DNA from: Xestospongia muta
Lineage: Eukaryota; Porifera; Demospongiae; Haplosclerida; Petrosiidae
Length of the DNA: 64,000 nt
Direction of reading: 5' to 3'
Assembly (NCBI GenBank): GCA_963693285.1
Contig: OY848921.1
Span: forward strand, 3,839,497-3,903,496
The translations under genes were made by a program, and so were the position numbers. Each line of letters begins with the position of its first letter. Within the stretch, counting starts at the first letter, position 1. Below, in pieces: positions 1-64,000 of this stretch. The notes under the pieces were generated by a model. That model was given only the letters and a program-made list of their open reading frames with translations, did not search any database and had not been told where the DNA came from.

Positions 1-50
1 ATAGGATGTTGTGTTATTAACAGACACATCTTGTGGGAATCCACTTGGAA
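1..50 (-). CDS. Exon 7 (partial): start of a further FN3 domain
   Basis: Acceptor TTCATAG ends at 51. The frame continues as EDVPSGFPQDVSVNN before the window ends. PSGFPQDVSV is a typical first strand of an FN3 repeat, so the protein has at least a third FN3 domain. Confidence 0.7.
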
Positions 51-3000
51 CTATGAAGAATATATTTAAAAATGACAAAGATACTTGTCCATTGAAGTAA
101 CTAACCATCTTCTGGTAAAGAAATATTGATACTAGTACTGTATGGTCCAGCTGCTATAGTGTAAGCTGCTACTGTAAACTGATATGTAAATGATGGGATC
201 AGTGACTCAATGATAGCAGTAGTGCCAGTAAATGTTTGTGTCTGAGTTTCATTACTTCCTACTATTGAGATTGTTACTACATACTTCCTTATAATTCCAT
301 TATGATCTTGTGGTGGAGGAGGATCCCATTGAAAAGCCACTGTCCTGGAGCTAATTGCATAATGTGTGGTAATAACAGGAGGACTATTGGGAGCTGAAGA
401 CACAAGTACAGACTGAATTGATTAATATTAATTATCATACCATCCTCTGATGTTATAACAGTAATTGGACTTGTATAGGGATAGCTTATATTTTCAACTG
501 CAGCCACTTTGCAAACATATGTATAATATGGATGTAGAGATATGACAGTAGCATGAGTCTCAACAGCATAAAATGTCCAGTCTCGACTAGTCTCCAATTC
601 ATCTATTTCTATGATATAGTGTTGAATATTGACTCCTTGTGCTGGAGGCAAAGACCACAAAAGATATATTGCTGTTGAGCTCAAAGCAATTCCAGTGAAG
701 TTGATTGCTATAACTGTCAAGAAAAATGCACATTGGTAAATATGTATGATTGGTGTTTTAAGTCTTACTTCCAGTAACTTCTAAAGTGAATGATTTAATG
801 TTTGTCACTGTTCCATTTGGAAGAATATTTGATCCTGAACATGTATAAATGGCTTCATCAGTGTCAGTTATAGAAATTATAGTTATTTTACTTTGTACAG
901 TTTTGCTATCTACTGCTTTAGTGGTTATTTGTATATCAGGATATGTTAATGAATTAATCAAAACACTATCTTTGTACCATTTTATAGTGGGTTGAGGTTT
1001 ACCTCTAACTGTGCACTGAACACTTACAGTTTGCCCAAAAAATTCAGATACAATATCTGGCAACTTACTCACTGTGACTGGTTCTATAGAGTGAAAAGGA
1101 ACCCATTAATTTATAATCAAAATAACTTCACAACTTACCAGTTGAAATGTCTCCTTGAGATGCACTTACTTCGATCATATTAGATATGCTTTGCCCTTCA
1201 ATAGCAATATATACTGTATCAGCAGTGTCTGGATTGGTTAAGTTGTCTGGATCAATATAAACATCTTCAAATTGACTTGACTCAATTTTGACATCATGGA
1301 ATACTTCACTAGGAGTGGACAATATTGTAGATGCATAAAGCACTACAGATCCATTTGAAACATTAAGTACAATTGTAATGCCTTTATGATTAGAAGGAAG
1401 TGGATAATTGATGTACTTAATTTGACCCTTATCAATGTTATCAGAAACAACTTGATCAATAGTAAGGTCAGGTGAAGCTGTAAAATATGTATATTTAATA
1501 CAAACACTAAAAAGCAACCTACCTATGCAAGCCTCTTGACTTATGGCTATCTGTAAGGCACTTAGTTGAGTTACATTGAAACTGGAAATAAATGAGACAT
1601 AAGAGGCCTTAGATGCAATAGCATTGAGTTCATTCTGGTTGCCTCCTCCAATTCCTATAGCAAATGCTATTATTCCAGCATTGTGTAGTGCATTAGCTGC
1701 AGTGACTGTTGCTGAATAACTGCTAGAATATCCATCAGTAATAACTATGGCAACACGTGGAATTCCTTCACTAGCTGGACGAGTTCCATTAGATTCGGAA
1801 AATCCTGTTATTCTAACTCCATTAAGTGCACCAGCTGTATTAGTACCTCCTGAACTGAATGGAATTGCACTTATTGCTGACAGAACAGCAGATTTTGTGG
1901 AATATGTGTTTAGATAGAAATGAAAGTAATTAGATGATCCATAAGTCATAACTCCAATTTGTACATCATTTGGTCCTATTTGAAAACTATTAGCAATATC
2001 ACGCACGAAGATCTTCATTGTTTGAAAGTTGGTGTAACCAACACTTCCTGAAGCATCCATCACAAAGAAAAGGTCCAATGCACTAACATCACAATCTGTA
2101 CAAATAATAATAAAGATACACTTAACAGGAAGTTATATATCTTTTATACAGTCTAGCGAGTTAGCCCCTCCTCCTTTTGATGAACTGACGAGCGAAGGAT
2201 GGTGTAGTGAATTTGGCTTATTGCCACATTGGAATGTGTGGAACGTGGGACAGTACAACGAAGTGTTGTCATAGTGGTTTATGAACATTGTTATAACTAC
2301 CACATCAGTCAAGGACTACGTCTCCAGACTATAATAATTATTTATAATAAAAGATCTAATTGCTTTGTTGAGCTACACACAGCTATAGTACTCAATATGT
2401 GGCAATATACATATAACCATCAAGGAAATGCAATATAAACTCAATGCTTAAAATTATATAAAGATTTCTAAATGATTCAGAGAATGAGATGAGTTTGCAA
2501 TACTGTGCACTGTTGTCCCTTAAAATAATTCTATCACTGTAAAAACTCTTCAGCTATTTAACAACCAATTTGTAGTTTAATTTAAGTGGATGGGATTATA
2601 ATGGAATCTAGAACTCATGTGAACTACTCACTATTTAATTTGTTGGTATGTTCTAAGATTACATAGTAACAATTTATAGAGTGAATAATTCACATAAATT
2701 CTAGATTCCATAGTTGTAGATTCCATAGTGATCATCATCCATGCATGTAGACTACAACATAGTTGTTAAAATAACATATAAATTTTTATAGTGATATGTT
2801 ACATACCACCACTACAAGCTTATACATATATACATACATACATACATACATGCATATATATATACATATCACATGACCTGAAACTATACAAGATGAATGC
2901 ATACTCCTACTTAATTGTTGTCAAACTCATCTATCTCATTCTAAGACAAGTCAGTATGCATCATTAACTGATGATACTATTAGAGTCATATAAGAGAGCA

Positions 3001-4165
3001 TATAAAAAAGTTCATGCTACAGTTGAGTCTGAAAACTTTTCCTACTCTCTTAATTGGTGACATTTCCCTCGTTATATGGCAGTCATTAGCAAATTGCCCT
3101 TTCTGATAAAACTTAAAGATATTGCAATGTAGTTCGTAGATGGTGGAAACTGGAGCTATGTGGGATAGCTCCTTAGTTGCTCCTCAAATTGACCTATTAG
3201 TCCCTTTGTATGACAATGAGTGAATAAATGTGTTTTACATATACATTGATTACTTACTTACAGAAGAAAAATCAAAGATAAAGTTGAGCAGACAGAATAG
3301 CTCAGCAGCACTGCCAGACTGCCATTATAGTGAGTACTTGCAACAAGACATTTTACTTGAGGATTAACATGTAAATAAAAGTTTCATTTTTGGGCTACCA
3401 CATGCTTTATGGTCTGGAAATGATAATTCATAAATTCTTTAATCTCCTGCTTCTGATTTGTTATGTTCCAGCGTGGAAGCAATTTGTAATGATTTAGTAT
3501 GCACAAAAACGTTTAAATACCTTACTAAAGGAGGAACTAAAACGCACCAACTGAACAACATTGAAAGTTGCGGGCTAGTTTAGATTAAACTAATTTATAA
3601 TACCTTCAATTGATTGGAGTTGATTGACTGCTGAAACGTATTGTGATTGATTGCCACCAGAACTTGTATAGTAGTTTGCCCAATATGTTCCTTGAGAACT
3701 TACATCAGAGGCAAGAGGTATGGAGGCAGTGATAACTTGCATATAAAGTCGTGCAGCTAATGCTGAATAGAATGGTTTACGTAAATCTACCCATTGAGTA
3801 GTCAACCAGTTTATACCAAAACTAGTTGAAATGCCTTGCACTTGTTGTTGTAATTCAGTGTTTGAGCCTGTGTTTTTGGTAGCTGTATATTTTGTTTCAC
3901 TTAACTGCCAGATCCCTCCATTACTCGTGTTAGTGTAAGTATCAGCATCTGCTCCATCGTGCGTTTCAACATATGCTATTCGACGCAACATCTGCTGGTC
4001 ATTTGTTGAGAAGATAGATGATTGAGATATCTTAGCGAGACAGGCTTGTACTACTAATGTTCCATTGGCTTCTGGTTGCAAAGTGAGATCAACTGCTGAC
4101 TTCACCTGCAGTAGAGATAAAAGGATCAGTAAGAAAATCACCAAAATTATCGTCTTAGTCTCCAT
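1..4165 (-). CDS. Secreted SLT/lysozyme-like - VWA - Ig - FN3 multidomain protein (3' end outside window)
   Basis: Seven exons join in frame: 4165-3604, 2095-1523, 1477-1139, 1083-769, 713-441, 393-106 and 50-1, running off the left edge. Every internal exon is a multiple of 3 and every junction is phase 1, the classic pattern of shuffled extracellular modules. The product starts with a hydrophobic signal peptide (about residues 1-23). A lysozyme/transglycosylase-like domain follows (about 30-187), then a VWA domain (about 190-370) with a full MIDAS motif (DxSxS at 201-205, Thr272, Asp308), a linker, one Ig domain and at least two FN3 domains plus the start of a third. It is probably a matrix or cell-surface adhesion protein, perhaps with muramidase-like activity. 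A transmembrane segment or C-terminus cannot be seen. The domain calls are firm except the first, which rests on motif resemblance. Confidence 0.85.
106..393 (-). CDS. Exon 6: fibronectin type III domain
   Basis: 96 codons. FN3 signature: VAFQWDPPPPQDHNGIIRKY, then FTYQFTVAAYTIAAGPYS. The C-terminal EDG at the exon end repeats the EDG at the end of exon 5, as expected for duplicated modules. Donor GTTAGT begins at 105. Confidence 0.87.
441..713 (-). CDS. Exon 5: fibronectin type III domain
   Basis: 91 codons. The FN3 landmarks are visible: LLWSLPPAQGVNIQHYIIEI in the B-C strands and YYTYVCKVAAVENISYPYTSPITV in the F-G strands (shown here in part as YTYVCKVAAV). Phase 1 at both ends; donor GTATGA begins at 440. 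Confidence 0.85.
769..1083 (-). CDS. Exon 4: immunoglobulin domain
   Basis: A complete I-set-like Ig domain in one symmetric phase-1 exon. The first Cys is in VSVQCTVRGKPQPTIKWYKD, the core Trp is in KWYK, and the second Cys is in DEAIYTCSGSN. Introns of 55 bases (1084-1138) and 55 bases (714-768) flank it. Confidence 0.88.
1139..1477 (-). CDS. Exon 3: linker after the VWA domain
   Basis: 113 codons from ASPDLTIDQ to DIST, open and phase 1 at both ends. It contains YPLPSNHKGITIVLN and several Asp-rich turns and may be a beta-sandwich such as a pre-peptidase C-like module, but I do not recognise it with confidence. The intron before it (1478-1522) is only 45 bases. Confidence 0.75.
1523..2095 (-). 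CDS. Exon 2: VWA domain
   Basis: Acceptor TACAG ends at 2096 and donor GTAGGT starts at 1522. It encodes DLFFVMDASGSVG, SGGTNTAGAL and VIVITDG, the three parts of a metal-ion-dependent adhesion site, all intact. The exon ends in EACI just after the last VWA helix. Confidence 0.9.
2602..2710. repeat. Imperfect inverted repeat, 30-base arms
   Basis: Arms at 2602-2631 and 2681-2710 both begin or end with TGGAATCTAGAA and pair at about 25 of 30 positions around a 49-base loop. It may be a small MITE or foldback element. No target-site duplication is clear. Confidence 0.55.
2821..2870. repeat. CATA/TATA microsatellite
   Basis: Simple-sequence run of (CATA)n passing into (TA)n within the long intron. 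Confidence 0.8.
3604..4165 (-). CDS. Exon 1: signal peptide and lysozyme/transglycosylase-like domain
   Basis: Starts at ATG 4165. Residues 5-20 are strongly hydrophobic and followed by VKSA, a good signal-peptide end. The motif RRIAYVETHDG puts a glutamate at residue 67, and GGIWQ at 83-87 recalls the Glu and Gly-Ile-Trp-Gln pattern of SLT/lysozyme-like folds found beside VWA domains in invertebrate proteins. The donor is GTATTA at 3603, leaving phase 1. Read through instead, the frame stops four codons later, so the splice is inferred from the in-frame join to the VWA exon. Confidence 0.75.
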
Positions 4166-4457
4166 TGCATCATAATGTTAGTTTCTGTATTTACTCTGAA
4201 TTTCTTTTATTAACAGTTTAAATAATATTCATTATTTTGTATCCTGCAAGTACACTTCAGCACTTCCTGTTGTGTAATAGTATTCATAATTAATACACTT
4301 CCTGTAATAATTATGATAAATAGTAATTTCAACTATCGCCTTGTGTATTTACTCTCTCTTAGTCAATTAATAATTGCTGAGATAAAATAATTATGACTTC
4401 ATTATTTTGTTACTTTTAAAAAGCACTTTCTGTTCCTTTGAGCTCCTTTGATCCTTT
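4166..4457 (-). promoter_or_regulatory. Upstream region of the SLT-VWA gene
   Basis: AT-rich DNA immediately 5' of the start codon on the minus strand. It should hold the promoter, but no distinctive element could be identified. Confidence 0.3.
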
Positions 4458-4840
4458 GGTACATCAAAAAGTGATATTTTATTCGGTCCAAATGATGATT
4501 CTTCACCATATATTGATTTGTCTACAAATTTCATCTTCTATAACCAGTCCTGCAGTTGATTATGTAAGAATATAATATGATTATCTAAAATTAGTTAGAA
4601 CATAATCATCACTGTAGATAAACTATAATGGTACTTGTCATATCATGACGCTCTATTCTCCTTTACTTCGAATTCTTTACCATTTTCTTTGATGTATACA
4701 ATAATAGCTCCTTATTGGGCTGATGTTGATACACGTTGTACTGGATCTGTCTATTACAGAGAAACATCTAATGCATCAATTATATCAACAGTAGCAAGTC
4801 ATATGTCTAATGTTTTTCCAATTACAATTCTTTGTCATTG
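4458..4840 (+). pseudogene. NIDO (nidogen-like) domain fragment
   Basis: Two coding-like pieces resemble successive parts of a NIDO domain. The first (about 4458-4553) reads GTSKSDILFGPNDDSSPYI. A phenylalanine-glycine start appears shifted by one base, because DP is in another frame just upstream. The second (about 4655-4840) reads IIAPYWADVDTRCTGSVYY and RETSNASIIS, the hallmark of the NIDO core. A 3' continuation carrying the rest of the domain was not found, so this is probably a decayed or isolated gene fragment. It lies head-to-head with the secreted multidomain gene, so the two could be related. Confidence 0.6.
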
Positions 4841-5059
4841 CTACATGGTATAGGATTGGTTACTATAATTGACATTCAATGCATAAATGCATTTATGAAA
4901 ATTTATGACTAATATAATTTAGAAGTAAGCTGTTGTGTTCTTAAAGTCAGTTCAGGCACTCTTGGAAGTTTTACTACATCACTTAATGGACTCCTGTACG
5001 TCACTAACAATGAGCTCTATCTGATAACAGTATATTCTTCATGGTACTACTTGGCATTT

Positions 5060-5800
5060 GACTTTGTCGGTCCAATATCTCCAACATCTAGAAATGAAAT
5101 CATTTTATTCTCACTGTGTCACATTATTTTACAAAATGGGTAGAGGCCATTCTCTTACCTAGAAAAAGTGGCCATGATTTCACTGAAACTTTATTAAAGG
5201 TAATGATCATTATAATTAATGGTATCTCAGCCTTGCATTAATTATCATTTTTTATATAGGAGAATGTTATAGTCACTGTTGATACTCTAACTACTCAAAG
5301 AAAAGTCTTGCTTGATGAGAATGTGAGAAAATATAGAAGTAGCACAGCAGAAACAAAAAGAACAATATGATTGAAAATATTCAATTCCACAAATGTTTGA
5401 AGTTCTAAAAAGGATTTCTTACACAAAAAGAGGAAAGGATGTTGTATGGATTTCATTTGATCTTTAAAGGTATATGTATCGTTAGTCACAAGTTGGTTCA
5501 TCTGATTGTGGTCTCTTTGCTCTGCCTTTTGCGTCAATGATTGATATGGGAGATGATCCAGGCAGATATACATATGAGCAATGACAGATGAGAGACTACT
5601 TACACAGCTACTTAAATGAAGGAACTTTTTCCAAGTTTCCTAGAAGACGTGTTGGTCAAAAAGTCCATAAAATCACCAACATTGTAAAGATACTAATTTA
5701 TTCTGCAAATGTCAGATGCCAGAGATCAAAGACTTAAAGATAATTCAATGCAGTACTTGTTCTAAATATAGTACCATATTGATGCCTGCATGAAAGTCTC
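5060..5800 (+). mobile_element. Decayed transposon/retroelement with integrase, Ulp1-like protease and zinc motif
   Basis: Three degraded domains occur in the same strand order. Positions 5060-5199 carry an rve integrase core in two frames: DFVGPISPTSRNE, then HYFTKWVEAILL. Positions 5489-5650 carry a Ulp1/C48-type cysteine protease end: QVGSSDCGLFALPFASMI, with a TGA interrupting before QMRDYLHSYLNEG. Positions 5704-5770 carry CKCQMPE...CSTCSKY, a treble-clef or PHD-like cysteine cluster in yet another frame. Frameshifts and stops show that the copy is dead. The combination resembles eukaryotic integrase-based transposons that carry a Ulp1 domain, but I cannot name the family. Confidence 0.6.
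5489..5650 (+). pseudogene. Ulp1-like (C48) cysteine protease fragment
   Basis: The SDCGLFA motif surrounds the catalytic cysteine of SUMO-protease-like enzymes. The downstream DDPGRYTYEQ-stop-QMRDYL pattern matches the tail seen in transposon-encoded members. An in-frame TGA breaks it, and the upstream His/Asp part is not recognisable. Confidence 0.6.
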
Positions 5801-6000
5801 GAAAGAGATTATCAAAAAAACAAGATTATCTGTTTGGTTTTGTGACAAGCGGCCCTCTAACATAGACAAAATAATAATCATCATATCCTAGAATATTATT
5901 ATTATAGAATGAAATATAACAAATTATATTTTTATAGACTAAAATATAGATAGGAAACCATTTATTGTCCTGGGATAAAATATAGTAAACCATTTTTTCT

Positions 6001-6087
6001 TAGGATAAAATATTGCAAGTCAAAATATTTTGCCCTAGGACAAATTTTTTGTTGGTAGGACAAATCCTGCAGCAATATTTTATCCTA
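6001..6087. repeat. Perfect 16-base inverted repeat
   Basis: TAGGATAAAATATTGC at 6001-6016 is the exact reverse complement of 6072-6087. Looser variants of the same GGATAAAATAT motif lie on both sides (5970s and 6100s). Confidence 0.7.
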
Positions 6088-6139
6088 GGATGAAATAATT
6101 CTGCAATATTTTATTAGGTGCATGGGACAAATTTTTCTA

Positions 6140-6640
6140 CCTCTGCCTAAATCTTCACAGGCTTTTTTTAGCCAAACGTCATTATCATCCTTTATGAACA
6201 CCTCCACTCCTTCCTCTTCCTTCACATTTTCCACGTCACAAAACAAACTCCCACCCTCTATTCTTCCCCAACTCAATGAAGTCTTCAATCCATTATACCG
6301 CTTTCTCCTCCTCTGCCAAGTTTTCAGCCCAGCTTGCAAACATATAATCCTTCCTCAAATCTCCTACAAATCTTATCTCTACCTCCTCCTGCCCCATCAT
6401 TTCATGACAATGCTCCATTACCTCTTTCTTCAAATCACCAACCCAATGTACTCTTACATCTTCCTCATCCAAGTATTCAACCCAACCTACCTCTCCTACA
6501 CTTCCTCCTACTTATCAATCCAGTCTACCACTTCCATTGTCCCCACCTTTCCATCTACCTCTTTCCTTTTCTCAATTCTACCCCTTACTGCCTCCTTAAC
6601 ATTACCAATCTCTTCTCTCAACATTTAACAATTTGTCAAT
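6140..6640 (-). pseudogene. Purine-rich minus-strand coding relic, unidentified
   Basis: A 500-base tract almost free of long purine runs on the plus strand. On the minus strand it reads as Glu/Lys-rich protein with an internal repeat: VRVHWVGDLKKEVMEHC about 30 codons before VEIRFVGDLRKDYMFASW. Stops interrupt it (for example before WIEDF and after WEFVL). It looks like an old coding sequence rather than random DNA, but no family is recognised. The proline/serine/leucine-rich frames on the plus strand are its shadow. Confidence 0.35.
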
Positions 6641-8880
6641 AAAAATATCATTTTGAGTTTCATCCTCTATATCTTGATACAATTCTATTGTCTTTATATA
6701 GTTTGTTTGTTTTCTGTTTTTACTTTTATTTCAGTTTTACTATTGCTCTTCTTGTTTGGATCAAATAGATGGTCATTCAATAGTGAATTATGTGTACAGA
6801 CAGTTTGTAACAAATTATTAGAATACAATAGTGCCACAGGTTACTGAAAAAGCTTAGTGTGACAGTCTGACCTTTGGGCATTACTCAGTTCAAAATTTTG
6901 ACTACATACTTATCACTTAACTTTTAATGCATGATAGGGACAATTCTTAAAATATGATAGTCTGGAACTGTCCTATCGGACTTCCATAGAGTACATTGCT
7001 TTAATATAGGTACTCTATAAAATCTTCAGCCGAGATTTGGAAACTAACTGTTCCTCGCATGTTTTCCATTTCATTCAGTTCTTCTTGTGGTTAATTAACT
7101 AATAATTATTGTTAATAAATCGTTGCATTAATAATTATTAACTTACTAAAATAATCGTTACTATAAAAATAAGTGAAGTACAAATAATTTTAAAATCTTA
7201 TTGAATACTTTCATGACCAACCTTACATTCTTGTCTAATATATACCAAAATAAATTTGCTATAAGAAATAAGTGTATCACTGATGACCTTTCTATATATT
7301 AAACCACAAAGTGTTTGCTAAAATACATATCATGAGATAAAAACCAATTAAGGAAACATATTGTTAAGTACCTGTAATTTAATAAACCTGTTAGTTCTAG
7401 TTAGTGTGTTGTAAAAAATTATCTATTACAATAGAAAGCAAATGATGAAAACTTTCATTCTATACAAGGATTCTATTAAGCAATGTATACCAGGCCAGTT
7501 TCAACCACTTTCGCTGGATTTCCTGTTCATACCTTAAGAATGGAATATAAATACTCTAAGAAGTAAATCATATCACATTCTAGCAACTACTTGTTTCACT
7601 TCTACAATGTACAATTTAACTAGTTTAATTGTTCAAAATTGGTAGGTAATTAAATATATAAGCATATAAAGTGACAACTAACATGATTCTATCAAGCTCT
7701 TACAAGCAAAGACATGTAAAGAAGGTTATTGCTATCATTGTTATTATTATTAATAAAACATTACAAAGGTATGTTAATTGAAAGATCAATATTCAAGAGA
7801 TATAGGCTTTAATTTGATAAGTTGACTTTGAAGGTCTGTAACAGTTATTGCTATCAGATAATCCTGAAATGATTAGTAGTATTAAGAGTACTGGTAGATA
7901 GACAATTAGAACATGGACAGGAAATGTAACATGTGCAGGAGATCTCATGATCAGTGTTGTATGAATTTAGAATGTAGTTCTAGAATATGAGATAAACTTG
8001 GTTCTTTAATCCAGAAATAGAGAGATTAAGAGATTATTACAATGACTCTATTGAAAGTGTCTAGTCTAGTTGAGTTAAGATGTGGTCTACAGATGTTAGT
8101 TTGATCAAGAGCAGCAGATTGAGTATCAATAGTAATGGAGATGATGATGATAATATAATGACTGATTTGGAAATTGTCTGGAGGATCTTTTATTAGTTTT
8201 AATTATAAAGAGTAGACTAAGGATTCTGGCCATAGAATATGAGGAGAATAATTAATGAACATGTTGGCCATATGAGAATTATAGTCTATAAATTAGATGA
8301 GCATATATACCCTACTTACCTGGTAGCTCCACGTTGTAGTCATTCAATGATTCAAGAATCCTGAGTGAGGTGTGGTCTCCAGACTCGCAGGTAAGTTAAC
8401 TAGTAGTGGTAATTAGATAGGGCTTTTTTAAGTTTACACTGCTGTAAAGAACTGTGCACTTTATCAAATCTATAGAATATAGGTTTAGGGAAGATGTTAG
8501 AGTTGTCAAGAGTGGGTTTTAGCTGGTATCAAAGTTTTAAAATACCAATGGCATCAACAAGATGGTTTCATACATAATGCAGGTAACTGATAGAGTTGCT
8601 TGTATGAACAAATTGAACATTAATCAATGTATAGAAACTTGTCATCTCATCATACTTTATAGACAGCATAATAATATTGTGTAATTGCAATATATGTAAA
8701 TATGAGTATTCACTAGCTGTTCAAGTTGAGTTTGAAACTACATTCAGTGTTATAACTCAGGCTAGGAATGAACCTAGTGAGAAATGGTTTGGACTATTCA
8801 ATAGATCTTGCAACTCTGCAAATTGTCTATTAAACTAGAGTTTTATCTATTAAGTACTAAATTAGAAATAACACATAAAG
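6641..8880. other. Intergenic, no recognisable gene
   Basis: AT-rich DNA. A few short open stretches with good splice-like borders occur, for example CAG/GTAAGTT near 8391 and, on the opposite strand, a donor near 8318. No protein family is visible. A non-coding transcript cannot be excluded. Confidence 0.4.
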
Positions 8881-9020
8881 TGAATGGCATTTCCATATTG
8901 AACCTTGACCTACGTCACTGTCCCTGACTTAGTGCCATCTGGCCTGCGAGGGTGTGGCTGTCTGGGGACGAGACTATATGTGTAAATTGACTCTAATTAA
9001 AGCGCAATATAGGCGGTAAA
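8881..9020 (+). promoter_or_regulatory. Promoter region of the ankyrin-ROC-COR gene
   Basis: About 140 bases of locally higher GC content just before the first ATG, including CGAGGGTGTGGC and GGCGGTAAAATG at the start codon. It stands out from the AT-rich surroundings, as sponge promoters often do. No TATA box is placed with confidence. Confidence 0.4.
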
Positions 9021-9272
9021 ATGAGTAAGAGAAAGACTTCTCCTTTTATTGAAGGCTTCTTTCCTAGCAAGCAATATCGGGAAGATGATTCGAGTAACTT
9101 CCAAAGAGAAAATTCAGACTCAGAGAACGAGTTTGTTGAGATATCAGAACCTGATTCAAGTAACTCTCAAAGAGAAAATCCAGACTCAGAGAATGAGTTT
9201 GTTGAGATGTCAGAGTCTGATTCAAGTAACTCCCAAACAGAAACTTCAGAGCCAGAGGAGTCAGATCCTGAG
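9021..9272 (+). CDS. Exon 1: acidic, serine-rich N-terminus with 22-residue repeats
   Basis: ATG at 9021. It encodes a basic start (MSKRKTSPF), then two full copies and one partial copy of a 22-residue unit beginning DSSN (residues 23, 45 and 67; 66-base DNA period from 9087). The unit is rich in S-D/E-x-E sites suited to casein-kinase-2 phosphorylation, and is probably disordered. It ends DPE with donor GTTTGT at 9273, phase 0. Confidence 0.75.
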
Positions 9273-12200
9273 GTTTGTATAGACTAGATACTTTTCATTG
9301 TACACTTAAGTACTTACCCATTAATATTATGACATTAGAAAACATCCACAGAAACACCAAAGTTCTCCATAATTGTAGATTGTTTATTTAATTACTTAGT
9401 ATTAAAAATACTGTTTTAGACACTGTGTTTTACCATTTGATGACAGTAACTTCTAGCAGTTAACATTTAGTTAGCAGTAAGTTACCAGACTACCAGTAAA
9501 TGTTATATGATACCAATATGTACCAGTAGTATATGATACCACTGAATACCTGTATTTAACAGTATGCGTACTTGTATAGTGTTGTACTATCATGATATTA
9601 AGGGGAGGGGAATATTTAGGAAAACTGCTTAAGATCAAATTTGATTTAGCACAGAATCATGTAGAGTCAATTATATTGACTTCAATTTATGAATAAAGTC
9701 ATTATCACATTACAACATAGCTTATTACTTATTTCACTCTTCATCATGTCTAAAGATCTCTCAGTCATAGTAGATTTATCAAGTGCTACTAAAGAGGCAG
9801 TATGATTATTTGACTATATAAATATAAATATACAATCAATAAATTGGTTACAATATATTGGTGCATTCTATCTTTGTGTATACTACTGTGTAGGGATTAT
9901 GTAACTGCTGTAAGACTTAAAACATTGACTCTGATTAATTTGTGGGTGGGGTCTATCTGTAGTGTAGTCCTTCATAACTAGTGATGTTAGTACTTACTAT
10001 TATTTTCAAATCATATATGGGATGGCAATGTTAGTCTGATACATTTACAAAATATTTTTTTGTGATGTGTGTATATCAAAGGTACTACTTGTACTATTAT
10101 TGTCATACATGTGGTTCTAATAATGTACTATTTTAAAAATAAACTGTGTACTATTTTTTATATATAAATTACATATTTTTTATATTTATTATAAGAGATG
10201 AAGTAGTTTGCATTAGGCCTGACATTTAATATTAAGTTGGAATTATTCTCAATTTATAACTATCTAATGGATCTTTTTGACATTGTAGTCAAGTATTTTA
10301 TTACTAAATATTTTGCAAGCAATTGAACGGAAGAAATATTTTTTGTGTGAATTTTTAGACTGCAAGATATCATTTAATGAAATTGACTAGCAAATTCTAT
10401 TCATAATTTATTTATTAATGGTAAACTGATCATACAATAAATAATAATTTTTTTACTATAGAATTATAATCTAGTTGAATTAATTAAAAAAGGTGACTTG
10501 TTGGGAGTTAAAGATGTTCTTTTAAGAGTAGGTGATGTAAATACTAGTGATCATGTAAGTTAATTATGTACATTTAAATTTATGCTACATAAACAAAACT
10601 GAATGTCTACAATTTTAGTTGCTATCTGTTATCTATGTGATACTATTGTGTTACATTATTAAACAAGGAAACTGTTTGATAAAGACATTATTAGATATTT
10701 GTTACTTTATTGTTAGTATTTAATGATATTTTACAATTTACAGTTTGTTTGTTTTACAATAGGACGGATGGACGGATGGAACTTTGTGTGTTTAGTTACT
10801 TCAGTTTGAAAGATGTCCTTTACGTAGTCCAGATATAGTCATGATTTTTATCATGTTGTTTTTAAGTATTATCTTAAAAATATAAAAGCTGGTAAATGTG
10901 ATATAATGTAGTATAATTTCTAACGTTATATAGTACAGTGTTGACATTTTATTTAATTTTTATTCAATAGTTAAGAGATAACTTAACATAAAGAGTTATA
11001 TGTTCCTAGGTCCTAGGTATGGTGGTTTGATAGTATAGACCTAATTCCAAATAATTTTATGTTTGTGTCTTGTTAAACAGTCTGCTTTTTACACTACATG
11101 TACCATACATTTATAATATTATTATTATGTACACTATGTATGACTGTAGTATGTTTATCATGACAAAGTGGACAGATAGAAACAGTTTATTGTGATCAGA
11201 ATATGTTTATACAATTAGTTTAGACGTTAGTAATGATATTTTACAATTTACAGTTTGTTTGTTTTACAATAGATTGGATGGACAGCCCTTCATTATGCAA
11301 GTGATAAAGGACATGTACATGTTGTTGAAGTATTAGTTAACCATGGAGCTGATATCAATGTTGTTACTAAGGTAATTCAGTTAGTGTATTTTACACTGTA
11401 GTTCTTAATTTTTTGGTTTTGTTCATGAATGTTTGTAATCTATTTTAATCTGTGTACCACTACAATGTTCCATACTGAACGTTGTCTGTTCAGTTACTTC
11501 ATTTGAAAAATGTCCTTTACATAGTCCAGATCGTGGTGATTTTCATCTTGTTGTCTTTACATAGTATCTTAAGGAAAACGTTATTTATCTTTCAAGGGCC
11601 ATTTTAGTTGAATTTAACCAGTTTGATGTAATGAAGCAGGGAGAAAACACTCTAGAAAAGTGTTCAACACAAACACTTAATTAATAATGCTGTGCTTGAT
11701 CATGGACACTTGTTTACTTTTTTACTACCAAAAGCATAATAACTTCCATTTTCTAGTATGATTTTAGTCTTTAAGCACAAGCACTGAACCTTTTTTAGCA
11801 TAATGTTTACAGGTCTTCAAAGCATTAGAAAAAGTGCTTTAGTTAGCTAAACTGTAAAAACTCTTGAGTGTTGGTGCCATCTTGTTAGAGAATGTAATAT
11901 AATAATGTCTAAATGTATAAGATTTGTCTGTAGTACTTTTATTTAATTTATGTTTTATTTTACTCTATGTTTATGGTGCTGTGATTTCTTGTCATCTTAA
12001 TGTGTCCTTTAAAATATAATAGTCGGTAAGTGTGATATAATGTAGTATAATTTCTAAGATTATGTAGTTCAATATTGTCATTTTATTTACTACATTATTG
12101 TTATTTCTCTACATTTATGGTGCTATGAATACTTATGATCTGATGTGTCGTTCAAAATATAATAGTTTGTAAGTGTGATATAATGTAGTATAATTTCTAG

Positions 12201-15200
12201 GTTTATATAGTACAGTGTTGTCATTTTATTTATTACTTTATTGTTTATTTCTCTACATTTACGGTGCTATGAAAACTTATAATGTAAGTACTATAATGTA
12301 GTATAATGAAGCAGGGCGAAGACACTTTAGAAAAGTGTTCAACACAAACACTTAATTAATAATGCTGTGCTTGATCACGGACACTTGTTTACTTTTTACT
12401 ACTAAGAACATAATAACTTCAATCTTCTAGTATGATTTTAGTCTTTAAGCACAAACACTGAACCTTTTTTAGCATAATGTTTACAGGTCTTCAAAGCATT
12501 AGAAAAAGTGCTTTAGTTAGCTAAACTGTAAAAACTCTTGAGTGTTGGTGCCATCTTGTTAGAGAATGTAATATAATAATGTCTAAATGTATAACATTTG
12601 TCTGTAGTACTTTTATTTAATTTATGTTTTATTTTACTCTATGTTTATGGTGCTGTGATTACTTGTCATCTTAATGTGTCCTTTAAAATATTATAGTCGG
12701 TAAGTGTGATATAATAGTATAATTTCTAAGATTATGTAGTTCAATATTGTCATTTTATTTACTACATTATTGTTTTTTCTCTATATTTACGCTGCTATGA
12801 AAACTTATTATCTTGATGTGTCCTTTAAAATATAATAGCCAGTAAGTGTGATATACTGTAGTATAATTTCTAAGATTATGTAGTTAAATGTTGTCATTTT
12901 ATTTACTACATTATTGTTTATTTCTCTACATTTACGGTGCTATGAATACTTATGATCTTGATGTGTCCTTCAAAATATAATAGCCGGTAAGTGTGATATA
13001 ATGTAGTATAATATCTAAGTTTATATAGTACAATGTTGTCATTTTATTTATTACATTATATTTTTTTTCTACATTTATGGTGCTATGAATACTTATGATC
13101 TTGATGTGTCCTTCAAAATATAATAGCCGGTAAGTTTGATATAATGTAGTATAATTTCTAAGTTTATATAGTACAGTGTTGTCATTTTATTTATTACATT
13201 ATATTTTTTTTTCTACATTTATGGTGCTATGAATACTTATGATCTTGATGTGTCCTTCAAAATATAATAGCCGGTAAGTTTGATATATTGTAGTATAATT
13301 TCTAAGTTTATATAGTACAGTGTTGTCATTTTATTCATTACATTATTTTTTTTTTTCTACATTTATAATGCTATGAATACTTATGATCTTGATGTGTCCT
13401 TCAAAATATAATAGCCGGTAAGTTTGATATAATGTAGTATAATTTCTAAGTTTATATAGTACAGTGTTGTCATTTTTTACTATATTATTGTTTTTTTCTC
13501 TACATTTATGGTGCTCTGAATACTTATGATCTTGATGTGTCGTTCAAAATATAATAGCCGGTAAGTGTGATATAATGTAGTATAATTTCTAGGTTTATAT
13601 AGTACAATGTTATCATTTTATTTATTACATTATTGTTTTTTCTCTATCTTTACGGTGTTATGAATGTTATGATCTTGATGTGTCCTTCAAAATATAATAG
13701 TTTGTAAGTGTGATATAATGTAGTATAATTTCTAAGTTTATATAGTACAGTGTTGTCATTTTATTTATTACTTTATTGTTTATTTCTCTACATTTACGGT
13801 GCTATGAAAACTTATGATCTTGATGTGTCCTTCAAAATATAATAGTCGGTAAGTGTGATATAATGTAGTATAATTTCTAAGTTTATATAGTACAGTGTTG
13901 TCATTTTATTTATTACATTATATTTTTTTTTCTACATTTATGGTGCTATTAATACTTATGATCTTGATGTGTCCTTCAAAATATAATAGCCGGTAAGTTT
14001 GATATAATGTAGTATAATTTCTAAGTTTATATAGTACAGTGTTGTCATTTTATTTATTACATTATTGTTTTTTCTCTATCTTTACGGTGTTATGAATGTT
14101 ATAATCTTGATGTGTCCTTCAAAATATAATAGTTTGTAAGTGTGATATAATGTAGTATAATTTCTAAGTTTATATAGTACAGTGTTGTCATTTTATTTAT
14201 TACTTTATTGTTTATTTCTCTACATTTACGGTGCTATGAAAACTTATGATCTTGATGTGTCCTTCAAAATATAATAGTCGGTAAGTGTGATATAATGTAG
14301 TATAATTTCTAAGTTTATATAGTACAGTGTTGTCATTTTATTTATTACATTATATTTTTTTTTCTACATTTATGGTGCTATTAATACTTATGATCTTGAT
14401 GTGTCCTTCAAAATATAATAGCCGGTAAGTTTGATATAATGTAGTATAATTTCTAAGTTTATATAGTACAGTGTTGTCATTTTATTTATTACATTATTGT
14501 TTTTTCTCTACATTTACGGTGCTATGAATGTTATGATCTTGATGTGTCCTTCAAAATATAATAGTCGGTAAGTGTGATATAATGTAGTATAATTTCTAAG
14601 TTTATATAGTACAGTGTTGTCATTTTATTTATTACTTTATTGTTTATTTCTCTACATTTACGGTGCTATGAAAACTTATGATCTTGATGTGTCCTTCAAA
14701 ATATAATAGTCGGTAAGTGTAATATAATGTAGTATAATATCAAAGTTTATATAGTACAATGTTGTTATTTTATTTATTACATTATTGTTTTTTCTCTACA
14801 TTTACTGTGCTATGAATACTTATGATCTTGATGTGTCCTTCAAAATATAATAGCTGGTAAGTGTGATATAATGTAGTATAATATCTAAGTTTATATAGTA
14901 CAATGTTGTCATTTTATTTATTACATTATATTTTTTTTTCTACATTTATGGTGCTATGAATACTTATGATCTTAATGTGTCCTTCAAAATATAATAGCCG
15001 GTAAGTTTGATATAATGTAGTATAATATCTAAGTTTATATAGTACAATGTTGTCATTTTATTTATTACATTATATTTTTTTTTCTACATTTATCGTGCTA
15101 TGAATACTTATGATCTTGATGTGTCCTTCAAAATATAATAGCCGGTAAGTTTGATATAATGTAGTATAATTTCTAAGTTTATATAGTACAGTGTTGTCAT

Positions 15201-18200
15201 TTTATTTATTACATTATTGTTTTTTCTCTACATTTACGGTGCTATGAATACTTATGATCTTGATGTGTCCTTCAAAATATAATAGTCGGTAAGTGTGATA
15301 TAATGTAGTATAATTTCTAAGTTTATATAGTAGAGTGTTGTCATTTTATTTATTACATTATTGTTTTTTCTCTACCTTTACGGTGCTATGAATACTTATG
15401 ATCTTGATGTGTCCTTCAAAATATAATAGTCGGTAAGTGTGATATAATGTAGTATAATATCTAAGTTTATATAGTACAATGTTGTCATTTTATTTATTAC
15501 ATTATATTTTTTTTTCTACATTTATGGTGCTATGAATACTTATGATCTTGATGTGTCCTTCAAAATATAATAGTCGGTAAGTTTGATATAATGTAGTATA
15601 ATATCTAAGTTTATATAGTACAGTGTTGTCATTTTATTTATTACATTATATTTTTTTTTCTACATTTATGGTGCTATGAATACTTATGATCTTGATGTGT
15701 CCTTCAAAATATAATAGCCGGTAAGTTTGATATAATGTAGTAAAATTTCTAAGTTTATATAGTACAGTGTTGTCATTTTATTTATTACTTTATTGTTTAC
15801 TTCTCTACATTTACGGTGCTATGAAAACTTATGATCTTGATGTGTCCTTCGAAATATAATAGTCAGTAAGTGTAATATAATGTAGTATAATATCTAAGTT
15901 TATATAGTACAATGTTGTTATTTTATTTATTACATTATTGTTTTTTCTCTACATTTACTGTGCTATGAATACTTATGATCTTGATGTGTCCTTCAAAATA
16001 TAATAGCCGGTAAGTGTGATATAATGTAGTATAATATCTAAGTTTATATAGTACAATGTTGTCATTTTATTTATTACATTATATTTTTTTTTCTACATTT
16101 ATGGTGCTATGAATACTTATGATCTTGATGTGTCCTTCAAAATATAATAGCCGGTAAGTTTGATATAATGTAGTATAATATCTAAGTTTATATAGTACAG
16201 TGTTGTCATTTTATTTATTACATTATATTTTTTTTTCTACATTTATGGTGCTATGAATACTTATGATCTTGATGTGTCCTTCAAAATATAATAGCCGGTA
16301 AGTTTGATATAATGTAGTATAATTTCTAAGTTTATATAGTACAGTGTTGTCATTTTATTTATTACATTATTGTTTTTTCTCTACATTTATGGTGCTATGA
16401 ATACTTATGATCTTGATGTGTCCTTCAAAATATAATAGCCGGTAAGTGTGATATAATGTAGTATAATATCTAAGTTTATATAGTACAATGTTGTCATTTT
16501 ATTTATTACATTATATTTTTTTTTCTACATTTATGGTGCTATGAATACTTATGATCTTGATGTGTCCTTCAAAATATAATAGCCGGTAAGTTTGATATAA
16601 TGTAGTATAATATCTAAGTTTATATAGTACAATGTTGTCATTTTATTTATTACATTATATTTTTTTTTCTACATTTATCGTGCTATGAATACTTATGATC
16701 TTGATGTGTCCTTCAAAATATAATAGCCGGTAAGTTTGATATAATGTAGTATAATTTCTAAGTTTATATAGTACAGTGTTGTCATTTTATTTATTACATT
16801 ATTGTTTTTTCTCTACATTTACGGTGCTATGAATACTTATGATCTTGATGTGTCCTTCAAAATATAATAGTCGGTAAGTGTGATATAATGTAGTATAATT
16901 TCTAAGTTTATATAGTAGAGTGTTGTCATTTTATTTATTACATTATTGTTTTTTCTCTACCTTTACGGTGCTATGAATACTTATGATCTTGATGTGTCCT
17001 TCAAAATATAATAGTCGGTAAGTGTGATATAATGTAGTATAATATCTAAGTTTATATAGTACAATGTTGTCATTTTATTTATTACATTATATTTTTTTTT
17101 CTACATTTATGGTGCTATGAATACTTATGATCTTGATGTGTCCTTCAAAATATAATAGCCGGTAAGTTTGATATAATGTAGTATAATATCTAAGTTTATA
17201 TAGTACAGTGTTGTCATTTTATTTATTACATTATATTTTTTTTTCTACATTTATGGTGCTATGAATACTTATGATCTTGATGTGTCCTTCAAAATATAAT
17301 AGCCGGTAAGTTTGATATAATGTAGTAAAATTTCTAAGTTTATATAGTACAGTGTTGTCATTTTATTTATTACTTTATTGTTTACTTCTCTACATTTACG
17401 GTGCTATGAAAACTTATGATCTTGATGTGTCCTTCGAAATATAATAGTCAGTAAGTGTAATATAATGTAGTATAATATCTAAGTTTATATAGTACAATGT
17501 TGTTATTTTATTTATTACATTATTGTTTTTTCTCTACATTTACTGTGCTATGAATACTTATGATCTTGATGTGTCCTTCAAAATATAATAGCCGGTAAGT
17601 GTGATATAATGTAGTATAATATCTAAGTTTATATAGTACAGTGTTGTCATTTTATTTATTACATTATATTTTTTTTTCTACATTTATCGTGCTATGAATA
17701 CTTATGATCTTGATGTGTCCTTCAAAATATAATAGCCGGTAAGTTTGATATAATGTAGTATAATTTCTAAGTTTATATAGTACAGTGTTGTCATTTTATT
17801 TATTACATTATTGTTTTTTCTCTACATTTATGGTGCTATGAATACTTATGATCTTGATGTGTCCTTCAAAATATAATAGCCGGTAAGTGTGATATAATGT
17901 AGTATAATATCTAAGTTTATATAGTACAATGTTGTCATTTTATTTATTACATTATATTTTTTTTTCTACATTTATGGTGCTATGAATACTTATGATCTTG
18001 ATGTGTCCTTCAAAATATAATAGCCGGTAAGTTTGATATAATGTAGTATAATATCTAAGTTTATATAGTACAGTGTTGTCATTTTATTTATTACATTATA
18101 TTTTTTTTTCTACATTTACGGTGCTATGAATACTTATGATCTTGATGTGTCCTTCAAAATATAATAGCCGGTAAGTTTGATATAATGTAGTAAAATTTCT

Positions 18201-21200
18201 AAGTTTATATAGTACAGTGTTGTCATTTTATTTATTACATTATATTTTTTTTCTACATTTATGGTGCTATGAATACTTATGATCTTGATGTGTCCTTCAA
18301 AATATAATAGCTGGTAAGTTTGATATAATGTAGTATAATTTCTAAGTCTATTTAGTAGTATGATGTTGTTATTTTATGTGTTTTAGTATATTTTCCTAAT
18401 TTATGTAAATGTTTTCAGGAAGGATCTACTCCAGTCATGTTAGCAGTAATGAATGGACACAAAGATGTTGTATTGCTTTTAATGCAAAAAGGAGCCAATC
18501 TAGGCCATGTTAACAAAGTAAGTGTTCACATACTTATCTTATATTATGAACTATGTATAACTGAAAGTTAAAAAGCAAGTTATTTGTCCTTAAAAGACTG
18601 TCATTATGTGTTATATAAAGGTTCAATTGTTTTTGATATAATAACGATAATATGATACAAAGGTCTTATCATAATTTGATAAAAATGATAAATGTTCCTT
18701 TCATTACTTGTACATCTATTAGTTTTCAAATTAATGTCACTAGAGACCAAGAGATGATGAAACGTCTTGTTTTTCATAATTGTTTCAATGACCAGTTGAG
18801 GAGCACATATAAATGTAGTAGTAAAGCTTATAATGTAAAGTGATAACTTGTTGAGTTTTAAGTTGTTCTATTGCAATAGAAAATAGAGAAACAGTGTTTG
18901 TCATAGAAACTATAAATATTTGTAATCTACTTCCTATTGTTGAATACCAGTATAGGTATTTGTATGTTGAGGTAATGACTTGTACATAGTATCTGTTTGT
19001 CCATTAATATCTAATGTTGATTATTAATGGACTAGTTTATCTGTTTACTAACTATTGTTTTTACAACAGTTAATGAGATTATTTAAGTCTTGTTTTCCAT
19101 CCTTTTGTCTCATTTGTATGCTTATTGATAAAGTTAACAAGTATACAATTTAAAGGTTGTCATTGTTTATTTTATAAATATAGACAGAAAAGTAACACTA
19201 ATTTATACATGTAATTAACAGACATATATGATGATAGATATTGCAGTGTATTAGTCAATAATATATCAGGAAGTCATCTATATAAAGTACAAAAGTGACA
19301 ATAGTTAACAGATAACTTAACATAAAGAGCTATATGTTCCTAGGTCCTAGGAGTGGTGGTTTGATAGTATAGACCTAATTCCAAATAATTTTATGTTTGT
19401 GTCTTGTTAAACAGTCTGGTTTTTACACTACATGTACCATACATTTATAATATTATTATTATGTACACAATGTATGACTGTAGTATGTTTTACATGACAA
19501 AGTGGACAGATAGAAACAGTTTATTGTGATCAGAATATGTTTATACAATTAGTTTAGACGTTAGTAATGATGTTTTACATTTTACAGTTTGTTTGTTTTA
19601 CAATAGGATGGATGGGCAGCCCTTCATTATGCTAGTGATAAAGGACATGTACATGTTGTTGAAGTATTAGTTAACCATGGAGCTGATATCAATGTTGTTA
19701 CTAAGGTAATTCAGTTAGTGTATTTTACACTGTAGTTCATAATTTTTTGGTTTTGTTCATGAATGTTTGTAATCTATTTTAATCTGTGTACCACTACAAT
19801 GTTCCATATTGAATGTTGTCTGTTCAGTTACTTCATTTTGAAAAATGTCCTTTACATAGTCCAGATAGTCATGATTTTCATCTTGTTGTCTTTACATAGT
19901 ATCTTAAGGAAAACGTTATTTATCTTTCAAGGGCCATTTTAGTTGAATTTAACCAGTTTGATGTAATGAAGCAGGGCGAAGACACTTTAGAAAAGTGTTC
20001 AACACAAACACTTAATTAATAATGCTGTGCTTGATCACAGACACTTGTTTACTTTTTACTACTAAGAACATAATAACTTCAATCTTCTAGTATGATTTTA
20101 GTCTTTAAGCACAAGCACTGAACCTTTTTTAGCATAATGTTTACAGGTCTTCAAAGCATTAGAAAAAGTGCTTTAGTTAGCTAAACTGTAAAAACTCTTG
20201 AGTGTTGGTGCCATCTTGTTAGAGAATGTAATATAATAATGTCTAAATGTATAACATTGTCTGTAGTACTTTTATTTAATTTATGTTTTATTTTACTCTA
20301 TGTTTATGGTGCTGTGATTTCTTGTCATCTTAATGTGTCCTTTAAAATATTATAGTCGGTAAGTGTGATATAATAGTATAATTTCTAAGATTATGTAGTT
20401 CAATATTGTCATTTTATTTACTACATTATTGTTTTTTCTCTATATTTACGCTGCTATGAAAACTTATTATCTTGATGTGTCCTTTAAAATATAATAGCCA
20501 GTAAGTGTGATATACTGTAGTATAATTTCTAAGATTATGTAGTTAAATGTTGTCATTTTATTTACTACATTATTGTTTATTTCTCTACATTTACGGTGCT
20601 ATGAATACTTATGATCTTGATGTGTCCTTCAAAATATAATAGCCGGTAAGTGTGATATAATGTAGTATAATATCTAAGTTTATATAGTACAATGTTGTCA
20701 TTTTATTTATTATATTATATTTTTTTTCTACATTTATGGTGCTATGAATACTTATGATCTTGATGTGTCCTTCAAAATATAATAGCCGGTAAGTTTGATA
20801 TAATGTAGTATAATTTCTAAGTTTATATAGTACAGTGTTGTCATTTTATTCATTACATTATATTTTTTTTCTACATTTATAATGCTATGAATACTTATGA
20901 TCTTGATGTGTCCTTCAAAATATAATAGCCGGTAAGTTTGATATAATGTAGTATAATTTCTAAGTTTATATAGTACAGTGTTGTCATTTTATTCATTACA
21001 TTATATTTTTTTTCTACATTTATAATGCTATGAATACTTATGATCTTGATGTGTCCTTCAAAATATAATAGTTGGTAAGTGTAATATAATGTAGTATAAT
21101 ATCTAAGTTTATATAGTACAATGTTGTCATTTTATTTATTACATTATTGTTTTTTCTCTACATTTACGGTGCTATGAATCTAATGATCTTGATGTGTCCT

Positions 21201-24200
21201 TCAAAATATAATAGTTTGTAAGTGTAATATAATGTAGTATAATTTCTAAGTTTATATAGTACAGTGTTGTCATCTTTTACTATATTATTGTTTTTTTCTC
21301 TACATTTACTGTGCTCTGAATACTTATGATCTTGATGTGTCGTTCAAAATATAATAGCCGGTAAGTTTGATATAATGTAGTATAATTTCTAAGTTTATAT
21401 AGTACAGTGTTGTCATCTTTTACTATATTATTGTTTTTTTCTCTACATTTATGGTGCTCTGAATACTTATGATCTTGATGTGTCGTTCAAAATATAATAG
21501 CCGGTAAGTTTGATATAATGTAGTATAATTTCTAGGTTTATATAGTACAGTGTTGTCATTTTATTTATTACATTATTGTTTTTTCTCTATCTTTACGGTG
21601 CTATGAATGTTATGATCTTGATGTGTCCTTCAAAATATAATAGGGGGTAAGTGTGATATAATGTAGTATAATTTCTAAGTTTATATAATACAGTGTTGTC
21701 ATTTTATTTATTACTTTATTGTTTATTTCTCTAAATTTACGGTGCTATGAAAACTTATGATCTTGATGTGTCCTTCAAAATATAATAGTCGGTAAGTGTG
21801 ATATAATGTAGTATAATATCTAAGTTTATACAGTACAGTGTTGTCATTTTATTTATTACATTATATTTTTTTTTCTACATTTATGGTGCTATGAATACTT
21901 ATGATCTTGATGTGTCCTTCAAAATATAATAGCCGGTAAGTTCGATATAATGTAGTATAATTTCTAAGTTTATATAGTACAGTGTTGTCATTTTATTTAT
22001 TACATTATTGTTTTTTCTCTACATTTACTGTGCTATGAATACTTATGATCTTGATGTGTCCTTCAAAATATAATAGCCGGTAAGTGTGATATAATGTAGT
22101 ATAATTTCTAAGTTTATATAGTACAGTGTTGTCATTTTATTTATTACGTTATTGTTTATTTCTCTACATTTATGGTGCTATGAAAACTTATGATCTTGAT
22201 GTGTCCTTCGAAATATAATAGTCGGTAAGTGTAATATAATGTAGTATAATATCTAAGTTTATATAGTACAATGTTGTCATTTTATTTATTACATTATTGT
22301 ATTTTCTCTACATTTATGGTGCTATGAATACTTATGATCTTGATGTGTCCTTCAAAATATAATAGTCGGTAAGTGTGATATAATGTAGTATAATATCTAA
22401 GTTTATATAGTACAGTGTTGTCATTTTATTTATTACATTATTTTTTTTTTCTACATTTATGGTGCTATGAATACTTATGATCTTGATGTGTCCTTCAAAA
22501 TATAATAGCCGGTAAGTTTATTATAATGTAGTATAATTTCTAAGTTTATATAGTACAGTGTTGTCATTTTATTTATTACATTATTGTTTTTTCTCTACAT
22601 TTACGGTGCTATGAATGTTATGATCTTGATGTGTCCTTCAAAATATAATAGTTTGTAAGTGTGATATAATGTAGTATAATTTCTAAGTTTATATAGTACA
22701 GTGTTGTCATTTTATTTATTACTTTATTGTTTATTTCTCTACATTTACGGTGCTATGAAAACTTATGATCTTGATGTGTCCTTCGAAATATAATAGTCGG
22801 TAAGTGTAATATAATGTAGTATAATATCTAAGTTTATATAGTACAATGTTGTCATTTTATTTATTACATTATTGTATTTTCTCTACATTTATGGTGCTAT
22901 GAATACTTATGATCTTGATGTGTCCTTCAAAATATAATAGCTGGTAAGTGTATAATAATGTAGTATAATATCTAAGTTTATATAGTACAGTGTTGTCATT
23001 TTATTTATTACATTATATTTTTTTCTCTACATTTATGGTGCTATTAATACTTATGATCTTGATGTGTCCTTCAAAAAATAATAGCTGGTAAGTTTGATAT
23101 AATGTAGTATAATTTCTAAGTTTATATAGTACAGTGTTGTCATTTTATTTATTACATTATTGTTTTTTCTCTACCTTTACGGTGCTATGAATACTTATGA
23201 TCTTGATGTGTCCTTCAAAATATAATAGGGGGTAAGTTTGATATAATGTAGTATAATTTCTAAGTTTATATAGTACAGTGTTGTCATTTTATTTATTACA
23301 TTATATTTTTTTTTCTACATTTATGGTGCTATGAATACTTATGATCTTGATGTGTCCTTCAAAATATAATAGCTGGTAAGTTTGATATAATGTAGTATAA
23401 TTTCTAAGTCTATTTAGTAGTATGATGTTGTTATTTTATGTGTTTTAGTATATTTTCCTAATTTATGTAAATGTTTTCAGGTAGGATCTACTCCAGTCAT
23501 GTTAGCAGTAAGGAATGGACACAAAGATGTTGTATTGCTTTTAATGCAGAAAGGAGCCAATCTAGGCCATGTTAACAATGTAAGTGTTCACATACTTATC
23601 TTATATTATGAACTATGTATAACTGAAAGTTAAAAAGCAAGTTATTTGTTCTTAAAAGACTGTCATTATGTGTTATATAAAGGTTCAATTGTTTTTGATA
23701 TAATAACGATAATATGATACAAAGGTCTTATCATAATTTGATAAAAAGTGATAAATGTTCCTTTCATTACTTGTACATCTATTAGTTTTCCATTTAATGT
23801 CACTAGAGACCAAGAGATGATGAAACGTCTTGTTTTTCATAATTGTTTGAATGACCAGTTGAGGAGCACATATAAATGTAGTAGTAAAGCTTATAATGTA
23901 AAGTGATAACTTGTTGAGTTTTAAGTTGTTCTATTGCAATAGAAAATAGAGAAACAGTGTTTGTCATAGAAACTATAAATATTTGTAATCTACTTCCTAT
24001 TGTTGAATATCAGTATAGGTATTTGTATGTTGAGGTAATGACTTGTACATAGTATCTGTTTGTCCATTAATATCTAATGTTGATTATTAATGTATGTTAA
24101 GTCTTGTTTTCCATCCTTTTGTCTCATTTGTATGCTTATTGATAAAGTTAACAAGTATACAATTTAAAGGTTGTCATTGTTTATTTTATAAATATAGACA

Positions 24201-27200
24201 GAAAAGTAACACTATTTTATTACATGTAATTAACAAACATATATGATGATAGATATTGCAGTGTATTAGTCAATAATATATCAGGAAGTCATCTATATAA
24301 AAGTACAAAAGTGACAATAGTTAACAGATAACTTAACATAAAGAGCTATATGTTCCTAGGTCCTAGGAGTGGTGGTTTGATAGTATAGACCTAATTCCAA
24401 ATAATTTTATGTTTGTGTCTTGTTAAACAGTCTGGTTTTTACACTACATGTACCATACATTTATAATATTATTATTATGTACACAATGTATGACTGTAGT
24501 ATGTTTTACATGACAAAGTGGACAGATAGAAACAGTTTATTGTGATCAGAATATGTTTATACAATTAGTTTAGACGTTAGTAATGATGTTTTACAATTTA
24601 CAGTTTGTTTGTTTTACAATAGATTGGATGGACAGCCCTTCATTATGCAAGTGATAAAGGACATGTACATGTTGTTGAAGTATTAGTTAACCATGGAGCT
24701 GATATCAATGTTGTTACTAAGGTAATTCAGTTAGTGTATTTTACACTGCAGTTCATAATTTTTTGGTTTTGTTCATGAATGTTTGTAATCTATTTTAATC
24801 TGTGTACCACTACAATGTTCCATACTGAACATTGTCTGTTCAGTTACTTCATTTGAAAAATGTCCTTTACATAGTCCAGATAGTCATGATTTTCATCTTG
24901 TTGTCTTTACATAGTATCTTAAGGAAAACGTTATTTATCTTTCAAGGGCCATTTTAGTTGAATTTAACCAGTTTGATGTAATGAAGCAGGGCAAAGACAC
25001 TTTAGAAAAGTGTTCAACACAAACACTTAATTGATAATGCTGTGCTTGATCATGGACACTTGTTTACTTTTTACTACTAAGAACATAATATCTTCAATCT
25101 TCTAGTATGATTTTAGTCTTTAAGCACAAGCACTGAGCCCTTTATAGCATAATGTTTACAGGTCTTCAAAGCATTAGAAAAAGTGCTTTAGTTAGCTAAA
25201 CTGTAAAAACTCTTGAGTGTTGGTGCCATCTTGTTAGAGAATGTAATATAATAATGTCTAAATGTATAACAATTGTCTGTAATACTTTTATTTAATTTAT
25301 GTTTTATTTTACTCTATGTTTATGGTGCTGTGATTACTTGTTATCTTAATGTGTCCTTTAAAATATAATAGTCGGTAAGTGTGATTTAATAGTATAATTT
25401 CTAAGATTATGTAGTTCAATGTTGTCATTTTATTTACTACATTATTGTTTTTTCTCTATATTTACGATGCTATGAATACTTATTATCTTGATGTGTCCTT
25501 AAAAATATAATAGCCGGTAAGTTTGATATAATGTAGTATAATTTCTAGGTTTATATAGTACAATGTTGTCATTTTATTTATTACATTATTTTTTTTCTCT
25601 ATCTTTACGGTGCTATGAATGTTATGATCTTGATGTGTCCTTCAAAATATAATAGTTTGTAAGTGTGATATAATGTAGTATAATTTCTAAGTTTATATAG
25701 TACAGTGTTGTCATTTTATTTATTACTTTATTGTTTATTTCTCTACATTTACGGTGCTATGAAAACTTATGATCTTGATGTGTCCTTCAAAATATAATAG
25801 TTTGTAAGTGTGATATAATGTAGTATAATTTCTAAGTTTATATAGTACAGTGTTGTCATTTTATTTATTACATTATATTTTTTTTCTCTATCTTTACGGT
25901 GCTATGAATGTTATGATCTTGATGTGTCCTTCAAAATATAATAGTCGGTAAGTGTAATATAATGTAGTATAATATCTAAGTTTATATAGTACAATGTTGT
26001 CATTTTATTTATTACATTATTGTATTTTCTCTACATTTACGGTGCTATGAATACTTATGATCTTGATGTGTCCTCAAAATATAATAGTCGGTAAGTTTGA
26101 TATAATGTAGTATAATTTCTAAGTTTATATAGTACAGTGTTGTCATTTTATTTATTACATTATATTTTTTTTTCTACATTTATGGTGCTATGAATACTTA
26201 TGATCTTGATGTGTCCTTCAAAATATAATAGCCGGTAAGTTTATTATAATGTACTATGATTTCTAAGTTTATATAGTACAGTGTTGTCATTTTATTTATT
26301 ACATTATTGTTTTTTCTCTACATTTACGTTGCTATGAAAACTTATGATCTTGATGTGTCCTTCAAAATATAATAGTTTGTAAGTGTGATATAATGTAGTA
26401 TAATTTCTAAGTTTATATAGTACAGTGTTGTCATTTTATTTATTACTTTATTGTTTATTTCTCTACATTTACGGTGCTATGAAAACTTATGATCTTGATG
26501 TGTCCTTCGAAATATAATAGTCGGTAAGTGTAATATAATGTAGTATAATATCTAAGTTTATATAGTACAATGTTGTCATTTTATTTATTACATTATTGTA
26601 TTTTCTCTACCTTTACGGTGCTATGAATACTTATGATCTTGATGTGTCCTTCAAAATATAATAGCTGGTAAGTGTGATATAATGTAGTATAATATCTAAG
26701 TTTATATAGTACAATGTTGTTATTTTATTTGGTACATTATTGTTTTTTCTCTACATTTACTGTGCTATGAATACTTATGATCTTGATGTGTCCTTCATAA
26801 TATAATAGCCGGTAAGTGTGATATAATGTAGTATAATATCTAAGTTTATATAGTACAGTGTTGTCATTTTATTTATTACATTATATTTTTTTTCTCTACA
26901 TTTACGGTGCTATGAATACTTATGATCTTGATGTGTCCTTCAAAATATAATAGTCGGTAAGTGTGATATAATGTAGTATAATTTCTAAGTTTATATAGTA
27001 CAGTGTTGTCATTTTATTTATTACATTATTGTTTTTTCTCTACCTTTACGGTGCTATGAATACTTATGATCTTGATGTGTCCTTCAAAATATAATAGTCG
27101 GTAAATGTGATATAATGTAGTATAATATCTAAGTTTATATAGTACAATGTTGTCATTTTATTTATTACATTATTTTTTTTTTCTACATTTATGGTGCTAT

Positions 27201-30200
27201 GAATACTTATGATCTTGATGTGTCCTTCAAAATATAATAGCCGGTAAGTTTGATATAATGTAGTATAATTTCTAAATTTATATAGTACAGTGTTGTCATT
27301 TTATTTATTACATTATATCTTTTTTTCTACATTTATGGTGCTATGAATACTTATGATCTTGATGTGTCCTTCAAAATATAATAGGGGGTAAGTTTGATAT
27401 AATGTAGTAAAATTTCTAAGTTTATATAGTACAGTGTTGTCATTTTATTTATTACATTATATTTTTTTCTACATTTATGGTGCTATGAATACTTATGATC
27501 TTGATGTGTCCTTCTAAATATAATAGGGGGTAAGTTTGATATAATGTAGTGTAATTTCTAAGTTTATATAGTACAGTGTTGTCATTTTATTTGTTACATT
27601 ATATTTTTTTTACATTTATGGTGCTCTGAATACTTATGATCTTGATGTGTCCTTCAAAATATAATAGCTGGTAAGTTTGATATAATGTAGTATAATTTCT
27701 AAGTCTATTTAGTAGTATGATGTTGTTATTTTATGTGTTTTAGTATATTTTCCTAATTTATGTAAATGTTTTCAGGTAGGATCTACTCCAGTCATGTTAG
27801 CAGTAATGAATGGACACAAAGATGTTGTATTGCTTTTAATGCAGAAAGGAGCCAATCTAGGCCATGTTAACAAAGTAAGTGTTCACATACTTATCTTATA
27901 TTATGAACTATGTATAACTGAAAGTTAAAAAGCAAGTTATTTGTCCTTAAAAGACTGTCATTATGTGTTATATAAAGGTTCAATTGTTTTTGATATAATA
28001 ACGATAATATGATACAAAGGTCTTATCATAATTTGATAAAAAGTGATAAATGTTCCTTTCATTACTTGTACATCTATTAGTTTTCAAATTAATGTCACTA
28101 GAGACCAAGAGATGATGAAACGTCTTGTTTTTCATAATTGTTTGAATGACCAGTTGAGGAGCACATATAAATGTAGTAGTAAAGGTTATAATGTAAAGTG
28201 ATAACTTGTTGAGTTTTAACAATAGAAATTCTAGTGCAATAGAAAATAGAGAAACAGTGTTTGTCATAGAAACTATAAATATTTGTAATCTACTTCCTAT
28301 TGTTGAATATCAGTATAGGTATTTGTATGTTAAGTCTTGTTTTCCATCCTTTTGTCTCATTTGTATGCTTATTGATAAAGTTAACAAGTATACAATTTAA
28401 AGGTTGTCATTGTTTATTTTATAAATATAGACAGAAAAGTAACACTATTTTATTACATGTAATTAACAAACATATATGATGATAGATATTGCAGTGTATT
28501 AGTCAATAATATATCAGGAAGTCATCTATATAAAAGTACAAAAGTGACAATAGTTAACAGATAACTTAACATAAAGAGCTATATGTTCCTAGGTCCTAGG
28601 AGTGGTGGTTTGATAGTATAGACCTAATTCCAAATAATGTTATGTTTGTGTCTTGTTAAACAGTCTGGTTTTTACACTACATGTACCATACATTTATAAT
28701 ATTATTATTATGTACACAATGTATGACTGTAGTATGTTTTACATGACAAAGTGGACAGATAGAAACAGTTTATTGTGATCAGAATATGTTTATACAATTA
28801 GTTTAGACGTTAGTAATGATGTTTTACATTTTACAGTTTGTTTGTTTTACAATAGATTGGATGGACAGCCCTTCATTATGCAAGTGATAAAGGACATGTA
28901 CATGTTGTTGAAGTATTAGTTAACCATGGAGCTGATATCAATGTTGTTACTAAGGTAATTCAGTTAGTGTATTTTACACTGTAGTTCATAATTTTTTGGT
29001 TTTGTTCATGAATGTTTGTAATCTATTTTAATCTGTGTACCACTACAATGTTCCATACTGAACGTTGTCTGTTCAGTTACTTCATTTGAAAAATGTCCTT
29101 TACATAGTCCAGATAGTCATGATTTTCATCTTGTTGTCTTTACATAGTATCTTAAGGAAAACGTTATTTATCTTTCAAGGGCCATTTTAGTTGAATTTAA
29201 CCAGTTTGATGTAATGAAGCAGGGCGAAGACACTTTAGAAAAGTGTTCAACACAAACACTTAATTAATAATGCTGTGCTTGATCATGGACACTTGTTTAC
29301 TTTTTACTACTAAGAACATAATATCTTCAATCTTCTAGTATGATTTTAGTCTTTAAGCACAAGCACTGAGCCCTTTATAGCATAATGTTTACAGGTCTTC
29401 AAAGCATTAGAAAAAGTGCTTTAGTTAGCTAAACTGTAAAAACTCTTGAGTGTTGGTGCCATCTTGTTAGAGAATGTAATATAATAATGTCTAAATGTAT
29501 AACAATTGTCTGTAATACTTTTATTTAATTTATGTTTTATTTTACTCTATGTTTATGGTGCTGTGATTACTTGTTATCTTAATGTGTCCTTTAAAATATA
29601 ATAGTCGGTAAGTGTGATATAATAGTATAATTTCTAAGATTATGTAGTTCAATGTTGTCATTTTATTTACTACATTATTGTTTTTACTCTATATTTACGA
29701 TGCTATGAATACTTATGATCTTGATGTGTCCTTCAAAATATAATAGTCGGTAAGTGTGATATAATGTAGTATAATTTCTAAGTTTATATAGTAGTGTTGT
29801 CATTTTTTACTACATTATTGTTTTTTTTCTCTGTATTTATGGTGCTATGAATACTTATAATCTTGATGTGTCCTTCAAAATACAATAGTTTGTAAGTTTG
29901 ATATAATGTAGTATAATTTCTAAGTTTATATAGTACAGTGTTGTCATTTTATTTATTACATTATTGTTTTTTTTCTACATTTATGGTGCTATGAATACTT
30001 ATGATCTTGATGTGTCCTTCAAAATATAATAGTTTGTAAGTTTGATATAATGTAGTATAATTTCTAAGTTTATATAGTACAGTGTTGTCATTTTTTACTA
30101 CATTATTGTTTTTTTTCTCTACATTTATAATGCTATAAATACTTATGATCTTGATGGGTCCTTTAAAATATAATAGTCGGTAAGTGTGATATAATAGTAT

Positions 30201-33200
30201 AATTTCTAAGTTTATATAGTACAGTGTTGTCATTTTATTTACTACATTATTGTTTTTTTCTCTACATTTATGGTGCTATGAATACTTATGATCTTGATGT
30301 GTCCTTCAAAATATAATAGCCAGTAAGTTTAATATAATGTAGTATAATTTCTAAGTCTATTTAGTAGTATGATGTTGTTATTTTATGTGTTTTGGTATAT
30401 TTTCCTAATATATGTAAATGTATTATCTTAATGTTTTCAGGAAGGATCTACTCCAGTCATGTTAGCAATAATGAATGAACACAAAGATGTTGTATTGCTT
30501 TTAATGCAGAAAGGAGCCAATCTAGACCATGTTAACAAAGTAAGTGTTCACATACTTATCTTATATTATGAACTATGTATAACTGAAAGTTAAAAAGCAA
30601 GTTATTTGTCCTTAAAAGACTGTCATTATGTGTTATATAAAGGTTCAATTGTTTTTGATATAATAACGATAATATGATACAAAGGTCTTATCATAATTTG
30701 ATAAAAAGCGATAAATGTTCCTTTCATTACTTGTACATCTATTAGTTTTCAAATTAATGTCACTAGAGACCAAGAGATGATGAAACGTCTTGTTTTTCAT
30801 AATTGTTTCAATGACCAGTTGAGGAGCACATATAAATGTAGTAGTAAAGCTTATAATGTAAAGTGATAACTTGTTGAGTTTTAAGTTGTTCTATTGCAAT
30901 AGAAAATAGAGAAACAGTGTTTGTCATAGAAACTATAAATATTTGTAATCTACTTCCTATTGTTGAATACCAGTATAGGTATTTGTATGTTGAGGTAATG
31001 ACTTGTACATAGTATCTGTTTGTCCATTAATATCTAATGTTGATTATTAATGGACTAGTTTATCTGTTTACTAACTATTGTTTTTACAACAGTTAATGAT
31101 ATTATTTAAGTCTTGTTTTCCATCCTTTTGTCTCATTTGTATGCTTATTGATAAAGTTAACAAGTATACAATTTAAAGGTTGTCATTGTTTATTTTATAA
31201 ATATAGACAGAAAAGTAACACTATTTTATACATGTAATTAACAGACATATATGATGATAGATATTGCAGTGTATTAGTCAATAATATATCAGGAAGTCAT
31301 CTATATAAAGTACAAAAGTGACAATAGTTAACAGATAACTTAACATAAAGAGCTATATGTTCCTAGGTCCTAGGAGTGGTGGTTTGATAGTATAGACCTA
31401 ATTCCAAATAATGTTATGTTTGTGTCTTGTTAAACAGTCTGGTTTTTACACTACATGTACCATACATTTATAATATTATTATTATGTACACAATGTATGA
31501 CTGTAGTATGTTTTACATGACAAAGTGGACAGATAGAAACAGTTTATTGTGATCAGAATATGTTTATACAATTAGTTTAGACGTTAGTAATGATGTTTTA
31601 CATTTTACAGTTTGTTTGTTTTACAATAGGATGGATGGACAGCCCTTCATTATGCAAGTGATAAAGGACATGTACATGTTGTTGAAGTATTAGTTAACCA
31701 TGTAGCTGATATCAATGTTGTTACTAAGGTAATTCAGTTAGTGTATTTTACACTGTAGTTCATAATTTTTTGGTTTTGTTCATGAATGTTTGTAATCTAT
31801 TTTAATCTGTGTACCACTACAATGTTCCATACTGAACGTTGTCTGTTCAGTTACTTCATTTTGAAAAATGTCCTTTACATAGTCCAGATAGTCATGATTT
31901 TCATCTTGTTGTCTTTACATAGTATCTTAAGGAAAACGTTAATTATCTTTCAAGGGCCATTTTAGTTCAATTTAACCAGTTTGATGTAATGAAGCAGGGC
32001 GAAGACACTTTAGAAAAATGTTCAACACAAACACTTAATTAATAATGCTGTGCTTGATCACGGACACTTGTTTACTTTTTACTACTAAGAACATAATATC
32101 TTCAATCTTCTAGTATGATTTTAGTTTTAAGCACAAGCACTGAGCCCTTTATAGCATAATGTTTACAGGTCTTCAAAGCATTAGAAAAAGTGCTTTAGTT
32201 AGCTAAACTGTAAAAACTCTTGAGTGTTGGTGCCATCTTGTTAGAGAATGTAATATAATAATGTCTAAATGTATAACATTTGTCTGTAGTACTTTTATTT
32301 AATTTATGTTTTATTTTACTCTATGTTTATGGTGCTGTAATTACTTGTCATCTTAATGTGTCCTTTAAAATAAAATAGTCGGTAAGTGTGATATAATAGT
32401 ATAATTTCTAAGATTATATAGTTCAATGTTGTCATTTTATTTACTACATTATTGTTTTTTCTCTACATTTACGGTGCTATGAAAACTTATGATCTTGATG
32501 TGTCCTTTAAAATATAATAGCCAGTAAGTGTGATATACTGTAGTATAATTTCTAAGATTATGTAGTTAAATGTTGTCATTTTATTTACTACATTATTGTT
32601 TATTTCTCTACATTTACGGTGCTATGAATACTTATGATCTTGATGTGTCCTTCAAAATATAATAGTCGGTAAGTGTGATATAATGTAGTATAATATCTAA
32701 GTTTATATAGTACAATGTTGTCATTTTATTTACTACATTATTGTTTTTTCTCTATATTTACGCTGCTATGAAAACTTATTATCTTGATGTGTCCTTTAAA
32801 ATATAATAGTCAGTAAGTGTGATATACTGTAGTATAATTTCTAAGATTATGTAGTTAAATGTTGTCATTTTATTTACTACATTATTGTTTATTTCTCTAC
32901 ATTTACGGTGCTATGAATACTTATGATCTTGATGTGTCCTTCAAAATATAATAGTCGGTAAGTGTGATATAATGTAGTATAATATCTAAGTTTATATAGT
33001 ACAATGTTGTCATTTTATTTATTACATTATATTTTTTTTCTACATTTATGGTGCTATGAATACTTATGATCTTGATGTGTCCTTCAAAATATAATAGTCG
33101 GTAAGTGTGATATAATGTAGTATAATATCTAAGTTTATATAGTACAATGTTGTCATTTTATTTATTACATTATATTTTTTTTCTACATTTATGGTGCTAT

Positions 33201-36200
33201 GAATACTTATGATCTTGATGTGTCCTTCAAAATATAATAGTTTGTAAGTTTGATATAATGTAGTATAATATCTAAGTTTATATAGTACAGTGTTGTCATT
33301 TTATTTATTACATTATTGTTTTTTCTCTACATTTACGGTGCTATGAATCTTATGATCTTGATGTGTCCTTCAAAATATAATAGTTGGTAAGTGTAATATA
33401 ATGTAGTATAATTTCTAAGTTTATATAGTACAGTGTTGTCATTTTTTACTACATTATTGTTTTTATTCTCTGTATTTATGGTGCTCTGAATACTTATGAT
33501 CTTGATGTGTCCTTCAAAATATAATAGTCAGTAAGTGTGATATAATGTAGTATAATTTCTAAGTTTATATAGTACAGTGTTGTCATTTTATTTATTACAT
33601 TATATTTTTTTACTACATTTATGGTGCTATGAATACTTATGATCTTGATGTGTCCTTCAAAATATAATAGTCGGTAAGTTTGATATAATGTAGTATAATT
33701 TCTAAGTTTATATAGTACAGTGTTGTCATTTTATTTATTACATTATTGTTTTTTCTCTACCTTTACGGTGCTATGAATACTTATGATCTTGATGTGTCCT
33801 TCAAAATATAATAGTCGGTAAGTGTGATATAATGTAGTATAATTTCTAAGTTTATATAGTACAGTGTTGTCATTTTATTTATTACATTATATTTTTTTTC
33901 TACATTTATGGTGCTATGAATACTTATGATCTTGATGTGTCCTTCAAAATATAATAGCCGGTAAGTTTGATATAATGTAGTATAATTTCTAAGTTTATAT
34001 AGTACAGTGTTGTCATTTTATTTATTACATTATTGTTTTTTCTCTACATTTACGGTGCTATGAATGTTATGATCTTGATGTGTCCTTCAAAATATAATAG
34101 TTTGTAAGTGTGATATAATGTAGTATAATTTCTAAGTTTATATAGTACAGTGTTGTCATTTTATTTATTACTTTATTGTTTATTTCTCTACATTTACGGT
34201 GCTATGAAAACTTATGATCTTGATGTGTCCTTCGAAATATAATAGTTGGTAAGTGTAATATAATTGAGTATAATATCTAAGTTTATATAGTACAATGTTG
34301 TTATTTTATTTATTACATTATTGTTTTTTCTCTACATTTACGGTGCTATGAATACTTATGATCTTGATGTGTCCTTCAAAATATAATAGCTGGTAAGTGT
34401 ATAATAATGTAGTATAATATCTAAGTTTATATAGTACAATGTTGTTATTTTATTTATTACATTATTGTTTTTTCTCTACATTTACTGTGCTATGAATACT
34501 TATGATCTTAATGTGTCCTTCAAAATATAATAGCCGGTAAGTGTGATATAATGTAGTATAATATCTAAGTTTATATAGTACAGTGTTGTCATTTTATTTA
34601 TTACATTATATTTTTTTCTCTACATTTATGGTGCTATGAATACTTATGATCTTGATGTGTCCTTCAAAATATAATAGCTGGTAAGTTTGATATAATGTAG
34701 TATAATTTCTAAGTTTATATAGTACAGTGTTGTCATTTTATTTATTACATTATTGTTTTTTCTCTACCTTTACGGTGCTATGAATACTTATGATCTTGAT
34801 GTGTCCTTCAAAATATAATAGTCGGTAAGTGTGATATAATGTAGTATAATTTCTAAGTTTATATAGTACAGTGTTGTCATTTTATTTATTACATTATTGT
34901 TTTTTCTCTACCGTTACGGTGCTATGAATACTTATGATCTTGATGTGTCCTTCAAAATATAATAGTCGGTAAGTGTGATATAATGTAGTATAATATCTAA
35001 GTTTATATAGTACAATGTTGTCATTTTATTTATTACATTATATTTTTTTTCTACATTTATGGTGCTATGAATACTTATGATCTTGATGTGTCCTTCAAAA
35101 TATAATAGCCGGTAAGTTTGATATAATGTAGTATAATTTCTAAGTTTATATAGTACAGTGTTGTCATTTTATTTATTACATTATATTTTTTTTCTACATT
35201 TATGGTGCTATGAATACTTATGATCTTGATGTGTCCTTCAAAATATAATAGCCGGTAAGTTTGATATAATGTAGTATAATTTCTAAGTTTATATAGTACA
35301 GTGTTGTCATTTTATTTATTACATTATATTTTTTTCTCTACATTTATGGTGCTATGAATACTTATGATCTTGATGTGTCCTTCAAAATATAATAGCCGGT
35401 AAGTTTGATATAATGTAGTAAAATTTCTAAGTTTATATAGTACAGTGTTGTCATTTTATTTATTACATTATATTTTTTTTCTACATTTATGGTGCTATGA
35501 ATACTTATGATCTTGATGTGTCCTTCAAAATATAATAGCTGGTAAGTTTGATATAATGTAGTATAATTTCTAAGTTTATATAGTACAATGTTGTCATTTT
35601 ATTTATTACATTATATTTTTTTTTCTACATTTATGGTGCTATGAATACTTATGATCTTGATGTGTCCTTCAAAATATAATAGCCGGTAAGTTTGATATAA
35701 TGTAGTATAATTTCTAAGTCTATTTAGTAGTATGATGTTGTTATTTTATGTGTTTTAGTATATTTTCCTAATTTATGTAAATGTTTTCAGGAAGGATCTA
35801 CTCCAGTCATGTTAGCAGTAAGGAATGGACACAAAGATGTGGTATTGCTTTTAATGCAGAAAGGAGCCAATCTAGGCCATGTTAACAAAGTGAGTGTTCA
35901 CATACTTATCTTATATTATGAACTATGTATAACTGAAAGTTAAAAAGCAAGTTATTTGTCCTTAAAAGACTGTCATTATGTGTTATATAAAGGTTCAATT
36001 GTTTTTGATATAATAACGATAATATGATACAAAGGTCTTATCATAATTTGATAAAAAGCGATAAATGTTCCTTTCATTACTTGTACATCTATTAGTTTTC
36101 AAATTAATGTCACTAGAGACCAAGAGATGATGAAACGTCTTGTTTTTCATAATTGTTTGAATGACCAGTTGAGGAGCACATATAAATGTAGTAGTAAAGC

Positions 36201-39200
36201 TTATAATGTAAAGTGATAACTTGTTGAGTTTTAAGTTGTTCTATTGCAATAGAAAATAGAGAAACAGTGTTTGTCATAGAAACTATAAATATTTGTAATC
36301 TACTTCCTATTGTTGAATATCAGTATAGGTATTTGTATGTTGAGGTAATGACTTGTACATAGTATCTGTTTGTCCATTAATATCTAATGTTGATTATTAA
36401 TGGACTAGTTTATCTGTTTACTAACTATTGTTTTTACAACAGTTAATGAGATTATTTAAGTCTTGTTTTCCATCCTTTTGTCTCATTTGTATGCTTATTG
36501 ATAAAGTTAACAAGTATACAATTTAAAGGTTGTCATTGTTTATTTTATAAATATAGACAGAAAAGTAACACTATTTTATACATGTAATTAACAGACATAT
36601 ATGATGATAGATATTGCAGTGTATTAGTCAATAATATATCAGGAAGTCATCTATATAAAGTACAAAAGTGACAATAGTTAACAGATAACTTAACATAAAG
36701 AGCTATATGTTCCTAGGTCCTAGGAGTGGTGGTTTGATAGTATAGACCTAATTCCAAATAATTTTATGTTTGTGTCTTGTTAAACAGTCTGGTTTTTACA
36801 CTACAAGTACAGTACATTAATAATAATTATTATTATTATGTACACAATGTATGACTGTAGTATGTTTTACATGACAAAGTGGACAGATAGAAACAGTTTA
36901 TTATGATCAGTATATGTTTATACAATTAGTTTAGACTTTAGTAATGATGTTTTACAATTTACAGTTTGTTTGTTTTACAATAGGATGGATGGACAGCCCT
37001 TCATTATGCAAGTGATAAAGGACATGTACATGTGGTTGAAGTATTAGTTAACCATGTAGCTGATATCAATGTTGTTACTAAGGTAATTCAGTTAGTGTAT
37101 TTTACACTGTAGTTCATAATTTTTTGGTTTTGTTCATGAATGTTTGTAATCTATTTTAATCTGTGTACCACTACAATGTTCCATACTGAACTTTGTGTGT
37201 TCAGTTACTTCATTTGAAAAATGTCCTTTACATAGTCCAGATAGTCATGATTTTCATCTTGTTGTCTTTACATAGTATCTTAAGGAAAACGTTATTTATC
37301 TTTCAAGGGCCATTTTAGTTGAATTTAACCAGTTTGATGTAATGAAGCAGGGCAAAGACACTTTAGAAAAGTGTTCAACACAAACACTTAATTAATAATG
37401 CTGTGCTTGATCATGGACACTTGTTTACTTTTTACTACTAAGAACATAATAACTTCAATCTTCTAGTATGATTTTAGTTTTAAGCACAAACACTGAGCCC
37501 TTTATAGCATAATGTTTACAGGTCTTCAAAGCATTAGAAAAAGTGCTTTAGTTAGCTAAACTGTAAAAACTCTTGAGTGTTGGTGCCATCTTGTTAGAGA
37601 ATGTAATATAATAATGTCTAAATGTATAACAATTGTCTGTAATACTTTTATTTAATTTATGTTTTATTTTACTCTCCGTTTATGGTGCTGTGATTACTTG
37701 TTATCTTAATGTGTCCTTTAAAATATAATAGTCGGTAAGTGTGATATAATAGTATAATTTGTAAGATTATGTAGTTCAATGTTGTCATTTTATTTACTAC
37801 ATTATTGTTTTTACTGTATATTTACGATGCTATGAATACTTATGATCTTGATGTGTCCTTCAAAATATAATAGTCGGTAAGTGTGATATAATGTAGTATA
37901 ATTTCTAAGTTTATATAGTAGTGTTGTCATTTTTTACTACATTATTGTTTTTTTCTCTACATTTATGGTGCTATGAATACTTATGATCTTGATGTGTCCT
38001 TCAAAATATAATAGTCGGTAAGTGTGATATAATAGTATAATTTCTAAGTTTATATAGTACAGTGTTGTCATTTTATTTACTACATTATTGTTTTTTTTCT
38101 CTACATTTATGGTGCTATGAATACTTATGATCTTGATGTGTCCTTCAAAATATAATAGCCAGTAAGTTTAATATAATGTAGTATAATTTCTAAGTCTATT
38201 TAGTAGTATGATGTTGTTATTTTATGTGTTTTGGTATATTTTCCTAATACATGTAAATGTATTATCTTAATGTTTTCAGGAAGGATCTACTCCAGTCATG
38301 TTAGCAGTAAGGAATGGACACAAAGATGTGGTATTGCTTTTAATGCAGAAAGGAGCCAATCTAGACCATGTTAACAAAGTAAGTGTTCACATACTTATCT
38401 TATATTATGAACTATGTATAACTGAAAGTTAAAAAGCAAGTTATTTGTCCTTAAAAGACTGTCATTATGTGTTATATAAAGGTTCAATTATTTTTGATAT
38501 AATAACGATAATATGATACAAAGGTCTTATATTTGATAAAAAGCGATAAATGTTCCTTTCATTACTTGTACATCTATTAGTTTTCAAATTAATGTCACTA
38601 GAGACCAAGAGATGATGAAACGTCTTGTTTTTCATAATTGTTTGAATGACCAGTTGAGGAGCACATATAAATGTAGTAGTAAAGCTTATAATGTAAAGTG
38701 ATAACTTGTTGAGTTTTAAGTTGTTCTATTGCAATAGAAAATAGAGAAACAGTGTTTGTCATAGAAACTATAAATATTTGTAATCTACTTCCTATTGTTG
38801 AATACCAGTATAGGTATTTGTATGTTGAGGTAATGACTTGTACATAGTATCTGTTTGTCCATTAATATCTAATGTTGATTATTAATGGACTAGTTTATCT
38901 GTTTACTAACTATTGTTTTTACAACAGTTAATGATATTATTTAAGTCTTGTTTTCCATCCTTTTATCTCATTTGTATGCTTATTGATAAAGTTAACAAGT
39001 ATACAATTTAAAGGTTGTCATTGTTTATTTTATAAATATAGACAGAAAAGTAACACTATTTTATTACATGTAATTAACAAACATATATGATGATAGATAT
39101 TGCAGTGTATTAGTCAATAATATATCAGGAAGTCATCTATATAAAGTACAAAAGTGACAATAGTTAACAGATAACTTAACATAAAGAGCTATATGTTCCT

Positions 39201-42200
39201 AGGTCCTAGGAGTGGTGGTTTGATAGTATAGACCTAATTCCAAATAATTTTATGTTTGTGTCTTGTTAAACAGTCTGGTTTTTACACTACATGTACCATA
39301 CATTTATAATATTATTATTATGTACACAATGTATGACTGTAGTATGTTTTACATGACAAAGTGGACAGATAGAAACAGTTTATTGTGATCAGAATATGTT
39401 TATACAATTAGTTTAGACGTTAGTAATGATGTTTTACAATTTACAGTTTGTTTGTTTTACAATAGGATGGATGGACAGCCCTTCATTATGCAAGTTATAA
39501 AGGACATGTACATGTTGTTGAAGTATTAGTTAACCATGTAGCTGATATCAATGTTGTTACTAAGGTAATTCAGTTAGTGTTTTTAACACTGTAGTTCATA
39601 ATTTTTTGGTTTTGTTCATGAATGTTTGTAATCTATTTTAATCTGTGTACCACTACAATGTTCCATACTGAACGTTGTCTGTTCATTTACTTCATTTTGA
39701 AAAATGTCCTTTACATAGTCCAGATAGTCATGATTTTCATCTTGTTGTCTTTACATAGTATCTTAAGGAAAACGTTAATTATCTTTCAAGGGCCATTTTA
39801 GTTGAATTTAACCAGTTTGATGTAATGAAGCAGGGCAAAGACACTTTAGAAAAGTGTTCAACACAAACACTTAATTAATAATGCTGTGCTTGATCACGGA
39901 CACTTGTTTACTTTTTACTACTAAGAACATAATAACTTCAATCTTCTAGTATGATTTTAGTCTTTAAGCACAAGCACTGAACGTTTTTAGCATAATGTTT
40001 ACAGGTCTTCAAAGCATTAGAAAAAGTGCTTTAGTTAGCTAAACTGTAAAAACTCTTGAGTGTTGGTGCCATCTTGTTAGAGAATGTAATATAATAATGT
40101 CTAAATGTATAACATTGTCTGTAGTACTTTTATTTAATTTATGTTTTATTTTACTCTATGTTTATGGTGCTGTGATTACTTGTCATCTTAATGTGTCCTT
40201 TAAAATATTATAGTCGGTAAGTGTGATATAATAGTATAATTTCTAAGATTATGTAGTTCAATATTGTCATTTTATTTACTACATTATTGTTTTTTCTCTA
40301 TATTTACGCTGCTATGAAAACTTATTATCTTGATGTGTCCTTTAAAATATAATAGTCGGTAAGTGTGATATACTGTAGTATAATTTCTAAGATTATGTAG
40401 TTAAATGTTGTCATTTTATTTACTACATTATTGTTTATTTCTCTACATTTACGGTGCTATGAATACTTATGATCTTGATGTGTCCTTCAAAATATAATAG
40501 TCGGTAAGTGTGATATAATGTAGTATAATATCTAAGTTTATATAGTACAATGTTGTCATTTTATTTATTACATTATATTTTTTTTCTACATTTATGGTGC
40601 TATGAATACTTATGATCTTGATGTGTCCTTCAAAATATAATAGCCGGTAAGTTTGATATAATGTAGTATAATTTCTAAGTTTATATAGTACAGTGTTGTC
40701 ATTTTATTTATTACATTATATTTTTTTTTCTACATTTACGGTGCTATGAATACTTATGATCTTGATGTGTCCTTCAAAATATAATAGGGGGTAAGTTTGA
40801 TATATTGTAGTATAATTTCTAAGTTTATATAGTACAGTGTTGTCATTTTATTCATTACATTATATTTTTTTTTCTACATTTATAATGCTATGAATACTTA
40901 TGATCTTGATGTGTCCTTCAAAATATAATAGTTGGTAAGTGTAATATAATGTAGTATAATTTCTAAGTTTATATAGTAGTGTTGTCATTTTTTACTACAT
41001 TATTGTTTTTTTTCTCTGTATTTATGGTGCTATGAATACTTATGATCTTGATGTGTCCTTCAAAATATAATAGTTTGTAAGTTTGATATAATGTAGTATA
41101 ATTTCTAAGTTTATATAGTACAGTGTTGTCATTTTCTACTATATTATTGTTTTTTTCTCTACATTTATGGTGCTCTGAATACTTATGATCTTGATGTGTA
41201 CTTCAAAATATAATAGTTTGTAAGTGTGATATAATGTAGTATAATTTCTAAGTTTATATAGTACAGTGTTGTCATTTTATTTATTACTTTATTGTTTATT
41301 TCTCTACATTTACGGTGCTATGAAAACTTATGATCTTGATGTGTCCTTCGAAATATAATAGTCGGTAAGTGTAATATAATGTAGTATAATATCTAAGTTT
41401 ATATAGTACAATGTTGTCATTTTATTTATTACATTATTGTATTTTCTCTACATTTACGGTGCTATGAATACTTATGATCTTGATGTGTCCTTCAAAATAT
41501 AATAGCTGGTAAGTGTATAATAATGTAGTATAATATCTAAGTTTATATAGTACAATGTTGTCATTTTATTTATTACATTATTGTTTTTTTCTCTACCTTT
41601 ACGGTGCTATGAATACTTATGATCTTGATGTGTCCTTCAAAATATAATAGTCGGTAAGTGTGATATAATGTAGTATAATATCTAAGTTTATATAGTACAA
41701 TGTTGTCATTTTATTTATTACATTATATTTTTTTTTCTACATTTATGGTGCTATGAATACTTATGATCTTGATGTGTCCTTCAAAATATAATAGCCGGTA
41801 AGTTTGATATAATGTAGTATAATATCTAAGTTTATATAGTACAGTGTTGTCATTTTATTTATTACATTATATTTTTTTTTCTACATTTATGGTGCTATGA
41901 ATACTTATGATCTTGATGTGTCCTTCAAAATATAATAGTTTGTAAGTGTGATATAATGTAGTATAATATCTAAGTTTATATAGTACAATGTTGTCATTTT
42001 ATTTATTACATTATATTTTTTTTCTACATTTATGGTGCTATGAAAACTTATGATCTTGATGTGTCCTTCAAAATATAATAGCCAGTAAGTTTGATATAAT
42101 GTAGTATAATTTCTAAGTTTATATAGTACAGTGTTGTCATTTTATTTATTACATTATATTTTTTTTTCTACATTTATGGTGCTATGAATACTTATGATCT

Positions 42201-45200
42201 TGATGTGTCCTTCAAAATATAATAGTTTGTAAGTGTGATATAATGTAGTATAATATCTAAGTTTATATAGTACAATGTTGTCATTTTATTTATTACATTA
42301 TATTTTTTTCTACATTTATGGTGCTATGAATACTTATGATCTTGATGTGTCCTTCAAAATATAATAGGGGGTAAGTTTGATATAATGTAGTATAATTTCT
42401 AAGTTTATATAGTACAGTGTTGTCATTTTATTTATTACATTATATTTTTTTTTCTACATTTATGGTGCTATGAATACTTATGATCTTGATGTGTCCTTCA
42501 AAATATAATAGCCGGTAAGTTTGATATATTGTAGTGTAATTTCTAAGTTTATATAGTACAGTGTTGTCATTTTATTTATTACATTATATTTTTTTTTCTA
42601 CATTTATAATGCTATGAATACTTATGATCTTGATGTGTCCTTCAAAATATAATAGTTGGTAAGTGTAATATAATGTAGTATAATATCTAAGTTTATATAG
42701 TACAGTGTTGTCATTTTATTTATTACATTATTATTTTTTCTCTACATTTACGGTGCTATGAATCTTATGATCTTGATGTGTCCTTCAAAATATAATAGCC
42801 AGTAAGTTTGATATAATGTAGTATAATTTCTAAGTCTATTTATTAGTATGATGTTGTTATTTTATGTGTTTTGGTATATTTTCCTAATATATGTAAATGT
42901 ATTATCTTAATGTTTTCAGAAAGGATCTACTCCAGTCATGTTAGCAGTAATGAATGGACACAAAGATGTTGTATTGCTTTTAATGCAGAAAGGAGCCAAT
43001 CTAGGCCATGTTAACAAAGTAAGTGTTCACATACTTATCTTATATTATGAACTATGTATAACTGAAAGTTAAAAAGCAAGTTATTTGTCCTTAAAAGACT
43101 GTCATTATGTGTTATATAAAGGTTCAATTATTTTTGATATAATAATGATAATATGATACAAAGGTCTTATCATAATTTGATAAAAAGTGATAAATGTTCC
43201 TTTCATTACTTGTACATCTATTAGTTTTCAAATTAATGTCACTAGAGACCAAGAGATGATGAAACGTCTTGTTTTTCATAATTGTTTGAATGACCAGTTG
43301 AGGAGCACATATAAATGTAGTAGTAAAGCTTATAATGTAAAGTGATAACTTGTTGAGTTTTAAGTTGTTATATTGCAATAGAAAATAGAGAAACAGTGTT
43401 TGTCATAGAAACTATAAATATTTGTAATCTACTTCCTATTGTTGAATACCAGTATAGGTATTTGTATGTTGAGGTAATGACTTGTACATAGTATCTGTTT
43501 GTCCATTAATATCTAATGTTGATTATTAATGGACTAGTTTATCTGTTTACTAACTATTGTTTTTACAACAGTTAATGAGATTATTTAAGTCTTGTTTTCC
43601 ATCCTTTTGTCTCATTTGTATGCTTATTGATAAAGTTAACAAGTATACAATTTAAAGGTTGTCATTGTTTATTTTATAAATATAGACAGAAAAGTAACAC
43701 TATTTTATTACATGTAATTAACAAACATATATGATGATAGATATTGCAGTGTATTAGTCAATAATATATCAGGAAGTCATCTATATAAAGTACAAAAGTG
43801 ACAATAGTTAACAGATAACTTAACATAAAGAGCTATATGTTCCTAGGTCCTAGGAGTGGTGGTTTGATAGTATAGACCTAATTCCAAATAATTTTATGTT
43901 TGTGTCTTGTTAAACAGTCTGGTTTTTACACTACATGTACCATACATTTATAATATTATTATTATGTACACAATGTATGACTGTAGTATGTTTTACATGA
44001 CAAAGTGGACAGATAGAAACAGTTTATTGTGATCAGTATATGTTTATACAATTAGTTTAGACGTTAGTAATGATGTTTTACAATTTACAGTTTGTTTGTT
44101 TTACAATAGGATGGATGGACAGCCCTTCATTATGCAAGTGATAAAGGAGATGTACATGTTGTTGAAGTATTAGTTAACCATGGAGCTGATATCAATGTTG
44201 TTACTAAGGTAATTCAGTTAGTGTATTTTACACTGTAGTTCATAATTTTTTGGTTTTGTTCATGAATGTTTGTAATCTATTTTAATCTGTGTAACATTAC
44301 AATGTTCCATACTGAACATTGTCTGTTCAGTTACTTCATTTTGACAAATGTCCTTTACATAGTCCAGATAGTCATGATTTTCATCTTGTTGTCTTTACAT
44401 AGTATCTTAAGGAAAATGTTATTTATCTTTCAAGGGCCATTTTAGTTCAATTTAACCAGTTTGATGTAATGAAGCAGGGCGAAGACACTTTAGAAAAGTG
44501 TTCAACACAAACACTTAATTAATAATGCTGTGCTTGATCATGGGCACTTGTTTACTTTTTACTACTAAGAACATAATAACTTCAATCTTCTAGTATGATT
44601 TTAGTCTTTAAGCACAAGCACTGAGCCCTTTATAGCATAATGTTTACAGGTCTTCAAAGCATTAGAAAAAAGTGCTTTAGTTAGCTAAACTGTAAAAACT
44701 CTTGAGTGTTGGTGCCATCTTGTTAGAGAATGTAATATAATAATGTCTAAAAGTATAACATTTGTCTGTAGTACTTTTATTTAATTTATGTTTTATTTTA
44801 CTGTATGTTTATGGTGCTGTGATTACTTGTCATCTTAATGTGTCCTTTAAAATAAAATAAAATAAAATGAAACGTCTTGTTTTTCATAATTGTTTCAATG
44901 ACCAGTTGAGGAGCACATATAAATGTAGTAGTAAAGCTTATAATGTAAAGTGATAACTTGTTGAGTTTTAAGTTGTTCTATTGCAATAGAAAATAGAGAA
45001 ACAGTGTTTGTCATAGAAACTATAAATATTTGTAATCTATTTCCTATTGTTGAATAGCAGTATAGGTATTTGTATGTTGAGGTAATGACTTGTACATAGT
45101 ATCTGTTTGTCCATTAATATCTAATGTTGATTATTAATAGACTATTATATCTGTTTACTAACTATTGTTTTTACAACAGTTAATGAGATTATTTAAGTCT

Positions 45201-48200
45201 TGTTTTCCATCCTTTTGTCTCATTTGTATGATTATTGATAAAGTTAACAAGTATACAATTTAAAGGTTGTCATTGTTTATTTTATAAGTATAGACAGAAA
45301 AGTAACACTATTTTATTCATCAAACTGGTTCAATTTAACCAGTTTGATGTAATGAAGCATGGAGAAAACACTCTAGAAAAGTGTTCAACACAAACACTTA
45401 ATTAATAATGCTGTGCTTGATCATGGACACTTCTTTACTTTTTACTACTAAGAACATAATATCTTCAATCTTCTAGTATGATTTTAGTCTTTAAGCACAA
45501 GCACTGAGCCCTTTTTAGCATAATGTTTACAGGTCTTCAAAGCATTAGAAAAAGTGCTTTAGTTAGCTAAACTGTAAAAACTCTTGAGTGTTGGTGCCAT
45601 CTTGTTGATTTTGTATGAATGTATCACAATTTGTCAAGAAATCCATCACAGAACTAGTTTAGAACTCGTCTTCAAGTTAGCAATAATCCAATCCTTTTAA
45701 GCAGCAGCAACAGTATCATCAAAATAATCTGCCCAAATTTTACAATAGTTTTATTTTTATTTCATGTTGGAACAAATTTTAGCTAACTGGGTGTGATTTT
45801 GGAAAATTGCTAAGATTAATACATATTAAACCTAGAATTAAGGTATATAACCATTGATAAATAGCAAATATCAAAGATTAAATGTCAATGAATGTAATAA
45901 GGTAATACTAGTTGTAGAAAGTTTGTTTTATGTTTGAAGTAACTCATTTCCACCTTTTATTTACTGCATTACATCATATATTGAAGTATGCTTATGCCAT
46001 TGCCTCTAACCTCCTTTTCATATACTTATAACTGGCAATATTATAATAATCATTAACCTTTGGTATTATAATTTTGATTTCTTGTTATATAGACCTACAA
46101 AACTATTCTCTACATATCATGTTATAATGGTCATGATAAGGTTGTTCAAGTTCTTCTAGATGCTGGTATGAAAGTGAATGTTCCAGATAAGGTCAGCAAC
46201 ATATTAGTATATATTAGTAATTATAGCTGTCCATAATTTATAACACTATACTCTGTCCAAGTTCAGTTGAGCTACCCAGACATGTTAATATCTTTGCCGT
46301 TTTACGTGCTATTCACATAGCAATTTATATATAAAATTTGGCTATCTAGTGCTACAAGAAAGTAGCAAACTATAAAACTCCATACATTTTTAATGGCATA
46401 CCTTCATCATACTTTAAATTACACACCTTCGAATAACACTTTTCACCTTGAGAATTTAGCCGTGTGTTATGTGACAATTCAAAATTACAGTTCTAATTAT
46501 ATGAACAGATCTTCTATTATAACAATTATCACTATTAAAATAGTAATGAGGTATTGTCTTTTTGCAATTTAAGGCAGCTATAAAGCTACTGTGTTTCTTT
46601 AAAAAAGGAGGAAAACTGATTATTCCTAGAATCTCTTTATTGGAGTTGAAAAAGCAGCTCCACCAGTGTCAACTTTCTCTTTCTATAGCCTCTTGATGCT
46701 GGCACATGAATCTCCTGTGGCATCAGCAGTTCGTTTAAGAGGTCCTTGAGTACATTGACATTTGCAACAACCTCTTTTGTTTGTGACCTCAGTCTCTTTT
46801 CCCTTTGCATCTTCATGAACATGAGGAAAACTTGGCTGTTTGCATGACATGCATGTGAACAAGTAATGAATAACAATGAAATGTACTTCAGTGCTAAGTG
46901 CATAGAATAGGTGATAAAATCCTCACCTTACATACCATGCTTAAAACACCTTTTTTAATGAAGGGCTCAACTCAACTAGAAGAGAGTATAACTATATCAT
47001 TATGTACCTATGTCACACATGTTATTAAATATGCATATATCTAATAGTTATTTATTAAATGGAGTTTTAGTGTTTAGATATATGATTAACATAAAGTCTA
47101 TAACTTAAAACAATCCAATAAGACTAGGTAAAGGCAATGTCATCTATATTAACTCTTTTGTTCCTGTTGGAAATGTATTAACTCACAACAAGATCCACAA
47201 ACAATCCATTGTAAAAGAGAACATAGAGAAATCATTTTACAACACTATAATCAAACAACGCAAAGAAAGAAGCTAGCATGTTCTACGTTGCACCCACAAA
47301 CATTTATAATTACCATTTTTATATATAGCAGGGTTCTCCCCAGGATTAGACAAGTCATGGTTGATAAGGGAGGATGTTGGGAGCAAAGGCCACCACCAGT
47401 GTGCTTTAGCACACAAAAAATTAGGGGAGTCTGGGGGCATGCTCTCCCAGGAAACTTTATATCACTTCTGGTGCATTCTCATGTAATTAAATATATTATA
47501 ATAGTTGAAAAATGAACTGCAGAACCATGATATAGATTTGCATAAAGTCAGGAGATCTTCAAGCCAGAGCTTGTTTTGTATTGATAGGTTTCTGTTAGAT
47601 AATGACATATAGTTTTGATTGACTTTACAGTTTTAAGAAGAATTTCAGATACTATGATAAGATTTGAGCTAAGACTTAAAGAGTAAAGAGTCAATTCAGA
47701 GGTTGAAGGTCATTCAGGAGCTCAGTGATCCTTAAAATGCTTTTTAACACATTAAAAAGGCCCAAATAATGGATTGCCTTCCCTAAATGATCTCACTATG
47801 TGTAGTGAGATTTTAACAGTTGAACCATCTCTTTTAAAACATCGTTTTTAAATTAATAGTTCTGTTTTAGCATTGCAAGGGTGTCACTTGAATAATACTT
47901 CCTCTATAATTAGCAGCATTGCATTATCAACTAATAATGAAGATCCTATACCAGCAGTCCTATATTTTTCTAATAACTATTAGATGAACTCTTGGGCAAT
48001 TGTCCAAACTTACAAGTTAAGATGATATATATGTATGCATGACTAACCTATTAAGGGATTAACTAATAAAGTCACTATGCACATAGTGTCTGTGGAAAAA
48101 CATAGCTATAGAATGCTAGGAATATAGGCAGACAAGCACGCTAGTGAAAATGTGAGATCACACTTTCAACTTAATCTTCCTCCCAGTCAACATCCTTTAG

Positions 48201-51200
48201 TCCTTTGAGATAGTTTTCTTCTTTTTTTTCATGCAAGAGCTCTTTGTTCTCTTTCATCATTGGTGTATATAATGTACCCAATTTCTTGGTTGAATACAGC
48301 AACATCAACCTACAATTAAGTACATATTTGTGGCATTATTACAGTATTAATTATTAAATATATCCCTGCCTGGATTGTGTTTTGGACATAGAATGTCTTG
48401 GGCTCTGCCCTAGACCAATTTTCTCTGTATATCTCCTTTAGGCAAGGAGGTATTTGATACTTATTAAGTATTCCTCTGATGTTTATATCAATATTATAGT
48501 CTTTTTATATGTTTATTATGTCTTTTAGTATGGACGTTTGCCACTTCATGCAGCATACTGGAGAAACAATGTTGTCATCAGAGACATGTTACTTCATGCT
48601 AATGCCACCAACTTGAATGCTGTACAGGCTGTAAGTCATAATTATATAATTTTTACAGATTTGTATATGTACACTGCCTTTGTCTTTAACTTATTCTCTG
48701 TTTGGAGTGCTCATTATGATTATACATTGTTTGTGTAATAATAGCATTGACAAGTACATAAACACAAACAAAGCATTTCCAGATATTCATGTATCAAACA
48801 ATTGCAAGATGGGGAAAAATGTTTTGAGTGGTAGTTGGAAAATAAACATGTTTAGTGTAGCAATTAAGATAATTGCACATTTTCAAGTTTGTATTGTAAG
48901 TATGAATGCATTGTATGTATGTGATGTACCTAAAATGTTAGAAGTCTTCTCTGTTAAAAAAAAATAAAAAATTTTGCCTTTTCTATTCAGGACACTTCAC
49001 TTTTAGAATCTTCAAAGAATGGCCGTTTGGAAGATATTAAGGATGCTTTATTGAGAGGAGCTAATGTTAACATTGGAAATGATGTATGCTGACTTAATTG
49101 TTATTAATATTGTTAAGTAGAATCTATAAGTATATGTATAGGTTGATTGTTTACCACAACCACAAAAGTTGTATTGTAGATATAGTGTGATGTGATGTGA
49201 AATTTGTACCCAAACATAGTCAAAGAAAAGGAATGCATGTTAAATACTCTTTGTGCATGTACATAATTTAAAAGGTGTGTGTATGTTGGAAATAGTATGC
49301 TCTTGAAGTGTTTCCTTATGGGAGAAGTAATGTCCCCCTCTCCTTTGATGACTTATTATAGGCTATAAACTGATTTCATCCAGACTTTTAAGCCTTACCA
49401 TTTAGTGGGTGTTCATACATCTGGCAAACTTGATGCTATTTGCTTTAGTAGACAGGTCAAACTCTTGCTGTAATATAAACATATCATGATAGTAGTTGGC
49501 TTTCCATTTATAAAGGCCATAAAATATTGTCATGATAATTGACTAACCCTGTTACTTTATTATAATCACATCATTGTAAAAACCCAGTCTATGTTATTGT
49601 CATCTACTCAAACATCTGGTGCATGTATTTATACACAAGCAGTATTTAGTTGGTATCTTTTGCTAAATGCCTGGGTACAAGGCTATAATAAAGAGCTAAG
49701 TGCTTATTATGTCCAAGTGCCTTTTTGTTGTCACTTTGATCTTCTATATGGCATCATGTGTATATCTCATTTTTCTAGCAAAATAAACCTTTGCTAATTA
49801 TGTTGATTAAATATCAATCTTTGTACTAAAAAATGTTTTGTTTATGATTGTTGATAACTAGAAGGAAACATAATGCATTTATTCAAGCACTTTCATGTCA
49901 TTTACTAACTTGCATGTGATATGCGTTCATATTTGCCCTTTTACATACATATAGGAAGGCCAAACTGCTTTGTACATTGCATCTAAGAATGGTTATAATG
50001 ATTGTGTTCAGCTACTTCTTGAATTCCATGCTAATCCTGATATTGCTGATCATATGGTAAGTTACAGCATACATTTCATTTAAACCAGTGCAAAAAGTCA
50101 TAAAAGAAATTAAACTGTACATTCTGTCATATAACTACTGATCAGTACTGCACTACATCTATATAATGTTTATAGAATTTGTAAATCATATCAATAGATC
50201 CAAATAAAGCCAGTCACTTTATCTATGATGTCTTTTAAGTATAATCTTTCTATACTGCAAATTCAATGAATTTTTTTAGTTGTAGTTTATATTAGCTCTA
50301 AGTATTAATATGAGAACATGCATTCAACTAATCTTAGCCATTTCATCTGATATTTCAATATTTGCTATCGTTAATGTATACCTTAGTTTTCTACTGCTAT
50401 ATACTGTAATTGAGTTACTTCGTTTGCAATGACTAATGATTTTCAATACTTTCATAGTCTATTGAGCTAGAATCTCTTTTTTTGCTGGTACATGTAAAGA
50501 GTCTAGCAAATGTTACATCAGAACTTCAATTAATTGCTATGAACAAAAAACATAGAAGTCATATGCACATCATAACCTCAACCTGGAATCTGATTGGACA
50601 ACTGTAATGTAATCAAATGACCTTTATTATATACCCTTTTTTGCATCAGCAAAAAACAGAATCTAGCTCAATAGGCTAATGAAGGTAGCACCTACAAACT
50701 TAATGTGATAGATAAGGTAAAAAACATTCTCTAAAATTAGCTCTGCTTAATCAGTTCACATTCATTGTAAACAGACTTTCATTAAAACGTACTTTAAAAG
50801 AAAAAGTGCTTAAATTATGCTGGCTATTTGTCTATCGACAATATAGAAATAAGTTGAGGCACTTTTCAAAATGTCTAATCCTCATTCCTTCAAAAACATT
50901 CAACCAATTTATATTTATAGCATATGCTTACAAAATAAATAGCTACCTTCCTAAATACACAACAAACATATTGTTCATTGGAAGTAAATTACAGAAATGT
51001 AGATATATAATGAAGTATTTCAATCATGATGTTTTAATATGAAACAAATGGAATGTCACTTGTTACAGTTTAATTAAATACATTTTATTTTTTAGAATGG
51101 TGACACACCCCTTCATCCTGCTTGCACGCATTGTTATCATGAGGTTGTGAAATCTCTTTTGTCATCAGGAAAGGTCAACCCGATGGCTAAGAACAGTTTC

Positions 51201-54154
51201 AGTCAAACAGCCATGGAGCTTCCCTATCACAATAATGCTAATCGCTTTACTATTTTAAAGATGTTTGAGCCGTTTAAACAATGTCAAAAAGACTTTCCAG
51301 TGGAATCCTATAGCAAAGTGTTTTTCTGTGGTAATACTGGTGCAGGTAAAAGTTCACTCGCAGCAGTCATTATGGAACGAGCTACAAAACCACCTAACTA
51401 CAAATATGATACGTCTGATCCTATTCCAGTAGAATTACAAACTACTGGGATTAATGTGCGTACTGTTTCAAGTCACGAAGTGGGAAATATTGTCCTTTAT
51501 GATCTTGCAGGTCATAAAGAATATTACAGCAGTCATGCAGCAATTCTAGAAAATTTTATGCTAAGCACACCTGCTGTTTTTGCCATACTGTTTAAGATGA
51601 CAGATAGTCTAGAGTCCATTAAAAAGGATTTGTACTACTGGTTTAATTTTATAAAAAATGCCAGTTTTCAATTGTCAAGCTCTAGACCATCTCAAATACT
51701 TGTCATTGGAAGTCGACTTGATGAGATGACTGATGGTTATCAGGAAATTACTAAAGTAGTTGTTAAGGTTGCTGAAAAAGCTAATCATTCACAAGAATAT
51801 GGTGGGTTCTTACCTATGGAATGTCATCGTCCTGGAGGAAGAGGTGTCAAAAAATTTGTGGCTATGCTTTCTTATAGCTGTAAAGCTGTACTTGATCGAT
51901 CTGATAAAATTAGTTTCTATTGCCATGTTCAGTTTTCCTTCTTGCAATTGCTTCGAAGCAAAGAGAATATCATGGCTATTAGCCTGAAGGAGTTATGTGT
52001 TGTATTAAAAAAGCGTGATGACCCTTCACTTCCTTCAGAAAGGTCAGTGTTATTGGAATTCCTAACCACTTTAAATGACAAGGGTCTCATCTTATTTCTT
52101 AAAAATGAGGATGATGCTCAAAGTTGGATAGTTATTGACAGAGCTGCTCTTCTCACTGAAGTCAATGGTGTTCTATTTGCTCCTAAGGAAATCAAGCATG
52201 TCCATCAAGATATTGCTAGTAATACTGGCATTGTGCCTACATCTGTTCTGAAAAAATTATTTCCAAAGTACAATACTCATATGTTAATTGGGTTCCTTAG
52301 AAGTCTTCAATTCTGTCATGTTTTAGAATCAAATACACTAAAGAAATTTGAAACCAATATTTCAGCTCCAATTTCTCTGCCATCAAATGAACTCTTGTTT
52401 TTTCCATCTCTCATTCATACTGAGCCACCAACAGATATTGTAATAGAAAATGGGTTAGGATGGTGTCTCTGGTGTCCTGATCCTAACCAATTCCTCTCAA
52501 CACGTTTTCTTCATCTCCTTCTTTTTAGCCTTTCTCGCATTTTTTGTCCACCAATGCATTATAAACCTGGCAAAATTGCTGATAGTGATCCACAAATCCA
52601 AATGTTAACTCGTCGCTGTGATGTTTGGACAAATGGCATTTATTGGGAGAATGATGAAGTGCAAATTATTGTTGAAGTAACTGAATACTATCGTTGTGTT
52701 ACAGTGGTTGTTTCAAAAAAAGACATGAAAAAAAGCCACAAAGTTTTTAATGATGTTATTAAGACTGTATTATCATTGAGTGAAATGCACTCATTTAAAT
52801 GTGAAGAATACCTCATTGCTCCTACCGATGTAGCAGAAGCTCGTAGTCTTCCTGTCAGTGAACGCACACTTTATAATATCAAAAACATTGCTCGATCAGT
52901 ATTTACAAAATGTAATGTTAGTGATGACAACTATAACAAGAAGGCTGACATCAAGGATATTGTGGGACCTCATGATCCTTTTCTTTGCATTGCTCCGTTA
53001 GTAACAAAAGCACTTTTCAGTGATGAGCTTCCACTTCGAGATGTCCACCTTCAACACATAACGGAAAGGTGTTCTTATTTCTCATCATCACTTGTATCAT
53101 TTAATCATGCGTTAGTAAAGAAACGTTGCAGTGACTTCAGTGTCTTTGCTGGACGTAATCCTTTGGTGAGTATAAGTTACTTTGAATATTCTATAAGTCT
53201 ATTGTCATGTGTTATATTTATATCACAATCTGTAATGTATCATACTTACACTATATTCTGTACTGTATCATACTTAGTACATCACATACTCTTTTCTATG
53301 GTATAGGATCTTGCTAGTCCTCCATTAAATGAAGAAGATATAGAAACTATATCTGAGGAACGTCTCTTTAATGGTGAGTATATTGTTAGTGGCTGCTTGT
53401 TATATTAAATAATATCTCCAATTAGTGTCTGAGCAGATAGATGACACACCTACCTTAGGTGAGTATGAAAATTGTTAATTAGTTATATACAACAACATAT
53501 ATACACATTTTAAGTCTTTAGTAATTATTTAATGTAAACTAGATGAAGGACCTTTATTCAAAAGGTGTATGCTACCTTTATGACACTGAGTTTTAAACTT
53601 AATAACAACTTTAGTGCTAACTTCGACTTAGTTTTATCCACATCCAAGTCACTGTTATCTTTAGAAATACATTTTCTTTTAGTATATATTTGTAGCTAAT
53701 TTATACTTATATTAACTGCTTAGTAAATGAAATAATGTTTGTTTTATATTGTAGATAGTCAAGTTGATCAATTGTCATAAAGTTATATTAACAATACTTT
53801 TCGTGTGTAGGTTCTTCTTTAAGTGATTGTGATTTGGCCAGGACAGCTCTAGTTCAGTGTACTGACATTATTGTTGAATCAACTATTGACTCCTCTGATC
53901 TAGCACGAAAACTGTATTCAGAACTGATAATTTCTGAGGCTTTTTACAGGAAAGTCAGAGACAGGGCTTGTGGGAGTACAAACAAGGATCGTCTTGAAAA
54001 TATTCTTGATGAAATAACAGATCTTGTCAAGCTTGATGCTGGTATTTTGACTAAATTTGTAGATATATTAAGAGAGAAATTAAACCGGAGTGATTTAGCT
54101 GATAAAATCATATCAAAATTAAGGTATGATAATATATCATATTCTACTTATTAA
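9021..54154 (+). CDS. Giant ankyrin - ROC-COR GTPase - death-fold protein gene
   Basis: The model has 25 exons and about 1579 residues. It contains an acidic N-terminus (1-84), 21 ankyrin-type units (85 to about 775), a ROC GTPase domain (about 815-985), COR and following sequence (to about 1430), a short linker, and a CARD-like death fold (about 1477-1565). The first 22 exons are phase 0, most 93-102 bases with one ankyrin repeat each; the last joins are phase 1. The ROC P-loop GNTGAGKS is at 821-828, the G3 motif DLAGH at 878-882, and GSRLDE at 946-951 stands where NKxD would be, as in many Roco proteins. No kinase domain is present, unlike DAPK or LRRK. It is probably a cytoplasmic sensor or scaffold using nucleotide-dependent dimerisation and death-fold recruitment. 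About 33 kb is an expanded A/B exon array. An alternative splice at 54123 could extend the C-terminus. Confidence 0.82.
9273..10461 (+). other. Intron 1
   Basis: AT-rich, with several near-repeats of ACCAGTA-type words around 9480-9560. No exon or element recognised. Confidence 0.6.
10462..10554 (+). CDS. Exon 2: divergent first ankyrin repeat
   Basis: 31 codons, NYNLVELIKKGDLLGVKDVL and so on, ending DVNTSDH. It fits the two helices and turn of an ankyrin capping repeat lacking the TPLH start. Acceptor CTATAG, donor GTAAGT, phase 0. Confidence 0.8.
10555..11272 (+). other. Intron 2 with a relic A/B unit
   Basis: At 10763 the exon-A acceptor and first codons (GACGGATGG) survive but jump straight into sequence normally about 100 bases into the A-to-B intron. 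One degenerate satellite monomer follows (about 10870-10975), then the 3' half of a B-to-A intron. This is an old unit whose exon A core and exon B were deleted. Confidence 0.7.
11273..11371 (+). CDS. Ankyrin exon A1
   Basis: 33 codons: IGWTALHYASDKGHVHVVEV, then LVNHGADINVVTK. The first codon is ATT (Ile), not GAT (Asp). Acceptor TTTTACAATAG, donor GTAATT, phase 0. Confidence 0.88.
11372..18418 (+). repeat. A1-B1 intron: largest satellite array (about 44 monomers)
   Basis: After about 630 bases of single-copy lead, tandem monomers of about 144 bp run from about 12006 to 18350. The lead (GAAGCAGGG...AAAAGTGTTC and onward, from about 11630) recurs at 12307-12690, so one internal unit has collapsed here. 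The last monomer grades into the exon-B acceptor. A higher-order repeat of about 1.585 kb (11 monomers) is duplicated between about 14.3 and 17.45 kb. Confidence 0.9.
18419..18517 (+). CDS. Ankyrin exon B1
   Basis: 33 codons: EGSTPVMLAVMNGHKDVVLL, then LMQKGANLGHVNK. A second ankyrin type, with TPVMLA in place of TALHYA. Acceptor GTTTTCAG, donor GTAAGT. Confidence 0.88.
18518..19606 (+). other. B1-A2 intron (1089 bases), the reference single-copy spacer
   Basis: No satellite. It includes the landmarks CCTAGGTCCTAGG near 19339, an ATTATTATTATG run, and a conserved acceptor region TTTGTTTGTTTTACAATAG. The same block recurs at every B-to-A junction with small deletions. Short reverse-strand open frames inside it are conserved only because the block is duplicated. 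Confidence 0.8.
19607..19705 (+). CDS. Ankyrin exon A2
   Basis: DGWAALHYASDKGHVHVVEV and so on; the only A copy with Ala at the fourth position, where the others have Thr. Confidence 0.88.
19706..23480 (+). repeat. A2-B2 intron with satellite (about 21 monomers)
   Basis: Single-copy lead to about 20330, then monomers of about 144 bp to about 23410, ending in the TTTAGTAGTATGATG transition before exon B. Confidence 0.9.
23481..23579 (+). CDS. Ankyrin exon B2
   Basis: VGSTPVMLAVRNGHKDVVLL and so on, ending HVNN. The first codon is GTA, so the acceptor CAG is followed directly by GTAGGA, a donor-like word. Confidence 0.87.
23580..24622 (+). other. B2-A3 intron (1043 bases)
   Basis: Copy of the B-to-A spacer with a deletion of about 45 bases near 24090, where the GGACTAGTTTATCTG segment is lost. 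Confidence 0.8.
24623..24721 (+). CDS. Ankyrin exon A3
   Basis: Encodes the same protein sequence as A1, including the first-position Ile. Confidence 0.88.
24722..27775 (+). repeat. A3-B3 intron with satellite (about 16 monomers)
   Basis: Satellite from about 25355 to 27715. Several monomers here have GGG as the variable trinucleotide before GTAAG. Confidence 0.9.
27776..27874 (+). CDS. Ankyrin exon B3
   Basis: VGSTPVMLAVMNGHKDVVLL and so on. As in B2, the acceptor is followed by GTAGGA. Confidence 0.87.
27875..28855 (+). other. B3-A4 intron (981 bases)
   Basis: Shortest copy of the B-to-A spacer; about 110 bases between GTATTTGTATGTT and AAGTCTTGTTTTCC are missing. Confidence 0.8.
28856..28954 (+). 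CDS. Ankyrin exon A4
   Basis: Protein identical to A1 and A3 (IGWTALHYASDKG...). Confidence 0.88.
28955..30440 (+). repeat. A4-B4 intron with short satellite (about 5-6 monomers)
   Basis: Satellite from about 29575 to 30360. The exon-B acceptor is the second subtype, with an extra GTATTATCTTAAT before GTTTTCAG. Confidence 0.9.
30441..30539 (+). CDS. Ankyrin exon B4
   Basis: EGSTPVMLAIMNEHKDVVLL, then LMQKGANLDHVNK. The most divergent B copy, with Ile, Glu and Asp replacements. Confidence 0.87.
30540..31629 (+). other. B4-A5 intron (1090 bases)
   Basis: Full-length copy of the B-to-A spacer, close to the B1-A2 version. Confidence 0.8.
31630..31728 (+). CDS. Ankyrin exon A5
   Basis: DGWTALHYASDKGHVHVVEV, then LVNHVADINVVTK. 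Val replaces Gly in the NHGAD turn. Confidence 0.88.
31729..35790 (+). repeat. A5-B5 intron with satellite (about 24 monomers)
   Basis: Satellite from about 32330 to 35705; acceptor subtype 1. Confidence 0.9.
35791..35889 (+). CDS. Ankyrin exon B5
   Basis: EGSTPVMLAVRNGHKDVVLL and so on. The donor is GTGAGT, unlike the GTAAGT of the other B copies. Confidence 0.87.
35890..36983 (+). other. B5-A6 intron (1094 bases)
   Basis: B-to-A spacer copy with several substitutions clustered around 36800-36950 and an expanded AATAATTATT run. Confidence 0.8.
36984..37082 (+). CDS. Ankyrin exon A6
   Basis: Protein identical to A5, with the Val variant of the turn. Confidence 0.88.
37083..38279 (+). repeat. 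A6-B6 intron with the smallest satellite (about 4 monomers)
   Basis: Satellite only from about 37685 to 38195; acceptor subtype 2, as in A4-B4. Confidence 0.9.
38280..38378 (+). CDS. Ankyrin exon B6
   Basis: EGSTPVMLAVRNGHKDVVLL, then LMQKGANLDHVNK. It shares the LDHVNK ending with B4. Confidence 0.87.
38379..39465 (+). other. B6-A7 intron (1087 bases)
   Basis: B-to-A spacer copy with a 5-base deletion near 38530. Confidence 0.8.
39466..39564 (+). CDS. Ankyrin exon A7
   Basis: DGWTALHYASYKGHVHVVEV, then LVNHVADINVVTK. It has a unique Asp-to-Tyr change. Confidence 0.87.
39565..42919 (+). repeat. A7-B7 intron with satellite (about 18 monomers)
   Basis: Satellite from about 40195 to 42835; acceptor subtype 2. 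Confidence 0.9.
42920..43018 (+). CDS. Ankyrin exon B7
   Basis: KGSTPVMLAVMNGHKDVVLL and so on; the first codon is AAA (Lys). Confidence 0.87.
43019..44109 (+). other. B7-A8 intron (1091 bases)
   Basis: Full-length B-to-A spacer copy. Confidence 0.8.
44110..44208 (+). CDS. Ankyrin exon A8 (last array copy)
   Basis: DGWTALHYASDKGDVHVVEV, then LVNHGADINVVTK. It has a unique His-to-Asp change and the ancestral Gly turn. Confidence 0.87.
44209..46092 (+). other. Intron after A8, built from broken array pieces
   Basis: Array homology stops and restarts twice. At about 44868 the satellite start jumps, through an (AAAAT)n run, into the middle of a B-to-A spacer, losing the satellite and exon B. 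At about 45318 it jumps back into the A-to-B lead, losing exon A. All array homology ends at about 45606. The rest is ordinary AT-rich intron. Confidence 0.75.
45318..45349. repeat. Perfect 13-base inverted repeat at a rearrangement junction
   Basis: CATCAAACTGGTT (45318-45330) pairs exactly with 45337-45349 around a 6-base loop, at the junction between two array fragments. Confidence 0.8.
46093..46191 (+). CDS. Ankyrin exon outside the array
   Basis: TYKTILYISCYNGHDKVVQV, then LLDAGMKVNVPDK. A 33-codon ankyrin repeat, clearly diverged from A and B. Donor GTCAGC is weaker than those of its neighbours. Confidence 0.85.
46637..46903 (-). other. Minus-strand open frame of 88 codons, unidentified
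   Basis: ATG to stop. The C-terminal half is charged and helix-like (KMQREKRLRSQTKEVVANVN, then LKDLLNELL), followed by a basic ASRGYRKRKLTL stretch. The frame is longer than expected by chance in DNA this AT-rich. It could be an exon or relic nested in the ankyrin-gene intron. No family recognised. Confidence 0.3.
47330..47470. mobile_element. GC-richer dispersed-repeat-like patch
   Basis: Contains GGGTTCTCCCCAGGATTAGA, CCAGTGTGCTTTAGCACAC and GGGGGCATGCTCTCCCAGG. The GGGGGCATGCTCTCCC word resembles GGGGCTATGCCCCCC near 62460, suggesting both derive from related dispersed elements. Confidence 0.35.
48171..48309 (-). other. Possible antisense terminal exon, unidentified
   Basis: Acceptor TTGTAG ends at 48310 on the minus strand. 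The frame LMLLYSTKKLGTLYTPMMKE, then NKELLHEKKEENYLKGLKDV, ends DWEED-stop at 48171. The charged helix and acidic tail look like a genuine C-terminus. It would belong to a gene nested antisense in the ankyrin gene, or to a retrocopy fragment. No upstream partner exon was found. Confidence 0.35.
48529..48630 (+). CDS. Ankyrin exon (34 codons)
   Basis: YGRLPLHAAYWRNNVVIRDM, then LLHANATNLNAVQA. Ankyrin LPLHAA motif kept. Acceptor TCTTTTAG, donor GTAAGT, phase 0. Confidence 0.85.
48991..49083 (+). CDS. Ankyrin exon (31 codons)
   Basis: DTSLLESSKNGRLEDIKDAL, then LRGANVNIGND. A degenerate start but standard second helix and hairpin. Donor GTATGC. Confidence 0.83.
49084..49954 (+). other. Intron
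   Basis: AT-rich. A 68-codon plus-strand open frame at 49591-49797 has no recognisable domain and is not considered coding. Confidence 0.55.
49955..50056 (+). CDS. Ankyrin exon (34 codons)
   Basis: EGQTALYIASKNGYNDCVQL, then LLEFHANPDIADHM. Good ankyrin consensus. Donor GTAAGT. Confidence 0.87.
50456..50677. mobile_element. MITE-like element with about 35-base terminal inverted repeats
   Basis: The left end (50456-50491) begins AGTCTATTGAGCTAGAATCT. The right end (50643-50677) is its near reverse complement, with mismatches at about five positions. The interior of about 150 bases is non-coding. It lies in an intron. No clear target-site duplication. Confidence 0.6.
51096..53165 (+). CDS. 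Large exon: last ankyrin repeat, ROC GTPase and COR domain
   Basis: 690 codons in one exon. It begins NGDTPLHPACTHCYHEVVKS, the last ankyrin repeat. The ROC domain follows with P-loop GNTGAGKSSL (codons from 51330), DLAGHKEYY as G3, and VIGSRLDEM in the G4 position. The COR-like part includes LCVVLKKRDDPSLPSERSVL and WIVIDRAALLTEVNGVLFAP, the winged-helix segment typical of Roco proteins. ROC-COR units bind GTP/GDP and dimerise through COR. The exon ends at donor GTGAGT; read through, the frame would stop at 53306. Confidence 0.88.
53307..53373 (+). CDS. Short linker exon
   Basis: DLASPPLNEEDIETISEERL, then FN plus one base. Acceptor GGTATAG, donor GTGAGT. This switches the gene from phase 0 to phase 1. 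Confidence 0.7.
53426..53458 (+). CDS. 33-base linker exon
   Basis: Encodes VSEQIDDTPTL between acceptor CAATTAG and donor GTGAGT, phase 1 on both sides, so it can be skipped without changing the frame. Confidence 0.6.
53811..54154 (+). CDS. Last exon: death-fold (CARD-like) domain
   Basis: Acceptor GTGTGTAG. Reads GSSLSDCDLARTALVQCTDI, then a helical domain with DLARKLYSELIISEAFYRKV and FVDILREKL. The six-helix spacing and the xxLLDxI...F..xLRE pattern fit the death-fold superfamily, nearest to CARD. It would recruit other death-fold proteins. The frame stops at TAA 54154. AAG/GTATGA at 54124 is a possible donor to a further exon. Confidence 0.72.
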
Positions 54155-55070
54155 ATTAACTTTATTTGTCATTTAGATTCAGCTGAAAACTCACCAGTAG
54201 CTATCATAATAAACACTAAATCAAAACTTGCATATTTGACCATGTTAATTATTTTTTATTCTATAATAATTATTATTATTAACTTTTGGGATATTAATTC
54301 TAAAATATCTATGTAGAGTGCTAATACTTAAATGCTTTACTTTAATGTGAAATTAGTATATTTAGTTTTTGATGTTTCAGGCTTAGGTTTTAGGCTATTA
54401 TTTTAAAATTACAATGTTCTGTTACCAGCATTCTGGCACTGCTATTACAATTCCTAAAAGGACGAGGAAATTCACTGTAATACTCCCTGGATTTAAGTTA
54501 TTCATGAAGGAGGTACAATTATATTCAAGAGAACTTGATCTATGACGAATGAAACGAGCATTTCAAAAATCTTTCATCTTTAAGCACTCCTTATCTGACG
54601 TGTGATGTAATAGTCTTGCATTGACAACGTTTATGCATGGAGGAGAGAAGCGTCTGGAGACTGTTGACAAAAAGTTTGCAACCTATCATGTGAAACACAA
54701 CAGAGTTGGCCCTGCATATATAGATTCGTGCAAAGCGATTTTTTATTAACAGTCTTCAGCCATTTCCCTCTGGCCTAGATAGTTATTTATATATTAATTT
54801 TGTCTTGTTTGTTTTATTGTTAATTCAATACTTTGTTACATACTTTAAATAATGTATTATCTATGTATCCTCATTACCATTGACAAGTCTTGGAATTCCT
54901 TTCAGGAGGTAACTACATTATATACTAAATGAAAATACATATACAACTTGAGAACATATGTATCATATGTGCATCATACAATGACATATCATAGCCTGTG
55001 TTAAGTCATCCATGATCATCACATATCTACATCACCTGCACAAACTGTTACTTTCATTAATGTTATTCAG
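54155..55070. other. Region after the death-fold exon; one coding-like segment
   Basis: An acceptor (CTGTTACCAG) at 54428 is followed by an open segment HSGTAITIPKRTRKFTVILP, continuing GFKLFMKEVQLYSRELDL to TGA at 54545. Its phase does not match the upstream donor at 54124, so its status is open. The rest is AT-rich. Confidence 0.3.
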
Positions 55071-55466
55071 GACGCAATAAAAATACAACTGTCACATGAA
55101 ATAGTGCAGTTACTCCTGTTATCAGAGGGCAAAAGATTACAACCATCTCAAATACCTACAAACAGAATGCAAATTTGAGATTAGTAGCTGCACAAAAAGA
55201 AACAAACAGTGAAATATCTCAAGGTGAGGTTTAAAATGTTAATGTATAATTATATTAATATAATAATATGTATTATTATGTATTATTATTATGTATTATA
55301 ATGCATTATAATGTATTATTACATGTATTATTATATGAAATGATATGTGTAATAATACATGTAATAATACATGTATTATTGCATGTAAACTCATCAATGT
55401 TATATACCTATTTCAATGAGACTACACAAAAACATCCAAACAAATTTCCCAAAGAAATGATTCAAG
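55071..55466 (+). pseudogene. Broken exon-like fragments upstream of the coiled-coil exons
   Basis: From acceptor TATTCAG, DAIKIQLSHEIVQLLLLSEG stays open for about 37 codons, then stops. The frame needed to reach donor GTGAGG at 55225 is shifted by one (ending TNSEISQ). A second piece ends NKFPKEMIQ with donor GTCAGT at 55467. Its phase fits the exon at 55516. Palindromic ATTATACATG-type low-complexity DNA lies at 55255-55390. Confidence 0.35.
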
Positions 55467-55515
55467 GTCAGTGTATATTACTATATATATTATAATAAGT
55501 ACATTTTTAATACAG

Positions 55516-55625
55516 GAGAAACAGATGAACATCAAACTATATTAATTTGTTTAGAACAACTTAATAGTCAAGAATATTTTGAACAAACTCAGTTTATTGA
55601 ACAAGACTCTATGAAACATGTCAAG
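55516..55625 (+). CDS. Exon-like segment, coiled-coil type
   Basis: Acceptor AATACAG; reads GETDEHQTILICLEQLNSQE and so on, to donor GTAAAC. Its start matches that of the exon at 55837 (G-x-x-D-x-H-Q-T-x-x-I-C), so the two are paralogous. Either a separate small gene or an alternative 3' part of the ankyrin gene. Confidence 0.4.
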
Positions 55626-55836
55626 GTAAACTGTCTTCTACATGTTAAGTGGCTATACTTGATTTATTATATTTATACAGATGACATTGAACAACTCCAA
55701 AGTATAGTCACTTCTTCAAAGCTATGTGTGCAAGAGGAAAGACAGCTGACAAGTTAAGAACAATATGGACACCATGCCAAAAAAGTATATATAATACTTC
55801 TAATAACCCTACAGAAAATTAATGGTATCAATACAG

Positions 55837-56054
55837 GAAGAATTGACCAACACCAAACTTTATCCATTTGTGAAAGACCATATCAAATCTTATCAATGCA
55901 GCTTTCATCAGAAGGAAAACAATTATCTGATAGGACTGTTGACATTTTAGACCAATTGAGGAGGAATGCTGAATTACTGACTACTGTTATATCTCGGATT
56001 GAAATGCAAGACAATGAAATATCTTCCATTAAAAGAAAGATGAGCTCATTGTAA
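55837..56054 (+). CDS. Terminal exon-like segment, coiled-coil type
   Basis: Acceptor AATACAG at 55836. 72 codons are open to TAA at 56054: GRIDQHQTLSICERPYQILS, then QLSSEGKQLSDRTVDIL and a Leu/Ile/Glu-rich helix ending IKRKMSSL. The heptad-like end suggests a coiled coil. A piece at 55681 (DIEQLQSIVTSSK) may be another diverged copy. No family recognised. Confidence 0.45.
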
Positions 56055-56797
56055 AGAGGTCTACCAACACTGAACAGGACAAAAATAAGAAGTCACATTC
56101 CTGAACCTACAAGTAATGAGGTAAAGTGTGTTGTGTATATATATCCAACTAAACTTGTATAAAATAATAACCTGGAGGTAAGCCATCTAGACATATATAG
56201 GAGAGGAGTATGAAGGATTGCAAAGCAAATGTTTTCTAAATTTGTTAATCCTAATAGAAGGCTTGAGTCCATCACAACTCTTAGTAATCCAAACTGAGCA
56301 TAGTATCATGTATATTATGTTTATTACTGTTTATTACTCATTAAAAATGTCATATAATACAAGCCACCCCAACTATGAAATTAAGTATTACGTTCCTCCT
56401 GGCTAGGAGCAGTCGTAGAATTTGGACAGCTTCTGTAAGATCTTTCCGTATTCTGTGACTTTGTAATGATTAAGAACTTTTACTCTTTTTGTCCTTGCTT
56501 TACATACATTTTTGATAGTTGAGTGAACCAGCAATGTTGGTGCTCTTTCAGGATGAACAAGAAGATATATATATATATATTTATAGATTGACATGAAGAA
56601 TGCAGTTAGAATTGTTATTCTCAATATCATAATGATACAAGTGTACTTTTAGCTACATTGTGCTGCATATGCATGATAAAAAGGTTGAAGAATCTCTGTA
56701 TGCAGAAGGGGACTAAGGTGATACAGCCAATAGAGATCTACAATCAACTGAACAGTAATTGACAAAACTAATATGAAGTAAATTGAAATTTTTATAG
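56055..56797. other. No recognisable gene
   Basis: AT-rich, with a short (AT)n run near 56560. Short open frames on both strands lack any domain. Confidence 0.5.
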
Positions 56798-57374
56798 AAT
56801 TCATTTCATACTGGTCTCCAAGTGATCAGGAAGATGCCCATGAGTTTCTTATTCAAGCTCTTTTTCAAATTGAAGAAAGGTATTTATAGTCAATATTAGT
56901 GCTTAACATATAATTATTTATTTAATCATAAATGACATGAGTGCATACAAATTAACTGAAACTACAATAACTACTACTAGTAAGAACACATATGTACATA
57001 ACATGTATATTTAACATAATACAGTTGAATATCTAAAATGTATATTGCTCAGATCTTCTGAAAGTAACCAATCAATTTACAAGACACTGTGCAGGTATGA
57101 CATAAACAGTATTATTAATATGTTGATAATACATTGGACATATCATGTTGGGAGCTAACATAGAAGATGCAATTAAACATTCATTCTAAATAGTGATGTT
57201 ATCTGAAAAAGAGGGGGTATTAGGTTCTAGGTGATTAATACATTTTCAACTAGTCCAATATAGTAAGTTCCATTACCAAAAATATGTCATTACCAGATGA
57301 AGTCATAGACAACTCTATTAGTGATGCGAAGCATTATTTCACTGATTATGCCTGGTATGAATTACTACAGAGAG
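56798..57374 (+). pseudogene. Ubiquitin-specific protease (UCH domain) fragments
   Basis: Two splice-bordered segments. The first (56798-56879) reads FISYWSPSDQEDAHEFLIQA; QEDAHEFL is a signature of the USP catalytic domain. The second (57297-57374) reads DEVIDNSISDAKHYFTDYAW, then YELLQR. It fits the C-terminal end of a UCH domain, where an aYxLfY motif follows the catalytic His region. The Cys box, His box and all intervening exons are absent, so this is a truncated relic. Confidence 0.5.
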
Positions 57375-57504
57375 GTATATCAAAATATGTAATGTAAAGA
57401 ATTATTTTACTTGTTTGTTGATATGGTAAAAGAATGTAAAAATTAAGCATGTTTTTTCTTTCAATAATTTTTGATCCAACATACAAATACAATAATTTCA
57501 CTTA

Positions 57505-57780
57505 CATTCAACAGGACTGTGTTAATATCAAACATCCTCCCACTTTTAAATGGTATTGTAATACATGCTTAACATCTAAGAAGACAAGACAAAAGTCATC
57601 ATAAGTCTAACATAATTCATACTCGATACAACAATAGGTTCATTAACAGACTTGTCTTGAATTTTCTTCTTAATTATAATATAAAGTAATACATGGTAAT
57701 GAAAATAATCAAATGAATAAAAATTTATGAATATTAAGTAGCTTCATTCTGTGACTAGCCGCTTTGGAATCGTTGCTGAA
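57505..57780 (+). repeat. 5' flank of receptor 1, duplicated at 61410-61711
   Basis: GTGTTAACATCAAACATC through AAGACAAAAGTCATCATAAG (57520-57605) and GTGACTAGCCGCTTTG (57751) recur at about 61425-61510 and 61699. They mark the upstream part of a direct segmental duplication, and probably part of the receptor promoter. Confidence 0.75.
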
Positions 57781-58836
57781 ATGGAGTTGTTACCTTCCAA
57801 CTCACTTTCCAATCATTGCAATGGATCTTTTACTAAGAGTCAAATGAACCATTTGTTGATAGCAATGACAAGTACTAGTGCTGTATCAACTCTGCTGTGT
57901 ATTGTAACAATAGCATTAGTTCTTTCTCGAAAGTTATATAAATATTTTGTTTACCGATTGGCAATTTACCAAGTTGTGGCTGCGTTATTGTTTAGTATGA
58001 CTGAATGTCTGGTTGTATTAAATATGAACTATAGAAGCAGTCTTTTTTATTCTATTACCTGCAAGACAACAGCTTTTCTTATCCAATATACAATGTGGGT
58101 AAAACTTCTATTTACATTGTGTCTAGTCTTTCATATGTTTTGTCTGGCTGTGTGTTTGAAAAACTTTGTGAAACTAGAAGTCATCTACATTTTGCTGTCT
58201 GTGCTGTTTCCTTTACTTCATGTCTGGATTCCATTTATTCACAATTCGTATGGCATAGCAAATGCATGGTGTTGGATACGAAATTGGAATGACAACTGTC
58301 CTAATAGCAAGTACAAAGAAGGAATTATAGAACAATTTGTATTGTGGTATGGACCTCTTTTTGTCTCTCTTACTGTCTGTTTATTTATGGTATTTGCTAC
58401 CATTTTTATTTTAACTCGTAGAGCTTGTAGACACCATGAAACAGAGGCTGAACCACTGATGATTAACCAAGAACAAAATCGTAACAAGACTGCTTTAAAA
58501 CAACTCCTACCATTGCTGGCATATCCAATTGTATTCTATATTCTAGTTCTCTTTCCCATAGTTGATCGTATCTATGGAGCTGTATCTTCACATAGCAGCT
58601 ATAACTTAGCAATGGCTCATTTAGTGGCACTTAACCTGTTGGGACTTTTCTCTGGACTAGCACTTCTAGTTCATGTCAAATTTCAGCAGAACCCTCGTTA
58701 CCAGAGGCATCATCATCTTTCCTCTATCAACAGAGTAGTAGCAGATACAGCAGTTTACACAGGATACACCACTGCATCAACTAATGCCATAACTGAATAT
58801 GTAGTTGAAGGAACAAATTCAGAAAATAATGGATAA
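57781..58836 (+). CDS. Seven-transmembrane receptor 1
   Basis: An intronless open frame of 351 residues from ATG 57781. The first in-frame ATG is chosen because MxLLPSNSLSNH is conserved in the second copy, while sequence upstream is not. An N-glycosylation site (NGS) lies near residue 14. Seven hydrophobic segments are at about 25-47, 55-78, 92-120, 128-150, 190-215, 245-268 and 280-305. Conserved features are Cys in SITCKTT at the top of TM3, an extracellular loop 2 with NAWCWI and NDNCPN, and a basic loop 3 before TM6. The CWI motif recalls cAMP-receptor-like (class E-like) receptors, but family membership is uncertain. The C-tail is Ser/Thr-rich. The ligand is unknown. Confidence 0.85.
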   Translation: MELLPSNSLSNHCNGSFTKSQMNHLLIAMTSTSAVSTLLCIVTIALVLSRKLYKYFVYRLAIYQVVAALLFSMTECLVVLNMNYRSSLFYSITCKTTAFLIQYTMWVKLLFTLCLVFHMFCLAVCLKNFVKLEVIYILLSVLFPLLHVWIPFIHNSYGIANAWCWIRNWNDNCPNSKYKEGIIEQFVLWYGPLFVSLTVCLFMVFATIFILTRRACRHHETEAEPLMINQEQNRNKTALKQLLPLLAYPIVFYILVLFPIVDRIYGAVSSHSSYNLAMAHLVALNLLGLFSGLALLVHVKFQQNPRYQRHHHLSSINRVVADTAVYTGYTTASTNAITEYVVEGTNSENNG

Positions 58837-59518
58837 AATTTACTTTGTATTTCAATTATGATTATTATAGTATCTGCATTTCTTATTTTGCTTGCTTTAT
58901 TACTTAGCAGTTTACTTACTATAGATGTTAGCTTAATAAATTTTCTATACAATATAAAGTAATCTATTAGAATTATTTTTCATTAAAACTTCATCATCAA
59001 TCAATCAAGTATTGTTCACTTGTATAGTGTGGATAGTGGTAGGAGGATTGTGTGGCAGGATATAAAACTACAAATAGTACACCTGTGATAAATGTAAACT
59101 ACCATTTATTCGATGTGTATTTATTTGATTGCTAAAACAAAAACCACAATTGATTAAACATTAGTGATAGTAATGGTGTAATTAACAGATGTTATGTGTA
59201 AACATAACAAGGAGATAGATTGTATAATACATAAAGATTAAAGTGACCATGGCTATTGTTTGTTGAGAGGTTATATAGCATCTAATAAGTCTGACTATAA
59301 ATGACTGGTAATTAGTATATTAGCAATGAGAACAGAGTGGAGTTTACTATAGCCCTCAAACAACCAATATCTACTAAGTCAAGACTTATTTGGGGATATG
59401 ATTATAATTATGCAACTGGGCAAAACCTTGTGATTTAATTGCTGAATCAGACTTGGATTCATTGATAACTTATAATATATAACCATTCATGGCTCAATTG
59501 GAAAAAATCAATTTTTTG
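58837..59518. other. 3' flank of receptor 1 and intergenic DNA
   Basis: The first 120 bases (AGTATCTGCATTTCTTATTT, then TTACTTAGCAGTTTAC) are duplicated after receptor 2. Nothing else recognised. Confidence 0.6.
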
Positions 59519-59774
59519 AATATGTGACCTAATTTGCAATAAGGGACCACTACTGTCAAAACATTTGTGACCTGATTTGTGAAAAGAGACTACTGTTAAA
59601 ATACCTCAAAAAACAGTTTTGTATAGATAGAGTTACCATCAATAACTGTGCATATATTGCAACTGTATGTATACGAAAGTGTTTTTGGGATGTTTTAACA
59701 GTAGTCCCTTTTCACAAATTAGGTCACAAATGTTTTGCCAGAAGTGGTCCCTTATTGCAAATTATGTCACATAT
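59519..59774. mobile_element. Long-hairpin (foldback) element, arms about 114 bases
   Basis: The left arm from 59519 (AATATGTGACCTAATTTGC) and the right arm ending at 59774 are reverse complements with roughly one mismatch in ten. The loop is only about 30 bases. Within each arm the motif TGTGACCTxATTTGxxA occurs twice in direct order. Resembles a palindromic MITE; no coding content. Confidence 0.75.
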
Positions 59775-60107
59775 TATGTCAAACATATTCCTAACGATAT
59801 CATCTCTAAGAGGTCAAATCTTCTATGTTTAAAAAATCTTTTTAAAGATATAAGGAAAAGCAATATTCTGTATTGTTGTGCAATATTATATTGTTAACTA
59901 CTCCAAGTACAAGATTTAGAGAAAAACACTGAATAATTTACAAATGGCAATAGTGCCATTCTCAGGACATACCTGGAAAAGGTGAATTTACTAAATATAT
60001 TTTTATTATTTTTTAATCAATCGTGTCCACCACTTGAATATCATGTGAATCGGGAGGAATTAATAATATTCATTGTTATAATTATGTTGAAGCCTGTTGT
60101 ACTAAAA

Positions 60108-60303
60108 TAGGCCTGGGTGATAGTATCGATTTTAGTTTGTTACATTATATTTTTTAAACACCTGAATTTTGTGTTACATCATGCACATCCAAAACACATG
60201 ACCGCTTAAAGAATACATCAAAACTATCGCGATATTTTCTCTATCATGATATTTTTGCTCAAAAATATCGTAATAGTGATTGTACTATTATCACCCAGGC
60301 CTA
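60108..60303. mobile_element. hAT-like MITE (196 bases) with 8-base target-site duplication
   Basis: Terminal inverted repeats TAGGCCTGGGTGATA (from 60108) and TATCACCCAGGCCTA (to 60303). Flanks are TACTAAAA at 60100-60107 and TACTAAAG at 60304-60311, a 7/8 match and the 8-base size typical of hAT transposition. The TAGGxCTGGG end resembles hAT termini of animals. The interior has palindromic ATCGCGATATTTT/AAAAATATCG. Non-autonomous. Confidence 0.75.
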
Positions 60304-60388
60304 TACTAAAGGTGGAGTTTGTCTAATCTTAAGTTCTCTTAAGTTCATCCAAAACCTGTGGACCTGATGACTATTGAGCTATAATAGA

Positions 60389-60414
60389 AAAAACCATACA
60401 GCTGTATGGTTTTT
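60389..60414. repeat. Perfect 26-base palindrome
   Basis: AAAAACCATACAG joined directly to its reverse complement, with no spacer. It may be a cruciform, a small terminator-like hairpin or a binding site for a dimeric factor. Confidence 0.75.
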
Positions 60415-60980
60415 CACCTTCATTAATTACCAAACAATGTATTATGAAGAAAGATCAAGTCAAATACCAGATAAATGAAACTTAGCCATATTGTGCCCAT
60501 TTCAATATCTCCTATCATCATTTCACAAAATGAATGTTGACATGTCAATCTTAAATAAAACAATCTATATTAAAATCTTTTAACTCTAAATTATATAAAT
60601 AATTGTAATATTATATGGACCATATTAATTTTCTTTACTAGAGCATTTCATCTCATTAGTTCTCACTATTAACACAAAATTTTCATTTAAATAAAGAAGA
60701 ATAGTATCACATAGTCAACTCCTCAGTTAAGAAGGGTTGGCTACGCAAGGCTTGTGGAAGGCTAACTATGTGAGACAATTTGTGACTTCTAATAAATTAA
60801 TAGTGAGTGGTACAGTAAAAATTAAAATTTGGGAATGGCCCACAATTTGCAAAATATTCTTCTGCTGGGAAAAATTCCTGGCATATTGTATTATATGCAA
60901 CAAAAAATGACTATTGTTATGGTTACACCAACCAATTCATTTTTACAATAATACATTAGAGGACTAATTACACAACCAAT
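60412..60980. other. Intergenic, nothing recognised
   Basis: AT-rich, with no open frame of note and no repeat found by eye. Confidence 0.5.
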
Positions 60981-61330
<350 letters not shown>

Positions 61331-61409
61331 GATAAACTCAAACAACAGTAAAACAAGTCTGGTTTTAGTATCAAAACCTTACAGAAGTATCAAAACCTTA
61401 TATACATTC

Positions 61410-61711
61410 AATAGGGCCTGTGTTAACATCAAACATCTTCCCACTTTTGAATGGTATTGTAATACATGCTTAACCTTTAAGAAGACAAGACAAAAGTCAT
61501 CATAAGTCTAACACAATTCATACTCAATACTATAATAACTTCATTAACAAACTATCTTACTCTGAATATTACTTCATCAACCATTATCATTGTATAAATC
61601 AAAGATGATCATGAATGTTCATGTGATGAGTGTAGTGTTCATGTGATCGACAAAAATAAATCAAATGAATTTGCGAATATTTAGTGGCTTTACTCCTGTG
61701 ACTAGCCGCTT
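61410..61711 (+). repeat. Second copy of the receptor 5' flank
   Basis: Matches 57505-57760 at roughly nine positions in ten and ends at CTAGCCGCTTTG, where homology to copy 1 breaks off. Confidence 0.72.
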
Positions 61712-62830
61712 TGCTAATTATACAGACTCCGCCTCTTTATTAGGATCGTTAAAGAGAAGAATATAAGAGATATTTGTGTAATGTTTAGATGTGTCTATAA
61801 GTTCTGTAGTTTCGGTTATATTATTTCATCATTTTTAGCATCATAATTAGGGAATAAATTGTATGACTGAATTAGAAGGAATATTTGCAATTTGTGGGAG
61901 TATATAAATCACCGAAATTTTAAACCATTTGGGATTGGTAGCCTTAAAGTAGACTGTGATACTTATTGGAAAACTAAGTAGCATCATAAATGTTATTCAA
62001 ATATGTACGATATCATAAAACCAAAAACTTTTGTTTCCTGTACAAGTTTCTCAATTAATTGTTTCCAAAGCTACAACACAAGCATAAAGAAAATCAGTAT
62101 TGCAGTCTAGGCCTTCATTTGTGTTGAAGACTCAAAGATTAATATTTACAATGTGGCTAGATCTATGCAGAATAAACCCATACTTTAATGTGAAATTAAT
62201 GCAGTTAAGTTACAAAGTTTATAGGGTTAGGTCTAGGGTAGGTCTAGAGTAATATTAATTTTACATTGAAGTATTTTTTTCTATAAATTGATAATAATAC
62301 CTTTTCAATTGCTATTATATTTGTGATCAGGCAAGTGGAATTTAATAAGACATAATTATTTTATTTTATTTTATTAACCTCGCTGTGCGTGGGCGCATAG
62401 CGAGGGTACTGTAGTCTGTTTGTTACATATTGCATAGGAGGCTGAGGGTGGGGCTGAAGGGGCTATGCCCCCCAACTTTTACATAGAGTAATAACTGTTC
62501 ATTAGCACTTGTGTTAAACATTAAGAATTACCCACTGTTAAACATGTTAAATATTTTGGTACATTTTAATTCTCATTTTAAAAATGTTTACTTTTGCAAG
62601 TGACTTATGGGGTGTGATCTGTGTAAATTTAAAAAATTATTAAGTCCAACATGCCTATATTTATGCATAACAGGAATGCCAACTTATCTCTATTAAGCAT
62701 CCCATAAGTGACACTGTGTACAAATATGTTCAGCCCCCCACCTTTTTTGAGCTTCCTCCGCCTATGTATAGAAGGAAACAATTATTATTATGTTTAGATA
62801 TAATGATCTGCATCCGGTAGGAGGAGATTG
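61712..62830. mobile_element. About 1.1 kb inserted between receptor 2 and its duplicated 5' flank
   Basis: Copy 1 has GCCGCTTTGGAATCGTTGCT just before its ATG. In copy 2, GCCGCTTT and GGATCGTTCC are separated by this block. It contains a short hairpin (CCTCGCT at 62378 pairing with AGCGAGG at 62399), GGGCTATGCCCCCC, and CTTCCTCCGCCTATG near 62750, all of which look like dispersed-repeat material. No transposase is seen. Confidence 0.5.
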
Positions 62831-62851
62831 CTTGGATCGTTCCTTATCAAA

Positions 62852-63904
62852 ATGGACTTGTTACCTTCCAACTCACTTTCCAATCATTGCAATGGATCTT
62901 TTACTAAGAGTCAAATGAACCATTTGTTGATAGCAATGACAAGTACTAGTGCTGTATCAACTCTGATGTGTATTGTAACAATAGCATTAGTTCTTTCTCG
63001 AAAGTTATATAAATATTTTGTTTACCGACTGGCAATTTACCAAGTTGTCGCTGCGTTATTATTTAGTATGACTGAATGTCTGGTTGTATTAAATATGAAC
63101 TATAGAAGCAGTCTATTTTATTCTATTACCTGCAAGACAACAGCTTTTCTTATCCAATATACAATGTGGGTAAAACTTCTATTTACATTGTGTCTAGTCT
63201 TTCATATGTTTTGTTTGGCTGTGTGTTTGAAAAACTTTGTGAAACTAGAAGTCATCTACATTTTGCTGTCAGTGCTGTTTCCTTTACTTCATGTCTGGAT
63301 TCCATTTATTCACAATTCGTATGGCATAGCAAATGCATGGTGTTGGATACGAAATTGGAATGACAACTGTCCTAATAGCAAGTACAAAGAAGGAATTATA
63401 GAACAATTTGTATTGTGGTATGGACCTCTTTTTGTCTCTCTTACTGTCTGTTTGTTTATGGTCATTGGCACCCTTTTTGTTTTAGCTTGTAGAGTTTGTA
63501 GACACCATGAAACAGAGGCTGAACCACTGATGATTAACCAAGAACAAAATCGTAACAAGACTGCTTTAAAACAACTCCTACCATTGCTGGCATATCCAAT
63601 TGTATTCTATATGCTAGTTCTGCTTCCTTTAGTTGATCGTATCTATGGAGCTATATCTTCACATAGCAGTTATAATTTAGCAATGGCTCATTTAGTTACA
63701 AATGGGCTGTTGGGATTTTTCTCTGGACTAGCACTTCTAGTTCATGTCACATTTCTACGGAAATCTCATTATCAGAAGCATCACCGTTCCTCTGTCAACA
63801 GAGCAGTAGCAGATACAAATATTTACACAAGATACACCATTACATCCACTATTGCCATAACCGAATATGAACCTGAAGGAACAGACTCTGAAACAAACGA
63901 ATGA
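62852..63904 (+). CDS. Seven-transmembrane receptor 2 (recent duplicate)
   Basis: 350 residues, intronless, in the same orientation as receptor 1. The first 205 residues or so are nearly identical to it. Differences gather in TM5 and loop 3 (FMVIGTLFVLACRVCRHH versus FMVFATIFILTRRACRHH), TM6-TM7 and the C-tail. The loop 3 segment ETEAEPLMINQEQNRNKTAL is identical in both, as are the key Cys and CWI motifs. No stop or frameshift. Both copies look functional, and the divergence at the cytoplasmic side could alter G-protein coupling. Confidence 0.85.
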   Translation: MDLLPSNSLSNHCNGSFTKSQMNHLLIAMTSTSAVSTLMCIVTIALVLSRKLYKYFVYRLAIYQVVAALLFSMTECLVVLNMNYRSSLFYSITCKTTAFLIQYTMWVKLLFTLCLVFHMFCLAVCLKNFVKLEVIYILLSVLFPLLHVWIPFIHNSYGIANAWCWIRNWNDNCPNSKYKEGIIEQFVLWYGPLFVSLTVCLFMVIGTLFVLACRVCRHHETEAEPLMINQEQNRNKTALKQLLPLLAYPIVFYMLVLLPLVDRIYGAISSHSSYNLAMAHLVTNGLLGFFSGLALLVHVTFLRKSHYQKHHRSSVNRAVADTNIYTRYTITSTIAITEYEPEGTDSETNE

Positions 63905-64000
63905 AATTTACTTTGTATTACAATAATACGTAGTATCTGCATTTCTTATTTGCTTGCTTTGTTACTTAGCAGTTTACATGCTATAGTTTGTCAACTTAAT
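63905..64000 (+). repeat. 3' flank of receptor 2, homologous to that of receptor 1
   Basis: GTATCTGCATTTCTTATTT and TTACTTAGCAGTTTACATGC match 58870-58920, so the duplicated segment continues to or past the window edge. Confidence 0.7.

What the first reader, a model, noticed from the sequence alone, without database searches (positions are those of the whole stretch)
11273..44208. Fifteen near-identical symmetric ankyrin exons in an alternating A/B array inside one gene
Eight A and seven B exons, each exactly 99 bases, phase 0, with consensus splice sites and no stop, alternate over 33 kb. Exons and spacers are almost identical, so the expansion is recent or kept uniform by gene conversion. 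Because every exon is symmetric, any number can be skipped or gained without breaking the frame, so alleles and transcripts could vary in length by whole ankyrin repeats. In a ROC-COR/death-fold protein this would vary the recognition surface, like a tunable sensor.
Basis: partly seen in the sequence, partly recalled or inferred. Interest (0 to 1): 0.9.

Follow-up and report, generated by a model that had tools for sequence, protein, structure and literature searches.

The report
Ankyrin exon arrays with splice-site minisatellite
In an animal genome, probably a sponge's, a LRRK2-like gene carries 15 nearly identical one-repeat ankyrin exons in strict A/B alternation, and the DNA between each A and the next B holds a tandem repeat whose copies look like one-codon exons, which, if they are spliced in, would be a new way to make variable binding proteins.

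Summary
Five neighbouring paralogs have the same design with 2A/1B to 5A/5B. All 47 exons found are intact and all six genes alternate strictly, so the unit gained or lost is an A-B pair, not any single exon. A genome search matched at least 64 related ROC-COR exons, its own included; ROC-COR is supported by fold, the C-terminal death fold is not. Two stretches of another contig show the same alternation, so the plan is older than the copies.

Nearly every copy holds AG-NNN-GTAAGT. AG..GT is the best conserved and NNN the most variable part. Genome-wide, 2865 exact cores exist, none with a stop as NNN; other spacings are almost absent. I read them as candidate one-codon, phase-0 microexons. 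The stop test alone is not unique; no transcript was available.

The parts
9021..9272 (+). first coding exon, acidic/serine-rich N-terminus (84 codons)
   Evidence: paralog copy 90% identical in gene g1
10462..10554 (+). N2, first ankyrin-like exon, 93 bp, phase 0
11273..11371 (+). exon A1
12023..18313 (+). 144-bp repeat array in A1-B1 intron; 42 AG-NNN-GTAAGT-type cores (candidate one-codon microexons), first to last NNN
18419..18517 (+). exon B1
19607..19705 (+). exon A2
20356..23375 (+). 144-bp repeat array in A2-B2 intron, 19 cores
23481..23579 (+). exon B2
24623..24721 (+). exon A3
25514..27670 (+). 144-bp repeat array in A3-B3 intron, 14 cores
27776..27874 (+). exon B3
28856..28954 (+). 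exon A4
29605..30322 (+). 144-bp repeat array in A4-B4 intron, 6 cores
30441..30539 (+). exon B4
31630..31728 (+). exon A5
32379..35685 (+). 144-bp repeat array in A5-B5 intron, 23 cores
35791..35889 (+). exon B5
36984..37082 (+). exon A6
37732..38161 (+). 144-bp repeat array in A6-B6 intron, 4 cores
38280..38378 (+). exon B6
39466..39564 (+). exon A7
40214..42801 (+). 144-bp repeat array in A7-B7 intron, 18 cores
42920..43018 (+). exon B7
44110..44208 (+). exon A8 (last of the array; no core follows it)
46093..46191 (+). ank3 exon, 99 bp, phase 0, single
48529..48630 (+). ank4 exon, 102 bp, phase 0
48991..49083 (+). ank5 exon, 93 bp, phase 0
49955..50056 (+). ank6 exon, 102 bp, phase 0
51096..53165 (+). 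large exon: last ankyrin repeat plus ROC-COR (690 codons)

Best explanation
A real, modular repeat-recognition gene of the ROCO (ROC-COR GTPase) superfamily in an animal, probably a demosponge. Fixed ends (N2; ank3-6 and ROC-COR) enclose an ankyrin solenoid made of A-B dyads of 66 residues, one repeat per phase-0 exon. Dyads are gained and lost in frame, most likely by unequal recombination or conversion between the 144-bp minisatellite arrays found in every A-to-B intron read; exchange inside those introns moves whole [B - spacer - A] blocks and so keeps strict alternation. The protein would act as a sensor whose solenoid length and surface differ between paralogs, with ROC-COR as the switch. 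Shown: anatomy, dyad-wise number differences between six paralogs, homogenised spacers, ROC-COR. Inferred: recombination in the minisatellite, sensing or immune role, the animal's identity. Open and treated in the section on the most novel reading: that each minisatellite copy is also a one-codon exon.
For: Exons and frame. Six neighbouring C5 genes: ABABA, ABA, (AB)7A, (AB)5, (AB)3, (AB)4; 47 of 47 found exons intact. Repeat cores lie in 22 of 22 A-to-B introns (2-42 each) and in 0 of 19 B-to-A introns. Alternating A- and B-like exons with a 141-142-bp relative of the repeat between A and B occur in two stretches of C1. B-to-A introns are about 1% apart within the window gene, 2.5% between genes of one clade and 13% between clades. 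ROC-COR exon under purifying selection, pN/pS 0.31-0.38 in six pairs of four genes. At least 64 ROC-COR exons, the window's own included, at 76% identity or more, 63 of 64 without an internal stop; 64 scored of 480 candidates. Fold match to LRRK1, LRRK2 and Roco.
Against: No reads, transcripts or second individual were available. Recombination inside the minisatellite is not shown directly. Within the window gene the array exons show no purifying selection (pN/pS 1.36 for A, 1.01 for B) and vary more than the intron between them (17 of 198 against 27 of 969 sites, Fisher 6e-4); of the four other genes tested none shows this, and g6 shows the reverse. Relaxed constraint would fit too. Variable residues do not clearly concentrate at DARPin-type binding positions: 8 of 26 variable positions by my own numbering, about 5.5 expected (positions; the DARPin numbering is recalled). 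Only six of the 64 family members were read for their exon array.
Confidence: 0.72

Rival explanations
1. The 144-bp repeat copies are one-codon microexons (or recursive-splice steps that leave one codon behind): A exon, then any number of NNN codons, then B exon, giving a hypervariable loop in the ankyrin finger between A and B.
For: AG..GT intact in 98.2% of 442 copies, rank 1 of 118 placements (median 73%); GTAAGT rank 1 of 118 hexamers; NNN the most variable 3-column window of 134. No indel in columns 57-74 of 442 copies. Genome-wide 2865 exact cores; NNN = TAA or TGA 0, TAG 0, against TAY 7, TGK 172, VRA 224. Spacing other than 3: 8 copies of 2 nt, all TT; the 8 hits with 4-12 nt all still hold AG-NNN-GTAAGT plus a duplicated GTAAGT piece. 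In the loci read, only on the coding strand and in A-to-B, not B-to-A, introns. The splice-like ends resemble the true A acceptor (acaatag) and B donor (gtaagtgt).
Against: No transcript. Copies are clonal, so counts are not independent. Absence of stops is not unique: windows at columns 99 and 103 also show none where 6 and 17 were expected, and on trees columns 12, 15 and 17 show no stop-making change where 20, 22 and 2.5 were expected, while 6 stop-making steps are inferred in the NNN tree. The 8 copies with broken splice signals had no stop either. Where the 2865 cores lie was checked only in the loci read. Very small exons are thought to hinder spliceosome binding (PMC4674806, passages).
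Confidence: 0.42
2. The GTAAGT-bearing repeat is a non-coding element: a decoy or U1-binding array, or a bipartite protein-binding site with a free 3-nt spacer, that regulates or protects long AT-rich introns, and has no coding role.
For: GTAAGT is the best conserved hexamer. AT-rich flanks are conserved too between C1 and C5 (hand count: 4 of 49 core columns differ against 20 of 74 others, Fisher 0.011; borders chosen after the fact).
Against: Does not by itself predict the exact 3-nt distance from a conserved AG, nor the lack of stop triplets.
Confidence: 0.36
3. The exons are decaying or neutral copies in a long duplication-prone region; the array has no functional meaning and the minisatellite is passive.
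For: Within-window pN/pS near or above 1; one paralog's ROC-COR exon has an in-frame TGA and a further ROC-COR copy at C5:3970829-3972448 is fragmented.
Against: 47 of 47 found exons keep length, frame, splice sites and alternation; B exons between clades pN/pS 0.33 and ROC-COR 0.31-0.38; same plan on C1.
Confidence: 0.1
4. Assembly artefact.
For: Near-identical units over 33 kb; no reads seen.
Against: Longest exact repeat 599 bp; seven different A-to-B intron lengths; same design at five other loci on C5 and in two stretches of C1.
Confidence: 0.03

Closest known systems
Brown algal ROCO genes with LRR exon shuffling (PMC11378527, passages seen; Zambounis 2012 not held, known only through it)
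   Same: ROC-COR gene family in which each repeat of the recognition solenoid is its own exon of constant length and phase; proposed immune receptors
   Different: There LRR, 72 bp, phase 2, alternative splicing reported; here ankyrin, 99 bp, phase 0, two alternating exon types, near-identical copies, an animal, and a splice-site-bearing minisatellite between A and B
Human polyubiquitin UBC with a tandem array of dual-specific splice sites (PMC10809524, abstract and one section read)
   Same: Splice-site signals repeated in register with a tandem repeat, so that splicing leaves a variable number of units in frame
   Different: There AGGT is one shared site and the unit is a 228-nt ubiquitin, with proven transcripts; here AG and GT are 3 nt apart and the unit would be one codon, unproven
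Schistosome micro-exon genes (PMC4015677, passages)
   Same: Many small symmetric exons whose use can vary without breaking frame
   Different: There mostly secreted proteins with transcripts and isoforms known; larger microexons and no one-repeat tandem array (these two points recalled)
Recursive splicing ratchet points (PMC8605326, passages) and the single-nucleotide exon of Arabidopsis APC11 (PMC4674806, passages)
   Same: Adjacent acceptor and donor inside a long intron; tiny exons feasible, perhaps by stepwise splicing
   Different: Ratchet points join AG and GT directly; here three bases lie between; tandem copies in thousands
LRRK1, LRRK2 and bacterial Roco
   Same: ROC-COR fold
   Different: No kinase in the gene model; the solenoid is built of single-repeat ankyrin exons

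Membership tests
ROCO (ROC-COR) superfamily | ROC GTPase domain | tested here: met
   Pfam Roc 26.5 bits, E 8e-6, just under cutoff 27; LRRK2 Roc in PDB sequences E 1.5e-4; Foldseek
ROCO (ROC-COR) superfamily | COR domain directly after ROC | tested here: met
   No Pfam COR hit, but the model (mean pLDDT 74.8) matches RocCOR 3dpu, E 6e-17, and COR alone 3dpt, E 2e-9
Exon-shuffled ROCO receptors of brown algae | each solenoid repeat is one exon of fixed length and phase | tested here: met
   for the A/B exons; ank4-ank6 are 102, 93 and 102 bp
Exon-shuffled ROCO receptors of brown algae | repeats are LRR | tested here: not met
   Ankyrin: Pfam Ank 102 bits for A-B-A
Exon-shuffled ROCO receptors of brown algae | alternative splicing of repeat exons | not testable with these tools
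   no transcripts
Exon-shuffled ROCO receptors of brown algae | diversifying selection on repeats | tested here: inconclusive
   excess exon variation in the window gene only, 1 of 5 genes tested
Death-domain signalling proteins | C-terminal death fold | tested here: inconclusive
   0 Pfam families, no convincing PDB sequence relative, low-confidence helical model (65.4) without a significant fold match
Micro-exon genes | tiny exons bounded by splice signals, length a multiple of 3 | tested here: met
   as sequence candidates only:
Micro-exon genes | microexons present in mRNA | not testable with these tools
   no transcripts; the 120 listed of 4342 proteins found with the array region are 24-41% identical, none a close A/B relative
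Recursive splice (ratchet) points | acceptor AG directly joined to donor GT | tested here: not met
   3 nt between AG and GT in 344 of 344 strict cores of the loci held

The most novel reading that the evidence does not exclude
One-codon exons by the hundred, perhaps thousands: each copy of a roughly 133-144 bp minisatellite in the A-to-B introns of an animal ankyrin-ROC-COR family is an exon of exactly three nucleotides (AG|NNN|GTAAGT), hypervariable, stop-free and phase 0. Splicing that uses any subset would insert a combinatorial, residue-by-residue variable loop into the ankyrin finger between A and B (up to 126 such codons in the window gene), while germline change of the arrays alters both loop and dyad number. 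If the 2865 genome-wide cores all lie in such genes this would be a whole repertoire. No such receptor-diversifying system is known to me.
Probability: 0.42. Interest if true: 0.96.

Novelty: new variant of a known kind. Interest (0 to 1): 0.82.

Why it matters
Exon-per-repeat ROCO genes were known to me only from brown algae. Finding the plan in an animal, with ankyrin repeats, in six neighbouring genes and apparently on a second contig, within a family of at least 64 ROC-COR exons, suggests that a ROCO-based recognition repertoire may have arisen more than once. If the minisatellite copies are one-codon exons, splicing itself would generate variable loops in a way not described, and near-minimal exons, so far known as single cases, would be the rule in a gene family. 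Both claims are directly testable by one cDNA experiment.

Tried and rejected
Rejected: a third ankyrin exon in B-to-A introns (GAHINVVVK, e.g. 18800): nine codons with stops in frame on both sides, present in one clade only. Rejected: selection focused on DARPin-like binding positions (positions; not clearly in excess). Read with caution: pN/pS 3.6 of A exons between clades comes from unusually low pS (0.014), not from high pN (0.050, like ROC-COR). The tree of B-to-A introns separates two clades but resolves little within them. Variants shared with other genes: 6 of 8 variable A sites, 2 of 9 B sites, 10 of 27 intron sites; conversion between genes neither shown nor excluded. Proteins of other species: of 120 listed ROC-COR relatives (of 403) 3 have two or more 70%-identical repeats at 66-residue offset and 1 at 33, but most are unnamed predicted ORFs and may be biased to intronless genes. 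The search with the array region returned general ankyrins (120 listed of 4342), so no transcript-derived relative could test the microexons. First frame choice for Pfam was wrong. The stop-avoidance test was strong at first sight (10^-12.5) but the controls show it is not unique; I therefore rest more on position, spacing and conservation.
Full report
What was checked. The window lies at C5:3839497-3903496 of an unnamed 158-Mb genome in 28 contigs. A spliced model reads from 9021 to 54154 without a stop over 1579 codons: N-terminus, N2, 15 A/B exons, ank3-ank6, one 690-codon exon with ROC-COR, and a helical C-terminus. The model rests on sequence alone; the two small exons placed between 53165 and 53811 are the least certain.

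What kind of gene. The large exon scores just under Pfam's cutoff for Roc (26.5 against 27 bits), matches the LRRK2 Roc domain by sequence (E 1.5e-4), and its AlphaFold model (mean pLDDT 74.8, 46 sequences) matches LRRK1 (E 4e-20), LRRK2 (E 1e-19) and Roco RocCOR 3dpu (E 6e-17) in the PDB. The proposed death fold was not confirmed. Of the 120 listed of 403 protein relatives, only one bears a name, Amphimedon queenslandica LOC100641765, 38% identical, with ankyrin repeats, weak Roc and a Death domain; the best unnamed ones reach 41-43%. I infer a demosponge other than A. queenslandica. The genome search matched at least 64 such ROC-COR exons, the window's own included, at 76% identity or more, 63 of 64 without a stop; only 64 of 480 candidates were scored.

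The array is dyadic. I read C5:3740001-4000000 (window included) and two further stretches of C5 (29 and 26 kb). Exons were found by tblastn (E 1e-3), and hits under 60% identity, which are cross-hits among ankyrin exons, were dropped, so badly decayed exons would be missed. Six genes hold 25 A and 22 B exons; 47 of 47 keep length, splice sites and frame. The orders are ABABA, ABA, (AB)7A, (AB)5, (AB)3 and (AB)4, with no A-A or B-B neighbour, which also argues that none was missed inside. In g2 (ABA) no N-terminal or N2 exon was detected. Thus the unit of change is an A-B dyad. On C1 two short stretches show B-A-B-A and B-A-B-A-B orders at 69-85% amino-acid identity; I did not check those exons for intactness, nor read their ROC-COR exons, so their membership is inferred.

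Age and selection. B-to-A introns differ by 1.0% within the window gene, 2.5% between genes of one clade (g1-g3; g4-g6) and 12.9% between the two clades. ROC-COR synonymous sites differ by 7-8% among g1-g3 and by 14-16% between these and g4. So copies are young or homogenised while the plan is older. ROC-COR is under purifying selection (pN/pS 0.31-0.38). A exons have very few synonymous differences (pS 0.014 between clades) and pN/pS 3.6; B exons 0.33. Within the window gene 17 of 198 exon sites vary against 27 of 969 in the B-to-A intron (Fisher 6e-4), with 13 of 17 nonsynonymous, which by my estimate is about the neutral ratio; of the four other genes tested (g1, g4, g5, g6) none shows such an excess and g6 shows the reverse. 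I read this as weak evidence of relaxed or diversifying selection. A further oddity: the ROC-COR exon nearest to g6 is only 79% identical to the window's, that nearest to g5 93%, and g4's 90% (the first two are assigned by position only), yet g4-g6 arrays are closest to each other. Array and ROC-COR seem to have partly separate histories, as conversion or exchange between genes would give.

The minisatellite. The seven A-to-B introns of the window, 23,976 bp together, carry arrays of a 144-bp repeat, about 19 kb by my sum of the TRF rows. With a tolerant core pattern there are 126 copies in the window, 126 of 126 in A-to-B introns and none on the other strand; over the six genes 346 copies in 22 of 22 A-to-B introns, 2 to 42 each, and 0 in 19 B-to-A introns. 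In the 260-kb region 183 of 183 strict cores lie inside four genes and on their coding strand (the start of g2 was set by hand). Two C1 pieces hold 24 more, none between B and the next A. Because the repeat sits only between A and B, unequal exchange within it would move whole B-spacer-A blocks, which explains strict alternation. This step is inferred.

The core looks like an exon of three bases. Aligning 442 copies (402 from C5, 40 from C1), the AG and GT around NNN are both intact in 98.2%, the highest of 118 same-shaped placements (median 73%); GTAAGT is the best kept of 118 hexamers (97% against a median of 55%); NNN is the most variable of 134 three-column windows, with 19 types among 434 intact copies and no stop. 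There is no indel in columns 57-74. Genome-wide, TAATAG-NNN-GTAAGTGTGATATAATG occurs 2865 times exactly, its reversed control 0 times. NNN is TAA or TGA 0 times, TAG 0 times, TAC/TAT 7 (all TAT), TGG/TGT 172, and [ACG][AG]A 224. Spacings of 0-2 nt occur 8 times, all TT and 6 of them on C4; of 4-12 nt 8 times, and each of those still contains AG-NNN-GTAAGT followed by a duplicated GTAAGT piece.

Limits of that reading. Copies are related by tandem amplification, so none of these counts is a set of independent trials; and I know the surroundings of the cores only in the loci read. Two controls weaken the stop argument: by column independence, 3 of 34 windows with at least 3 expected stops have none, NNN (15.9 expected) being one of them; and on per-window trees, of 24 windows with at least 2 expected stop-making changes, columns 12, 15 and 17 show none (20, 22 and 2.5 expected), while the NNN tree implies 6 such steps though no living copy has a stop. 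The tree-based probability (10^-12.5) should therefore not be taken at face value. The combination of exact 3-nt spacing, top conservation of both splice signals, top variability between them, coding-strand and phase-0 location, and no stop in 2865 copies is what I find hard to explain otherwise. I put the chance that these codons reach mRNA at about 0.4.

Compared with what is known. Brown algal ROCO genes encode each LRR by a 72-bp phase-2 exon with shuffling and alternative splicing (PMC11378527, passages). Human UBC has a tandem array of dual-specific splice sites delimiting ubiquitin units (PMC10809524, abstract and one section). Schistosome micro-exon genes use symmetric small exons (PMC4015677, passages). 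Exons of 3 nt and even 1 nt are reported (PMC4674806, passages), and recursive splicing uses joined acceptor-donor pairs (PMC8605326, passages). My nine paper searches listed no title or abstract start on ankyrin-ROC-COR exon arrays in sponges or on minisatellite-borne microexons; the library is open-licence PMC only, the lists were capped, and I saw listings, not every paper.

Noticed in passing
57742-58836 and 62807-63904 (+): Two ORFs that look like GPCRs by eye, 89% identical over 351 residues, downstream of the gene.
   Followed up: partly
101-2132 (-): ORFs that look like FN3, Ig and von Willebrand A domains by eye, a neighbouring gene.
   Followed up: no
61029-61315: 84-bp tandem repeat, C2H2 zinc-finger-like on the minus strand by eye.
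   Followed up: no
18800 and the same place in other B-to-A introns: Nine-codon ankyrin-like scrap GAHINVVVK with stops around it; an exact 24-mer of it is in 9 of 10 B-to-A introns of g1-g3 and 0 of 9 of g4-g6.
   Followed up: partly
9086-9257: 66-bp coding tandem repeat in the N-terminal exon, Ser/Glu-rich.
   Followed up: no
C5:3822057-3824126 and C5:3970829-3972448: One paralog's ROC-COR exon has an in-frame TGA; another ROC-COR copy is fragmented.
   Followed up: no
44843-44900: After A8 the A-to-B type intron breaks off at an AAAAT run and goes on as B-to-A type intron, as if a last B had been deleted. g1 and g2 also end in A, but their junctions were not read.
   Followed up: partly
C5:4004587-4006656, C5:4287193-4289262, C5:3926162-3928231: ROC-COR exons 93%, 79% and 90% identical to the window's lie next to arrays (g5, g6, g4) that are closest to each other: array and ROC-COR histories seem to differ.
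   Followed up: no
C14, C11 and C5:1.41-1.76 Mb of G000: Long single-exon ankyrin ORFs (up to 4111 codons), a second gene design in the same genome.
   Followed up: no
C4 of G000 (6 places): Repeat cores with a 2-nt instead of 3-nt gap, 6 of 8 on C4; possibly a dead or non-coding offshoot of the repeat.
   Followed up: no
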